A stretch of 37,823 nucleotides of DNA from Oscillospiraceae bacterium. GTDB lineage: Bacteria > Bacillota > Clostridia > Oscillospirales > Ruminococcaceae. The notes below the pieces were generated by a model. The model was not told where the DNA came from, did not search any database, and saw only the letters and a program-made list of their open reading frames with translations. How positions within the stretch are numbered: the first letter of the stretch is position 1; the number at the start of each line of letters is the position of its first letter. Below are positions 1 through 37,823 of the stretch, one piece after another. The position numbers were made by a program, and so were the translations under genes. The stretch lies in the NCBI GenBank assembly GCA_018434245.1, contig JAHDPQ010000124.1:1-37823 (forward strand). Direction: 5' to 3'.

Positions 1-2
1 AG

Positions 3-101
3 CTGCACCGGGCCGCTGCCATGCAGGCTGCCTTGGAGGGCAAAACCCTCAATGCGTTTGTCGAGGAATCAATCCGGAGTAGTCTGCACGAGCATCAGTA
101 A
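3..101 (+). CDS. HicB-like antitoxin, C-terminal fragment (cut by window start)
   Basis: Reading frame 3 is open from the window edge to a TAA at 99-101 and gives 32 residues. The segment AALEGKTLNAFVEESI resembles the C-terminal ribbon-helix-helix DNA-binding part of HicB-family antitoxins, where the usual pattern is an alanine-rich helix, EG.SLN.FV.EA. Such proteins neutralise HicA mRNA interferases and repress their own operon. Only the tail is visible, so neither the antitoxin core nor the HicA partner can be checked. It lies outside the integrated element, on the chromosomal side of the tRNA fragment. No other family fits as well, but the stretch is short. Confidence 0.5.
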   Translation: MHRAAAMQAALEGKTLNAFVEESIRSSLHEHQ

Positions 102-679
102 TTTTTCTTTTTATTGTCAAAACCGGGCTTGCAATTGGAAACAATTCTGCTACACTATAGCCAGTCCAGAATTGACAAAAAAATAAAGCCCCCACAGTCT
201 TGGCAGCTGTTAGCAATAGCTGCCAAGACATGCGCCTTAGAGATGATAACGCATCTGCTAAGACTTGTGAGAGCGTTTTATACCTGCTATTATAGTATGG
301 CTTTGAATATTACGCAAGAGCTTCAGGTGTTATCGCACTGGCAAAGGCAGGTAACATTTTGTAGGCTCTTGTTTTTTGATTTTGAGCGCATTCCTGCGCT
401 TGAAATAAATCCAGCAGTACCGTTCACGCTCTGGATCGCTGTATGGGAAAGGCCCCGCTGAGAAGCGGCATCTACCACTAGCAGACCTTGACAATTGCAT
501 ATCAGCATTCAGGTTTCTGTAACGATAGCTCCAGCCACCACGACTACCTATGGATTTCATCCGTCAAAACGATAACATCAAAGGTACGAGAGACAAGTTA
601 ATACGATACATTTGTCAAAGCTTATATAATGGGTGGGGCGTATTCGCCGTACGTCTTGCCCTTTATATACCCTGTTACA
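102..679. other. Intergenic stretch without a supported gene
   Basis: No open frame here has both a ribosome binding site and recognisable protein composition; the short frames on both strands overlap each other. It holds one clear inverted repeat, GTCTTGGCAGCT (197-208) and its exact complement (218-229) around a 9-nt loop. On the minus strand this is followed, after a G-rich gap, by a T-rich run, so it may be a terminator. Nothing else is identifiable. Confidence 0.5.
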
Positions 680-717
680 TTGCAAAACGGCCTACCTTGC
701 GGTAGGCCGTTTTGCAA
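680..717. terminator. Strong bidirectional terminator-like hairpin downstream of the tRNA fragment
   Basis: Two 17-base arms (680-696 and 701-717) are perfectly complementary around the loop TTGC. The arms begin with A/T tracts, so either strand ends in a T-containing run. It sits just past the encoded CCA of the tRNA-Thr fragment and is probably the natural terminator of the chromosomal tRNA gene. This places bases 1-726 in chromosomal flank rather than in the inserted element. Confidence 0.75.
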
Positions 718-726
718 CATAATACA

Positions 727-787
727 TGGAGCTGATAATCGGAATCGAACCGATGACCTCATCCTTACCAAGGATGTGCTCTGCCTC
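727..787 (-). other. 3' fragment of tRNA-Thr(GGU): attachment site of an integrated element
   Basis: On the minus strand the sequence gives an anticodon stem-loop CATCC-TTGGTAA-GGATG (anticodon GGU, threonine), a T arm ATCGG-TTCGATT-CCGAT, the 3' acceptor strand TATCAGC, a discriminator base and an encoded CCA. The 5' acceptor strand (GCTGATA expected) and the 5' half of the D arm are absent upstream, so this is not a complete tRNA gene. A 3' tRNA fragment beside an integrase gene is the usual footprint of tyrosine-recombinase integration into a tRNA. The intact gene should be regenerated at the far, unseen right end of the element. Confidence 0.75.
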
Positions 788-842
788 CCGTAAACCCGCT
801 ATTTTACTGGACCTTTGGGAACTTCCTATGTGAAAAATCGGA

Positions 843-865
843 TTTGACCACAATTTTGACCACAA
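843..865. repeat. Tandem 11-bp direct repeats, probable integrase arm-type sites
   Basis: TTTGACCACAA occurs at 843-853 and again at 855-865, one base apart. The pair lies between the tRNA-derived core and the integrase gene. Phage and Tn916-like integrases bind short direct repeats with their N-terminal domain in just this position. The repeats are seen directly; the binding role is inferred from position and family habit. Confidence 0.55.
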
Positions 866-968
866 CGGGGATGAACTTAGATGATATTGGATGAAACAAT
901 GCTTTTGATCAATGGAACTGTAATTAAATTTATTTTTCTCAAAAATCGATCAAAAATCTATGTATGGG

Positions 969-987
969 GCGGTAACCATGTTACCGC
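969..987 (-). terminator. Hairpin overlapping the integrase stop codon
   Basis: GCGGTAAC and GTTACCGC pair around a 3-nt loop, and the integrase TAA stop (983-981 on the minus strand) lies inside the stem. On the minus strand a T-containing tract follows after about 15 bases. It probably ends the sigma-mazF-xis-int transcription unit, though the T-run is not immediate. Confidence 0.5.
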
Positions 988-2462
988 TCTTTATCCTTGC
1001 TTGGTTTAGATTTTAATGGTTTTTCCTGTATGGCATATTGGCGTTTCATAGTCGTATATTGTGCCAATACACCCAACAGAATATCCCTATCAGTTGCAAT
1101 AAGGTCATTCAATGGCCCACAAAGGATATCTTCACAAACTGATAATACCATATCTACGCTCTTCTTAGGCGGGAAATTTTTTGCCCTGCCTACTATGTCA
1201 TTAATCCGTTCGGTTACAGACGATTTCTCAAGAATTTCCGCAGTTCCCATGACGATTCTCTCAAGCTCTCCAGCGGTTATGCCTAAATGACTAATATTCT
1301 GCTTTTCGAGATTTTCAAGCTGTATCATAGCTTCGGTGTTAATATAGTGAGCATAGAATTTAAGGGTAGTCGCGCCGTCTTTATGCCCTAACAATCGCGC
1401 CACATTTTGTGCGGCTACACCCGCATTTAGAGCAGTCGTGGCATAGGTATGACGCAGAGCATGAATTGTCATATGCGGCAATCCTGCTCGTTTCAATATT
1501 CGCCCCATAGACGAGCGCAAGCCGCTTAGATCGTGAATGTTGCCCTCGTCCGTTGGGAAGATGAGGGTATTTTCATTCCATTTGCCTCCTGCCTTTTCAC
1601 GCAATTCTGAAACAAGCTGCGCTTGACGGTCAAGCATAACCTCAACGCTCGGAAGAAGTGGGATTTTTCGTACACTGTGTTTCGTTTTGGGGGGACCTAC
1701 TTTAATCGAAACCTCACCCGTATATTTGTCTTTGCGTCGTCCGGCAGTCTTAGTAATATCGATCAGTTTTAATTCATGGTCAATGTCGGTAACATCCAAC
1801 GCACATAGCTCACCAATTCTCATTCCTGTCGCAAGCGCAACGGCAAACATATTCCCGGTGTTATAAAAAGGTAGGACAGAAATATATTTTTTCTGTTCGG
1901 CCTTTGTCATGATACGAATTTCGGTATCCTCAACTTTGGGCGGGTTCGTTTCGTTGAGAGGATTGTACCGAATATAATGATTGATAACTGCTTGTTCCAA
2001 TGCTCCTGAAAGGATATTTTTGACCTTTATTATAGTTGCGCTACTCAAGCCATAACCGCCTTGTTCTTTTGATTTTTGTAATATATTATACATCTGTTGG
2101 ATTTGCTGGCCTACAAGGTCTTTCAGCCGAATATGACCTATCAGCGGAATAATGCTTTTATTGATATATCCTTCATAGGTTTCATAGGTTCCATCCCGCA
2201 ACTCGGATATTTTATATTCACGCAACCATTGAAGAAGCCATTCCCCGACTGTAGAATTGTTGTTTGTAAGAATCGGTACTCCTGCGTCAACCTCTGCCAA
2301 AGCTGCTTTCAATTTTTCAACAACCACTTTTTGAGACTTATTTATGATTGATTTAACTCGCTTTTTAGGGTCAATTTCTCGGGTGTCGGTATAACGCGCT
2401 TCCCATCTACCGTCCGAACGTTTGCGTATCATGCCTTCACCGTTGGCTCTATGTTTCGCCAT
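981..2462 (-). CDS. Tyrosine-type site-specific integrase
   Basis: This 493-residue protein is a tyrosine recombinase of the phage/Tn916 integrase type, which would insert and excise the element at the adjacent tRNA-Thr site. An N-terminal arm-binding region with many basic residues (about 1-60) is followed by a core-binding SAM-like domain (about 70-165) and the catalytic domain. Visible catalytic residues are Arg215 in GMRIGEL, His334 and Arg337 in HALRHTYA, His360 in LLGHKD and the nucleophile Tyr370. A C-terminal extension of about 100 residues is longer than usual. GAGGTGA precedes the ATG. It is the last gene of a minus-strand set with the excisionase-like and mazF genes, and looks intact. 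Confidence 0.93.
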   Translation of the reverse strand: MAKHRANGEGMIRKRSDGRWEARYTDTREIDPKKRVKSIINKSQKVVVEKLKAALAEVDAGVPILTNNNSTVGEWLLQWLREYKISELRDGTYETYEGYINKSIIPLIGHIRLKDLVGQQIQQMYNILQKSKEQGGYGLSSATIIKVKNILSGALEQAVINHYIRYNPLNETNPPKVEDTEIRIMTKAEQKKYISVLPFYNTGNMFAVALATGMRIGELCALDVTDIDHELKLIDITKTAGRRKDKYTGEVSIKVGPPKTKHSVRKIPLLPSVEVMLDRQAQLVSELREKAGGKWNENTLIFPTDEGNIHDLSGLRSSMGRILKRAGLPHMTIHALRHTYATTALNAGVAAQNVARLLGHKDGATTLKFYAHYINTEAMIQLENLEKQNISHLGITAGELERIVMGTAEILEKSSVTERINDIVGRAKNFPPKKSVDMVLSVCEDILCGPLNDLIATDRDILLGVLAQYTTMKRQYAIQEKPLKSKPSKDKER

Positions 2463-2471
2463 AAAATCACC

Positions 2472-2711
2472 TCATTTCTCAAAAAGCACGGATTGATGCG
2501 CAGCCTGTTCTTCTGCCCATTTATTGAAAGAACATCGGGGGATGATAATTCTCTTGCCAATATAGAAGCAGGGGAACCCTTGCGTTTTTGTCAACTGATA
2601 GGCTGTTACTCTCGCAATGGAGAGCAACTTTGCCATTTCATCAACGGAAATATAAGCAGAAGTGTCATTGGAGATCATTTCAGAATGGGCAAGATTGTTT
2701 TTATTCATCAT
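2472..2711 (-). CDS. Excisionase-like helix-turn-helix protein
   Basis: This 79-residue protein carries a MerR/excisionase-type helix-turn-helix. ISVDEMAKLLSIARVTAYQL is the two-helix unit, and PCFYIGKRIIIPRCSFNKWA is the wing followed by the helix typical of DNA-binding excisionase domains. Such proteins bend attachment-site DNA and steer the integrase toward excision. It lies nine bases upstream of the integrase gene and overlaps the end of mazF by four bases (ATGA), with AGGAGG ahead of the start. The three genes are therefore translated from one message. Confidence 0.8.
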   Translation of the reverse strand: MMNKNNLAHSEMISNDTSAYISVDEMAKLLSIARVTAYQLTKTQGFPCFYIGKRIIIPRCSFNKWAEEQAAHQSVLFEK

Positions 2712-3070
2712 GCAGTCCTCCTATCAAGGCCCACGCTAACCGCAAGAGCGGCGTCAATACTTAGGATATCTTCCTGATCGAGAGTGCCTATAAATGCTTT
2801 CAGACGTTGTTTATCAATCGTGCGTATTTGCTCCAATAAAACAATGGATTCTTTGTTCAGCATGCTTGCATTGTGCAACAGATGATGTGTTGGCAGACTT
2901 GCTTTAGTCATGGCCTTGCCGGTGATTGCCGCCACGATGGTGGTGGGGCTGTGTTTATTCCCGATATTATTCTGAATAATAAGTACAGGGCGAACGCCGC
3001 CTTGCTCACTTCCTACAACAGGACTTAAATCAGCGTAATACATTTCGCCGCGCAAAATCGCTTTTTCCAT
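2708..3070 (-). CDS. MazF/PemK-family mRNA interferase toxin
   Basis: The protein (120 residues from the chosen start) has the MazF/PemK fold signature: RGEMYYADLSPVVGSEQGG followed by RPVLIIQNN, then TTIVAAITG, and a C-terminal hydrophobic helix region. These endoribonucleases cleave mRNA and are normally held by a small antitoxin. The frame extends 19 codons further upstream, but AAAGGGAGG sits at ideal distance before the ATG at 3070, so the shorter form is preferred. No MazE-like antitoxin gene is next to it; the partner would have to be elsewhere. Its end overlaps the excisionase gene by four bases, tying it to the mobility module. Confidence 0.85.
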   Translation of the reverse strand: MEKAILRGEMYYADLSPVVGSEQGGVRPVLIIQNNIGNKHSPTTIVAAITGKAMTKASLPTHHLLHNASMLNKESIVLLEQIRTIDKQRLKAFIGTLDQEDILSIDAALAVSVGLDRRTA

Positions 3071-3095
3071 TATGTTTGGCCTCCCTTTGAAATTC

Positions 3096-3109
3096 ATCCC
3101 CGTGGGGAT
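3096..3109. promoter_or_regulatory. 14-bp palindrome upstream of mazF, candidate operator
   Basis: ATCCCCGTGGGGAT is an inverted repeat with a two-base centre. It lies just upstream of the mazF ribosome binding site, where autoregulation by toxin-antitoxin or excision proteins usually acts. The palindrome is seen directly; its use as an operator is inference. Confidence 0.35.
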
Positions 3110-3684
3110 ATGTAGAAAGCCAAACAACAGAGCTTTTAAGACCGAGAAAGCATAAAAGACAGAATGCTTCCGTAAAAAATCCGCCCTGTGTTTGGCTTTT
3201 ATTTCAAAGAGTCTTTATTTGTCCTCGACACCCCAAGGCACTACGGGAAGTCATCAAACGGCTGGCTGCTACCAGCTCCACGGGAGTCTCACCCCAACTG
3301 TGGTTCTCACAGAGCCGCCCCCATTGCCTGCGACGGTTTGATCGCGCCCGGACTATGGCTAGACGGGAGTATCATTGTCCCCATTGCCTGTTATCGCCTT
3401 ACCAGGGGCAACCCGGTATTCATAGCCGGAGGTTTCTCGCTTCCCACGGGAAAGGGCAGGCACAGACCGAAAAAATAGTGGAATCTGTTTGCTTCCTGTC
3501 CCGTAGATCATGGCGCAACCGCTAACGTGGCTACCGCTCACAACGGCAACAATGGGAATGTATTTGATGAATGGCTATTCGGTTGTCAAAGAGCGCCCAT
3601 TCACCGCCACAAAACGGAAAACAGGAGAAAGAACAATTTGTCCCTTCACCTGTTTCCACACTCAGAGGCTAAAATGTAACCCCC
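3110..3684. other. Non-coding stretch between mazF and the sigma-like gene
   Basis: About 575 bases carry no frame that looks like a protein. The short frames on both strands lack ribosome binding sites and are rich in unlikely residue runs. The stretch is more GC-rich than its flanks. It holds an inverted pair AAAGCCAAACA (about 3116) and TGTTTGGCTTT (about 3189) that could close a long stem, and the phrase CCCCATTGCCTG appears twice (about 3321 and 3379). It may be a control or transfer region of the element; nothing specific can be shown. Confidence 0.4.
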
Positions 3685-4152
3685 TCATTTGAGATTTTTT
3701 ATTCTTTTCTCTATTGCTGCCTTTGCTTTTTCTAGCGAACGCATAACAGCAACGTGGGAGCATCCCTCCATTTCCGCAATCTGCTTGTATGTCAGCTCTG
3801 AATAGTAATAAAGGACAAAGCGCCGACGCTGCGTTTCCGATAGTTCTGCAATAGCAGATTGTAATGTATTGGCCCACTCTGCATCGGCTATAATATCCTC
3901 TATGCTTTTCTGTGGATGCACTGCCCGTTTGCTTAACAGCTCGTCCGATAAGTCCGATTGTTCTATGTGGCGCTCATCAGAACGCTGTAGATTGCGTTCA
4001 GTTTTGACAAACTGGCAAAATGCTGAGTACACAATTGGGGATACTTCTGTTTCGTGGAATACACCTTGTCCATCTTTGAAGCAAACAAAGTAACGTTTAG
4101 TACCTTCAATCACCTCTGTCCGGAGGGTGTATGTATCAAATCTATTATCCAA
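3685..4152 (-). CDS. Sigma-70 family region-4 protein of the mobile element
   Basis: This protein (155 residues) resembles the sigma factor-like proteins common in Firmicute conjugative elements. Its C-terminal third holds a region 4 helix-turn-helix: LSETQRRRFVLYYYSELT, then YKQIAEMEGCSHVAVMRSLE, and a basic tail. The N-terminal half is not recognisable. The first frame start would place GGAGG inside the coding sequence, so a TTG start at 4152, eight bases after GGAGG, is preferred. It would recruit RNA polymerase to element promoters or act as a DNA-binding regulator. It lies upstream of the mazF-xis-int genes on the same strand, across a 600-base gap. Confidence 0.7.
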   Translation of the reverse strand: MDNRFDTYTLRTEVIEGTKRYFVCFKDGQGVFHETEVSPIVYSAFCQFVKTERNLQRSDERHIEQSDLSDELLSKRAVHPQKSIEDIIADAEWANTLQSAIAELSETQRRRFVLYYYSELTYKQIAEMEGCSHVAVMRSLEKAKAAIEKRIKNLK

Positions 4153-4261
4153 TGACCTTTCCTCCAATCTGAATTTTTTTGAAATTCAGATTGGTAGGCG
4201 GTGATCGGCAGCCTGTCCCTCCCATGACAGGACACCTACAAGAACAGCTAAAAAACGACAT

Positions 4262-4294
4262 AAAAAAGCCCGACTGGCTTAAAACCAATCGGGC
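4262..4294 (-). terminator. Intrinsic terminator, minus strand
   Basis: On the minus strand GCCCGATTGG pairs with CCAGTCGGGC (one G-T pair) around a 7-base loop and is followed directly by six T residues, an intrinsic terminator by its classic form. It would stop leftward transcripts from the Fe-S operon before the sigma-like gene. Confidence 0.75.
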
Positions 4295-4417
4295 GAAGGA
4301 GTTTATATATCTTAACGGGTGATGTATATATGTACTTTCATAATCAGAATATTCCCAGAGAATGTCAAAACTTTTTTTAATAAGTAGAGTGCTGTCAGCT
4401 TATGTCGAAAGTAAGAA

Positions 4418-4451
4418 GACACGGCGGCATTCTCCTCTATACCGCCGTGTC
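4418..4451 (-). terminator. GC-rich hairpin, possible second terminator
   Basis: GACACGGCGG (4418-4427) pairs perfectly with CCGCCGTGTC (4442-4451) around 14 bases. On the minus strand it is followed by the T-rich TTCTTACTTT. It may act with the terminator at 4262-4294 as a tandem stop. Confidence 0.45.
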
Positions 4452-4506
4452 CTTAAAAAAGGATAACTTTAATACACCCTGCGAAAATCTCTTTTTCCGA
4501 AAGGAC

Positions 4507-4542
4507 AACAACGGTTTTGATCGTTATTTCAAAACCGTCGTT
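4507..4542. repeat. Imperfect inverted repeat
   Basis: AACAACGGTTTTGA (4507-4520) pairs with TCAAAACCGTCGTT (4529-4542), 13 of 14 positions matching. No T-run follows on either strand. The function is unknown. Confidence 0.4.
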
Positions 4543-4746
4543 TCACATTTGAATATCTTGTTATGTGTGTGGATCATTGCCATCAAAACAACGGTTTTTT
4601 AAGCCTTGGAATAGAAAATTAGTGGGTCGAAAGAATAAAAACAACAAACCTCCATGTTTCAGAATCTTTTGTTTTCAACAAAATTTATATCTCTTCCGGA
4701 GATATGTACTCACTGCCCGAGGGAATGCATTATCCCTCAGATAAAC

Positions 4747-5052
4747 TTACTTGGCACCTGATAGCCAACCGTTGACTTCTCCTTTTGTCGGATATTCCTC
4801 AATCTTTTCTATTCTGCCATTCACATAGGTGGCAGGGAGTGTTTCACGGCCTGCACAACAAACCATAGTCCACAAATCTTCATTTTGTCTAAGCTGCCCT
4901 TGGTCTTCTTCAAATGAATATCTCTTTATAGAGATATTCTCAGATTCAAGCATTTTACAAAGCCTATTAAATCTGCGAAGCTCTCCATTGCTGACAATTC
5001 CTGCTTTATTTTCATATACAACGATCTCAACTCTGTTTTTCAAGGCTTTCAT
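4747..5052 (-). CDS. ArsD-like thioredoxin-fold protein
   Basis: This 101-residue protein resembles the ArsD arsenic metallochaperone/repressor family. The C-terminal stretch ETLPATYVNGRIEKIEEYPT, then an acidic helix ending in W, matches the ArsD pattern LP...VDG.....YP...E...W. The N-terminal cysteine pair (Cys12-Cys13) that ArsD uses to bind arsenite is absent; the only cysteines are Cys32 and a vicinal pair in MVCCAGRE near residue 64. Metal delivery to one of the ATPases of this operon is possible, but arsenic handling is not supported because no arsA or arsB is present. It is the last gene of the 13-gene operon, 60 bases after the NifX gene. Confidence 0.6.
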   Translation of the reverse strand: MKALKNRVEIVVYENKAGIVSNGELRRFNRLCKMLESENISIKRYSFEEDQGQLRQNEDLWTMVCCAGRETLPATYVNGRIEKIEEYPTKGEVNGWLSGAK

Positions 5053-5112
5053 AAAATGGTCACAACCTCATACGGATTTCAACTACAGGGGGTAATACTG
5101 ATGAATGCGAGA

Positions 5113-5469
5113 TTAACTCTCGCATTCATCAGCATGCTGGTGTTCATGGCAAATAGAGCCTGTCGATTTCAGCTTACCCTGTAGATAATTGATCACGGCT
5201 GTTTCCGCCTCCCCGGATGCTCCGACAACAACTTCGATCCCTTTTTCATTAAAAATATCGACCGCGCCTCCGCCCATACCACCGGAAATGATGACGTTGA
5301 CTCCCTTTTCATGAAGGAAGACCGGCAAGAATCCGGGCCTGTGTCCGGGATTTGGGACAAACTCCTTGCCTTTAATCTGATTGTTTTCGGCCTCAAAGAT
5401 GGCAAAGCCCTCACAATGACCGAAATGTTCCGTTACCAGTTTGCCTTCGCTTGCAACTGCGATTTTCAT
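5113..5469 (-). CDS. NifX/NifB-type metal-cluster-binding protein
   Basis: This 118-residue single-domain protein belongs to the dinitrogenase iron-molybdenum cofactor family (NifX, NafY, NifB C-terminal domain and orange protein). It starts MKIAVASEG and contains the HFGHCEGFAIFE motif whose His/Cys residues are thought to contact metal clusters, then GGMGGGAVDIFNEKGIEV and a GEAE helix. The tail is rich in His and Cys (CHEHQHADEC), a further metal site. No nitrogenase is nearby, so it probably carries or senses a metal cluster in the ORP-like system. AAGGAG precedes the ATG; it follows the thioesterase gene by 27 bases. Confidence 0.85.
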   Translation of the reverse strand: MKIAVASEGKLVTEHFGHCEGFAIFEAENNQIKGKEFVPNPGHRPGFLPVFLHEKGVNVIISGGMGGGAVDIFNEKGIEVVVGASGEAETAVINYLQGKLKSTGSICHEHQHADECES

Positions 5470-5496
5470 GATACGTTTCTCCTTTACAGATTTATT

Positions 5497-5913
5497 TTAA
5501 TTGACAGCCTGACTTAACATAGAATAAGCATCCGGAACCGCCTTTTCCGCATCAACCGGCTTTAAGCTTTTGTCCGTCCATGCGTGCATGGTTTCGCCTG
5601 TTGCCAATAGCTTGTGATTTGCGGCATTAAGCACCTGATATGAAAAGCACAGGCGAACACGGGAAACCTTCTTAAGCCTTGTAACAACCATGATCTCATC
5701 TTCATACCTTGCGGGGCTTTTGTACTGGCAGTTCATTCCATACAAAGGAAGCAAAACGCCATTGCCCTCAATACTTGTATTGGAAGTTCCGACCTTCTTC
5801 AAGAAGTCCGTTCGCCCAGCCTCAAACCATACTGTATAGTTTGAATGATGGACAATGCCCATCTGATCCGTTTCCGCATATCTTGCCGTAAACGTGGTTT
5901 CCGTCTGCATCAC
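5497..5913 (-). CDS. Acyl-CoA thioesterase, 4HBT/YbgC hot-dog family
   Basis: This 138-residue hot-dog protein has the YbgC/FcbC signature: RYAETDQMGIVHHSNYTVWF, with the catalytic Asp in ETDQMG and the aromatic-rich helix after it. It would hydrolyse a short acyl-CoA or aryl-CoA thioester in the cytosol. The gene overlaps the upstream MinD-like ATPase gene by four bases (ATGA), so the two are translationally coupled. A thioesterase is unexpected in an iron-sulfur operon and its substrate is not predictable. The sequence looks intact and of normal family length. Confidence 0.88.
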   Translation of the reverse strand: MMQTETTFTARYAETDQMGIVHHSNYTVWFEAGRTDFLKKVGTSNTSIEGNGVLLPLYGMNCQYKSPARYEDEIMVVTRLKKVSRVRLCFSYQVLNAANHKLLATGETMHAWTDKSLKPVDAEKAVPDAYSMLSQAVN

Positions 5914-6779
5914 CTCGCATCACCCCGAAAATAGTTGTTATAGATATTTTCCCATATCAATAGGATCGCCTTGCCGGCCGGACTATCCGGATAATCAGCG
6001 ATGCTCTGACAACGATTCACCGCCTGCACAACCGTTTTGTCGAAGGGAATCAGGCCGACAACGGGAATCTGAAGGCTGCTGCAATAGTTTTCAATTTCTT
6101 TGGTGTTCACCAAATTCACATCGAACTTGTTGACGCAGACTGCACAGCTTACGCCAAAATGCTTCGCGGTGTCGATAATCCGCTTCATATCATGCATGCC
6201 CGATATCGTCGGTTCGGCAACGATAAGCACCATATCGACGCCGGTGATCGAGGCGATGACCGGACAGCCGATGCCCGGCGATCCGTCTATAATGGCCAGC
6301 TCCGCATCGGAAGCTTCCTGCGCAAGCTGCTTCTTTACCGCTGTTACCAATTTGCCCGACGCGCCGCTGCCCATCCTAAGCTGCGCAGTGGAAAACACTC
6401 TTTGACTGTCCCTGTAAAGCATCAGTTCGCCCGATACATGGTCCCGCATGGTAATCGCCTGCACCGGACAGATTTCCACACAAACGCCGCAGCCTTCACA
6501 CTCGAATTCTCCAACCGTAAAATCCTTGATGGCCTCGAAACGGCAGTTTTCCTGGCATTGCCCGCAGCGAATGCACATGGAGTCGTCGATGACCGCTTTC
6601 CCAAATCCGTAGTAATCCGCCTTTTTCGGCTCGGGCTTTTGCGATACAACCAGATGGAGGTTAGGGGCATCCACATCGCAGTCTGCAAAAGCGCGGCTGC
6701 GGCTCAGTTCTATGAAGGCGCTTGCCACCGTGGTCTTGCCCGTGCCGCCCTTGCCGCTTAGAATCAGAAGCTGTTTCAC
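5910..6779 (-). CDS. MinD/ParA-superfamily P-loop ATPase with inserted ferredoxin domain (copy 1)
   Basis: A deviant Walker A motif SGKGGTGKT lies at residues 8-16 and DCDVDAPN at 33-40, as in MinD/ParA ATPases. An inserted 2[4Fe-4S] ferredoxin domain follows, with Cys69, 72, 75, 79 and Cys94, 97, 100, 104 in two CxxCxxCxxxC sets. The ATPase fold resumes with IDGSPGIGCPVI and VAEPTISG. The 289-residue protein is a paralogue of the next gene upstream. In Desulfovibrio such pairs are encoded in the orange-protein (ORP) operons, and they probably use ATP to load or move a metal-sulfur cluster. It overlaps both neighbours by four bases. Confidence 0.92.
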   Translation of the reverse strand: MKQLLILSGKGGTGKTTVASAFIELSRSRAFADCDVDAPNLHLVVSQKPEPKKADYYGFGKAVIDDSMCIRCGQCQENCRFEAIKDFTVGEFECEGCGVCVEICPVQAITMRDHVSGELMLYRDSQRVFSTAQLRMGSGASGKLVTAVKKQLAQEASDAELAIIDGSPGIGCPVIASITGVDMVLIVAEPTISGMHDMKRIIDTAKHFGVSCAVCVNKFDVNLVNTKEIENYCSSLQIPVVGLIPFDKTVVQAVNRCQSIADYPDSPAGKAILLIWENIYNNYFRGDAR

Positions 6780-7612
6780 GATACCGCCTCCTTTCTAAGC
6801 TCTTCCAGCAGTCTTTCAAACAACTCCCGATACCGCTTATCCTCGCGCGCCACAATATGACCATTGGAATTGAGCCTTCCCAGTTCCTCGTCATAGAAGA
6901 TTGTCGCAAGGATTTTGATCTGATGCCGGGCGCAAAACTGTTCGGCAGGATTTTCTCCAGGCAGGCATTTGTTAAGCACCACGCCAAATGGCTTGTCAAA
7001 CAAACTGACCAAATCGTATACCATGGACAGGTTATGAACCCCGAACAGCGTCGGTTCGGCAACCAGCACGCAGTAGTCGGCTTCCCGGATGCTCTCCATC
7101 ACGATGCACGCGCTTCCAGGCGGGCAGTCGATCACGATGTCGCCATCTTTGGGCAGTTTGTTCATCAGTCCCTTTATGATCGGCACCCCGGACACCTCGC
7201 CTGTGTTCAGGCATCCTGTGAGAACCCTGACATTGCCGGAGTTGCCTTCTTCAATGGTGCCGATTGCCCTTTCCTTTTCAATAATTGCTCTGACAGGGCA
7301 CAAAAGGGCGCAGCCTCCGCAGGAATGGCACACCTCGTAGAACACCAGCATCTTATCCTTGACCAATGCCAGCGCGTTGTACTTGCAAAAATCCACACAC
7401 TTCCGGCAGCGGATGCATTTGTCCATATCCACGTCCGGGACCATAACCGTGACAGGTGCCTTTGAAGTCGTGTCGGGATTAAGGAACAGGTGGCCGTTGG
7501 GTTCCTCCACATCGCAGTCCACATATGCCGCCTTTTCAGCGGCGCAGGCCAGATTCACGGACACAAAGGTTTTACCCGTCCCGCCTTTCCCGCTGAGTAC
7601 GGCGATTCTCAT
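6776..7612 (-). CDS. MinD/ParA-superfamily P-loop ATPase with inserted ferredoxin domain (copy 2)
   Basis: This 278-residue protein has SGKGGTGKT at 7-15 and DCDVEEPNGH at 32-41. Its ferredoxin insert carries Cys66, 69, 72, 76 and Cys95, 98, 101, 105. IDCPPGSAC and VAEPTLFGVHN mark the rest of the ATPase fold. Its cysteine spacing and order match copy 1, so the two probably form a heterodimer as in ORP loci. Its ATG shares one base with the stop (TAATG) of the C_GCAxxG_C_C-NifX gene, and its end overlaps copy 1 by four bases. Production of the whole set therefore looks tightly coupled. Confidence 0.92.
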   Translation of the reverse strand: MRIAVLSGKGGTGKTFVSVNLACAAEKAAYVDCDVEEPNGHLFLNPDTTSKAPVTVMVPDVDMDKCIRCRKCVDFCKYNALALVKDKMLVFYEVCHSCGGCALLCPVRAIIEKERAIGTIEEGNSGNVRVLTGCLNTGEVSGVPIIKGLMNKLPKDGDIVIDCPPGSACIVMESIREADYCVLVAEPTLFGVHNLSMVYDLVSLFDKPFGVVLNKCLPGENPAEQFCARHQIKILATIFYDEELGRLNSNGHIVAREDKRYRELFERLLEELRKEAVS

Positions 7613-8445
7613 TAATTTCCACCCCCGTGATTGTGAAAGCCGGGATGAATTTCAGTCAGCAGGGAAAGCTTTCCATCTTTGAAGGCCGCGATGTTGTCAT
7701 TGACAGAACCATCCTGCGCCTTATACATATTAACTCCGGCGGCATTCAGGACTTGCGCGGCATTCTCCCCGCAGCGGTAGGTGATAAGGGCCGCAACTCC
7801 ATTGTCCACAAGCGCCTGGGCCGCCTTGATCCCGGCTCCGCCCTGGCTTGCGGCGGCTGCGTTTTCCAAAAATTCATGAGTTCCACGGTCTGTGTCAATC
7901 AGTACATAAAGGGGTGTCCGCCCAAAGGAAGGGCAGACGGATACATCCAGAGACTTGCTCTCTACCGGTAAAGCTACTTTCATTTTACATTCCTCCGTTT
8001 CAGTGTTAATTAGTTCTTCCATAAGCCGGGCTGCGCATCCGACCAGCTCGGCGCAAGGGCGTTTCTTATAATACTCATCCGTCCGCAGTTCAGGAACGGG
8101 ATCATCGGGACCAGCATCCAGTCCTAAAAGCTCCCTGCATATAATCGAATGGTTCTCCGCTCTGAACTTAGCGGCCAGCTCCTGTATCCGCTTGTAATGC
8201 GCCGTCTTAGCCTCGTTGTCTTTGGGATCGACATATCCATATTTCATGCCTGCTATTGCAAACATGCCGCTGACAGCGCCACAAACCTCGCGGAGCCTTC
8301 CCATGCCACCGCCAAACGAGGAGGATAATTTCAACGCTGTCTCAAAATCCATACCCAGGTCCTCACTAAAAGCCGCAAATACCGACTGGGCGCAGTTATA
8401 TCCTTGCTTAAAGAGTTCTGTTGCCTGCTGTGATTTGTTGCTCAA
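7612..8445 (-). CDS. Fusion of a C_GCAxxG_C_C domain with a NifX-type domain
   Basis: Residues 1 to about 150 match the C_GCAxxG_C_C family: GYNCAQSVFAAF, a glycine-rich SSFGGGMG, VCGAVSG, SIICRELLG, and paired cysteines in RPCAELVGCAARL. These are likely redox or metal-binding cysteines. From MKVALPVES onward (about residue 155) the protein is a NifX/orange-protein domain, with AAQALVDNGVAALIT and an HNHGG tail. The 277-residue frame is continuous, but GGAGGA lies seven bases before an internal ATG at 7983, exactly where the NifX domain begins. Either the second domain is also made alone, or two genes have been joined by loss of a stop. It lies four bases from the mrp gene. Confidence 0.82.
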   Translation of the reverse strand: MSNKSQQATELFKQGYNCAQSVFAAFSEDLGMDFETALKLSSSFGGGMGRLREVCGAVSGMFAIAGMKYGYVDPKDNEAKTAHYKRIQELAAKFRAENHSIICRELLGLDAGPDDPVPELRTDEYYKKRPCAELVGCAARLMEELINTETEECKMKVALPVESKSLDVSVCPSFGRTPLYVLIDTDRGTHEFLENAAAASQGGAGIKAAQALVDNGVAALITYRCGENAAQVLNAAGVNMYKAQDGSVNDNIAAFKDGKLSLLTEIHPGFHNHGGGN

Positions 8446-8449
8446 ATGC

Positions 8450-9301
8450 TCACTCCGCCTTTACAAACATAGACTCAATCTTTTTAGCCGCGTCGGACAA
8501 ATAATCGTTGCTGAACCGCTCAAATTCACCCTTATCGGCAAGCTGTGCCATGACCGGATCGACGGGGACTTTGCCAAGGATATCAATACCCAAATCCTTT
8601 GCGGTTTGCGTCAGGTTGCTCTCGCCAAACAGCTTGATTTCCTTTCCGCAGTCCGGGCATTTCACATAGCTCATGTTTTCCACCACACCCAAAACAGGGA
8701 TGTTCATCTGACGCGCCATGTTATACGCCTTTTTCACGATCATGGAAACAAGTTCCTGTGGTGAAGTCACAATAACGACCCCATCCAAAGGAATTGACTG
8801 GAATACAGTGAGCGGTACGTCTCCTGTTCCCGGAGGCATATCAATAAATAGGAAGTCCAAATCTCCCCAGATAACATCCGTCCAGAATTGTTTGACTGCT
8901 CCAGCAAGCAGGGGGCCTCTCCAGATCACCGGCGCGTCCGCCTGCTCCAGCAGCAGATTGATGGACATTACGCGGATATCGTTGTGCGTTCGTTCGGGAA
9001 AAAGCCCCAGTTCACTTCCTTGTGCTTTCCGGGTTATGCCAAACATTTTTGGGATGGACGGCCCTGTGATATCCGCGTCCAGAATTCCCGTGCTGTATCC
9101 CTTCCTGTTCATCAGAATGGACAGCATGGCGGTAACGAGAGATTTCCCGACGCCGCCCTTACCACTGACGACTCCGATTACCTTCTTGATGGAATTCAGC
9201 TCGTTCGTTTTTTCCAGAAAGCTTTGGGGATTCTTTTCACACCCCTCGCAGGACGCCTTGCTGCATTCGCTATCTGAACAGGCTTTCTTTTTTTCTGACA
9301 T
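8450..9301 (-). CDS. mrp: Mrp/NBP35-family iron-sulfur carrier ATPase
   Basis: This 283-residue ATPase has a cysteine-rich N-terminus (Cys8, 13, 18, 21) like eukaryotic Nbp35, a deviant Walker A SGKGGVGKS at 46-54, LDADITGPSIPKMFG, the IDMPPGTGDVPL motif near 153-164 and CPDC at 215-218. In the Mrp/ApbC/NBP35 family the CxxC pair holds a bridging [4Fe-4S] cluster at the dimer interface for transfer to apo-proteins. ORP systems encode an Mrp-type partner of the orange protein, and the NifX domains here would fit that role. It is in the middle of the Fe-S operon, with short gaps on both sides. Confidence 0.92.
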   Translation of the reverse strand: MSEKKKACSDSECSKASCEGCEKNPQSFLEKTNELNSIKKVIGVVSGKGGVGKSLVTAMLSILMNRKGYSTGILDADITGPSIPKMFGITRKAQGSELGLFPERTHNDIRVMSINLLLEQADAPVIWRGPLLAGAVKQFWTDVIWGDLDFLFIDMPPGTGDVPLTVFQSIPLDGVVIVTSPQELVSMIVKKAYNMARQMNIPVLGVVENMSYVKCPDCGKEIKLFGESNLTQTAKDLGIDILGKVPVDPVMAQLADKGEFERFSNDYLSDAAKKIESMFVKAE

Positions 9302-9349
9302 AGTAAGTCAACTCCTAACCAACATCATTTTGCTTTTATCAAATGCGAT

Positions 9350-9811
9350 TCAATCATAGTTTCTCATGATCGTTTCGCTATCCGAAAACAGTTCCGGGGC
9401 GATTTCACGCATATTCGTTTTGTCCCAGAAAGACATCTTCTTATGTTCCGAGAAATATTTCATAGGTATCGGATGCGTTCCTACAATCACCTTTACTCCA
9501 TACCGGGTTTCAATAAATTCTTTGAAGGCTTTTATACGCGGGCATGGAGGATATCCAACTACCAGCCCCGTAGCAAGATGAATAATCTCCGCTCCGTTTT
9601 TTATCATCTCTTCCGGTACATATTCGATGTTACCGCCTGGGCATCCACCGCAATTTGAGTATCCTACCAGTTCGATTTCCTCTTCTGGTGGATATATTGA
9701 AAACCCTCCCGCTCTTTCTTTTAACGCGCGCAGACATTTTCCGCCTCCGCAGCTTTGATATCGTCCGCAAATAATGATCCCGATTTTTTTCATTTTAGGT
9801 TTTTCTGGCAT
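9350..9811 (-). CDS. CGGC-domain protein (first of two)
   Basis: This protein (153 residues) is a member of the small CGGC family, named for the NCGGCPGG motif seen near its middle. It also has an N-terminal CGRYQSCGGGKCLRAL cluster and VVGYPPCPRI, giving seven cysteines likely to bind a metal or cluster. The frame extends 18 codons upstream, but AGGAGG eight bases before the ATG at 9811 identifies the start. The biochemical role of the family is not established. A shorter relative is encoded at 16744-17076, under the same promoter motif, which supports a shared function in metal handling. Confidence 0.85.
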   Translation of the reverse strand: MPEKPKMKKIGIIICGRYQSCGGGKCLRALKERAGGFSIYPPEEEIELVGYSNCGGCPGGNIEYVPEEMIKNGAEIIHLATGLVVGYPPCPRIKAFKEFIETRYGVKVIVGTHPIPMKYFSEHKKMSFWDKTNMREIAPELFSDSETIMRNYD

Positions 9812-9861
9812 CAATCTATTACCTCCTAAATGACTTCCGCAGAATGTCTGTTGATACGGCA

Positions 9862-10185
9862 TCAACCAGGATTTTTGTTCTTAGTGTTTTCCGACCAGCT
9901 TTGGACGGCCTTTATAGATTCCGCAACAGAAGCCGTTTCCCCGAAAACTCCAATCATCGTAATATGCTGAGGGCAGGAGCCGGTTATTTCAGCGATTTGG
10001 ACGCTGGAGGCTTTCTCTGCGATATCGGCAGCGGCAACGATCTCCGCCAGTTGCCCCTGTATTAATCCCAATGAATTTACCGACCCGCTCTCCAAATATT
10101 TCTTTACTTGGTCGTCGCCTATTTTGCGCAGCAAAAGCCGAATGGTGCCTTGGGAGGGGTTGTTAATGATTTTTATATTCAACAT
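9862..10185 (-). CDS. Small protein resembling a bacterial microcompartment (BMC) domain, PduU/EutS-like
   Basis: This 107-residue protein aligns by eye with PduU/EutS-type shell proteins. LGLIQGQLAEIVAAADIAEK corresponds to the conserved helix, then a strand ASSVQIAEI, a loop, and MIGVFGETASVAESIKAV, which matches the second G-D/E-xx-AV helix. No other shell genes are in the window, so a true compartment is unlikely here; the fold may serve as an oligomeric scaffold or sensor. The upstream ATG overlaps GGGAG, so the ATG at 10185 (eight bases after it) is taken as the start. The assignment rests on pattern only and could be wrong. Confidence 0.55.
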   Translation of the reverse strand: MLNIKIINNPSQGTIRLLLRKIGDDQVKKYLESGSVNSLGLIQGQLAEIVAAADIAEKASSVQIAEITGSCPQHITMIGVFGETASVAESIKAVQSWSENTKNKNPG

Positions 10186-10209
10186 TTTGGTATCTCCCAT
10201 AAATCATAG

Positions 10210-10992
10210 TTAAATAAAATCAATTTTGGCATAATCAATATTGCCTTCGCTGTCCAAAAGATCAGTGTCGGCATGGACATATTCCACCTTGCCGATAAAC
10301 ATTTCATGGGAGCCGGTTACAATGGAATCGACCACCGTACATTCGATATTCACGGGACAATCCGGCAGGATGGGTGCATTGACTTTCTGGCCGTCTTGGA
10401 GCCGAACATTCATAGCCGCCAATTTGTCTTCATCCCGCTTACTGTGGCTTCCCAGATAGTCGAAGGTTTCCTGATACTTTTTATCCACAAGGTTTACGAC
10501 AAAGCAGCCGGACTCCTTGATCAGCGGATAGGAGTATCTTGTCGGGACAATCCCTACCATGACCATAGGTGGTGCATAGCTGCAATTGCCGCAATAAGCC
10601 ACTGCCAATACATTTTCTTCTCCATTTAAGCCTCGGCAGGAAACGAGAACCTTCGGCGTGGGCTGGAGAGAGGATTTCATATTGGCTTGCTGTTTCGCCC
10701 CCCGAGCGAATTCCTCGGCAATTTTGTCGGCGTTTCCCGATAAGTCGCCTACAATACGAATTCCTTTTTCAGCGAACGCCTGTCTGGTTTGACCATTTCT
10801 CTCTCCGCAGAGAAGCACTTCAATCTTGAACTTTTCAAGAAATTCGGGCAATAAATCCGGTTTATGTCCGGGATTCTCAATGATCTGCCGCATAATAATC
10901 CTGCCGCGTTTTTCCTCAAAAATTAGAAAGGTATCGCAACACTCGATGTCTTTTGATACATCCGCTCCCTTAATAGCAACCGAGAATTTCAT
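10210..10992 (-). CDS. Fusion of a NifX-type domain with a flavoredoxin/flavin reductase domain
   Basis: Residues 1 to about 105 form a NifX/orange-protein-like domain (MKFSVAIKG, FLIFEEKRG, IIENPGHKPDLLPEFLEK), but the usual HFG motif is replaced by ECCDTFLIF. From about residue 112 the protein is a flavin reductase-like (flavoredoxin) domain: VLVSCRG, APPMVMVGIVPTRYSYPLI, CFVVNL, HEMFIGKVEYVHAD. It could pass electrons from FMN to a metal cluster bound by the N-terminal part. The total is 260 residues, and no internal ribosome binding site separates the parts. It follows the NifU gene by 60 bases. Confidence 0.83.
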   Translation of the reverse strand: MKFSVAIKGADVSKDIECCDTFLIFEEKRGRIIMRQIIENPGHKPDLLPEFLEKFKIEVLLCGERNGQTRQAFAEKGIRIVGDLSGNADKIAEEFARGAKQQANMKSSLQPTPKVLVSCRGLNGEENVLAVAYCGNCSYAPPMVMVGIVPTRYSYPLIKESGCFVVNLVDKKYQETFDYLGSHSKRDEDKLAAMNVRLQDGQKVNAPILPDCPVNIECTVVDSIVTGSHEMFIGKVEYVHADTDLLDSEGNIDYAKIDFI

Positions 10993-11052
10993 TCTACAAG
11001 ACTCCTTTCAAAATACTCATTTATGTAATGCTAAAAATCCCCGTGTTATAAA

Positions 11053-11448
11053 TCAGCCCACCGCATGGTTTGCTGTCTGGGCAGAGTAATTCTCAATCGC
11101 GTTTTTTAGCGCCGTCGCTCCCAACACGGAACAATGTATCTTGTTCTCGGGAAGCCCGTCCAAAGCATCCGCGATATCGTTGTCGGTTATCCTTAACGCC
11201 TCTTCCAGCGTTTTTCCTTTCGCAAGCTCTGTTGTCATGCTGCTCGACGCGATGGCCGCAACGCACCCAAACACCAAAAAGCTGATATCTGTAATCACGT
11301 TGTCTTTTACCTTAATGTAAAGCGTAAGGCTGTCGCCGCAGCCAGGATCACCACAATTCCCTATTGCATCCGCATCCGGCATGCTCCCAACATTCCTTGG
11401 ACACATAAAATGTTCAATAACTTTATCTGAGAATGATTCACAAAACAT
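11053..11448 (-). CDS. NifU/IscU-type iron-sulfur cluster scaffold
   Basis: This 131-residue protein is an IscU-like scaffold on which [2Fe-2S] or [4Fe-4S] clusters are assembled. Visible landmarks are HFMCPRNVG at the N-terminus, GNCGDPGCGD with the first ligand Cys and Asp, VFGCVAAIASSSMTTELAKGKT with the second Cys, and HCSVLGATALKNAI with the third. Length matches NifU-N-only homologues of anaerobes. No cysteine desulfurase gene is adjacent, so sulfur must come from elsewhere. It follows the radical SAM gene by 11 bases and is clearly co-transcribed. Confidence 0.93.
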   Translation of the reverse strand: MFCESFSDKVIEHFMCPRNVGSMPDADAIGNCGDPGCGDSLTLYIKVKDNVITDISFLVFGCVAAIASSSMTTELAKGKTLEEALRITDNDIADALDGLPENKIHCSVLGATALKNAIENYSAQTANHAVG

Positions 11449-11459
11449 ATATTACTCCC

Positions 11460-12827
11460 TTAATAGTTCATTTTTTCATCAGCCATTAACGCCTGTATCA
11501 TAACGGCGCATTCAATCCTTTTCTTCTGAAGGGTACAGGCAAGCTCATTGGGCTGCACAATACTGCCGTTTGAAAAATATGCGTTTGCATGGCATCCACC
11601 AGAACAAAACAGCTTTGCCCAGCAGTCTCTGCATTTTTCTTTGGAAAGGATATTGTTACTCATGAATTGGTCGCGCATTTCATTGTTCTGAATACCGGTA
11701 AACACATTGCCGATTATAAATTCATCCTGTCCAACAAATTGGTGGCAGGGATACAAATCTCCTTCGGGGGACACAGCCAGGTATTCGTACCCGGCTCCGC
11801 AGGCGGTCACCCTTTTGAATAAACATGGACCGTCGTAAAGGTCGATATTGAAATGATAAAAGCGGAATTTACGGCCATCGGACAGCCGCCCAATATACTG
11901 CAAGGCTAGGTTCTCGTATTCTTTCAGGAGTTCCGGAATATCGGATTCCTTGAAATACAGGTCACTCCCCGAGCCGACCACAGGCTCAACGGATATCTCC
12001 TTAAACCCCAAATCCGCAAGATGCATAACATCTTTTGAAAAATCTTTATTCCTTGCCGTATAAGTGCCACGGATGAAATAGCTTTTTCCGTTCCTTCCAG
12101 CAACCAACTCTTTGGCAAGGGGCACGATTTTATCATAGCTCCCATGGCCTGTCCGGCCGTGGCGTGCTGCGTCATGGACCTCTTTGCGCCCGTCGATGCT
12201 GATCACCACGTTGTCCATATTTTCATTGATAAAATCAATGCTTTCTTTGTTGAGCAAAGTGCCGTTGGTGGTAATCGTAAAATAGAAATGCTTGCCGGTC
12301 GCTTTCTCAAGCTGCCTGCCGTATGCGACGGTTTCTTTCACCACATTAAAGTTCATCAGCGGTTCGCCGCCGAAAAAATCAATTTCGATGTTGCGCCTGC
12401 CACGGGAAGCCGCCACAAGATAGTCCACCGCTTTTAACGCGACGGCCTTGCTCATCAGCTTGCGTCCGCTGTTGTAATCTCCGCTTGATGCGAAACAGTA
12501 ATCACATCGTAAATTGCAGTCATGCGAGACATGCAGGCAAAGCGCTTTCAAACCGGTATCTAATTTTTTAGTATTTACGGCGTCTTCCAAACCGGCTTCG
12601 GAAGAAAAAAGCATTCCCTGATCGTTCAGGGATTGAATCTCGCCGTAAGCTTCGCAGATTTCATCGGCGGAATATGTTGCTTTTAGTTTCGCCTGCACAT
12701 CGGCATACGCCGGCATTTCATTTCCCTCCTTCAGCATTTCGCAGGCTATATCGTCAAGCACATGGATGCTCCCACTATTTCCGTCGATTGTGATGTTATA
12801 TCCGTTAAGCGAATACGTATGAACCAA
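11460..12827 (-). CDS. SCIFF-type radical SAM/SPASM peptide maturase (CteB-like)
   Basis: This 455-residue protein matches the SCIFF maturase family, which forms thioether cross-links in a six-cysteine peptide. The start VHTYSLNGYNITIDGNSGS followed by HVLDDIACEML is typical. The radical SAM cluster motif is Cys104-x3-Cys108-x2-Cys111 (CNLRCDYCFASSGD), then FFGGEPLMNF. The SPASM part holds CGAGYEYLAVSPEGDLYPC and CRDCWAKLFCSGGCHANAY. The SCIFF peptide gene normally lies directly upstream, but here only 14 bases separate it from the MBL hydrolase gene. Either the peptide is elsewhere or this copy modifies another Cys-containing partner. Confidence 0.85.
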   Translation of the reverse strand: MVHTYSLNGYNITIDGNSGSIHVLDDIACEMLKEGNEMPAYADVQAKLKATYSADEICEAYGEIQSLNDQGMLFSSEAGLEDAVNTKKLDTGLKALCLHVSHDCNLRCDYCFASSGDYNSGRKLMSKAVALKAVDYLVAASRGRRNIEIDFFGGEPLMNFNVVKETVAYGRQLEKATGKHFYFTITTNGTLLNKESIDFINENMDNVVISIDGRKEVHDAARHGRTGHGSYDKIVPLAKELVAGRNGKSYFIRGTYTARNKDFSKDVMHLADLGFKEISVEPVVGSGSDLYFKESDIPELLKEYENLALQYIGRLSDGRKFRFYHFNIDLYDGPCLFKRVTACGAGYEYLAVSPEGDLYPCHQFVGQDEFIIGNVFTGIQNNEMRDQFMSNNILSKEKCRDCWAKLFCSGGCHANAYFSNGSIVQPNELACTLQKKRIECAVMIQALMADEKMNY

Positions 12828-12841
12828 AATATCGCGCTCCT

Positions 12842-13669
12842 TTACAACTCCAAAGAATCACCCGCACACAAGGGAAGGCACCGATCACCTAAAAACCGCT
12901 TCATCTCACAGATCGCGAAGATGCCTGTGCAATGAAGGGGGATGACCTTTTGGATATCCAAATCTATCATGTGCTGGATAGTCATTTGCAGGCGCAGAGG
13001 ACTTACGTTGTCCAGATGCATCCCCGCCGTCAGCGTATGAATCTTTTTCCCCGGAAACAGTTTTGCAGCATAACGCAGGCAATTCACAACGCCCGGATGA
13101 CTGCACCCGAGGAATATGGAAAGGCCCTTTTCACCGTCAAAAACAAGCATTTGCTCGTCCTTAATAAAATCATGAGAGTAATCCGGCCCGTCTCCGCAAT
13201 AAAAACCGTGGGGGACTTCCTCGAATGCCATGGCACTCGGTATTTCTCCGCATAGGTGTATGCCGGGCGCGATTTCCATGTTCTTCTTTGTAAAAACGAG
13301 GCGGTTTTTTATATTTTCATACTTTTCGCAAGACCATGGGATGCCGATTTCGCGGTAGGTTGTTCCACCCGGATTTAGAGCATATTTCTTTGCAAAAGCT
13401 GCTTCATGCACATAGGTCTTCGGGGAACGATCTGATTCGGGGAAGTAAGCCAGCCCTCCACAATGATCGTAGTGCCCGTGACTGAGAACAATGCAGTCAG
13501 CCCTATTCAAATCTACACCCATCAAGGCGGCGTTATGGAGATATACGTCGGACTGGCCGGTATCGAACAAAATGTTGGTATTTTCATATTCAATAAACAG
13601 AGACAACCCATGCTCCGCAAGAAAGTCCTGTTTTCTCGTTCTGTTATCCGTAAGGATATGCATTCTCAT
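12842..13669 (-). CDS. MBL-fold metallo-hydrolase
   Basis: This protein (275 residues) has the metallo-beta-lactamase fold metal motif SHGHYDHCGG, an upstream NILFDTGQSD, later His ligands in LGCSHPGVVN, and a late IPLHCTG. It resembles the large family of 7,8-dihydropterin-6-methyl-4-(beta-D-ribofuranosyl)-aminobenzene-5'-phosphate synthase-like hydrolases found beside Fe-S genes in anaerobes; the substrate is unknown. The frame runs 24 codons further upstream, but GGGAG nine bases before the ATG at 13669 and the promoter at 13720-13748 fix the start. It is the first gene of the 13-gene operon. Confidence 0.85.
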   Translation of the reverse strand: MRMHILTDNRTRKQDFLAEHGLSLFIEYENTNILFDTGQSDVYLHNAALMGVDLNRADCIVLSHGHYDHCGGLAYFPESDRSPKTYVHEAAFAKKYALNPGGTTYREIGIPWSCEKYENIKNRLVFTKKNMEIAPGIHLCGEIPSAMAFEEVPHGFYCGDGPDYSHDFIKDEQMLVFDGEKGLSIFLGCSHPGVVNCLRYAAKLFPGKKIHTLTAGMHLDNVSPLRLQMTIQHMIDLDIQKVIPLHCTGIFAICEMKRFLGDRCLPLCAGDSLEL

Positions 13670-13719
13670 ATAGAATAGCTCCCTCGACATAGAGATTATG
13701 GTCCTATGCTCACAATCAT

Positions 13720-13751
13720 ATTGTAGCGCCGTTATGGGCATATGTCAATAT
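13720..13751 (-). promoter_or_regulatory. Promoter with shared 20-bp operator (copy 1), for the 13-gene operon
   Basis: On the minus strand TTGACA (13748-13743), a 17-bp spacer and TACAAT (13725-13720) form a strong sigma-A promoter about 44 bases before the MBL gene. The -35 box and spacer coincide with the shared motif, here TTATGGGCATATGTCAATAT at 13732-13751 on the plus strand. A weaker inverted half-site TATGCTCACAA lies at 13705-13715. Confidence 0.8.
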
Positions 13752-13803
13752 CTGTTCGGGTTTGTTTCAAGCTAAACAACTTAGGTGCGCTATTAACAAT
13801 TAA

Positions 13804-13841
13804 GCGGAGAGGCCATCCTTTTAGCAGGACAGCCTCTCCGC
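13804..13841. repeat. Long GC-rich hairpin between divergent genes
   Basis: GCGGAGAGGC (13804-13813) pairs with GCCTCTCCGC (13832-13841); inside it TCCT pairs with AGGA around TTTAGC. No T-run follows on either strand. It lies between the divergent MBL and XRE promoters, so it is neither a simple terminator nor an obvious operator. Confidence 0.5.
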
Positions 13842-13894
13842 ATACAATGGGTATTAAGTGTTAAGGGGGCAACCGATAGTTGCCGAATAGTTGG

Positions 13895-13923
13895 TAGACT
13901 GAAAAAGGCAAGGTAACTATAAT
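13895..13923 (+). promoter_or_regulatory. Probable promoter of the XRE-family gene
   Basis: TATAAT at 13918-13923 is preceded at 17 bp by TAGACT (four of six matches to the -35 consensus). The inferred start site is about 16 bases before the ATG at 13946. This promoter does not carry the shared 20-bp motif. Confidence 0.5.
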
Positions 13924-13945
13924 AAAAGTGAAAAGAGGTGGTTAT

Positions 13946-15106
13946 ATGTCGTTGGGTAATAGAATTAAAGAGCAAAGAAAAAGGGCGGGAATGTCGCAAG
14001 AAAAGGTAGCAGAACTTGTCGGGGTCAGCCGACAGGCTGTTACAAAATGGGAAGCAGACTTATCTGCTCCAAGCACAGAAAACCTCTTTGCGTTAGCTAA
14101 AATCTTTAGAACAACAGTTGATTTACTGTTAGATACTGGCGAGGATGAAACCTGTCGATCTTCCGCCGAGCAGACCTATTACCTTTACAAAATGGAAGAA
14201 GCGAAAAAAGCAGCGGCGTTGCAGAAAAAGAGAAAACAGATTATTCGTATAGCAGCTATAATTGCAATATGCTATCTCGTTATTTTTTTCATTGGTTGGT
14301 TGATAACTGGCGGGTCAGCCGGGCGCAATACTGTATTTGACTGGCTGTCTCACTACTATCCGTTACTTATCGCAGCAGCAGTCTCCATTCTTTCCGCGTT
14401 GTTGGGTAAATATCGTCTTTCGGTAGTAACCCTTGCGGCCTGTACGGGTGGGGTACTCTTGGGGACATTATTGGGACGAGATTTCACAGGCCCCAAAGAC
14501 AGTATGAGTTATTACGGGTGGGCAATTTGGGGGGCAATCTTTCTTGTTTCATTCGTCGCGGGAATTATATGGGAAGTCTTTATTTCGCGGAAAGAAAACC
14601 CAAATAAGAAAAAAGTATGGTTATTGTCTGGAATTACACTAGCAATCGTGATTTTGATAGCGGTGATTTCTATAAGTTTTGTGCCGAAATATTCACAACC
14701 GGCATATTCTGTTGGTTCTTACAGAGCTTTGATACAGGATTTCACCGGCGAGTCTAAATATCTCTTCCCAAAAGAAGAACATCTCCCAGGCGAAGCCAAA
14801 TCTTCCACTGTTTACCTCAAGTCACGCTTTTCAGTCGAAAAGATTGGTTATGCTATTTACCTTGCGCCGCAGGCCGGGATTTATGACGACTGCTCAATCA
14901 CCTGCCGATTAATCAATTCGCATCCTGACAGTTCAACGGAAATACAATCAGACCTTGAGTATAATGATACGGCTATTCAAATCAGTGGAAACGAAGTAAA
15001 GTTCGAGCTTGATGGATGCCAATATTTTATTCGATTTAGACCTTCGTCGGACGAATTTTCACAAAATGCTGTATCTCTCGCAAAGGCGATAATTGATTTA
15101 GAATAG
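13946..15106 (+). CDS. XRE-family helix-turn-helix regulator with membrane domain
   Basis: The N-terminal 65 residues are a Cro/C1-type HTH: LGNRIKEQRKRAGMSQEKVA, then LVGVSRQAVTKWE and PSTENLFALAKIF. Membrane segments follow: IAAIIAICYLVIFFIGWLI, a pair around LLIAAAVSILSALLG, GWAIWGAIFLVSFVAGIIWE and a last one before residue 235. About 150 extracytoplasmic residues form the C-terminus. The architecture suggests a membrane-tethered regulator responding to an outside signal. The start at 13946 follows GAGGTGG; an earlier in-frame ATG lacks a good site. It is one of few plus-strand genes here, divergent from the Fe-S operon, and does not look part of the shared regulon. Confidence 0.8.
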   Translation: MSLGNRIKEQRKRAGMSQEKVAELVGVSRQAVTKWEADLSAPSTENLFALAKIFRTTVDLLLDTGEDETCRSSAEQTYYLYKMEEAKKAAALQKKRKQIIRIAAIIAICYLVIFFIGWLITGGSAGRNTVFDWLSHYYPLLIAAAVSILSALLGKYRLSVVTLAACTGGVLLGTLLGRDFTGPKDSMSYYGWAIWGAIFLVSFVAGIIWEVFISRKENPNKKKVWLLSGITLAIVILIAVISISFVPKYSQPAYSVGSYRALIQDFTGESKYLFPKEEHLPGEAKSSTVYLKSRFSVEKIGYAIYLAPQAGIYDDCSITCRLINSHPDSSTEIQSDLEYNDTAIQISGNEVKFELDGCQYFIRFRPSSDEFSQNAVSLAKAIIDLE

Positions 15107-15132
15107 TATGGGTAATATAGACATTTCCGGGA

Positions 15133-15336
15133 TCACTCTTTATGTTTTAAGCCTTCCTTATCAACATTTCCGGATACTCCTGCATGTCTAATTTGTCCAT
15201 TACTAACCGTATAAATATATGTTGCATCTGGTTCGTCAGCATATTGAACATGTGTGTTCCATTCATTATTTTGTTTGGAATCAATATTATGCTGGCCGCT
15301 GCCACAAGAAGGAAGGTTTTTTTCGCATTGCCCCAT
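15133..15336 (-). CDS. Small unrecognised frame, possibly a gene remnant
   Basis: A 67-residue frame lies between the end of the DUF134 gene and the end of the XRE gene. Its composition is protein-like (CEKNLPSCGSGQ near the start, then ATYIYTVSNGQIRHAGVSGN), with no hydrophobic stretch. No well-spaced ribosome binding site precedes the ATG, and AGGTGG lies too close. It could be the end of a degraded gene or a short downstream cistron of the DUF134 operon. I do not recognise a family. Confidence 0.25.
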   Translation of the reverse strand: MGQCEKNLPSCGSGQHNIDSKQNNEWNTHVQYADEPDATYIYTVSNGQIRHAGVSGNVDKEGLKHKE

Positions 15337-15379
15337 CCACCTAACGGGACCAAACGTATTACCTCACGAATATATGGTT

Positions 15380-15856
15380 TTATTCTTCCCTCCAGCCATG
15401 TCGCCGGCAGTGTCCCCGGCAGAACCTGCCCTTACAGTTCTGTCCACAGATAATTTTCGTTGAACCGCAGGCAGGGCAAGCATATTCCCCTTTTTTGATG
15501 GATTCCATATTTTCATAGCTTTCCGTCCATTCGTTGCCGCAATCCATGCATTTCACAGGGCAAATATGCCGAGTGAAATTACCGCCCTCTATAAGGATTG
15601 TTTTCCCATTTACCAGACTATCCGCAACTTTTTCTCGCGCCGATAAAAGGATGCGTTGAAAGGTGGGACGGGATACTTCCATCTTTTCGGCGCACTCGCT
15701 CTGCTCAAGTCCTTCCAGATCCTTCAGGCGAATTGCCTCCAGTTCCTCAAGCTTCAGTACGTTTTCCGGTATCTCATCTACACCTTTTTCCGAAGGAATA
15801 AAGTAGGGAACGGTAGGGACGTTTTCAATTCTTCTCCATTTTGTAGGCCTAGCCAT
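15380..15856 (-). CDS. DUF134-family DNA-binding protein
   Basis: This 158-residue protein is a DUF134 member with a sigma-70 region-4-like helix-turn-helix: LEELEAIRLKDLEGLEQSEC, then AEKMEVSRPTFQRILLSARE. The N-terminal RPTKWRRIENVPTVPYF motif is diagnostic. A C-terminal extension holds two CxxC pairs (CMDCG, CPACG) and a CxxxCKGRFCRGHCRRH cluster that would bind zinc or an Fe-S cluster. DUF134 genes often lie beside NifX and Mrp-type genes in anaerobes. Its gene is the last of the DUF1847 operon and overlaps the DUF89 stop by one base. It is one of two obvious candidates for the regulator of the shared motif. Confidence 0.85.
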   Translation of the reverse strand: MARPTKWRRIENVPTVPYFIPSEKGVDEIPENVLKLEELEAIRLKDLEGLEQSECAEKMEVSRPTFQRILLSAREKVADSLVNGKTILIEGGNFTRHICPVKCMDCGNEWTESYENMESIKKGEYACPACGSTKIICGQNCKGRFCRGHCRRHGWREE

Positions 15857-16713
15857 TATATCAACTCCGTTCTATGGCACTTAAAAACATATTCATTTAA
15901 ACTGACCTTCAGCCTTCCGGCTACCATAATGCACTTCGCTTTTAGCAGGAAGAACACCGACCTTCTACAATCGGAAAGCGCCTCAAAATTCCCCTGACCT
16001 TTGCTGATAACAATATCCGCCTTATCAAAAACAGATAGAAATTCCTCTCCGCATTGGTCCAGGATGATACCGGGGGCTCCGCAGCCCGTAGTAATAATAT
16101 CTGCGTAATCATTTAAGCCGGAATCATATGCGTCCTGCAAAGTCGCATCGTTAATAATCGGCTCACTTCTAACCGCATAAGTAATTTTATAACCGGAAAG
16201 GCGTTTAATCAATACCCGGTCAAAGACAGTTTCCCCCGCGTTATCTCCGATGATCAGAATGCTTCTTGCCGACCTAAGTTCTTCTTCAAAGATATCGAGG
16301 TCGCAAACTGAAAACTCCTTTGAAAGCTCTGTTTGAATGCTGCCTTTAATATCTATATTGCCATAGATTGCCGAATCTATAATATTCCCTGTGGCTGCAA
16401 TTTTCAGCGCCCAGTACAATGCGTTTTGTTTTTGCGACAGATAATGCTTGAGAAATGGTTGAATTTTTTTGGCCGCGTCAATATCCCGTTCTTTGATATG
16501 TTTATATGGGTCGGATACACCGGTCAGGCGTTTCACGACATGATGCATATCTTTTACGATGTCCGGTGAATGCCTATATCTTTTATAGTTAGCTAGAATT
16601 CCGAGAGCTTCTTCCATAATTTTAGCCTGTATCTTAGGTTTATCAGTTGCCATTCTCGATGCTTCAAGCACCTGCTTCAATACACATGGCAAGCAGTCAA
16701 GAAATATCTCCAT
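15856..16713 (-). CDS. DUF89/ARMT1-like damage-control phosphatase
   Basis: This 285-residue protein belongs to the DUF89 family of metal-dependent phosphatases thought to remove damaged or harmful phosphometabolites. The N-terminus MEIFLDCLPCVLKQVLEA carries the Cys-xx-Cys of the microbial subfamily. IIGDNAGETVFDRVLI holds the metal-binding Asp-Asn pair, and VISKGQGNFEAL and LKAKC are conserved later motifs. It would act in the cytosol on an unknown phosphate ester. Gene order: 30 bases after the CGGC gene, one-base overlap (TAATG) with DUF134. Confidence 0.85.
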   Translation of the reverse strand: MEIFLDCLPCVLKQVLEASRMATDKPKIQAKIMEEALGILANYKRYRHSPDIVKDMHHVVKRLTGVSDPYKHIKERDIDAAKKIQPFLKHYLSQKQNALYWALKIAATGNIIDSAIYGNIDIKGSIQTELSKEFSVCDLDIFEEELRSARSILIIGDNAGETVFDRVLIKRLSGYKITYAVRSEPIINDATLQDAYDSGLNDYADIITTGCGAPGIILDQCGEEFLSVFDKADIVISKGQGNFEALSDCRRSVFFLLKAKCIMVAGRLKVSLNEYVFKCHRTELI

Positions 16714-16743
16714 CTCATCCCTCCATTATCTTAGCTGTTCGGC

Positions 16744-17076
16744 TTAGTGGGTGTAATCGATGATTTTGATCGATTCACCCAGTTTTTTTACAATGGCTTC
16801 TTTGATTGCTTGTGCATGCGGGCAGGGAAAACCAATCGGATTTCCTCTCGTAATACAGGAGGCCAAAACGATTGTGTCCGCACCCCGCTTAACCATTTCG
16901 GCAGTTCTCGTTACGGCCCTTTTACCGGGACAGCCACCGCATGTATTAAATCCGATGACTTCAATCTCACCCTCAACATTTTCAAACGCGCATTTCTTTT
17001 CCCGCATAACTTTAAAATCAGTGGTGCCGGGACACATATCCTCCGTCTGCATACACCGAATAATGCCTGCTTTCAT
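16744..17076 (-). CDS. CGGC-domain protein (second of two)
   Basis: This 110-residue protein has the family motif NTCGGCPGK near residue 45, an N-terminal IIRCMQTEDMCPGTTDF, and IGFPCPHAQ. Seven cysteines are present. It is shorter than the homologue at 9350-9811 but shares the same order of motifs, from the metal-binding start through a CGGC loop to a cysteine before the final helix. The role is unknown; the association with DUF1847, itself rich in cysteines, suggests metal or sulfur handling. It lies 18 bases after the DUF1847 gene. Confidence 0.83.
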   Translation of the reverse strand: MKAGIIRCMQTEDMCPGTTDFKVMREKKCAFENVEGEIEVIGFNTCGGCPGKRAVTRTAEMVKRGADTIVLASCITRGNPIGFPCPHAQAIKEAIVKKLGESIKIIDYTH

Positions 17077-17094
17077 AATATGACCTCCCCTAAA

Positions 17095-17724
17095 CTATTT
17101 TTGTTGCTTGTATAATTTGCTCTTATAATAGCTGTCAGACAGATACAGCGCGCCTATGGGGTTATGCGCTAAAACCCGATCCTTCACGGCAAATACGGTA
17201 ACTGGCGCATCGGAGTATTTAATGAACAGGGAATCATGACCGACGCATAATCCCAGAATGATATTTAATTCAGTTTGCGCCTTGTTCAGGAAAACCGCCT
17301 GCCCGATGGGATTACACATCGGCTCATATGTACCGGGGCGGACCTTTTCATTCTCTTTAATTCCTAAAAACTCTTTGGGGATGCTTCCGTTTTTACATGC
17401 GATGGATTGCACTTCAAAGCCGTTGTGCATCAGGATTTTGCAAAGAGTATTTGCTTCTTTTGCCAGTCCTACACAAAAAGCCAGCCCCAGCTTTTTATAG
17501 CCGCACTTGTTAGCGAAATCCATAATTTCTTCAAGCCTTGTTTTTTTGCAATACCCCTCCGCTTCCGTCAGAGCGGAACAATATGCCAGTTTTTTATTAT
17601 CTTCATCCTGATATAATTCTTTGACTTTTTCTTGTTCTTCCTCATTGCAGGGGCAATTCAGCGGTGTTTTATCGAGTTCTCCCGTTCTACAGCTTCGATT
17701 CCCGCACATCGCGCATGTATACAT
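17095..17724 (-). CDS. DUF1847-family cysteine-rich protein
   Basis: This 209-residue protein opens with a metal-binding segment (CAMCGNRSC, then CPCNEEEQ) and continues with AYCSALTEAEGYCKKTRLEE, LGLAFCVGLAKEANTLCKIL, MCNPIGQA and ILGLCVGHDSLF. The pattern is that of the DUF1847 family of predicted metal-binding proteins from anaerobes. Its many conserved cysteines and the LCVGHDSLFIKYSDAPVT core suggest a redox or metal-trafficking protein, but no reaction is known. It is the first gene of a four-gene operon and carries the shared operator in its promoter 57 bases upstream. Confidence 0.82.
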   Translation of the reverse strand: MYTCAMCGNRSCRTGELDKTPLNCPCNEEEQEKVKELYQDEDNKKLAYCSALTEAEGYCKKTRLEEIMDFANKCGYKKLGLAFCVGLAKEANTLCKILMHNGFEVQSIACKNGSIPKEFLGIKENEKVRPGTYEPMCNPIGQAVFLNKAQTELNIILGLCVGHDSLFIKYSDAPVTVFAVKDRVLAHNPIGALYLSDSYYKSKLYKQQK

Positions 17725-17787
17725 ACTCTCGCTTCTTTCTTTATTCTCTTATCGATCACTCGGAACAGACGATATGATGACATTTAT

Positions 17788-17819
17788 ATGTTAATCAAAT
17801 AATGGGCATATGTCAACAT
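17788..17819 (-). promoter_or_regulatory. Promoter with shared operator (copy 2), for the DUF1847 operon
   Basis: Minus strand TTGACA (17816-17811), 17-bp spacer, TAACAT (17793-17788). The operator copy at 17800-17819 reads TAATGGGCATATGTCAACAT on the plus strand, in the same register over the -35 box and spacer as the other copies. Confidence 0.75.
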
Positions 17820-17900
17820 CGCTTACCGTAACGAGGTTTTGCAGGCACGCCCAGCAAGAAAATGCATATTTTCATATGATCGGTTACAGCAAATTCGCAT

Positions 17901-18752
17901 CTAAATCAGGCCAAGGCGCTGTATAAGTTTTGGAAGCTCAGCTTCAAAATGAACGCCGAACCTTCTGTCTGTTCCGGCTTTTTTCGTGCGCGCGATGCTG
18001 GCCGCAGTAAAGTCCACAGCGTTCCTTACGGCTTTAGACAACTCGCATCCATTTATAAGAGAGCTAACCAGCACGCTGCCAAACACATCTCCCGTGCCAG
18101 GGTAATATCCTTTAACGAGTTCGGAGAAGGCATATTCAACTTTTTTCGATGCGGCATCATAGCTTGCAGCACCGATTGTCTTATCGTTGAAATGAACCCC
18201 GGTAATCACGATTTGTTTCGGACCCAGAGTGGCAAGCCGTTTCAACACCTGTTCTATGTAAAGTTGAGTATAGGGGCCTTTCTGATATGGCTCTCCCAGA
18301 AGGAACACCGCTTCCGTTATGTTCGGTATGATGATATCAGCTTTTTGACAGAGCTTTCTCATCCCTTGCGGAAAGGTATTCGGAAAGCTTTTATATAACA
18401 TGCCATTATCAGCCATGACAGGATCAACAATAATTAATTGTCCTTGGGTTGCGAATAGGTCAAATATTTTCGACACGATATCCAGTTGCTTAGTTGATCC
18501 CAAAAAACCCGTATAAACTGCATCAAATTTTAAGTGGAGCGACTGCCAATGGTTCATGATGGCGAGCATATCGTCCGACAAATCTCGGTAGGTATACCCT
18601 GCAATACCGCCCGTATGGGTGGAAAGCAAGGCGGTTGGGATTATGCTGACTTCAATCCCGGTTGCTGAAATGATAGGAAGCGCCACCGTTAAAGAACACT
18701 TTCCAAAGCAGGATATATCGTGAATTGCGGCAATGCGCTTTTGTTGAAGCAT
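17901..18752 (-). CDS. Pyridoxal/pyridoxamine kinase
   Basis: This 283-residue protein is a ribokinase-like PfkB/PdxK/PdxY enzyme that would phosphorylate pyridoxal or pyridoxamine, feeding pyridoxal phosphate-dependent enzymes. It shows AIHDISCFGKCSLTVALPI at the N-terminus, STHTGGI, VDPVMADNG with the metal-linked Asp, PNITEA, and the anion-hole motif YYPGTGDVFGSVL near the C-terminus. Length is normal. It stands alone between two operons, on the same strand. GAGGT lies eleven bases before the ATG. No shared-motif promoter is present. Confidence 0.88.
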   Translation of the reverse strand: MLQQKRIAAIHDISCFGKCSLTVALPIISATGIEVSIIPTALLSTHTGGIAGYTYRDLSDDMLAIMNHWQSLHLKFDAVYTGFLGSTKQLDIVSKIFDLFATQGQLIIVDPVMADNGMLYKSFPNTFPQGMRKLCQKADIIIPNITEAVFLLGEPYQKGPYTQLYIEQVLKRLATLGPKQIVITGVHFNDKTIGAASYDAASKKVEYAFSELVKGYYPGTGDVFGSVLVSSLINGCELSKAVRNAVDFTAASIARTKKAGTDRRFGVHFEAELPKLIQRLGLI

Positions 18753-18864
18753 AGTTCTTTTATACCTCGAATGCTTATAAGATTGCGTTTTTTCTGTACT
18801 GTGTCGCAGCTATCAAGCTGAGTAATATTATAGTTGAATTTATTAGGTATAGCGAATATATTTG

Positions 18865-19809
18865 CTATTCTTGTATATCCTTCCGGTAAAACTTCTTGCC
18901 CTCGTATTGGAACTCAAGCAATTCACCTTTTTCCAGCATCTCGGTTACAATCTTTTTATCAGCCTTTCTTTTCCTCAATAGTTCATCAATAATATCTTCT
19001 CTGACCGGATGCACCGACGCAATGCTTAACAGATCATCCGCAACAGATTCGGTAAAGAAAAAACCTTCCTCTTTTTCATCTCCGGTGATACATTCGACGT
19101 CTGCTCCGGATATATTGCGAATGATTCGGGCGGCGCTGGAAAGGCTGGCCTTTGAAGCTCTCTTTACGCTGCTTTCAGCCGGGGGACGGGAAGGGACCAA
19201 AATATAGGCTTTGCTCGGTCGTATCAACGATAACTGCTCCGCAATCTTTCCAATACAGGCTTCATGGTCGTTTACCCCCTCCACAAGCATCGTCTCGGTG
19301 ACCAGCGTGCCCTGATATTCTTTTGAAAACTCGATCATCCCGTTCAGAATTTCCTTATGGCTCAATGTACCGTGCGGCCTGTCTATTTTATGCCAGATAT
19401 CTTCCTCAGCGGCATCAACGCTGACCGATACCCAGTCCGCTTTCATCAGATCTTCCTTAACCTCGTCCATCCACAGAAGCGACGCATTGGTAATAACGGC
19501 AATTTTAATGTTGAATTGCTTGAGCAAGCCGATCTCCGCTCCCAAGTTGATATCCAAAGTCGGCTCACCATCCGGGACAAAGGAGAAATAATCAGCGCGC
19601 CTGTTCTCCGCTTCAAGCTGTTTCAGCTTGGTTTCGGCCTCATGGCAGATATCCTCGGGCTTGTAAAACGCACGCCGTTTTATCTGCATCCTGTCTGTTC
19701 TTCCAAGCTGGCAGTAAATACAGGAATAGGAGCAGGTCTTGGGCGGAATGTTATTAACCCCAATGCTTTGTCCCAAGCGCCTTGACGGCACCGGTCCGTA
19801 TACAATCAT
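18865..19809 (-). CDS. Radical SAM protein of the COG0731-like group
   Basis: This 314-residue enzyme has the cluster motif CSYSCIYCQLG near residue 27 after an N-terminal YGPVPSRRLGQSIGVNN, a phrase typical of this group, then FVPDGEPTLD in place of the usual GGEP, and ITNASLLW. The reaction is unknown; some relatives of the fold modify tRNA. The C-terminal 80 residues look like a winged-helix segment (IIDELLRKRKADKKIVTEML). It overlaps the upstream peptide deformylase gene by four bases and closes the ferredoxin operon. Two further members of the superfamily in the window are HydE and HydG. Confidence 0.87.
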   Translation of the reverse strand: MIVYGPVPSRRLGQSIGVNNIPPKTCSYSCIYCQLGRTDRMQIKRRAFYKPEDICHEAETKLKQLEAENRRADYFSFVPDGEPTLDINLGAEIGLLKQFNIKIAVITNASLLWMDEVKEDLMKADWVSVSVDAAEEDIWHKIDRPHGTLSHKEILNGMIEFSKEYQGTLVTETMLVEGVNDHEACIGKIAEQLSLIRPSKAYILVPSRPPAESSVKRASKASLSSAARIIRNISGADVECITGDEKEEGFFFTESVADDLLSIASVHPVREDIIDELLRKRKADKKIVTEMLEKGELLEFQYEGKKFYRKDIQE

Positions 19810-20294
19810 ATAGTTTTAACCTCCGATAAATCATTCTGGTTTATAAGCGATCCGGGTATCGCTTTGTCTATAAACAATATCCCATCCAAGTGATCGATCT
19901 CATGACAAAGAGCGCGCGCCAGCAGCCCGGTGCCCTCCAAGACAAGCGGCTTCCCGTTTTCATCAAGCGCTTTTACCACGACCTTTTCGGGGCGTTTGAC
20001 CTCGCCATAAATGCCCGGAATGCTCAGGCAGCCTTCCGCCTCCTGCTGCTCTCCATCAGCCTCTACGATCACGGGATTGATCAGTTTGATAAGTCCTTCT
20101 CCAATGTCGAGCACGACAAGTCTTCTTAATATGCCAACCTGGGGAGCAGCCAGTCCAGCTCCGTCCGCATGGTACATGGTTTCAGCCATATCTTCAAGCA
20201 AGGAGCGAATCCGGCTGTTGACATTATCAACACTCCTTGCTTTTTTTCTTAAAATATCATCGGTCTGATAGTTCATAATGCTTCGCAGCGCCAC
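19806..20294 (-). CDS. def: Peptide deformylase
   Basis: This metalloenzyme removes the formyl group from nascent proteins. All three motifs are present: GAGLAAPQVG (residues 45-54), EGCLS with the metal-ligand Cys (87-91) and HEIDH with two His ligands (131-135). The frame runs further upstream through ATG codons, but AGGAGG lies seven bases before a GTG at 20294, which gives MALRSIMN, the usual start of the family, and a 162-residue protein. It sits in the ferredoxin/DUF5320 operon, after a perfect 15-bp hairpin, and overlaps the radical SAM gene. Confidence 0.93.
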   Translation of the reverse strand: MALRSIMNYQTDDILRKKARSVDNVNSRIRSLLEDMAETMYHADGAGLAAPQVGILRRLVVLDIGEGLIKLINPVIVEADGEQQEAEGCLSIPGIYGEVKRPEKVVVKALDENGKPLVLEGTGLLARALCHEIDHLDGILFIDKAIPGSLINQNDLSEVKTI

Positions 20295-20328
20295 AGACAT
20301 CCCTCCTTTACTTATAAAGAGTATTGCA

Positions 20329-20365
20329 TGAGAATAAGGCAGGTAGCAATCCTGCCTTATTCTCA
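20329..20365. repeat. Perfect 15-bp inverted repeat in the operon gap before def
   Basis: TGAGAATAAGGCAGG (20329-20343) and its exact complement (20351-20365) surround the loop TAGCAAT. No T-run follows on either strand, so it is a poor intrinsic terminator. As RNA it would be a very stable hairpin between the DUF5320 stop and the def ribosome binding site, suited to processing or differential mRNA stability. Confidence 0.6.
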
Positions 20366-20377
20366 CAGATCAGACGA

Positions 20378-20719
20378 TTATTCCTCGTCTTCCTTCAAAC
20401 GCGAAAGGCGCTTTTTTACCTGCTGAAGCTGTTTTTCCAGAAACTCCGCCTGATTGCTCAAAAGCTCTCTTTCATCGGGAGCCTCTTCGTCTGCTCCAGC
20501 ATACGCGGGGTATCCATAGCCATAGCGCGCCCATCCCGGCAATCCGGTCGCATTGAACATTCTGCGGAAGCCGCGTCCTCTACCGAATCCGCATCCAAAG
20601 CCTCCTGCGTATCCAACCGGATTCGCATAGCCCGGAGCCGCAAAGCCCGCGCAGTAGCCCGCGCCTCTTCCCGTCATCCGGCCCATTCCCATCGGGCCTG
20701 TCCCGTCTCCTCTCGGCAT
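20378..20719 (-). CDS. DUF5320-family Gly-rich protein (longer copy)
   Basis: This 113-residue protein starts MPRGDGTGPMGMGRMTGRGA, a phrase typical of DUF5320 proteins from anaerobes. The middle is rich in Gly, Tyr and Phe with two cysteines (AGYCAG, GFGCGFG) and a GRGRGFRRMF motif. A C-terminal coiled coil of about 40 residues follows (ELLSNQAEFLEKQLQQVKKR). Function is unknown; the family is common near NifX and Mrp-type genes. The ATG at 20719 follows GGAGGT; an earlier ATG adds three residues. A shorter paralogue lies directly upstream. Confidence 0.75.
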   Translation of the reverse strand: MPRGDGTGPMGMGRMTGRGAGYCAGFAAPGYANPVGYAGGFGCGFGRGRGFRRMFNATGLPGWARYGYGYPAYAGADEEAPDERELLSNQAEFLEKQLQQVKKRLSRLKEDEE

Positions 20720-20752
20720 AGTTCTCACCTCCTTTCAGCACTATACGTTCCC

Positions 20753-20968
20753 TTACTTTCGGCCCCTGCGATTTGCCCATCGGTAAGCAAGGTATCCGCA
20801 TCCGGGCAGCAAGCCCGCAAGCCAAAACATCCGTCTGAATCCCCGGCCCCGACCAAGGCCCAACCTTTGGCCAAAGCCTGAATTCATATATCCGGGAGTT
20901 CTGAAGCCTGCGCTTCGTCCCGTCAGCGGTCCCATGCCCACGGGACCCGTTCCGTTTCCTCTCGGCAC
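20753..20968 (-). CDS. DUF5320-family Gly-rich protein (short copy)
   Basis: A GTG start at 20968, six bases after GGAGGT, gives a protein of about 70 residues that opens PRGNGTGPVGMGPLTGRSAG, repeats the GRGRGFRRMF motif of its neighbour and ends in a short hydrophobic stretch (FWLAGLLPGCGYLAY) and basic tail. The coiled coil of the longer copy is missing. An ATG 18 bases upstream would put the ribosome binding site inside the gene. The two are tandem paralogues, 33 bases apart, and probably arose by duplication. Confidence 0.72.
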   Translation of the reverse strand: MPRGNGTGPVGMGPLTGRSAGFRTPGYMNSGFGQRLGLGRGRGFRRMFWLAGLLPGCGYLAYRWANRRGRK

Positions 20969-20995
20969 ATTTCCACCTCCATGCATCTATTGTTT

Positions 20996-21388
20996 TCACT
21001 CAGAAAGCTTCTCAAGCTGCCGGTCAATCTGATCTGCCGTTTCGGGGCTGATCAGGTGTTCCATACGGCAGGCGTCCTCTGCGGCTATGGCAGCTTCGAC
21101 GCCGAGGATATCATGAAGAAACTTTTTGAGCAATTCGTACCTTCTTTTTATATCGGCAGCCGCTTTTCGGCCATTCTCCGTTAAGGAGACAGCGCCATAC
21201 TTTTCTTTGGTAACGTATCCCGCCTCCCTGAGAACATTCATCATGCTGCTTACGCTGGCTTTTGAAATACCAAGCGCGCTTGCGATGTCTGTCGAACGGA
21301 TGCCTTCTTCACTCGATAGCTCCAGCATAACCTTCAAATAATTCTCTTTGGACGGAGTTATTTTCCCTGTATGGCTGTTTCCCTTCAT
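20996..21388 (-). CDS. DtxR/MntR-family metal-dependent regulator
   Basis: This 130-residue protein has the DtxR winged helix (KENYLKVMLEL, RSTDIASALGISKASVSSMM, NVLREAGYV) followed by the metal-binding and dimerisation helices, with Glu, Asp, Cys and His ligands in AAEDACRMEHLIS. It lacks the C-terminal SH3-like domain, as MntR does. Such proteins bind palindromes of about 20 bp when loaded with iron or manganese. Its gene is inside the ferredoxin operon, itself under the shared motif, so it is a strong candidate for the protein that reads the motif and autoregulates. Gap to the upstream gene: four bases. Confidence 0.87.
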   Translation of the reverse strand: MKGNSHTGKITPSKENYLKVMLELSSEEGIRSTDIASALGISKASVSSMMNVLREAGYVTKEKYGAVSLTENGRKAAADIKRRYELLKKFLHDILGVEAAIAAEDACRMEHLISPETADQIDRQLEKLSE

Positions 21389-21392
21389 TTCT

Positions 21393-21605
21393 CTAAGAGT
21401 CTCTTATCATGGCCGTCCCGCACTTCGGGCATTTCATTGAAGTGCAGGGCATACCGACCACATGCTTGGTTTTCTCTCCGCATTTCGGACAAACACAATA
21501 TCCTGTCGGGCCCGCGCCCATTGGTCCGCGTTGTCCGCCCCGTCCCGTGCCCCGCCCAAGCACAGGTCCTTTGCCAAGCGGTCCTGTTCCGTCTCTTCCA
21601 GGCAT
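21393..21605 (-). CDS. Gly-rich DUF5320-like N-terminus fused to a zinc ribbon
   Basis: The protein (70 residues from the ATG at 21605, nine bases after GGGAGG) starts MPGRDGTGPLGKGPVLGRGT, the same phrase as the two DUF5320 proteins, then passes into a rubredoxin-like zinc ribbon, CPKCGEK about 25 residues before CPKCGTA. The glycine-rich head may be a shared targeting or binding motif. The ribbon would hold Zn or Fe. No enzyme domain is visible. It lies between the ferredoxin and DtxR genes with gaps of 24 and 4 bases. Confidence 0.7.
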   Translation of the reverse strand: MPGRDGTGPLGKGPVLGRGTGRGGQRGPMGAGPTGYCVCPKCGEKTKHVVGMPCTSMKCPKCGTAMIRDS

Positions 21606-21629
21606 ACTACAAAACCTCCCTTTCAAAAG

Positions 21630-21797
21630 TTATAGGCTAATCGCCTCAACCGGACATTCTCCAACACAAGCGCCGCATTCGATACAATCGTCATTAATAG
21701 TCGCTTTGTTATTCTCAAGTTTGATTGCCCCAACGGGGCATACATCTTCGCATCGGCCGCAGCCAATGCATTTTTCTTTGTCAATCACAGCCGCCAT
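21630..21797 (-). CDS. 2[4Fe-4S] ferredoxin
   Basis: This 55-residue ferredoxin has two CxxCxxCxxxCP sets: CIGCGRCEDVCP and CIECGACVGECP, the clostridial arrangement with almost no extra sequence. It would carry electrons at low potential to hydrogenase, radical SAM enzymes or the flavoredoxin domain. The frame extends 32 codons upstream through non-conserved residues that include the promoter region; AAGGAG before the ATG at 21797 sets the start. It is the first gene of the seven-gene operon controlled by motif copy 3. Confidence 0.93.
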   Translation of the reverse strand: MAAVIDKEKCIGCGRCEDVCPVGAIKLENNKATINDDCIECGACVGECPVEAISL

Positions 21798-21855
21798 AGA
21801 AAACCATCTCCTTATATAGCATTGCAAAATAATTGTTGGCCTATGCCCATAACTA

Positions 21856-21887
21856 ATCATAGCGTCATTATGGGCATATGTCAATAA
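21856..21887 (-). promoter_or_regulatory. Promoter with shared operator (copy 3), for the ferredoxin operon
   Basis: Minus strand TTGACA (21884-21879), 17-bp spacer, TATGAT (21861-21856). The operator TTATGGGCATATGTCAATAA at 21868-21887 is the best copy in the window. A perfect inverted 11-bp half-site, TATGCCCATAA, lies downstream at 21842-21852, around the transcription start. Confidence 0.82.
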
Positions 21888-21914
21888 CCACACGCTAAAA
21901 AGTCGGATATTTTT

Positions 21915-21944
21915 AAAAAAAAGAGAGTCTTCATACTCTCTTTT
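21915..21944 (-). terminator. Intrinsic terminator of the hyd operon
   Basis: On the minus strand AAAAGAGAGT, a 6-base loop and ACTCTCTTTT form a perfect 10-bp stem that runs into a continuing T tract. It lies just past the hydF stop and separates it from the ferredoxin promoter. Confidence 0.85.
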
Positions 21945-21976
21945 AAAACTGAGTCTATCTTAATAAGAATTCCGCT

Positions 21977-23221
21977 TTATATGAGTTTGTTTCTCTCCAG
22001 GGCAACGCTCGCAACGGGAAAGGGCTTCAAAGCTCTCGGGAGGATTCCTATGACATATGCGATCAGCATGCCGTAATTCGTAATGTAGACACCCTGCTCG
22101 CGCGCCTTTTCAATGCGATACTGCATTTCCCTTCGATTGAGCATACAGCCCCCGCAATGGACGATAACCGCGTATTTAGAAATATCTCTGGGATAACAGG
22201 CACCTCTTGCCCATTCAAATTGGATATCTTCACCTGCCATCTGACGAATCCAACGGGGGATTTTTACCGTACCGATGTCATCGGATTGAAGATGGTGAGT
22301 GCAGCCCTCTACAATTAACACTTTGTCACCTGATGCTAAGCTCTCAATTCGTTTGATGCCTCGCACCATTTCCGCAAGATCTGCTTTCTGGCGCGCGAAC
22401 AGAATGGAAAACGAAGTTAGCGGAATCTCGGAAGGCGTATCAGCGGATACCTTATGAAAGGCTTGCGAATCAGTGATCACGATGGCGGGGGGTACAGTCA
22501 GGCGCTCCAGCGTCAACTTGAGTTCATGTTCCTTAGTAATGACTGCAATGGCATCGCATTCAATAATGTCGCGGATCGTCTGTTGCTGTGGAAGAATTAG
22601 CCGCCCCTTGGGGGCCGCCTTGTCAATGGGCGTTACCAATACGGCGACATCACCCGCATGGATGAGATCACCAATCAGCACTGGCTCCATGTCCTCATAT
22701 TTCGAGTTGGTAATAATAATCTGTTTTACTTCTTCAATTCCCAAACCACTGCGCGCGCTTGCACAAACCATCGGAACTCTTGCTGTCTGCTTCAGCGCTT
22801 CAAATTCATCGGAGTCAGGCATATGCTTATCGCATTGATTAAGCACGCAGATGCAGGGAATCTTCCGCCGCATAAGTTGTTCGATAAACTCCATTTCAAA
22901 CGAGGTTATCTTTGCCACCGTGTCGGTTACCACCACAGCCAGATTGCATTTTCGCAGCACCTCGTAGGTTTTCTCAATTCTAAGCTTTCCAAGCTCACCC
23001 GTATCATCAAGTCCTGCCGTATCAATAAATACAACTGGCCCTACCGGTAGAAGCTCCATTGTCTTATAAACAGGGTCGGTCGTTGTTCCTGCTATTTCGG
23101 AGGTGACGGCTATGTTTTGGCCTGTTAGGGCGTTTATTAAGGAGGATTTTCCGACATTCCTCCTGCCAAAAAGCCCGATAGTAAAACGACTTGCCCTTGG
23201 AGTCGCGTTTAAATCAGACAT
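21977..23221 (-). CDS. hydF: [FeFe]-hydrogenase maturation GTPase HydF
   Basis: HydF is the GTPase scaffold on which the 2Fe subcluster of the H-cluster is built with HydE and HydG before transfer to HydA. The protein (414 residues) has a P-loop GRRNVGKS (19-26), DTAGLDD as the G3 region, NQCDKH as G4 and SAR as G5. The C-terminal cluster-binding part shows CTHH, later HCGGC about 50 residues on, matching the CxH...HCxxC pattern. The frame extends 22 codons upstream; GGAAAGGA before the ATG at 23221 fixes the start. A 144-base gap separates it from hydE. Confidence 0.95.
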   Translation of the reverse strand: MSDLNATPRASRFTIGLFGRRNVGKSSLINALTGQNIAVTSEIAGTTTDPVYKTMELLPVGPVVFIDTAGLDDTGELGKLRIEKTYEVLRKCNLAVVVTDTVAKITSFEMEFIEQLMRRKIPCICVLNQCDKHMPDSDEFEALKQTARVPMVCASARSGLGIEEVKQIIITNSKYEDMEPVLIGDLIHAGDVAVLVTPIDKAAPKGRLILPQQQTIRDIIECDAIAVITKEHELKLTLERLTVPPAIVITDSQAFHKVSADTPSEIPLTSFSILFARQKADLAEMVRGIKRIESLASGDKVLIVEGCTHHLQSDDIGTVKIPRWIRQMAGEDIQFEWARGACYPRDISKYAVIVHCGGCMLNRREMQYRIEKAREQGVYITNYGMLIAYVIGILPRALKPFPVASVALERNKLI

Positions 23222-23365
23222 TGTTTTTCCTTTCCGTATGCCCCTCTGGGCAATGCTATTTGCATGATCGGCGTTTCCTAATGGCAAAATTCTGCATCAT
23301 ACATCTTGTGAAGGTCATAAGTATACGCCGCTATTAAACTGCATTGCACATATCATATTCCACCC

Positions 23366-24451
23366 TCATTTCGACCTGCTTTCTTTTTGTAAATCTATAT
23401 AGTCTCCCCGAGAGAAATCGGGGGTAAAGCCTGCCGACACGATTTGATGCGAAAGGCAGGACAGGCCTTCCGCAGCTTCTTCCCCGGTATAGACTTTGTT
23501 GTCATATATCGCATAGTCTTTACGGTGTGCGGCGGGGGAAAGGTTGGGCATGACAACATTCGCGCCGGCCTTTAAGCCCTTTTCACGCCCTAACGGATCG
23601 ACGGTGCTGAGTGCAGTTGTGGCCGGCAACAGCACTTTTGGCAGCATGATCCGGATCAGCGACAGCAGAATCAGTGTATGTTGGGAGGAAGGATGATAAA
23701 ACCCGGCGAATCTTGTGTCCTTATGCGGGATAAACGGGCCAATACCGATCATATGGGGCTCCAGCTCCCGCAGAAAAAGGAAATCCTCCGCCAACGTTTC
23801 ATAGGTCTGATACGGAGAATCCACCATAAAACCGGCTCCAACCTGATATCCGATATCCTTTAGCGTATATAAGCATCGCTTGCGGTTTTGCAGGCTCAGT
23901 TCCTTGGGATGAAGCTTCCCATAGTGTTCCTCGTCAGCCGTCTCATGGCGCAGCAGGTAGCGGTCAGCCCCCGAGGCAAACAGCGCCTGATAGGATTCCC
24001 GGCTGCGTTCGCCAACAGAAAGGGTCACGGCGCAGTCGGGGAACCGTTCTTTGATTGCGGACACAATGCAGCACAACCGCGCATCGGTAAAGTACCTGTC
24101 CTCGCCGCTTTGCAGTACGAAGGTGCGAAAGCCCAGCAGATAGCCCGCCTGGCAGCAATCGAGAATCTCCTTCCCAGTCAGACGGTATCGTGTCGCGCTC
24201 CCGTTGCTTTTACGCAGGCCACAGTAGTAGCAGTTATTTTTGCAGCAGCTTGAAAACTCAAGCAGGCCGCGGAAATAGATTCTTTTTCCGTAATACTTCT
24301 GCTGGAGCCTGTTAGCGGACAAGCGCAATGCAGATTGTTCCTCCGCGTCCGCATCCTCACAGAAATACCGTATAGCATAGCAAAGCTCTTTTTTGTCGGC
24401 ACAATTCAACCATCGCGAGAAATCCCCCGTGTTGTTCAGACTCAACTTCAT
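23366..24451 (-). CDS. hydE: [FeFe]-hydrogenase maturation radical SAM enzyme HydE
   Basis: This 361-residue enzyme carries the radical SAM cluster motif Cys70-x3-Cys74-x2-Cys77 (CKNNCYYCGLR), the LQSGED motif, the RYLLRHETADEEHY segment and GIGPFIPHKDT typical of HydE. It builds part of the dithiomethylamine-bridged 2Fe precursor, acting on the cysteine-bound Fe(CO)2CN complex made by HydG. Length matches the family. The gene is nine bases after hydG and is clearly co-transcribed. No hydrogenase structural gene is in the window. Confidence 0.95.
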   Translation of the reverse strand: MKLSLNNTGDFSRWLNCADKKELCYAIRYFCEDADAEEQSALRLSANRLQQKYYGKRIYFRGLLEFSSCCKNNCYYCGLRKSNGSATRYRLTGKEILDCCQAGYLLGFRTFVLQSGEDRYFTDARLCCIVSAIKERFPDCAVTLSVGERSRESYQALFASGADRYLLRHETADEEHYGKLHPKELSLQNRKRCLYTLKDIGYQVGAGFMVDSPYQTYETLAEDFLFLRELEPHMIGIGPFIPHKDTRFAGFYHPSSQHTLILLSLIRIMLPKVLLPATTALSTVDPLGREKGLKAGANVVMPNLSPAAHRKDYAIYDNKVYTGEEAAEGLSCLSHQIVSAGFTPDFSRGDYIDLQKESRSK

Positions 24452-24460
24452 AGGCAGCTC

Positions 24461-25912
24461 CTACAAGCGCAGATCGCGCTCGCCGTTTTCTATCCTGCTC
24501 AGGTTCTCAAGCAGTTTGCTGTAAACCGGTTCGCCCTTAAACTGCTCCATATGGCTTCTGAGAATTTTCTCGCCTTTTTGTCTTGTTTCATCCGAAGCAT
24601 AGTCCAGTAAATATTCCTTGAGCGTGAAAATGGCGTTCGGGATGCAATAGTTGTGCACGAACCGGGATTTGGCGACCTTCATGAATTGCTCGCCTGTGCG
24701 ACCAGCGCGGTAGCACGCCGTACAAAAAGAGGGGATAAAGCCCATGTCACAGATTTCCTTGACCACCCCGTCCAAAGAACGGTCGTCGCCAATGGAAAAC
24801 TGCTCGTGCTCCGGCAATGCGTTCGCACTCTCGGATTTTACATAGGCCCCAACGCCGATGCGCGTGCCGGCATCGATCTGCGATACGCCGAAGGGGATAA
24901 CTTCCTTGCGCACCCTACTTGGTTCACGTGCGGTGCAGATCATACCGGTGTATGGTACGGAAAGACGTAGGACTGCGACCAGCTTCTTAAAATCCGCGTC
25001 ACTGACTGCGTATTCGGGATGCTCGGAAAAGGGCGTGCCAGTTGCGGGGGTAATACGGGGAAAGGAGATTGTATGAGGCCCCACGCCATTGAATGTTTCC
25101 TCCAAATGGATAGTATGATATAAAAGTCCCATCACCTCAAAACGCCAATCATATAACCCGAACAAAACGCCTAACCCGTTGTCATCAACACCTGCCTGCT
25201 GAGCTCTATCCATGCAATAAAGCCGCCAGCGATAATGTCCTTTGATCGTTCCTTGCGGATGTACCCTGCGATATGTATCATGATGGTAGGTTTCCTGAAA
25301 GACCTGGAATGTGCCGATGCCGACATCCTTGAGTTTTTTCAGTTCATCAACGGTGAGTGGTGCGCAGTTGATGTTAGCACGGCGAATCTCCCCATGTTCG
25401 GTTTTGACGCTATACACCTTCTTGATTGTCTCGCACATAAAATCAACTTCCGTTTTAGGTGACTCCCCGTAAACGAGCACGGTGCGCTTCTGACCCTCTC
25501 CGATCATAATTCGAACTTCCTGTTCGATCTCGTCCATCGTGAGGGTTTTACGCTGGATCGCCTTGTTGCTGGACCGGAAGCCGCAATAGAGGCAATTGTT
25601 CGCACATTCATCGCTGATATACAGCGGCGCGAAGAATACGATGCGATCCCCGTAGACCCCCTCTTTGAGCTGGTGCGCCAATTCGTACATCTCCTGTATG
25701 GTACCTTCATCCCGGTTTTGGATCAGTATGGCGGTTTCCTCCGGCTCCAGTCGCACACACTGCTCTGCCTTTTTCAGCACGCGTCGCACATCTTGCTTGG
25801 ATGGGTTTTCCCATTTGTTTAGCTGCGCCCATATCTTTTCGTCATCGATAAAATCATGGTCAAGCTTATCATACTCCTCGAATTCTTTTTTGTATTTCTT
25901 CAGAAAATTCAT
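24461..25912 (-). CDS. hydG: [FeFe]-hydrogenase maturation tyrosine lyase HydG
   Basis: HydG cleaves tyrosine to make the CO and CN ligands of the H-cluster. Its radical SAM motif is Cys103-x3-Cys107-x2-Cys110 (CANNCLYCGFRSSN). The C-terminal auxiliary cluster motif, Cys397-x2-Cys400-x22-Cys423 (CTACYRAGRTGEQ...NYC), is complete. At 483 residues it has the usual length. ARANINC-type substrate-region residues (RRANINCAPLTVDELKKLKD) also match. The gene follows the TM1266-type gene by 19 bases and precedes hydE by 9. Confidence 0.96.
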   Translation of the reverse strand: MNFLKKYKKEFEEYDKLDHDFIDDEKIWAQLNKWENPSKQDVRRVLKKAEQCVRLEPEETAILIQNRDEGTIQEMYELAHQLKEGVYGDRIVFFAPLYISDECANNCLYCGFRSSNKAIQRKTLTMDEIEQEVRIMIGEGQKRTVLVYGESPKTEVDFMCETIKKVYSVKTEHGEIRRANINCAPLTVDELKKLKDVGIGTFQVFQETYHHDTYRRVHPQGTIKGHYRWRLYCMDRAQQAGVDDNGLGVLFGLYDWRFEVMGLLYHTIHLEETFNGVGPHTISFPRITPATGTPFSEHPEYAVSDADFKKLVAVLRLSVPYTGMICTAREPSRVRKEVIPFGVSQIDAGTRIGVGAYVKSESANALPEHEQFSIGDDRSLDGVVKEICDMGFIPSFCTACYRAGRTGEQFMKVAKSRFVHNYCIPNAIFTLKEYLLDYASDETRQKGEKILRSHMEQFKGEPVYSKLLENLSRIENGERDLRL

Positions 25913-25931
25913 ATCTACGCTTCCTTTCGCA

Positions 25932-26183
25932 TTATTGATTGCCCTTCGTAATCATGGACTTAACCGACGCGCCGTTGATTCTCCCCAGCTTCCCGGTCAT
26001 AGCGCTGATACCATCATTGCTTCCATCCACGATCAGCGAAATGACCGACACGCCCCTCTCCCGATAGGGGATACCTATCCGTCCGACAATTAACTCCGCA
26101 TAGTCATGTAAAACAGCGTTGACGTTTTCCGTGCAGGAAAGATCATCAATAACGATCCCGATGATTCCAATCTTTTTTTGCAA
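25932..26183 (-). CDS. TM1266-type iron-only hydrogenase system putative regulator
   Basis: This 83-residue ACT/NikR-C-like protein matches the TM1266 family: IGIIGIVIDD near the start, VLHDYAELIVGRIGIPYRER, VSVISLIVDGSNDGISAMTGKLGRI and a short tail. The family is found almost only beside [FeFe]-hydrogenase maturation genes and is thought to be regulatory, though it has no DNA-binding domain of its own. The start is a TTG nine bases after AGGAGG. It is the first gene of the hyd operon, directly after the structured leader. Confidence 0.88.
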   Translation of the reverse strand: MQKKIGIIGIVIDDLSCTENVNAVLHDYAELIVGRIGIPYRERGVSVISLIVDGSNDGISAMTGKLGRINGASVKSMITKGNQ

Positions 26184-26368
26184 TGCATTCTTCCTCCTTA
26201 AATCAAAAGCTCCCTTCCCACATAATTACGGGAAGGGCAGCAGAACGGCAAACAAAAACACACATATGCCTTTATGCGCGCCTTCCCGCTCGGAAGTACC
26301 TTGCGGTTAGGTAAACACGAAAACCCTATATCCCCGCGCAGATTAGCTGCAAGCAGATATATTGACTA
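26184..26368 (-). ncRNA. Structured 5' leader of the hyd operon, riboswitch-like
   Basis: From the promoter of motif copy 4 to the TTG start there are about 185 nt of untranslated RNA. A 6-bp stem UGCGCG/CGCGCA (26340-26335 and 26280-26275) closes a domain with an AGGGU/ACCU stem, ACC-GCAA-GGU with a GNRA tetraloop, and CUUCC/GGAAG. Further on, CCCUUCCC and GGGAAGGG (26237-26230, 26219-26212) form an 8-bp hairpin followed by a weak U tract. CGGGAAGG at 26288-26281 in the closed domain can pair over 8 bp with CCUUCCCG (26236-26229) in the hairpin's first arm. This gives two mutually exclusive states. It matches no riboswitch class I recognise. Confidence 0.6.
26212..26237 (-). terminator. Terminator-like hairpin in the hyd leader
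   Basis: A perfect 8-bp stem, CCCUUCCC with GGGAAGGG, with a 10-nt loop, is followed by AGCUUUUGAUUU, a weak U tract. It lies about 20 bases before the ribosome binding site. Its first arm can pair instead with the upstream leader domain. Confidence 0.55.
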
Positions 26369-26374
26369 TAATTT

Positions 26375-26406
26375 ATCATACTCTTATTATGGGCATACGT
26401 CAATAA
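26375..26406 (-). promoter_or_regulatory. Promoter with shared operator (copy 4), for the hyd operon
   Basis: Minus strand TTGACG (26403-26398), 17-bp spacer, TATGAT (26380-26375). The operator at 26387-26406 reads TTATGGGCATACGTCAATAA on the plus strand, 19 of 20 matching copy 3. The inferred start is near 26368. Confidence 0.78.
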
Positions 26407-26468
26407 TAATCATAACACCAGATGGAATATTGGTTGAAAAGGTGTATGATAGCATTGTTATCAAATGA

Positions 26469-26888
26469 CTATTCATTTTTCTGGCAATCGGGACAGTAGC
26501 CGTAGATATTGAGCTTATGTCCGGCGATCACATAATCCGTTTCTTTTTTCAAGGTTTCTTCATAGCCTTCCAGTGGACAATGTTCAATGGCCAAGATTCT
26601 TTTACAACCTAAGCATATCAAATAATGCCTGTGTCCCATCCGATTGTATTCAAAAAGTGCTTTGTCTTCGCCAGCGATAATAAGCTTTGTAACCAGTTTT
26701 TTGTCCGTCAGAGCTTCAAGCGTCCTGTAAACGGTTGAAAAGCTCACCGTGATATCTTTTTCATTTAATTCGCGGAACAGCCTGTCGGCTGCGACAGGCT
26801 GATCACTTTGCTCAAGAATGTCAAGTATGGCAGTGCGGCATTTTGTGTTTCTCAGTCCATTTCGCCTTAAGTCATCCACAATATCCAT
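26469..26888 (-). CDS. Fur-family metal regulator, probably Zur-like
   Basis: This 139-residue protein has the Fur winged helix (LRNTKCRTAILDILEQ, SFSTVYRTLEALTDKKLV) and the dimerisation part with HRHYLICLGCKRI and CPDC. The two CxxC pairs form the structural zinc site, and the His-rich loop forms the sensory site. It is co-transcribed with a Znu-type transporter, nine bases after the permease gene, which suggests zinc-responsive control, but the metal cannot be told from sequence. The transporter operon itself carries the shared motif, not an obvious Fur/Zur box. Confidence 0.85.
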   Translation of the reverse strand: MDIVDDLRRNGLRNTKCRTAILDILEQSDQPVAADRLFRELNEKDITVSFSTVYRTLEALTDKKLVTKLIIAGEDKALFEYNRMGHRHYLICLGCKRILAIEHCPLEGYEETLKKETDYVIAGHKLNIYGYCPDCQKNE

Positions 26889-26897
26889 ATGTTTGTG

Positions 26898-27767
26898 TCA
26901 CGTTCCTTTCTGCCGGTTACTACGGCACTCTTTTTCAGTGGCAATCTTTTTTCGTTCCAAATGCCTACGGATAGCACGTATCATGTATACTAAAAAATAG
27001 AATATAACTGACAGGATTACGATTGCGGCTCCGGATGCGATATTTATATCATAAGATATCCACAAACCCGATATACAGAAAATCATCCCAAGCATCACCG
27101 AATAGACCATGCGCTTTTTGAGATTTGATGTGAGCATCCCCGCTGTAGCCGCAGGGGCCGTAAGCAAGGCGAGCACAAGAATTATGCCAACGACCCGAAT
27201 TAAAACCACAACGGTCATTGCAATCAGAACTAAAAGCAGATACTCCAAAAATGTAGTTTTAATGCCTCTGATCGTGGCGAATTCCTTGTCAAACAGATAG
27301 GCTTTCCAGTCATTGAATAAAGCGATGATAATGAACATTATGATGGCCGTCAGGAAGATCATTAAATAAAGGTCGGCGCGTGCAACAGATAAAATACTGC
27401 CGAAAAGATAGGAGCTTATGTCAGGAGGATATCCGGGCATGAGAAAAATAAATAAGATGCCCAAAGCCATCCCGAGCGACCAAAACAAACCAATCACAAC
27501 ATCCGAGTGCGTGCCGCCTTTTCTTTTTATGTATCCGATTCCAAGCGCCGCGCATATGGAAAACAAAAACGCACCAATGATAGGCTCAAAGCCCATCAGG
27601 TAGCCCAGACCTACACCGCCGTAAGAGGTGTGCGCGATGCCACCGCTCATCATGACCAACTTTTTTTCAACAATAATGACTCCGATCATGCCGCAGACAA
27701 TGCTGGCGAGTATGCCTGAAAGGAAAGCATTCTGTAGGAACTGATATTCAAGAAGTGCATTAATCAT
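26898..27767 (-). CDS. ZnuB-type metal ABC transporter permease
   Basis: This protein (289 residues) is an ABC-3 family permease with about eight membrane helices: LSGILASIVCGMIGVIIVEK, a conserved MSGGIAHTSYGGVGLGYLMG loop, FLFSICAALGIGYI, VIGLFWSLGMALGILF and others up to VILSVIFYFLVYMI. It forms the membrane channel for zinc, manganese or iron with the adjacent ATPase and binding protein. The frame begins earlier, but GAGGAGG before the ATG at 27767 gives a start that overlaps the ATPase gene by eight bases. The C-terminal tail is highly basic. Confidence 0.9.
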   Translation of the reverse strand: MINALLEYQFLQNAFLSGILASIVCGMIGVIIVEKKLVMMSGGIAHTSYGGVGLGYLMGFEPIIGAFLFSICAALGIGYIKRKGGTHSDVVIGLFWSLGMALGILFIFLMPGYPPDISSYLFGSILSVARADLYLMIFLTAIIMFIIIALFNDWKAYLFDKEFATIRGIKTTFLEYLLLVLIAMTVVVLIRVVGIILVLALLTAPAATAGMLTSNLKKRMVYSVMLGMIFCISGLWISYDINIASGAAIVILSVIFYFLVYMIRAIRRHLERKKIATEKECRSNRQKGT

Positions 27768-28539
27768 TGGCCTTTTCCTCCTCGTGATCCCTGAGAACCC
27801 TATGAGGCACTCCATGGGCGATCAGGTCAACAGGACAGCCATAGAGGTTGTTTACGACCTTTTCGGTAAGCTCAGGCTCCCCGTGATATACAAGCTGTCC
27901 ATTAAGGCATGCCAGACGGTTAACCTGTGAAGATACGGCGAGCAGGTCGTGTGTTACCAGAATAATAGTCATATTTTTGTTCAACTCCGCAAGCAGGCTG
28001 TAGATCTGGTCGCGGGAGGCGGCGTCCACGCTGGCGGTCGGTTCATCTAAAAGCAAAAGCTTGGGATTTGTGGCAAGCGCCCTTGCAATGAGCATTTTTT
28101 GAAATTCTCCTCCCGACAGCTCCGAAATCTGCCGATTTGCAAGGTCCGTGATCCCAATTTTTTCAAGCAACGTATACACTGACTCTTTATCTTTTGAGGA
28201 ATATCTAAAAAAAGGAGCTATCCCCTGCTTTAAGTGTCCTGTTAAAACAACCTCAAACAAGCTGATGGGAAATTTCCGGTTTAATAAAGCAAACTGGGGG
28301 ACATATCCGACAAGGGACCTGTTTTTATGCGCATTGCCCCCATAGATGCTGATGTTTCCGGATGAGACGGGAATAAGTCCTAAAATGGCTTTCAGAAGGG
28401 TGGATTTCCCTCCGCCGTTTGGCCCTATGATACCCAGGTATTCTCCGTCTGACACGTTCAGACAGACGCCCATGATCGCGGGCGTATGTCCGTAATGGAC
28501 CGACAAGTTTTCTATATATACGGCGTACTCTCCGCTCAT
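27760..28539 (-). CDS. ZnuC-type metal ABC transporter ATPase
   Basis: This 259-residue ATPase has Walker A GPNGGGKST near residue 39, the Q-loop VPQFALLNRKFPIS, the signature LSGGEFQKMLIARAL, Walker B LLLLDEPTASVD and an H-loop LVTHD. It powers uptake through the downstream permease. It overlaps the binding-protein gene by four bases and the permease gene by eight, so all three are made together. The family (ABC-3 type) transports zinc, manganese or iron; context with a Fur-like gene favours a divalent metal. Confidence 0.92.
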   Translation of the reverse strand: MSGEYAVYIENLSVHYGHTPAIMGVCLNVSDGEYLGIIGPNGGGKSTLLKAILGLIPVSSGNISIYGGNAHKNRSLVGYVPQFALLNRKFPISLFEVVLTGHLKQGIAPFFRYSSKDKESVYTLLEKIGITDLANRQISELSGGEFQKMLIARALATNPKLLLLDEPTASVDAASRDQIYSLLAELNKNMTIILVTHDLLAVSSQVNRLACLNGQLVYHGEPELTEKVVNNLYGCPVDLIAHGVPHRVLRDHEEEKAND

Positions 28540-29423
28540 TTCATAACTCCACTTATCGCTTCGGTCATACGTTCGAGGTTTGCAATATAATCATCCGACA
28601 AAGGCTCAAGAATGACTTTTTCTCCGTCGATTTCTTCAGCAAACGCATCGGGCTGTTTGCTGTCGATCTCGGCTTGGGAGAAGATAGCTTCAATATTTCC
28701 TGCTTTGGCAAGGTCAATCATGTCCTGTAAATGCTGCGGTGTGGCTTCCTTACCATCCTCCTCAAGTGCATACATCTGGAGTCCGTAATCGTCCGCAAAA
28801 TATCCGTAGGCCGGATGGAAGACGATGAATGTCTTATTATGAATCGCAGCAAAGGTTTCCGTAATTTCAGCGTCAACGCGGTCAAGCTCTTTCATGAACG
28901 CCTCCGCATTATCCTGATATGTCTGCGCGTGCTCAGAGTCGAGGCCGGCCATAGTTTCTGCGATTACTTTAACCATTACCTTTGCCCGTCTGGGGGAGAG
29001 CCAGATGTGCGGGTCCCGCTTTCCGGGGCTGAACTCCCTATCGGGATAGACTTCCGCAACCTTAACCGGCAGGTCCACGATTTTCATATCCTCTGCTTTT
29101 GGCAGTATGTTGGCCTTTTCCGTAGGTACGCCTATCGTGAAGTAGACGGAGGCCCTGCCGAAGTTCTCCATCTCCTTTGGTGTAGGCTCGTAATTGCCGG
29201 GGCTGTTGCCTGGAGGTACAATCGTAACCACTTCCGCCAAATCTCCGCATACCGCTTCTACGAGAGCCTTTTGCGGCAGGATCGTTACAGCGATAATGGT
29301 TTTTACATTCCCGGTTTTCGATGGTTGCTGGCTACCGCAGCCTGAAACAAGCAGGAGACTGAGAGCAAAGATCAAACCCAAGGCGGTACACATAACCTTT
29401 TTTAATTTCATTGGCGTCATCAT
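28536..29423 (-). CDS. ZnuA-type metal-binding lipoprotein of an ABC transporter
   Basis: This 295-residue protein has a lipoprotein signal (LVSGC, Cys29) and the A-I cluster fold. Two metal-ligand histidines are seen, His139 in DPHIW and His203 in FHPAYGYFA, and a late acidic ligand region in LEPLSDDY. The first ligand of the family, usually His in PG.DPH.YEPTP, is replaced: here PPGNSPGNYEPTP has Gly76. The common His-rich loop of ZnuA is absent too. Metal choice may therefore differ from zinc. It is the first gene of the transporter operon, with promoter motif copy 5 close by. Confidence 0.9.
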   Translation of the reverse strand: MMTPMKLKKVMCTALGLIFALSLLLVSGCGSQQPSKTGNVKTIIAVTILPQKALVEAVCGDLAEVVTIVPPGNSPGNYEPTPKEMENFGRASVYFTIGVPTEKANILPKAEDMKIVDLPVKVAEVYPDREFSPGKRDPHIWLSPRRAKVMVKVIAETMAGLDSEHAQTYQDNAEAFMKELDRVDAEITETFAAIHNKTFIVFHPAYGYFADDYGLQMYALEEDGKEATPQHLQDMIDLAKAGNIEAIFSQAEIDSKQPDAFAEEIDGEKVILEPLSDDYIANLERMTEAISGVMK

Positions 29424-29467
29424 CTGCCTTTCAATTCCATCCGCAAGTGGGAAGCATTTGCATTTAA

Positions 29468-29499
29468 ATTATATGGTGGTTATGGGCATTTGTCAATAA
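29468..29499 (-). promoter_or_regulatory. Promoter with shared operator (copy 5), for the metal transporter operon
   Basis: Minus strand TTGACA (29496-29491), 17-bp spacer, perfect TATAAT (29473-29468). The operator at 29480-29499 reads TTATGGGCATTTGTCAATAA on the plus strand, 19 of 20 matching copy 3. The inferred transcription start lies about 38 bases before the gene. Confidence 0.8.
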
Positions 29500-29558
29500 T
29501 GATCGGCCGTTTGTTGTGTTCATGAAAGAAACCGCGAAAATATAAATGAACAATATGA

Positions 29559-29590
29559 TGCCCAAAAGCGCTTGCACTTTTGGGCATTTG
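29559..29590. terminator. Terminator-like hairpin between the CotF-like and transporter genes
   Basis: ATGCCCAAAAG and CTTTTGGGCAT pair perfectly around an 8-base loop and are followed on the plus strand by TTGTTT. On the minus strand it lies 40 bases past the CotF-like stop and would end that transcript. No plus-strand gene enters it. Confidence 0.6.
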
Positions 29591-29620
29591 TTTAATCCGC
29601 TATTGAACTGGCACTAAATT

Positions 29621-30082
29621 TCAGTTATACATCCCGTTTTGTGCCATATAGTTGTAAATCTGCTCACCGTGTTGTTGTTCTTCTTTTTGTATATGGTTAA
29701 GAACATTCCTTGCGTTCGTATCCTTAAACTCAAAGATGGCAGTATTATAAACAGACGACACATGTTTTTCGGTTGATAATAAATCAGTGCAAAGATAACT
29801 GTCTCTTTGCTTATTGGGGTCTGAGGACGCCGCGTTATAAGTTGGAGTAAAATTCAACTGCGCCTGTTTATTCCCTCCCGCCTGCATTGCCGGGACGGTT
29901 CCGCCCATGATTTGATTAATTGTATCCAAATGTTGCTGTTCAACCTGCCCAATCTGTGTGAATAAACCCTTAAGCTGGCCATCGTGAGCTTCGGCCGCAT
30001 ACTTATTATACTTTTCCACACAGGTCTGCTCTTGCTCTTTCAAATCTTTCAGGAACGATGTTTCTTTTTGTGTTAATTGCAT
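29621..30082 (-). CDS. CotF-family spore coat protein (ferritin-like helical bundle)
   Basis: This 153-residue protein matches the CotF family of spore coat proteins: DLLSTEKHVSSVYNTAIFEF, LNHIQKEEQQHGEQIYNYMA and a final QNGMYN are nearly canonical. The N-terminal half resembles a ferritin-like helix pair (EQEQTCVEKYNKYAAEAHDG). The gene supports a spore-forming host. GAGGTGA precedes the ATG. Its promoter contains a weaker copy of the shared motif, which may tie its expression to the metal regulon. It stands alone between two transporter regions. Confidence 0.85.
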   Translation of the reverse strand: MQLTQKETSFLKDLKEQEQTCVEKYNKYAAEAHDGQLKGLFTQIGQVEQQHLDTINQIMGGTVPAMQAGGNKQAQLNFTPTYNAASSDPNKQRDSYLCTDLLSTEKHVSSVYNTAIFEFKDTNARNVLNHIQKEEQQHGEQIYNYMAQNGMYN

Positions 30083-30133
30083 TTCTTATCACCTCGATAA
30101 TAGTCTGCTGGATATTATCGGGTTTTATACCCC

Positions 30134-30164
30134 ATTATTAAAAATTTTGAGCATATGTCAGAAA
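30134..30164 (-). promoter_or_regulatory. Probable promoter with degenerate shared operator (copy 6)
   Basis: Minus strand CTGACA (30161-30156), 16-bp spacer, AATAAT (30139-30134), about 50 bases before the CotF-like gene. The operator region at 30145-30164 reads TTTTGAGCATATGTCAGAAA, 15 of 20 matching the consensus. It is clearly weaker than the other five. Confidence 0.45.
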
Positions 30165-30179
30165 TATTTTGCGCCATAA

Positions 30180-30208
30180 TTGACCGGCTGCCGACCGCAT
30201 GCTATAAT
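30180..30208 (+). promoter_or_regulatory. Promoter of the fmdE leader and operon
   Basis: TTGACC at 30180-30185, an exact 17-bp spacer, and TATAAT at 30203-30208 on the plus strand form a strong promoter. The start site would be near 30215. It diverges from the CotF-like promoter and lacks the shared operator. Confidence 0.75.
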
Positions 30209-30214
30209 TGTTAA

Positions 30215-30353
30215 AACCGTGTGCGCGCAAGAAGCGTGTATAAGCAGATACGAAATCTGTGTTTCGGTAGTACATGGCATTATGAATAATTGAAGAATAA
30301 AGCTATGTCATGAAGGCTAGAATGCAGCAGACGTTGCGTCTTAGCCTTTTTAT
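30215..30353 (+). ncRNA. Structured leader or small RNA upstream of fmdE
   Basis: A transcript from the promoter at 30180-30208 would fold into a three-way junction: ACCG/CGGU (30216-30219, 30265-30268) closes two hairpins, GUGCGC/GCGUGU (30221-30226, 30234-30239) and CAGAU/AUCUG (30245-30249, 30255-30259). A stem ACAUGGC/GCUAUGU (30272-30278, 30302-30308) follows, then an intrinsic terminator at 30313-30351. The gene starts 80 bases further on. It is either a riboswitch or attenuator of the FmdE-transporter operon or a separate small RNA. It matches no class I know. Confidence 0.5.
30313..30351 (+). terminator. Intrinsic terminator in the fmdE leader
   Basis: AAGGCTA (30313-30319) pairs with TAGCCTT (30342-30348), with GA/TC and an inner GCAGC/GTTGC helix around AGAC, and runs into TTTAT. 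It lies 80 bases before the fmdE start, inside the transcribed leader. Confidence 0.7.
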
Positions 30354-30431
30354 ATTCCAAACCCCAGCTTTTGAGGGTTGGTTTTACGATTTATAATGCA
30401 AGATATGTGACACAAACAGGAGGAAAGCGAA
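30354..30431 (+). other. Short stretch between the leader terminator and fmdE
   Basis: The region between the terminator and the gene holds AAACC...GGTTT with an inner CCC/GGG pairing, too weak to call, and the AGGAGG ribosome binding site at about 30420. No separate promoter is obvious, so fmdE expression may depend on read-through of the terminator. Confidence 0.4.
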
Positions 30432-30959
30432 ATGAACAAGGAATTATGGGAGAAAGCAGTGGCCTTTCACGGTCACGAATGCCCTGGTCTGGCAATAGGA
30501 TTTAAAGCGTGCGAGGCAGCAGCAGAAAAAATGGGGATTGGCGTATCAGACGATGAGGAGATCGTCTGTATTACCGAAAACGACGCCTGCGGCGTGGATG
30601 CCATTCAGGCACTTTTAAGCTGTACTTTCGGCAAGGGAAATCTTCTTTACCATGGTACAGGAAAGCAGGCATTTTCTTTCTTTGACCGCACGAATAATAA
30701 ACGGCTTCGGGTATGCCTAAAGCCGGGGAAAAACGAAGGCATGGATCGGATACAGTGGAGGGAATACCTCTTAAATGCTCCTGTAGATGAAGTTTTTACT
30801 TTTTCAGAGCCGAAATTGGATTTGCCGGAAAAGGCCCGGCTGTTTCAAACTGTCGTTTGTGAAATCTGCGGTGAAGGCGCTCCTGAGCATAAAATGCACT
30901 TGCAGGACGGAAAAACAGTATGCGTAGACTGTTTTAAGAGTTACAGCAGAGGCTGGTAA
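30432..30959 (+). CDS. FmdE-family protein with C-terminal zinc ribbon
   Basis: The protein (175 residues) belongs to the FmdE family, named after a subunit-like gene of the molybdenum formylmethanofuran dehydrogenase cluster of methanogens. It shows AFHGHECPGLAIGFKACEAA at 11-30, ENDACGVDAIQALLSCTFGK with metal-ligand Cys, and GKQAFSFFD. A C-terminal CEICGEG...CVDCFKSY zinc ribbon follows. Bacterial members often lie beside molybdate, tungstate or iron-type transporters, as here. A role in metal or molybdopterin handling is likely but unproven. AGGAGG precedes the ATG. Confidence 0.88.
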   Translation: MNKELWEKAVAFHGHECPGLAIGFKACEAAAEKMGIGVSDDEEIVCITENDACGVDAIQALLSCTFGKGNLLYHGTGKQAFSFFDRTNNKRLRVCLKPGKNEGMDRIQWREYLLNAPVDEVFTFSEPKLDLPEKARLFQTVVCEICGEGAPEHKMHLQDGKTVCVDCFKSYSRGW

Positions 30960-30978
30960 TATAGAAAGGAATGTAGTA

Positions 30979-32091
30979 ATGAAAAAAACCATAGTATTCA
31001 TTCTGATCGTTACTCTTGCAATCTGCTTATTTGCCGGTTGTGGAAACAATAAAACAAGCGGCCTGTCCGATTCCTCTTCCGAGACAAGAACGATCACAGA
31101 TAGCGCCGGACGTACAGTTGAGATACCCACAACCGTAGAGAAAATTGTTGCCCTTGGGAATACACCTCGAATGATTACATATCTTGGACTGGCAAATAAA
31201 GTGGTAGGAATCAGCGGAATGGCTTCGGATCAGATAACCCCTATTACAGCTTATGCTTATGCCAACAAAGAACTGTGGGCAAAAGTGCCCCTTGTTGGTA
31301 CGGATGCAGCCGGGGCTACCGATTACTATCCGGAGCAGATCATCGCCGTTCATCCCGACGTGATTTTATGCTCGTACACGAAGGAACTGGGGGACGATAT
31401 TCAAACTAAAACAGGCATCCCGGTGGTTGTAGTTCCAATGGGTACTTTATTCGGGAAAGACTATGAAGACGCGCTGCGCCTCCTGGGCGATGTCTGCGGC
31501 GTGAAAGATCGGGCTGAAGGAGTGATTTCCTACATCAACAATTGTCTGAAGGACTTCGAAACAAGGACTTCCGGCATTCCTGATACAGACAAGTCCACTG
31601 TTTTAGGGGCCGCAGCAACTTTCAAGGGCGCACATGGAATAGAGGGTGTTTACATTAAATATGCCGTGTTTGAAGCAATTTCCGCAAATGATGTTACCAA
31701 AGACATCTCTGGCGAAGCCAGTGTAGTGGTGATTGACAAGGAAAAAGTTCTCGGATGGAATCCGCAATATATTTTCCTTGACAGCGGCGGTGTCAATCTT
31801 GTTAAGACGGACTATAAGAAAACTCCGGACTTTTATGCTCATCTTATGGCCGTTGTGGACGGAAACCTTTATCAATACCCGAGTTCTACTTCCTATTATT
31901 CGAACGTTGAAATATCCATTGTTAATAGCTATTATGTTGCAAGCATACTTTACCCGGAGCAGTTTGAGGATATCGATTTTAATGATAAAGCCAACGAGAT
32001 TTTCAAGTTCTTCCTTGGCACCGACGATTATCTCTGCAAACTTGAAACTGCTGGTGCAGGTTACAGCACAGTAAGTCTTGGTGGCGATTGA
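30979..32091 (+). CDS. FecB/BtuF-type substrate-binding lipoprotein of an ABC transporter
   Basis: This 370-residue lipoprotein has a signal peptide ending in LFAGC (Cys21), then ITDSAGRTVEIPTTVEKIVA, the start of the periplasmic-binding-protein-2 fold, PRMITYLGLANKVVGIS and YPEQIIAVHPDVIL. Such proteins bind iron complexes, cobalamin or, in MolA-type systems, molybdate and tungstate. The adjacent FmdE gene favours an oxyanion of Mo or W, but that is an inference. The start follows AAAGGA; its stop overlaps the permease ATG by one base. Confidence 0.88.
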   Translation: MKKTIVFILIVTLAICLFAGCGNNKTSGLSDSSSETRTITDSAGRTVEIPTTVEKIVALGNTPRMITYLGLANKVVGISGMASDQITPITAYAYANKELWAKVPLVGTDAAGATDYYPEQIIAVHPDVILCSYTKELGDDIQTKTGIPVVVVPMGTLFGKDYEDALRLLGDVCGVKDRAEGVISYINNCLKDFETRTSGIPDTDKSTVLGAAATFKGAHGIEGVYIKYAVFEAISANDVTKDISGEASVVVIDKEKVLGWNPQYIFLDSGGVNLVKTDYKKTPDFYAHLMAVVDGNLYQYPSSTSYYSNVEISIVNSYYVASILYPEQFEDIDFNDKANEIFKFFLGTDDYLCKLETAGAGYSTVSLGGD

Positions 32092-33170
32092 TGGCAGACG
32101 ACCGTGTAACTCAGCTCCAAGCATATAACGCCTTTTTAAGACGAAAAAGGCTTGTGTTGGTGATAGCGATTTTTGCGACAGTTATAATAGCAGTCTTTGC
32201 AGTCAGTGTCGGTTCTCTGAATGTTCCCATATCTGAAATAATCAAAACGATTTTTGGCAAAGGCGAACCACAGTCCCATACAATTATTATGAACATAAGA
32301 CTGCCGCGCGTTACGGCGGCCATCCTTGTAGGCGCTATGCTGGCTGTTTCCGGGGCGGTCATGCAATGCGTTCTGCAAAACCCGTTGGCATCGGCGTCAA
32401 CATTGGGTGTATCACAGGGCGCAGCCTTTGGCGCGGCGCTGGGCATCATCGTATTTGGTGGAGGAGTCGTAAATTCCGATTCCGCAGCAACGGCGATTGC
32501 AATCAATAATCCCTACATCGTGACCTTATGCGCTTTTGTATGCGGATCGATATCAACGTTTTTCGTTATTATTTTATCTCAATTTAAGAAGGAGCTTGGC
32601 CCTGGAGGACTCATATTGGCCGGTGTTGCCTTAAGCTCTCTGTTTACCGGTGGCAGCACATTGCTCCAGTATTTTGCGGATGAAACAAAAATCAGCGCTG
32701 TTGTGTTCTGGACTTTCGGAAATCTGGGATCGGCAGGCTGGACCGAGCTTTTGATTCTTACAACGGTATTCTTAGTCGCAATGATGTATTTTTTGCTAAA
32801 CCGTTGGAACTATAACGCGATGGAAAGTGGAGCAGACACCGCAAAAAGCCTTGGTGTTAGCACAAGGACGGTTATGCTCATCAGTATGGGAATTTGCTCT
32901 TTGGCATCGGCAGTTGCGGTATCTTTTGTGGGCATTATCAGCTTTGTTGGACTTGTGGCTCCGCATATAATGCGCAGATTTGTCGGCAATGATTACCGGT
33001 ATCTTATACCGTGTTCCGCTGTTGCAGGGGCGCTGCTTCTCATTTTGGCCGACACATTCGGCAGGCTTATTATTGCGCCGGTTATACTTCCGATTGGTGC
33101 TATCACTTCGTTTTTGGGTGCTCCCATGTTCCTCTACCTTCTGTTTAGGGGGTTTAAGAGCCATGGTTGA
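32091..33170 (+). CDS. FecCD-type ABC transporter permease
   Basis: This protein (359 residues) has about ten membrane helices of the FecCD/BtuC family. Visible features are a first helix LVLVIAIFATVIIAVFAVSV, RLPRVTAAILVGAMLAVSGA with the family LP...A...GA.L, QNPLASASTLGVSQGAAFGA, and the cytoplasmic coupling loop GLVAPHIMRR. The ATG at 32091 is preferred over a TTG one codon earlier because it directly overlaps the preceding stop (TGATG). It forms the membrane channel with the ATPase that follows, overlapping it by eight bases. Confidence 0.9.
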   Translation: MADDRVTQLQAYNAFLRRKRLVLVIAIFATVIIAVFAVSVGSLNVPISEIIKTIFGKGEPQSHTIIMNIRLPRVTAAILVGAMLAVSGAVMQCVLQNPLASASTLGVSQGAAFGAALGIIVFGGGVVNSDSAATAIAINNPYIVTLCAFVCGSISTFFVIILSQFKKELGPGGLILAGVALSSLFTGGSTLLQYFADETKISAVVFWTFGNLGSAGWTELLILTTVFLVAMMYFLLNRWNYNAMESGADTAKSLGVSTRTVMLISMGICSLASAVAVSFVGIISFVGLVAPHIMRRFVGNDYRYLIPCSAVAGALLLILADTFGRLIIAPVILPIGAITSFLGAPMFLYLLFRGFKSHG

Positions 33171-33960
33171 AATTAATAATATTACCTTCGCCTATAACCG
33201 AAGCTCAAAAAACATATTAGAGGAAATAAGCTTCGACATACAGAAGAATCAATGTATAGCAATTTTAGGGAACAATGGAGCAGGTAAAAGCACTTTGCTC
33301 AAGTGTATCGACCGCATTTGTCCTGCACACGAAGGTTCTGTGTTTGTTGACAGCAATGACGTTTTCCATATGACTAAAAGTTTGATGGCGCAGAATATAG
33401 CATATGTGCAACAAAACAACGAGCCGATTAACATGACAGTCTTCGATGCGGTCCTTCTTGGCAGGAAGCCATATATTAAGTGGGATGCATCCTCGGAAGA
33501 CAAGCAAATCGTATGCGAGATCATGAGGAAAATGGAGCTGGACGATTTCTCATTGCGTAATGTATCCGAGCTTTCGGGCGGCGAATTGCAAAAGGTGATG
33601 CTGGCCCGCGCCTTGGCACAAGAACCGAAGCTTTTATTACTTGATGAACCCACAAGTAACCTCGATCCGCGCAATCAGCATGAAGTGCTTTGCATCGTCA
33701 AAGAAATCGCGCAGGAACATAATATTTGTGTAGCGATCATCCTTCATGACCTCAACCTTGCCATTCGTTACTGTGATCGTTTCCTCTTCCTTAAAGATTC
33801 ACATGTCTTTTCCTATGGCGGGTTAGAAGTAATGACCCCAGAAAACATTGAAGAAGTTTATAAGATGCACGTCCATATTATCGAATACATGGGAGTTCCA
33901 GTTATCGTTCCTTTTCCTGACGAGAAAATCAAGATGAATTCCATTGTGGGGAAAGCGTAG
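33163..33960 (+). CDS. FepC/BtuD-type ABC transporter ATPase
   Basis: This 265-residue ATPase has Walker A GNNGAGKST near 36-44, the signature LSGGELQKVMLARALAQE, Walker B LLLLDEPTSNLD and an ILHD H-loop. The frame is open further upstream, but MVEINNITFAYN is the normal start of the family, and the ATG at 33163 overlaps the permease gene by eight bases. Together with the binding protein and permease it forms a complete importer, in the FmdE operon. The last 30 residues are family-variable. Confidence 0.92.
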   Translation: MVEINNITFAYNRSSKNILEEISFDIQKNQCIAILGNNGAGKSTLLKCIDRICPAHEGSVFVDSNDVFHMTKSLMAQNIAYVQQNNEPINMTVFDAVLLGRKPYIKWDASSEDKQIVCEIMRKMELDDFSLRNVSELSGGELQKVMLARALAQEPKLLLLDEPTSNLDPRNQHEVLCIVKEIAQEHNICVAIILHDLNLAIRYCDRFLFLKDSHVFSYGGLEVMTPENIEEVYKMHVHIIEYMGVPVIVPFPDEKIKMNSIVGKA

Positions 33961-33987
33961 GAAGGTAAATATACGAATTATGCGCAG

Positions 33988-34635
33988 CTATAGAATTTCG
34001 ATTGATTTTGCATCATATCGTATCAGACCGTCCTTTCTCATTTTCGCCAGTTCTCTTGACAGCGATGTACGCTGAACCCCCATTTTTTCAGCCCAGGCTT
34101 TTTTGGTTATGTTAAGCTGGACTTTATCCGAATTTTGCTTTTGCCGCTCATATTCCAGATAATTCATAATACATTCCCGAATCGTTTTGTTGACATAGTG
34201 CTTGATGCGATCCCCAAGGATTACCGCATGATCGGAAACAAATTCAAGATAACTTCTCAGGAAATCGTGGTTATTTGAGAAGAGCGCGAAAAGGCGCTCT
34301 TTATTGATTTCTAAAATTATGGTGGGTTGTTTTGCGGTGATCGTCATAGGGTAATGCGGGTTTTTAGAAAACAACAAATTTCCCCCCAGAATTTCGTTGC
34401 TGTAGAATTCCGCTATATTCATAAGATTTCCTGATTCGTCAATACGTTCAACGGCCACCTTGCCTGAAAGAATGATCTCAAGCTTTAAGCATACCTCACC
34501 GGAAAAATGAACGATGTTGTTTCTTTCATAGGTACTTATTTTGAAACTTCTATCTCTTAAATAAGAATTGATTTCCTTATCAGATATGGAACTTAATGGA
34601 ACGCTTTTTCTTATAAGGGCTATATGCTTACTCAT
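33988..34635 (-). CDS. Crp/Fnr-family transcriptional regulator
   Basis: This 215-residue protein has a cyclic-nucleotide-binding-like sensor domain (FSGEVCLKLEIILSGKVAVE, AEFYSNEILGGNLLF), a long dimerisation helix (about 115-145), and a winged helix (TKKAWAEKMGVQRTSLSREL AKMRKDGLI). It lacks the four cysteines of FNR; only Cys49 and a cysteine in the helix (RECIMNYL) are present, so it is unlikely to hold the FNR cluster. It is transcribed away from the NapH-like gene. Inverted repeats upstream of both genes suggest it regulates itself, that gene and the cupin gene. Confidence 0.85.
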   Translation of the reverse strand: MSKHIALIRKSVPLSSISDKEINSYLRDRSFKISTYERNNIVHFSGEVCLKLEIILSGKVAVERIDESGNLMNIAEFYSNEILGGNLLFSKNPHYPMTITAKQPTIILEINKERLFALFSNNHDFLRSYLEFVSDHAVILGDRIKHYVNKTIRECIMNYLEYERQKQNSDKVQLNITKKAWAEKMGVQRTSLSRELAKMRKDGLIRYDAKSIEIL

Positions 34636-34660
34636 TGCTATATCTCCCTTCTTTATAAGA

Positions 34661-34674
34661 GTTACCTTGGTAAC
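34661..34674. promoter_or_regulatory. Inverted-repeat operator for the Crp/Fnr regulator (site 1)
   Basis: GTTACC-TT-GGTAAC is a perfect inverted repeat. Its centre lies at 34667.5, and TATAAT at 34697-34702 puts the inferred start of the NapH-like gene at 34709, so the site is centred at -41.5, the position of class II activation by CRP/FNR proteins. It also lies just upstream of the regulator gene. Confidence 0.6.
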
Positions 34675-34735
34675 ACCTTTTTCCCTATTATATCTGTATA
34701 ATCGAAGCAGAGCAAGTTAAAGGGGGAAATAGCGC

Positions 34736-35359
34736 GTGAAGCATATTACGACCATTATTCGGCTCCTATTTCTGGCACTGTTCGTATTTTTTCTGGCAAT
34801 CGGTAAGCCTATGCTGTGGCTTGGGCTGTTTGCGATAAGCCTTCTGGCCGCATTGATTTTCGGAAGGATTTATTGCGGATATGTATGCCCCATGAACACA
34901 TTGATGATACCGGCGGAATGGATTTCAAAGAAACTTAAAATTCATACCCAGAAAGCACCGAAATGGCTGAGAAACGGGTATTTTTCATGGATATCCCTTA
35001 TTGTCAGTATAGCGGCGCTGCTTTTGCTGAAAAGGTTTCTGCATATTGACTTGCCGATTTTACCTATATGGCTGGCGATTGCAATCATCATTACCCTTGT
35101 ATACGGGCCTGCGGTATTCCACAATCTGATATGCCCATTCGGGGCACTCCAAAAGCTATTCGGCCGGTTTGCAAGATTCTCAAAGAAAGTCGATAAAACC
35201 GCGTGCATTGGATGCAAATTATGCGAAAAGGCTTGTCCGTCTGATGCGATAACTGTTGTGGATGGTGAGAAGAAAGCCGTTATCAACACCGCATTATGCC
35301 ATCAATGCACAAACTGCCAACAGGCTTGTCCGAAGGAAGCAATTCACTACTCCAGATAA
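34736..35359 (+). CDS. NapH-like membrane 4Fe-4S ferredoxin protein
   Basis: This 207-residue protein has membrane helices (LFLALFVFFLAIGKPML, GLFAISLLAALIFG, SWISLIVSIAALLLL, IWLAIAIIITLVYG), the IYCGYVCPMNT and NLICPFGALQK motifs of the NapH/CcoG polyferredoxin family, and a C-terminal pair of [4Fe-4S] sites (CIGCKLCEKACP, CHQCTNCQQACP). It probably carries electrons between a membrane quinol pool or outside donor and the cytosol. The start is GTG after AGGGGGAA. The gene has a Crp/Fnr-type site centred at -41.5. Confidence 0.85.
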   Translation: MKHITTIIRLLFLALFVFFLAIGKPMLWLGLFAISLLAALIFGRIYCGYVCPMNTLMIPAEWISKKLKIHTQKAPKWLRNGYFSWISLIVSIAALLLLKRFLHIDLPILPIWLAIAIIITLVYGPAVFHNLICPFGALQKLFGRFARFSKKVDKTACIGCKLCEKACPSDAITVVDGEKKAVINTALCHQCTNCQQACPKEAIHYSR

Positions 35360-35381
35360 ATTACCCACAATATCCCGTTTT

Positions 35382-35395
35382 GTTGTAATTGCAAC
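35382..35395 (+). promoter_or_regulatory. Near-palindrome operator for the Crp/Fnr regulator (site 2)
   Basis: GTTGTAATTGCAAC is a near-perfect inverted repeat centred at 35388.5. A TAAAAT -10 box at 35418-35423 would start transcription at 35430, placing the site at -41.5 again. Its half-site GTT(A/G) fits site 1 (GTTRY...RYAAC). Confidence 0.5.
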
Positions 35396-35457
35396 AGGTC
35401 AAGGACGAGATTATAAGTAAAATAATAGACATCGTTTATTACAATGGGAGGTTTGCA

Positions 35458-35775
35458 ATGATGGTAGAGCAAATTTTCAAGTTAGCCAAGGGCAATGAAA
35501 AGGCGATAGAAAAGGTCGTATTTGACGAGAACATTCATTACCTGCATATGGTGTTTAATCAAAACGAGGGCCTTCCTGAGCACTTTTCCAATTCAAACGT
35601 GTATATGACCGTTATAAGAGGCACGCTCTCGATTGGACTTAACGAGCAGGAAATCCATGAATATGCTTCCGGCACATTGTTGAAAATTCCTTATCAGACC
35701 AAGATGGATGTCAAAAACCTGCACACGGATACTTTGGAATTGATTGTTGTAAAGGCTCCAGCGCCGAAGAACTGA
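35458..35775 (+). CDS. Cupin-domain protein
   Basis: This 105-residue protein is a small cupin-fold barrel: LPEHFSNSNVYMTVIRGTLS has the His and Gly pattern of cupin motif 1, and YASGTLLKIPYQTKMDVKNL that of motif 2. One metal-ligand His of motif 1 seems absent, so metal binding is uncertain. GGGAGG precedes the ATG at 35458; the frame is longer upstream but lacks a start site. It could be a sensor or a small binding protein. Its promoter carries a Crp/Fnr-type site. Confidence 0.72.
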   Translation: MMVEQIFKLAKGNEKAIEKVVFDENIHYLHMVFNQNEGLPEHFSNSNVYMTVIRGTLSIGLNEQEIHEYASGTLLKIPYQTKMDVKNLHTDTLELIVVKAPAPKN

Positions 35776-35794
35776 AAAAATATTTAATTAGGGA

Positions 35795-35856
35795 TTGACC
35801 TAAATGAATTCTTGCCCCATAATCTAATTAGGGAATTGCCTAATTAGATTATGGGG
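35795..35856 (+). promoter_or_regulatory. ArsR operon promoter and long palindromic operator
   Basis: TTGACC (35795-35800), 17 bp, then CATAAT (35818-35823) make a plus-strand promoter. Two perfect 18-base arms (35815-35832 and 35839-35856) around GAATTG cover the -10 box and start. A second related site, AATTAGGGATTGACCTAAA, lies over the -35 box. This is the usual layout for an autorepressing ArsR protein. The hairpin may also end the cupin transcript. Confidence 0.7.
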
Positions 35857-35863
35857 GTGCGTT

Positions 35864-36265
35864 ATGCATACGACAATGGTGCTAAAGGCCATCGCGGACG
35901 AAACCCGCATGAAACTACTGACGCTTTTACTGCGGCACAGTTATTGTGTCCGTGGATTAGCCAATGCGCTCGAATTGACTGAGGCCACCATATCCCAACA
36001 TCTTAAAGTGCTGCGGGAAGCCGGTTTGCTTGTTGGTGAAAAACGCGGGTACTTCATGCACTATGATGTGGATCGTTCTGTGCTACATGAACTGGCTGGC
36101 GAAATAGAAGCGCTGATCACTATTGAACGCACCCCCTGCAAACCGGCCAAGCGTGATGATTGCCCCGTTACCAAATCGAAAAGCTGCATAAAACAAGGCC
36201 AATGCAGCAATCAGGTCCAGGAGTTTTGCCACGGTTCAAATCAAGACAAGGAGGGCGCATCATGA
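35864..36265 (+). CDS. ArsR-family repressor with Cys-rich tail
   Basis: This 133-residue protein has the winged helix of the ArsR/SmtB family (LKAIADETRMKLLTLLL, LANALELTEATISQHLKVLREAGL, GYFMHYDV). The ELCVCD metal motif of arsenic sensors is reduced to SYCVRG with a single Cys. A tail of about 40 residues holds six cysteines (CKPAKRDDC, then CIKQGQCSNQ and EFC), a possible metal or redox sensor. It overlaps the following ATPase gene by four bases (ATGA) and should repress the exporter through the adjacent palindrome. Confidence 0.83.
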   Translation: MHTTMVLKAIADETRMKLLTLLLRHSYCVRGLANALELTEATISQHLKVLREAGLLVGEKRGYFMHYDVDRSVLHELAGEIEALITIERTPCKPAKRDDCPVTKSKSCIKQGQCSNQVQEFCHGSNQDKEGAS

Positions 36266-37233
36266 GCATTGTCACTGTCACAAATCTTAAAAAGACATAC
36301 GGCGATTTTACCGCAGTTGATGGGGTCAGCTTCTCCATTGAACAGGGTGAGATCTTCGGCTTTTTAGGGCCGAATGGCGCGGGGAAAACCTCAACCATCA
36401 ATATGATGATCGGTTTGTCGCGGCCCACGCAAGGTGAAATTATCATTGACGGGATTGATGCACGGCGGCAGACAAAGAAAGCGCAGGCCATTATGGGCAT
36501 CGTCCCCGATGAAAGCAACCTCTACAATGAGATGGACGGGTTTGAAAATTTATGCTTCTGCGCCGCCCTTTACGGTATGCGGAGAGAGGAACGGGAACCC
36601 AAAGCCCGGCAGCTCTTGGAGCAATTCCACTTGAAGGAGGCTGGGAAGCGTCCCTTCAAAGCCTATTCCAAAGGAATGCGCCGCAAGCTGACCATCGCGG
36701 CGGCAATTATCCACTCCCCCCGTATCCTGTTTCTTGATGAACCGACCACCGGCATAGATGTGGAAAGTGCCCGGCAAATACGAGAGCTTATTCTAAAATT
36801 AAAAGAACAGGGCACGACTGTGTTCATCACCACCCACTATATTGAAGACGCCGAGCGAATTTGTGACAGACTGGCGTTCATCGTCAGCGGTAAGATTATC
36901 GCAAATGGGTCTGTGGATGAATTGATGGAAAGCGCATCGCACGGCTACGCGGTCAGGCTGATGACAAACATCAATTCAGAAAACCTTGCCGCCGATTTAC
37001 AGGCGCAGTTTGAAGGCAGCACCGTTGAAATAACGCACGACCATGCGCTAGTCCTCAGATCGGCGGAACGAATCCCACTGCTGCCTGTTATGGAGTATTT
37101 TAACCGCAACGGTATAGCGGTCTATGAAGCCAGAGAACTGCGTCCAACGCTAGAGGATGTGTTTGTTAAGCTGACCGGCATTGAAGCTGCTAAGCTCAAA
37201 AAGGAAAAAGAAAAAGGAGGGAACGGCCAATGA
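36262..37233 (+). CDS. DrrA/CcmA-type ABC exporter ATPase
   Basis: This 323-residue ATPase has Walker A GPNGAGKT (36-43), the signature YSKGMRRKL in place of the usual LSGGQ, as in other DrrA-like exporters, Walker B ILFLDEPTTGID, and an ITTHYIEDAE H-loop. The last 90 residues form the extension of the DrrA group. With the ABC-2 permease it would export a drug, lipid or peptide. The frame is open further upstream, but the ATG at 36262 that overlaps the ArsR stop follows AAGGAGGG. Confidence 0.88.
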   Translation: MSIVTVTNLKKTYGDFTAVDGVSFSIEQGEIFGFLGPNGAGKTSTINMMIGLSRPTQGEIIIDGIDARRQTKKAQAIMGIVPDESNLYNEMDGFENLCFCAALYGMRREEREPKARQLLEQFHLKEAGKRPFKAYSKGMRRKLTIAAAIIHSPRILFLDEPTTGIDVESARQIRELILKLKEQGTTVFITTHYIEDAERICDRLAFIVSGKIIANGSVDELMESASHGYAVRLMTNINSENLAADLQAQFEGSTVEITHDHALVLRSAERIPLLPVMEYFNRNGIAVYEARELRPTLEDVFVKLTGIEAAKLKKEKEKGGNGQ

Positions 37234-37823
37234 GAAGCTGGGTTGCGTTTTGGAACATCCTTAAAAAGGATGCGAAAACATACTATCTCAAGCCACCGAA
37301 TATCAGTTGGGGAATTATCTTTCCATTATCCTGGACGTTGATGCAGCTCATTCGTTCTCCCGGTGGAAATATGCTGGAGCTGCTTCCCGGTCTGATCGCC
37401 ATGAGTGTTCTGTTCGGAACGACTTCGATGCTGGCCGTAACCATCACCTTTGAACGGAGCGGGCGGTCGTTTGACAGGCTGCTGCTTGCGCCGATCAGCG
37501 TGAGCACAATGGTATTGGCGAAAATCACCGGCGCAATCGTCTTCGGCATCTTCAACGCTTTTGTTCCGGTCATCTTTGCCGCTTTTTTCGTAAACCTCGG
37601 CGCAATAAATTGGGGCATGATGTTGCTGGCGGTACTGCTGATCGCCATAACGTCAACCTTGCTTGGCTTGCTCATCGCGGTATCTGCAAAGCAGGTTTTT
37701 GAAGCGCAGACATTCTCAAACTTTTTCCGTTTCCCGATGCTTTTCCTGTGTGGCCTGTTCATACCCCTCTCCAGTTTACCCGTTTTCGTGCAGCCCGTGT
37801 CCTTCCTGCTGCCGCTCACCTAC
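37230..37823 (+). CDS. ABC-2 type exporter permease, cut by the window end
   Basis: From the ATG at 37230 the frame is open for 198 codons to the window edge. It begins MRSWVAFWNILKKDAKTYYL and has several membrane helices: ISWGIIFPLSWTLMQLI, MSVLFGTTSMLAVTITF, GAIVFGIFNAFVPVIFAAFF, MMLLAVLLIAITSTLLGLLI and MLFLCGLFIPLSSL. FERSGRSFDRLLLAPISV is the cytoplasmic motif of the ABC-2 family. It overlaps the ATPase stop by four bases and is its channel partner. Only the N-terminal four fifths are visible. Confidence 0.85.
   Translation, partial: MRSWVAFWNILKKDAKTYYLKPPNISWGIIFPLSWTLMQLIRSPGGNMLELLPGLIAMSVLFGTTSMLAVTITFERSGRSFDRLLLAPISVSTMVLAKITGAIVFGIFNAFVPVIFAAFFVNLGAINWGMMLLAVLLIAITSTLLGLLIAVSAKQVFEAQTFSNFFRFPMLFLCGLFIPLSSLPVFVQPVSFLLPLTY

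Follow-up and report, generated by a model that had tools for sequence, protein, structure and literature searches.

The regulatory systems closest to the one described here include the DtxR/MntR and Fur/Zur regulons, with which it presumably shares a local metal/Fe-S regulon, an operator over the promoter and a likely metal signal. For Desulfovibrio vulgaris, published accounts describe orp operons whose activator is a sigma-54 enhancer-binding protein (DVU2106, sigma-54 and IHF), and a DVU2106 protein that represses its own sigma-70 promoter via an overlapping binding site (PMC3897727; PMC6345978). The literature found on DUF134/UPF0251 proteins describes neither a function nor an operator, no publication on DUF1847 was found in the literature search, and the papers listed for the motif strings dealt with other subjects, as judged by title and abstract.

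The window, i.e. the whole stretch of 37,823 nucleotides that was analysed, contains a recurrent 20-bp motif that is located in the promoters of genes with a metal/Fe-S theme. We consider it highly probable that this motif represents the operator of the DUF134 protein encoded at 15380-15856, which would repress promoters of metal-sulfur genes. The relevant features are as follows:

13732..13751, minus strand: predicted primary operator on the -35/spacer of the MBL-rSAM-NifU-NifX-Mrp-ORP operon (TTGACA-17-TACAAT)
13696..13715, plus strand (family-consensus orientation): predicted second operator copy in inverted orientation, placed 36 bp downstream on the predicted transcription start
17800..17819, minus strand: predicted operator/promoter of the DUF1847-CGGC-ARMT1-DUF134 operon (TTGACA-17-TAACAT)
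21868..21887, minus strand: predicted primary operator of the ferredoxin-DtxR-Def-radical SAM operon (TTGACA-17-TATGAT)
21833..21852, plus strand (family-consensus orientation): predicted second operator copy in inverted orientation, placed 35 bp downstream from that of the ferredoxin operon
26387..26406, minus strand: predicted operator/promoter upstream of the TM1266-HydG-HydE-HydF operon (TTGACG-17-TATGAT)
29480..29499, minus strand: predicted operator/promoter of the ZnuA-ZnuC-ZnuB-Fur operon (TTGACA-17-TATAAT)
30145..30164, minus strand: weaker predicted operator/promoter upstream of a Coat_F ferritin-like gene
15380..15856, minus strand: DUF134 (UPF0251) protein, proposed regulator, with a sigma-region-4-like HTH and a Cys-rich C-terminus
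15856..17724, minus strand: DUF1847, CGGC and ARMT1-like genes, presumably co-operonic with DUF134
4747..13669, minus strand: Orp-like gene run, presumed operon (start codon set by inspection)
20996..21388, minus strand: DtxR-type protein, proposed target and rival regulator
21977..26183, minus strand: HydF, HydE, HydG and a TM1266-like protein
26469..29423, minus strand: Fur, ZnuB, ZnuC and ZnuA

The Orp-like run encodes MBL, ScfB-like radical SAM, NifU_N, NifX-flavin reductase, BMC, CGGC, Mrp, C_GCAxxG-NifX, two Fer4-MinD ATPases, a thioesterase, NifX and an ArsD-like protein. The ATG at 13741 proposed for this run by the ORF caller is located within the operator at 13732..13751.

All six motif copies of the preliminary description were found at the positions given there; missing from its list were the second operators at two promoters. 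A search with the original 20-mer, allowing up to three mismatches, yielded six matches in the window, whereas 0.02 were expected and none of 100 shuffled sequences reached six. Five of these matches are the strong copies described before, and the sixth (21833-21852) is paired in inverted orientation with 21868-21887. The weak copy at 30145-30164 has four mismatches to the original 20-mer and three to the family consensus TTATTGACATATGCYCATAA, to which the extra copy downstream of 13732-13751 fits at 16 of 20 positions. In the 3.11-Mb genome, all six sites detected with the original 20-mer and all seven detected with TTATTGACATATGCYCATAA, each with at most three mismatches, are located inside the window, although further sites may exist because the assembly is 91% complete in 185 contigs; the reversed-pattern control gave one match for each of the two patterns. 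An equal frequency of the motif upstream of unrelated housekeeping genes, which had been named as speaking against a regulon, was not found at up to three mismatches in this genome.

The motif is nearly palindromic around CATATG, with the halves TTATTGRCAT and TTATGRGCAT, and the palindrome TTATTGRCATATGCYCATAA contains the TTGACA -35 box along with much of the 17-bp spacer. As had been described, each of the five strong copies combines this minus-strand box (TTGACG at 26387) with a spacer of exactly this length and a TATAAT-like -10 box. Across relatives, the information content at motif positions 13-19, which were untouched by site selection, amounts to 0.40-1.07 bits, compared with 0.02-0.29 bits at spacer positions 21-25. 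Spacer bases that are dispensable for polymerase are thus conserved, which agrees with the proposal of a protein operator on the -35 and spacer region. An Rfam scan of the window revealed two matches, neither of which is located at the promoters.

The proposed regulator is a clear member of the DUF134 family (PF02001; 83.2 bits with a cut-off of 27, residues 2-96 on profile positions 5-97 of 98) and the only DUF134 protein found in the genome. The cysteines C103, C106, C127 and C130 are invariant in 62 DUF134 sequences, whereas C55, C99 and C137 are kept in 61, and all ten long DUF134 proteins that were scanned represent fusions with NifX (Nitro_FeMo-Co). The family occurs in bacteria and archaea, with matches in four of 14 control genomes, two methanogens among them; three of the four matches are over the cut-off. 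The HTH of the structural model (mean pLDDT 72) can be superimposed on DeoR DNA-binding domains and on sigma region 4, in most cases at 0.6-0.9 Å over 40-47 columns, with weak Foldseek E-values (none at or below 0.001, and at least 0.075 for the sigma and DeoR rows); a profile search of solved structures gave DeoR as best match (E 3e-4).

The occurrence of the motif was compared with that of DUF134 in 295 genomes of the order, independently of any DUF134-based choice of loci, by means of the exact core, since a one-mismatch pattern produced many control matches. The core is present in 45 genomes, and DUF134 is encoded in 39 of these as opposed to 43 of the 250 genomes that lack an exact match (Fisher p=1.4e-19, a value that overstates the significance because related genomes are not independent); DUF134 over the cut-off is absent from six of the former, for which a separate DUF134 profile was used besides BLAST, and from 207 of the latter. 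Additionally, 39 of 52 motif places have a DUF134 gene at a distance of no more than 1 kb, when 84 DUF134 places including one partial match (genome G215) are considered. Among 80 named relatives of the window's DUF134, 71 carry the 20-mer with at least 16 of 20 matches in the fetched stretch of up to 8 kb on either side, compared with none of 80 shuffled loci, and nine have no such motif; since these loci were chosen via DUF134, this linkage is not independent evidence.

The preliminary description had named the DtxR-type protein along with DUF134 as local candidates. DtxR could act as a metal-dependent repressor on the motif with DUF134 as a mere neighbour, given that its gene belongs to the ferredoxin operon under a motif and that 13 of the 100 loci or regions examined have a DtxR homologue in an operon that follows a site. 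In one of the six motif-bearing genomes without DUF134 over the cut-off (G341, locus L284), the site directly precedes a DtxR gene; a second one (G327, L285) has a short DUF134-like ORF next to the site, and no regulon gene was recognised in the remaining four (L286-L289). DtxR domains, which were compared by their presence in genomes, are encoded, however, by 261 of the same 295 genomes, so that the distribution of the motif does not follow that of DtxR, and the own genome contains four DtxR-type matches, yet the motif was found in the window only. The proximity of the motif to DUF134 and the half-site variation with DUF134 helix type described below likewise argue against this reading, which we regard as very unlikely. 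DtxR was rejected as the regulator for its near-ubiquity, and its gene rather resembles a target of the regulation; the proposal of DUF134 gained from co-occurrence, proximity and helix covariation.

Loci with a single type of DUF134 recognition helix were compared with respect to the core followed by a -10 box. Such sites numbered 87 versus 2 in shuffled sequences in 80 loci with the ARTTVQ-type helix and 129 versus 17 in 75 loci with the window-type helix, 15 of which had no such site. Position 15 is C in 8 of the 87 and in 95 of the 129 sites (p 2.5e-22). Accordingly, the half-sites change with the recognition helix, a covariation that shared ancestry could also produce; the sets of relatives overlap in ancestry. 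Of the 85 ARTTVQ-type DUF134 genes, 76 are preceded by the sequence TTGACATATG with at least 9 of 10 matches at a distance of up to 700 bp, compared with 1 of 85 shuffled regions, which suggests autoregulation. Among the 84 window-type genes, the core is located at such a distance in no more than 18 cases (5 of 84 shuffled; six proteins without a classifiable helix were excluded from both counts), because DUF134 is often distal in the operon there. In the window, the site at 17800-17819 heads the run that ends in DUF134, and predicted operators are likewise located in promoters of the DUF134 gene or its operon in relatives, so that this operon is predicted to be autoregulated.

Second operator copies follow downstream of 68 of 95 sites in window-type loci and of 6 of 95 shuffled sites, a count restricted to sites with C at position 15 and based on patterns written after the relatives' sites had been viewed; 61 of the 68 copies are inverted and 43 lie at an offset of 34-35. 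At the two promoters of the window with a second copy, the distance is 35-36 bp, and both the ferredoxin promoter and its second copy are conserved in a relative (L124; offset 35). These copies, over the predicted start and without a -35 role, are difficult to reconcile with a reading in which polymerase or an alternative sigma factor uses the motif as an extended promoter element and DUF134 is a sigma-like activator instead of a repressor. That view draws on the -35 box within the motif, the sigma-region-4-like HTH and an ECF sigma match just over the model cut-off (22.3 versus 21.1 bits); this match covers only the last quarter of the model (137-183 of 185), DUF134 matches the sigma-70 family in region 4 but not in region 2, and the near-consensus -35 and -10 boxes fit repression better than activation, which makes it highly improbable. 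Finally, the Fur-family protein encoded at 26469-26888 in the znu operon is hardly credible as a Zur-like regulator. Although it is encoded under one operator and its homologues accompany ZnuABC under motifs in both L160 and L177, only 6 of 100 loci or regions showed a Fur-like gene in an operon that follows a site, and the motif does not seem to resemble Fur or Zur boxes.

The prediction of one regulon with a metal/Fe-S theme was supported, and it centres on Orp/Mrp/NifX/NifU genes (gene names in the relatives' loci derive from BLAST to window proteins only, so that many genes are unnamed). The sites at the targets proposed before were confirmed, whereas the hyd, znu and Coat_F genes fall outside the conserved core; genes for zinc-type transport and for hydrogenase maturation seem to have been added in particular lineages. 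A site with at least 16 of 20 matches was found in only one of the 19 HydG loci examined in 25 DUF134 genomes (L257 in G356, where a DUF5320 gene precedes a second copy of HydG), and hyd genes were dropped as core targets; two others show 15 of 20 matches without the core, and some misses may not reflect the lack of a site, since several stretches stop short of the first gene of the operon. Sites on ZnuA operons were detected in L160 and L239, both from one genome, and in L177. In L236, the Coat_F homologue has no site, and the Coat_F-ZnuA intergenic region contains two 12/20 matches, which is chance level.

From the sequence patterns, we infer that a DUF134 dimer would bind the imperfect palindrome through its sigma-region-4-like HTH and, at two promoters, also the inverted copy over the transcription start. 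Bound DUF134 would block RNA polymerase at sigma-70 promoters that are otherwise close to consensus, namely those of the DUF134 operon itself, the Orp/Mrp/NifX/NifU operon and the ferredoxin operon and, in the lineage of the window, those of the operons for hydrogenase maturation and Znu-type metal uptake. Binding may be released or enforced by a metal or metal-sulfur cluster signal, for which the conserved cysteines of the C-terminus would serve as sensor or, in many relatives, the fused NifX domain. Repression is the probable mode of action, with activation as a possible alternative. More tentatively, DUF134 proteins might be widespread metal-sulfur-cluster-sensing repressors that employ a sigma-region-4-like fold on an operator formed around the -35 hexamer, a palindrome that includes TTGACA, and thus compete with sigma for these bases. 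Through the NifX or the Cys-rich domain, they might sense a Mo/Fe-S cluster and thereby coordinate genes for Orp, Fe-S carriers, molybdate/metal uptake and H-cluster maturation.

The predicted operator, autoregulation and target list turn DUF134 into a directly testable regulator family, to which function and operator are supplied here as predictions, and offer a way to approach the Orp/NifX/Mrp genes of anaerobes, which are poorly understood. According to the D. vulgaris accounts found, the orp system comprises a similar, homologous-looking target set (Fer4 ATPases, NifX-type proteins and Mrp) under a quite different type of control, namely sigma-54 activation, whereas the window's sites are located on sigma-70-type promoters with DUF134 as candidate regulator. 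The DtxR/MntR and Fur/Zur systems differ in protein family and operator, and the sites described here associate with DUF134. The closest folds to the predicted DUF134 HTH are sigma region 4, which likewise reads the -35 element, and DeoR DNA-binding domains; unlike sigma factors, DUF134 proteins show no match to region 2 and have a NifX domain or a Cys-rich C-terminus in its place.

A 20-bp motif had been proposed in the preliminary description as a promoter element that joins six operons into one putative metal/Fe-S regulon. All six sites were recovered, and the window contains six matches to the 20-mer at no more than three mismatches compared with 0.02 expected. When up to six mismatches were allowed, the window scan additionally showed that two of the strong sites are each followed by a further copy. 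The relevant features are:

13732-13751, minus-strand promoter, strong copy
17800-17819, minus-strand promoter, strong copy
21868-21887, minus-strand promoter, strong copy
26387-26406, minus-strand promoter, strong copy
29480-29499, minus-strand promoter, strong copy
30145-30164, weak copy upstream of a Coat_F ferritin-like gene
13696-13715, second copy, 36 bp from the first
21833-21852, second copy, 35 bp from the first
15380-15856 (-), DUF134 (UPF0251, PF02001) protein, proposed reader of the motif
20996-21388, DtxR-type protein, the rival candidate

When taken as minus-strand promoters, the strong copies show a TTGACA -35 box (TTGACG at 26387), a 17-bp spacer and the -10 boxes TACAAT, TAACAT, TATGAT, TATGAT and TATAAT. 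A search of the own genome (3,112,904 bases in 185 contigs, 91% complete) returned six matches to the same 20-mer, every one inside the window, against one for the reversed-pattern control. The family consensus TTATTGACATATGCYCATAA yielded seven, likewise all inside the window and with one control hit, the seventh being the weak site at 30145-30164.

Gene names were assigned with Pfam and NCBIfam, and operons were presumed from strand and spacing:

Run (i), Orp-like: MBL, ScfB-like radical SAM, NifU_N, NifX-flavin reductase, BMC, CGGC, Mrp, C_GCAxxG-NifX, two Fer4-MinD ATPases, NifX
Run (ii): DUF1847, CGGC, ARMT1-like, DUF134
Run (iii): ferredoxin, DtxR, Def, radical SAM
Run (iv): TM1266, HydG, HydE, HydF
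Run (v): ZnuA, ZnuC, ZnuB, Fur
Run (vi): Coat_F

The ScfB-like radical SAM/SPASM enzyme of the Orp-like operon is encoded at 11460-12827 (SCIFF maturase model, 626 bits); a scan of 10.5-14 kb for small ORFs (30-90 residues) containing four or more cysteines gave a single one, on the opposite strand. Elsewhere in the window, a tRNA match (730-799) adjoins a phage-type integrase gene (981-2462), an arrangement like that at the border of an integrated element, and part of a mobile island may be present on the contig. An Rfam pemK RNA lies at 3278-3378 (-), with 50.2 bits at a gathering threshold of 34.8.

The motif is conserved among the closest relatives of the DUF134 protein. The best 80 of 453 loci, mainly from Clostridia including Ruminiclostridium, Oscillibacter, Lacrimispora and Pelotomaculum, with a few possibly mis-binned bins labelled as other phyla, contained the 20-mer at 16/20 or better in 71 loci (165 places) and at 18/20 or better in 57; no match remained when each locus was shuffled by a dinucleotide-type procedure. 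In L124, the nearest locus, with 96% identity in DUF134, the 20-mer is present at the promoters of ferredoxin, DUF1847 and MBL alike. In 25 genomes of these relatives, matching of site sequences placed the site with the fewest mismatches on the same stretch or contig as the DUF134 locus in 20 and away from it in five (G356, G362, G369, G374, G375).

Both local candidates were considered across genomes. The 20-mer was matched in 24 of 100 genomes, the own genome included. A DUF134 homologue adjoins the site in 13 of the 27 loci read (L009, L013, L016, L017, L018, L020, L022, L025, L026, L027, L030, L032, L033; 11 genomes, the own genome excluded), and the other 14 are mostly three-mismatch matches, with L008 adjoining Orp-like genes. 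The own genome has a single DUF134 gene, inside the window. Within the order, the exact core TTNTTGACATATGNCNNNAA occurred in 45 of 295 genomes (54 listed rows, 52 places, about three reversed-control hits). DUF134 exceeded its cut-off in 82 of the 295, namely in 39 of the 45 genomes with the core versus 43 of the 250 without it (Fisher p 1.4e-19), whereas DtxR domains were present in 261. Furthermore, for 39 of the 52 places a DUF134 gene is found no more than 1 kb away. Regarding the other 13, the window's own site is 6 kb away, one adjoins Orp-like genes (G068), two adjoin NifX-type genes (L293, L294), one is opposite an MBL-Mrp-NifX set (L290) and six (L286-L289, L291, L292) lack a convincing regulon gene. 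Another, in a genome without full DUF134 (G327), stands beside a 73-residue DUF134-like ORF (L285:2796-3017), perhaps a decayed regulator. The last (G341, L284) is directly upstream of a DtxR-type gene (3001-3447), with no DUF134 over cut-off.

The motif also varies with the DUF134 recognition helix, which is ARTTVQ-like (first type) in 85 proteins, SRPTFQ-like (second type, that of the window) in 84 and unclassified in six. The half TTGACATATG occurred at 9/10 or better within 700 bp upstream of 76/85 first-type genes (1/85 shuffled) and of 18/84 second-type genes (5/84 shuffled), the latter count being low because in those loci the operon frequently has DUF134 in a distal position. Sites were then defined in single-type loci by TTGACATATG plus a -10 box only, leaving the other half unselected; they were found in 65/80 first-type and 60/75 second-type loci, and shuffled sequence gave two and 17 sites, respectively. 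Position 15 is C in 8/87 first-type versus 95/129 second-type sites (p 2.5e-22). Unselected positions 13-19 of the second type carry 0.40-1.07 bits, compared with 0.02-0.29 at spacer positions 21-25.

A second operator was detected downstream of 68/95 second-type sites (6/95 shuffled), inverted in 61 of the 68 and most commonly offset by 34 or 35, and downstream of 40/87 first-type sites (one shuffled). Since these copies cover the predicted transcription start, where no -35 box is needed, the operator is separable from the promoter element. As far as sequence can tell, the motif and DUF134 appear to form a conserved operator-regulator pair, and DUF134 is very probably the binder of the motif, with repressor-like control.

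In an alignment of 62 relatives, C103, C106, C127 and C130 were invariant and C55, C99 and C137 were kept in 61. In the predicted structure (pLDDT 72), an HTH is modelled with confidence at roughly residues 31-90. Foldseek repeatedly matched sigma region 4 and DeoR DNA-binding domains, most alignments being at 0.6-0.9 A across 40-47 columns, with weak E-values (0.075 or more); the first-ranked match, HypA, had low TM-scores. In many first-type cases the protein is longer, at about 240-290 residues, and all ten long proteins scanned, nine of the first type and one of the window type (L042), contained DUF134 and Nitro_FeMo-Co (NifX) domains over cut-offs, the architecture of a one-component regulator in which a NifX-type domain would act as sensor.

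A tally of 100 loci or regions, several of them from one genome, with genes named by BLAST to window proteins, placed in operons downstream of the sites Mrp (36), NifX (34), DUF134 (31), C_GCAxxG-type or like proteins (31), NifX-flavin reductase (21), NifU (17), MBL (17), DtxR (13) and ZnuA (4, one a 27%-identical relative); unnamed genes occurred in 50. Sites also stand ahead of a binding protein of the molybdate type (SBP_bac_11) and of a molybdopterin oxidoreductase in one Lachnoclostridium genome, and ahead of a DUF364 heavy-metal-chelation protein in another genome. These targets suggest a molybdenum or metal-sulfur signal; the chances that a metal-sulfur signal governs DUF134 control are roughly even. 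The genes at L238:5518-6342 and L238:9562-12156, both downstream of operator-like sites, encode a binding protein of the molybdate type and a molybdopterin enzyme resembling xanthine dehydrogenase, a hint of a connection to molybdenum. In three genomes the first gene after a DUF134-type operator encodes a small DUF5320 protein (L251:6677-6967, L236:3411-3701, L247:7436-7747), followed in L251 by a second HydG-like radical SAM enzyme.

DUF134 is described as lacking a known function (PMC7565180) and UPF0251 appears in a mutation table (PMC5886521). Literature searches by family names and motif strings found no paper on a DUF134 operator; their scope excluded most of the subscription literature and of the regulon databases, so that its novelty is provisional. 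For Desulfovibrio, PMC6345978 describes most Orp proteins as predicted metal binders, MrpORP as binding Fe-S clusters and Orp8 as a homologue of Mo-Cu-S cluster proteins. In contrast to the repressor-like control predicted here, the orp operons of Desulfovibrio are described in PMC3897727 as activated by DVU2106 together with sigma-54 and IHF.
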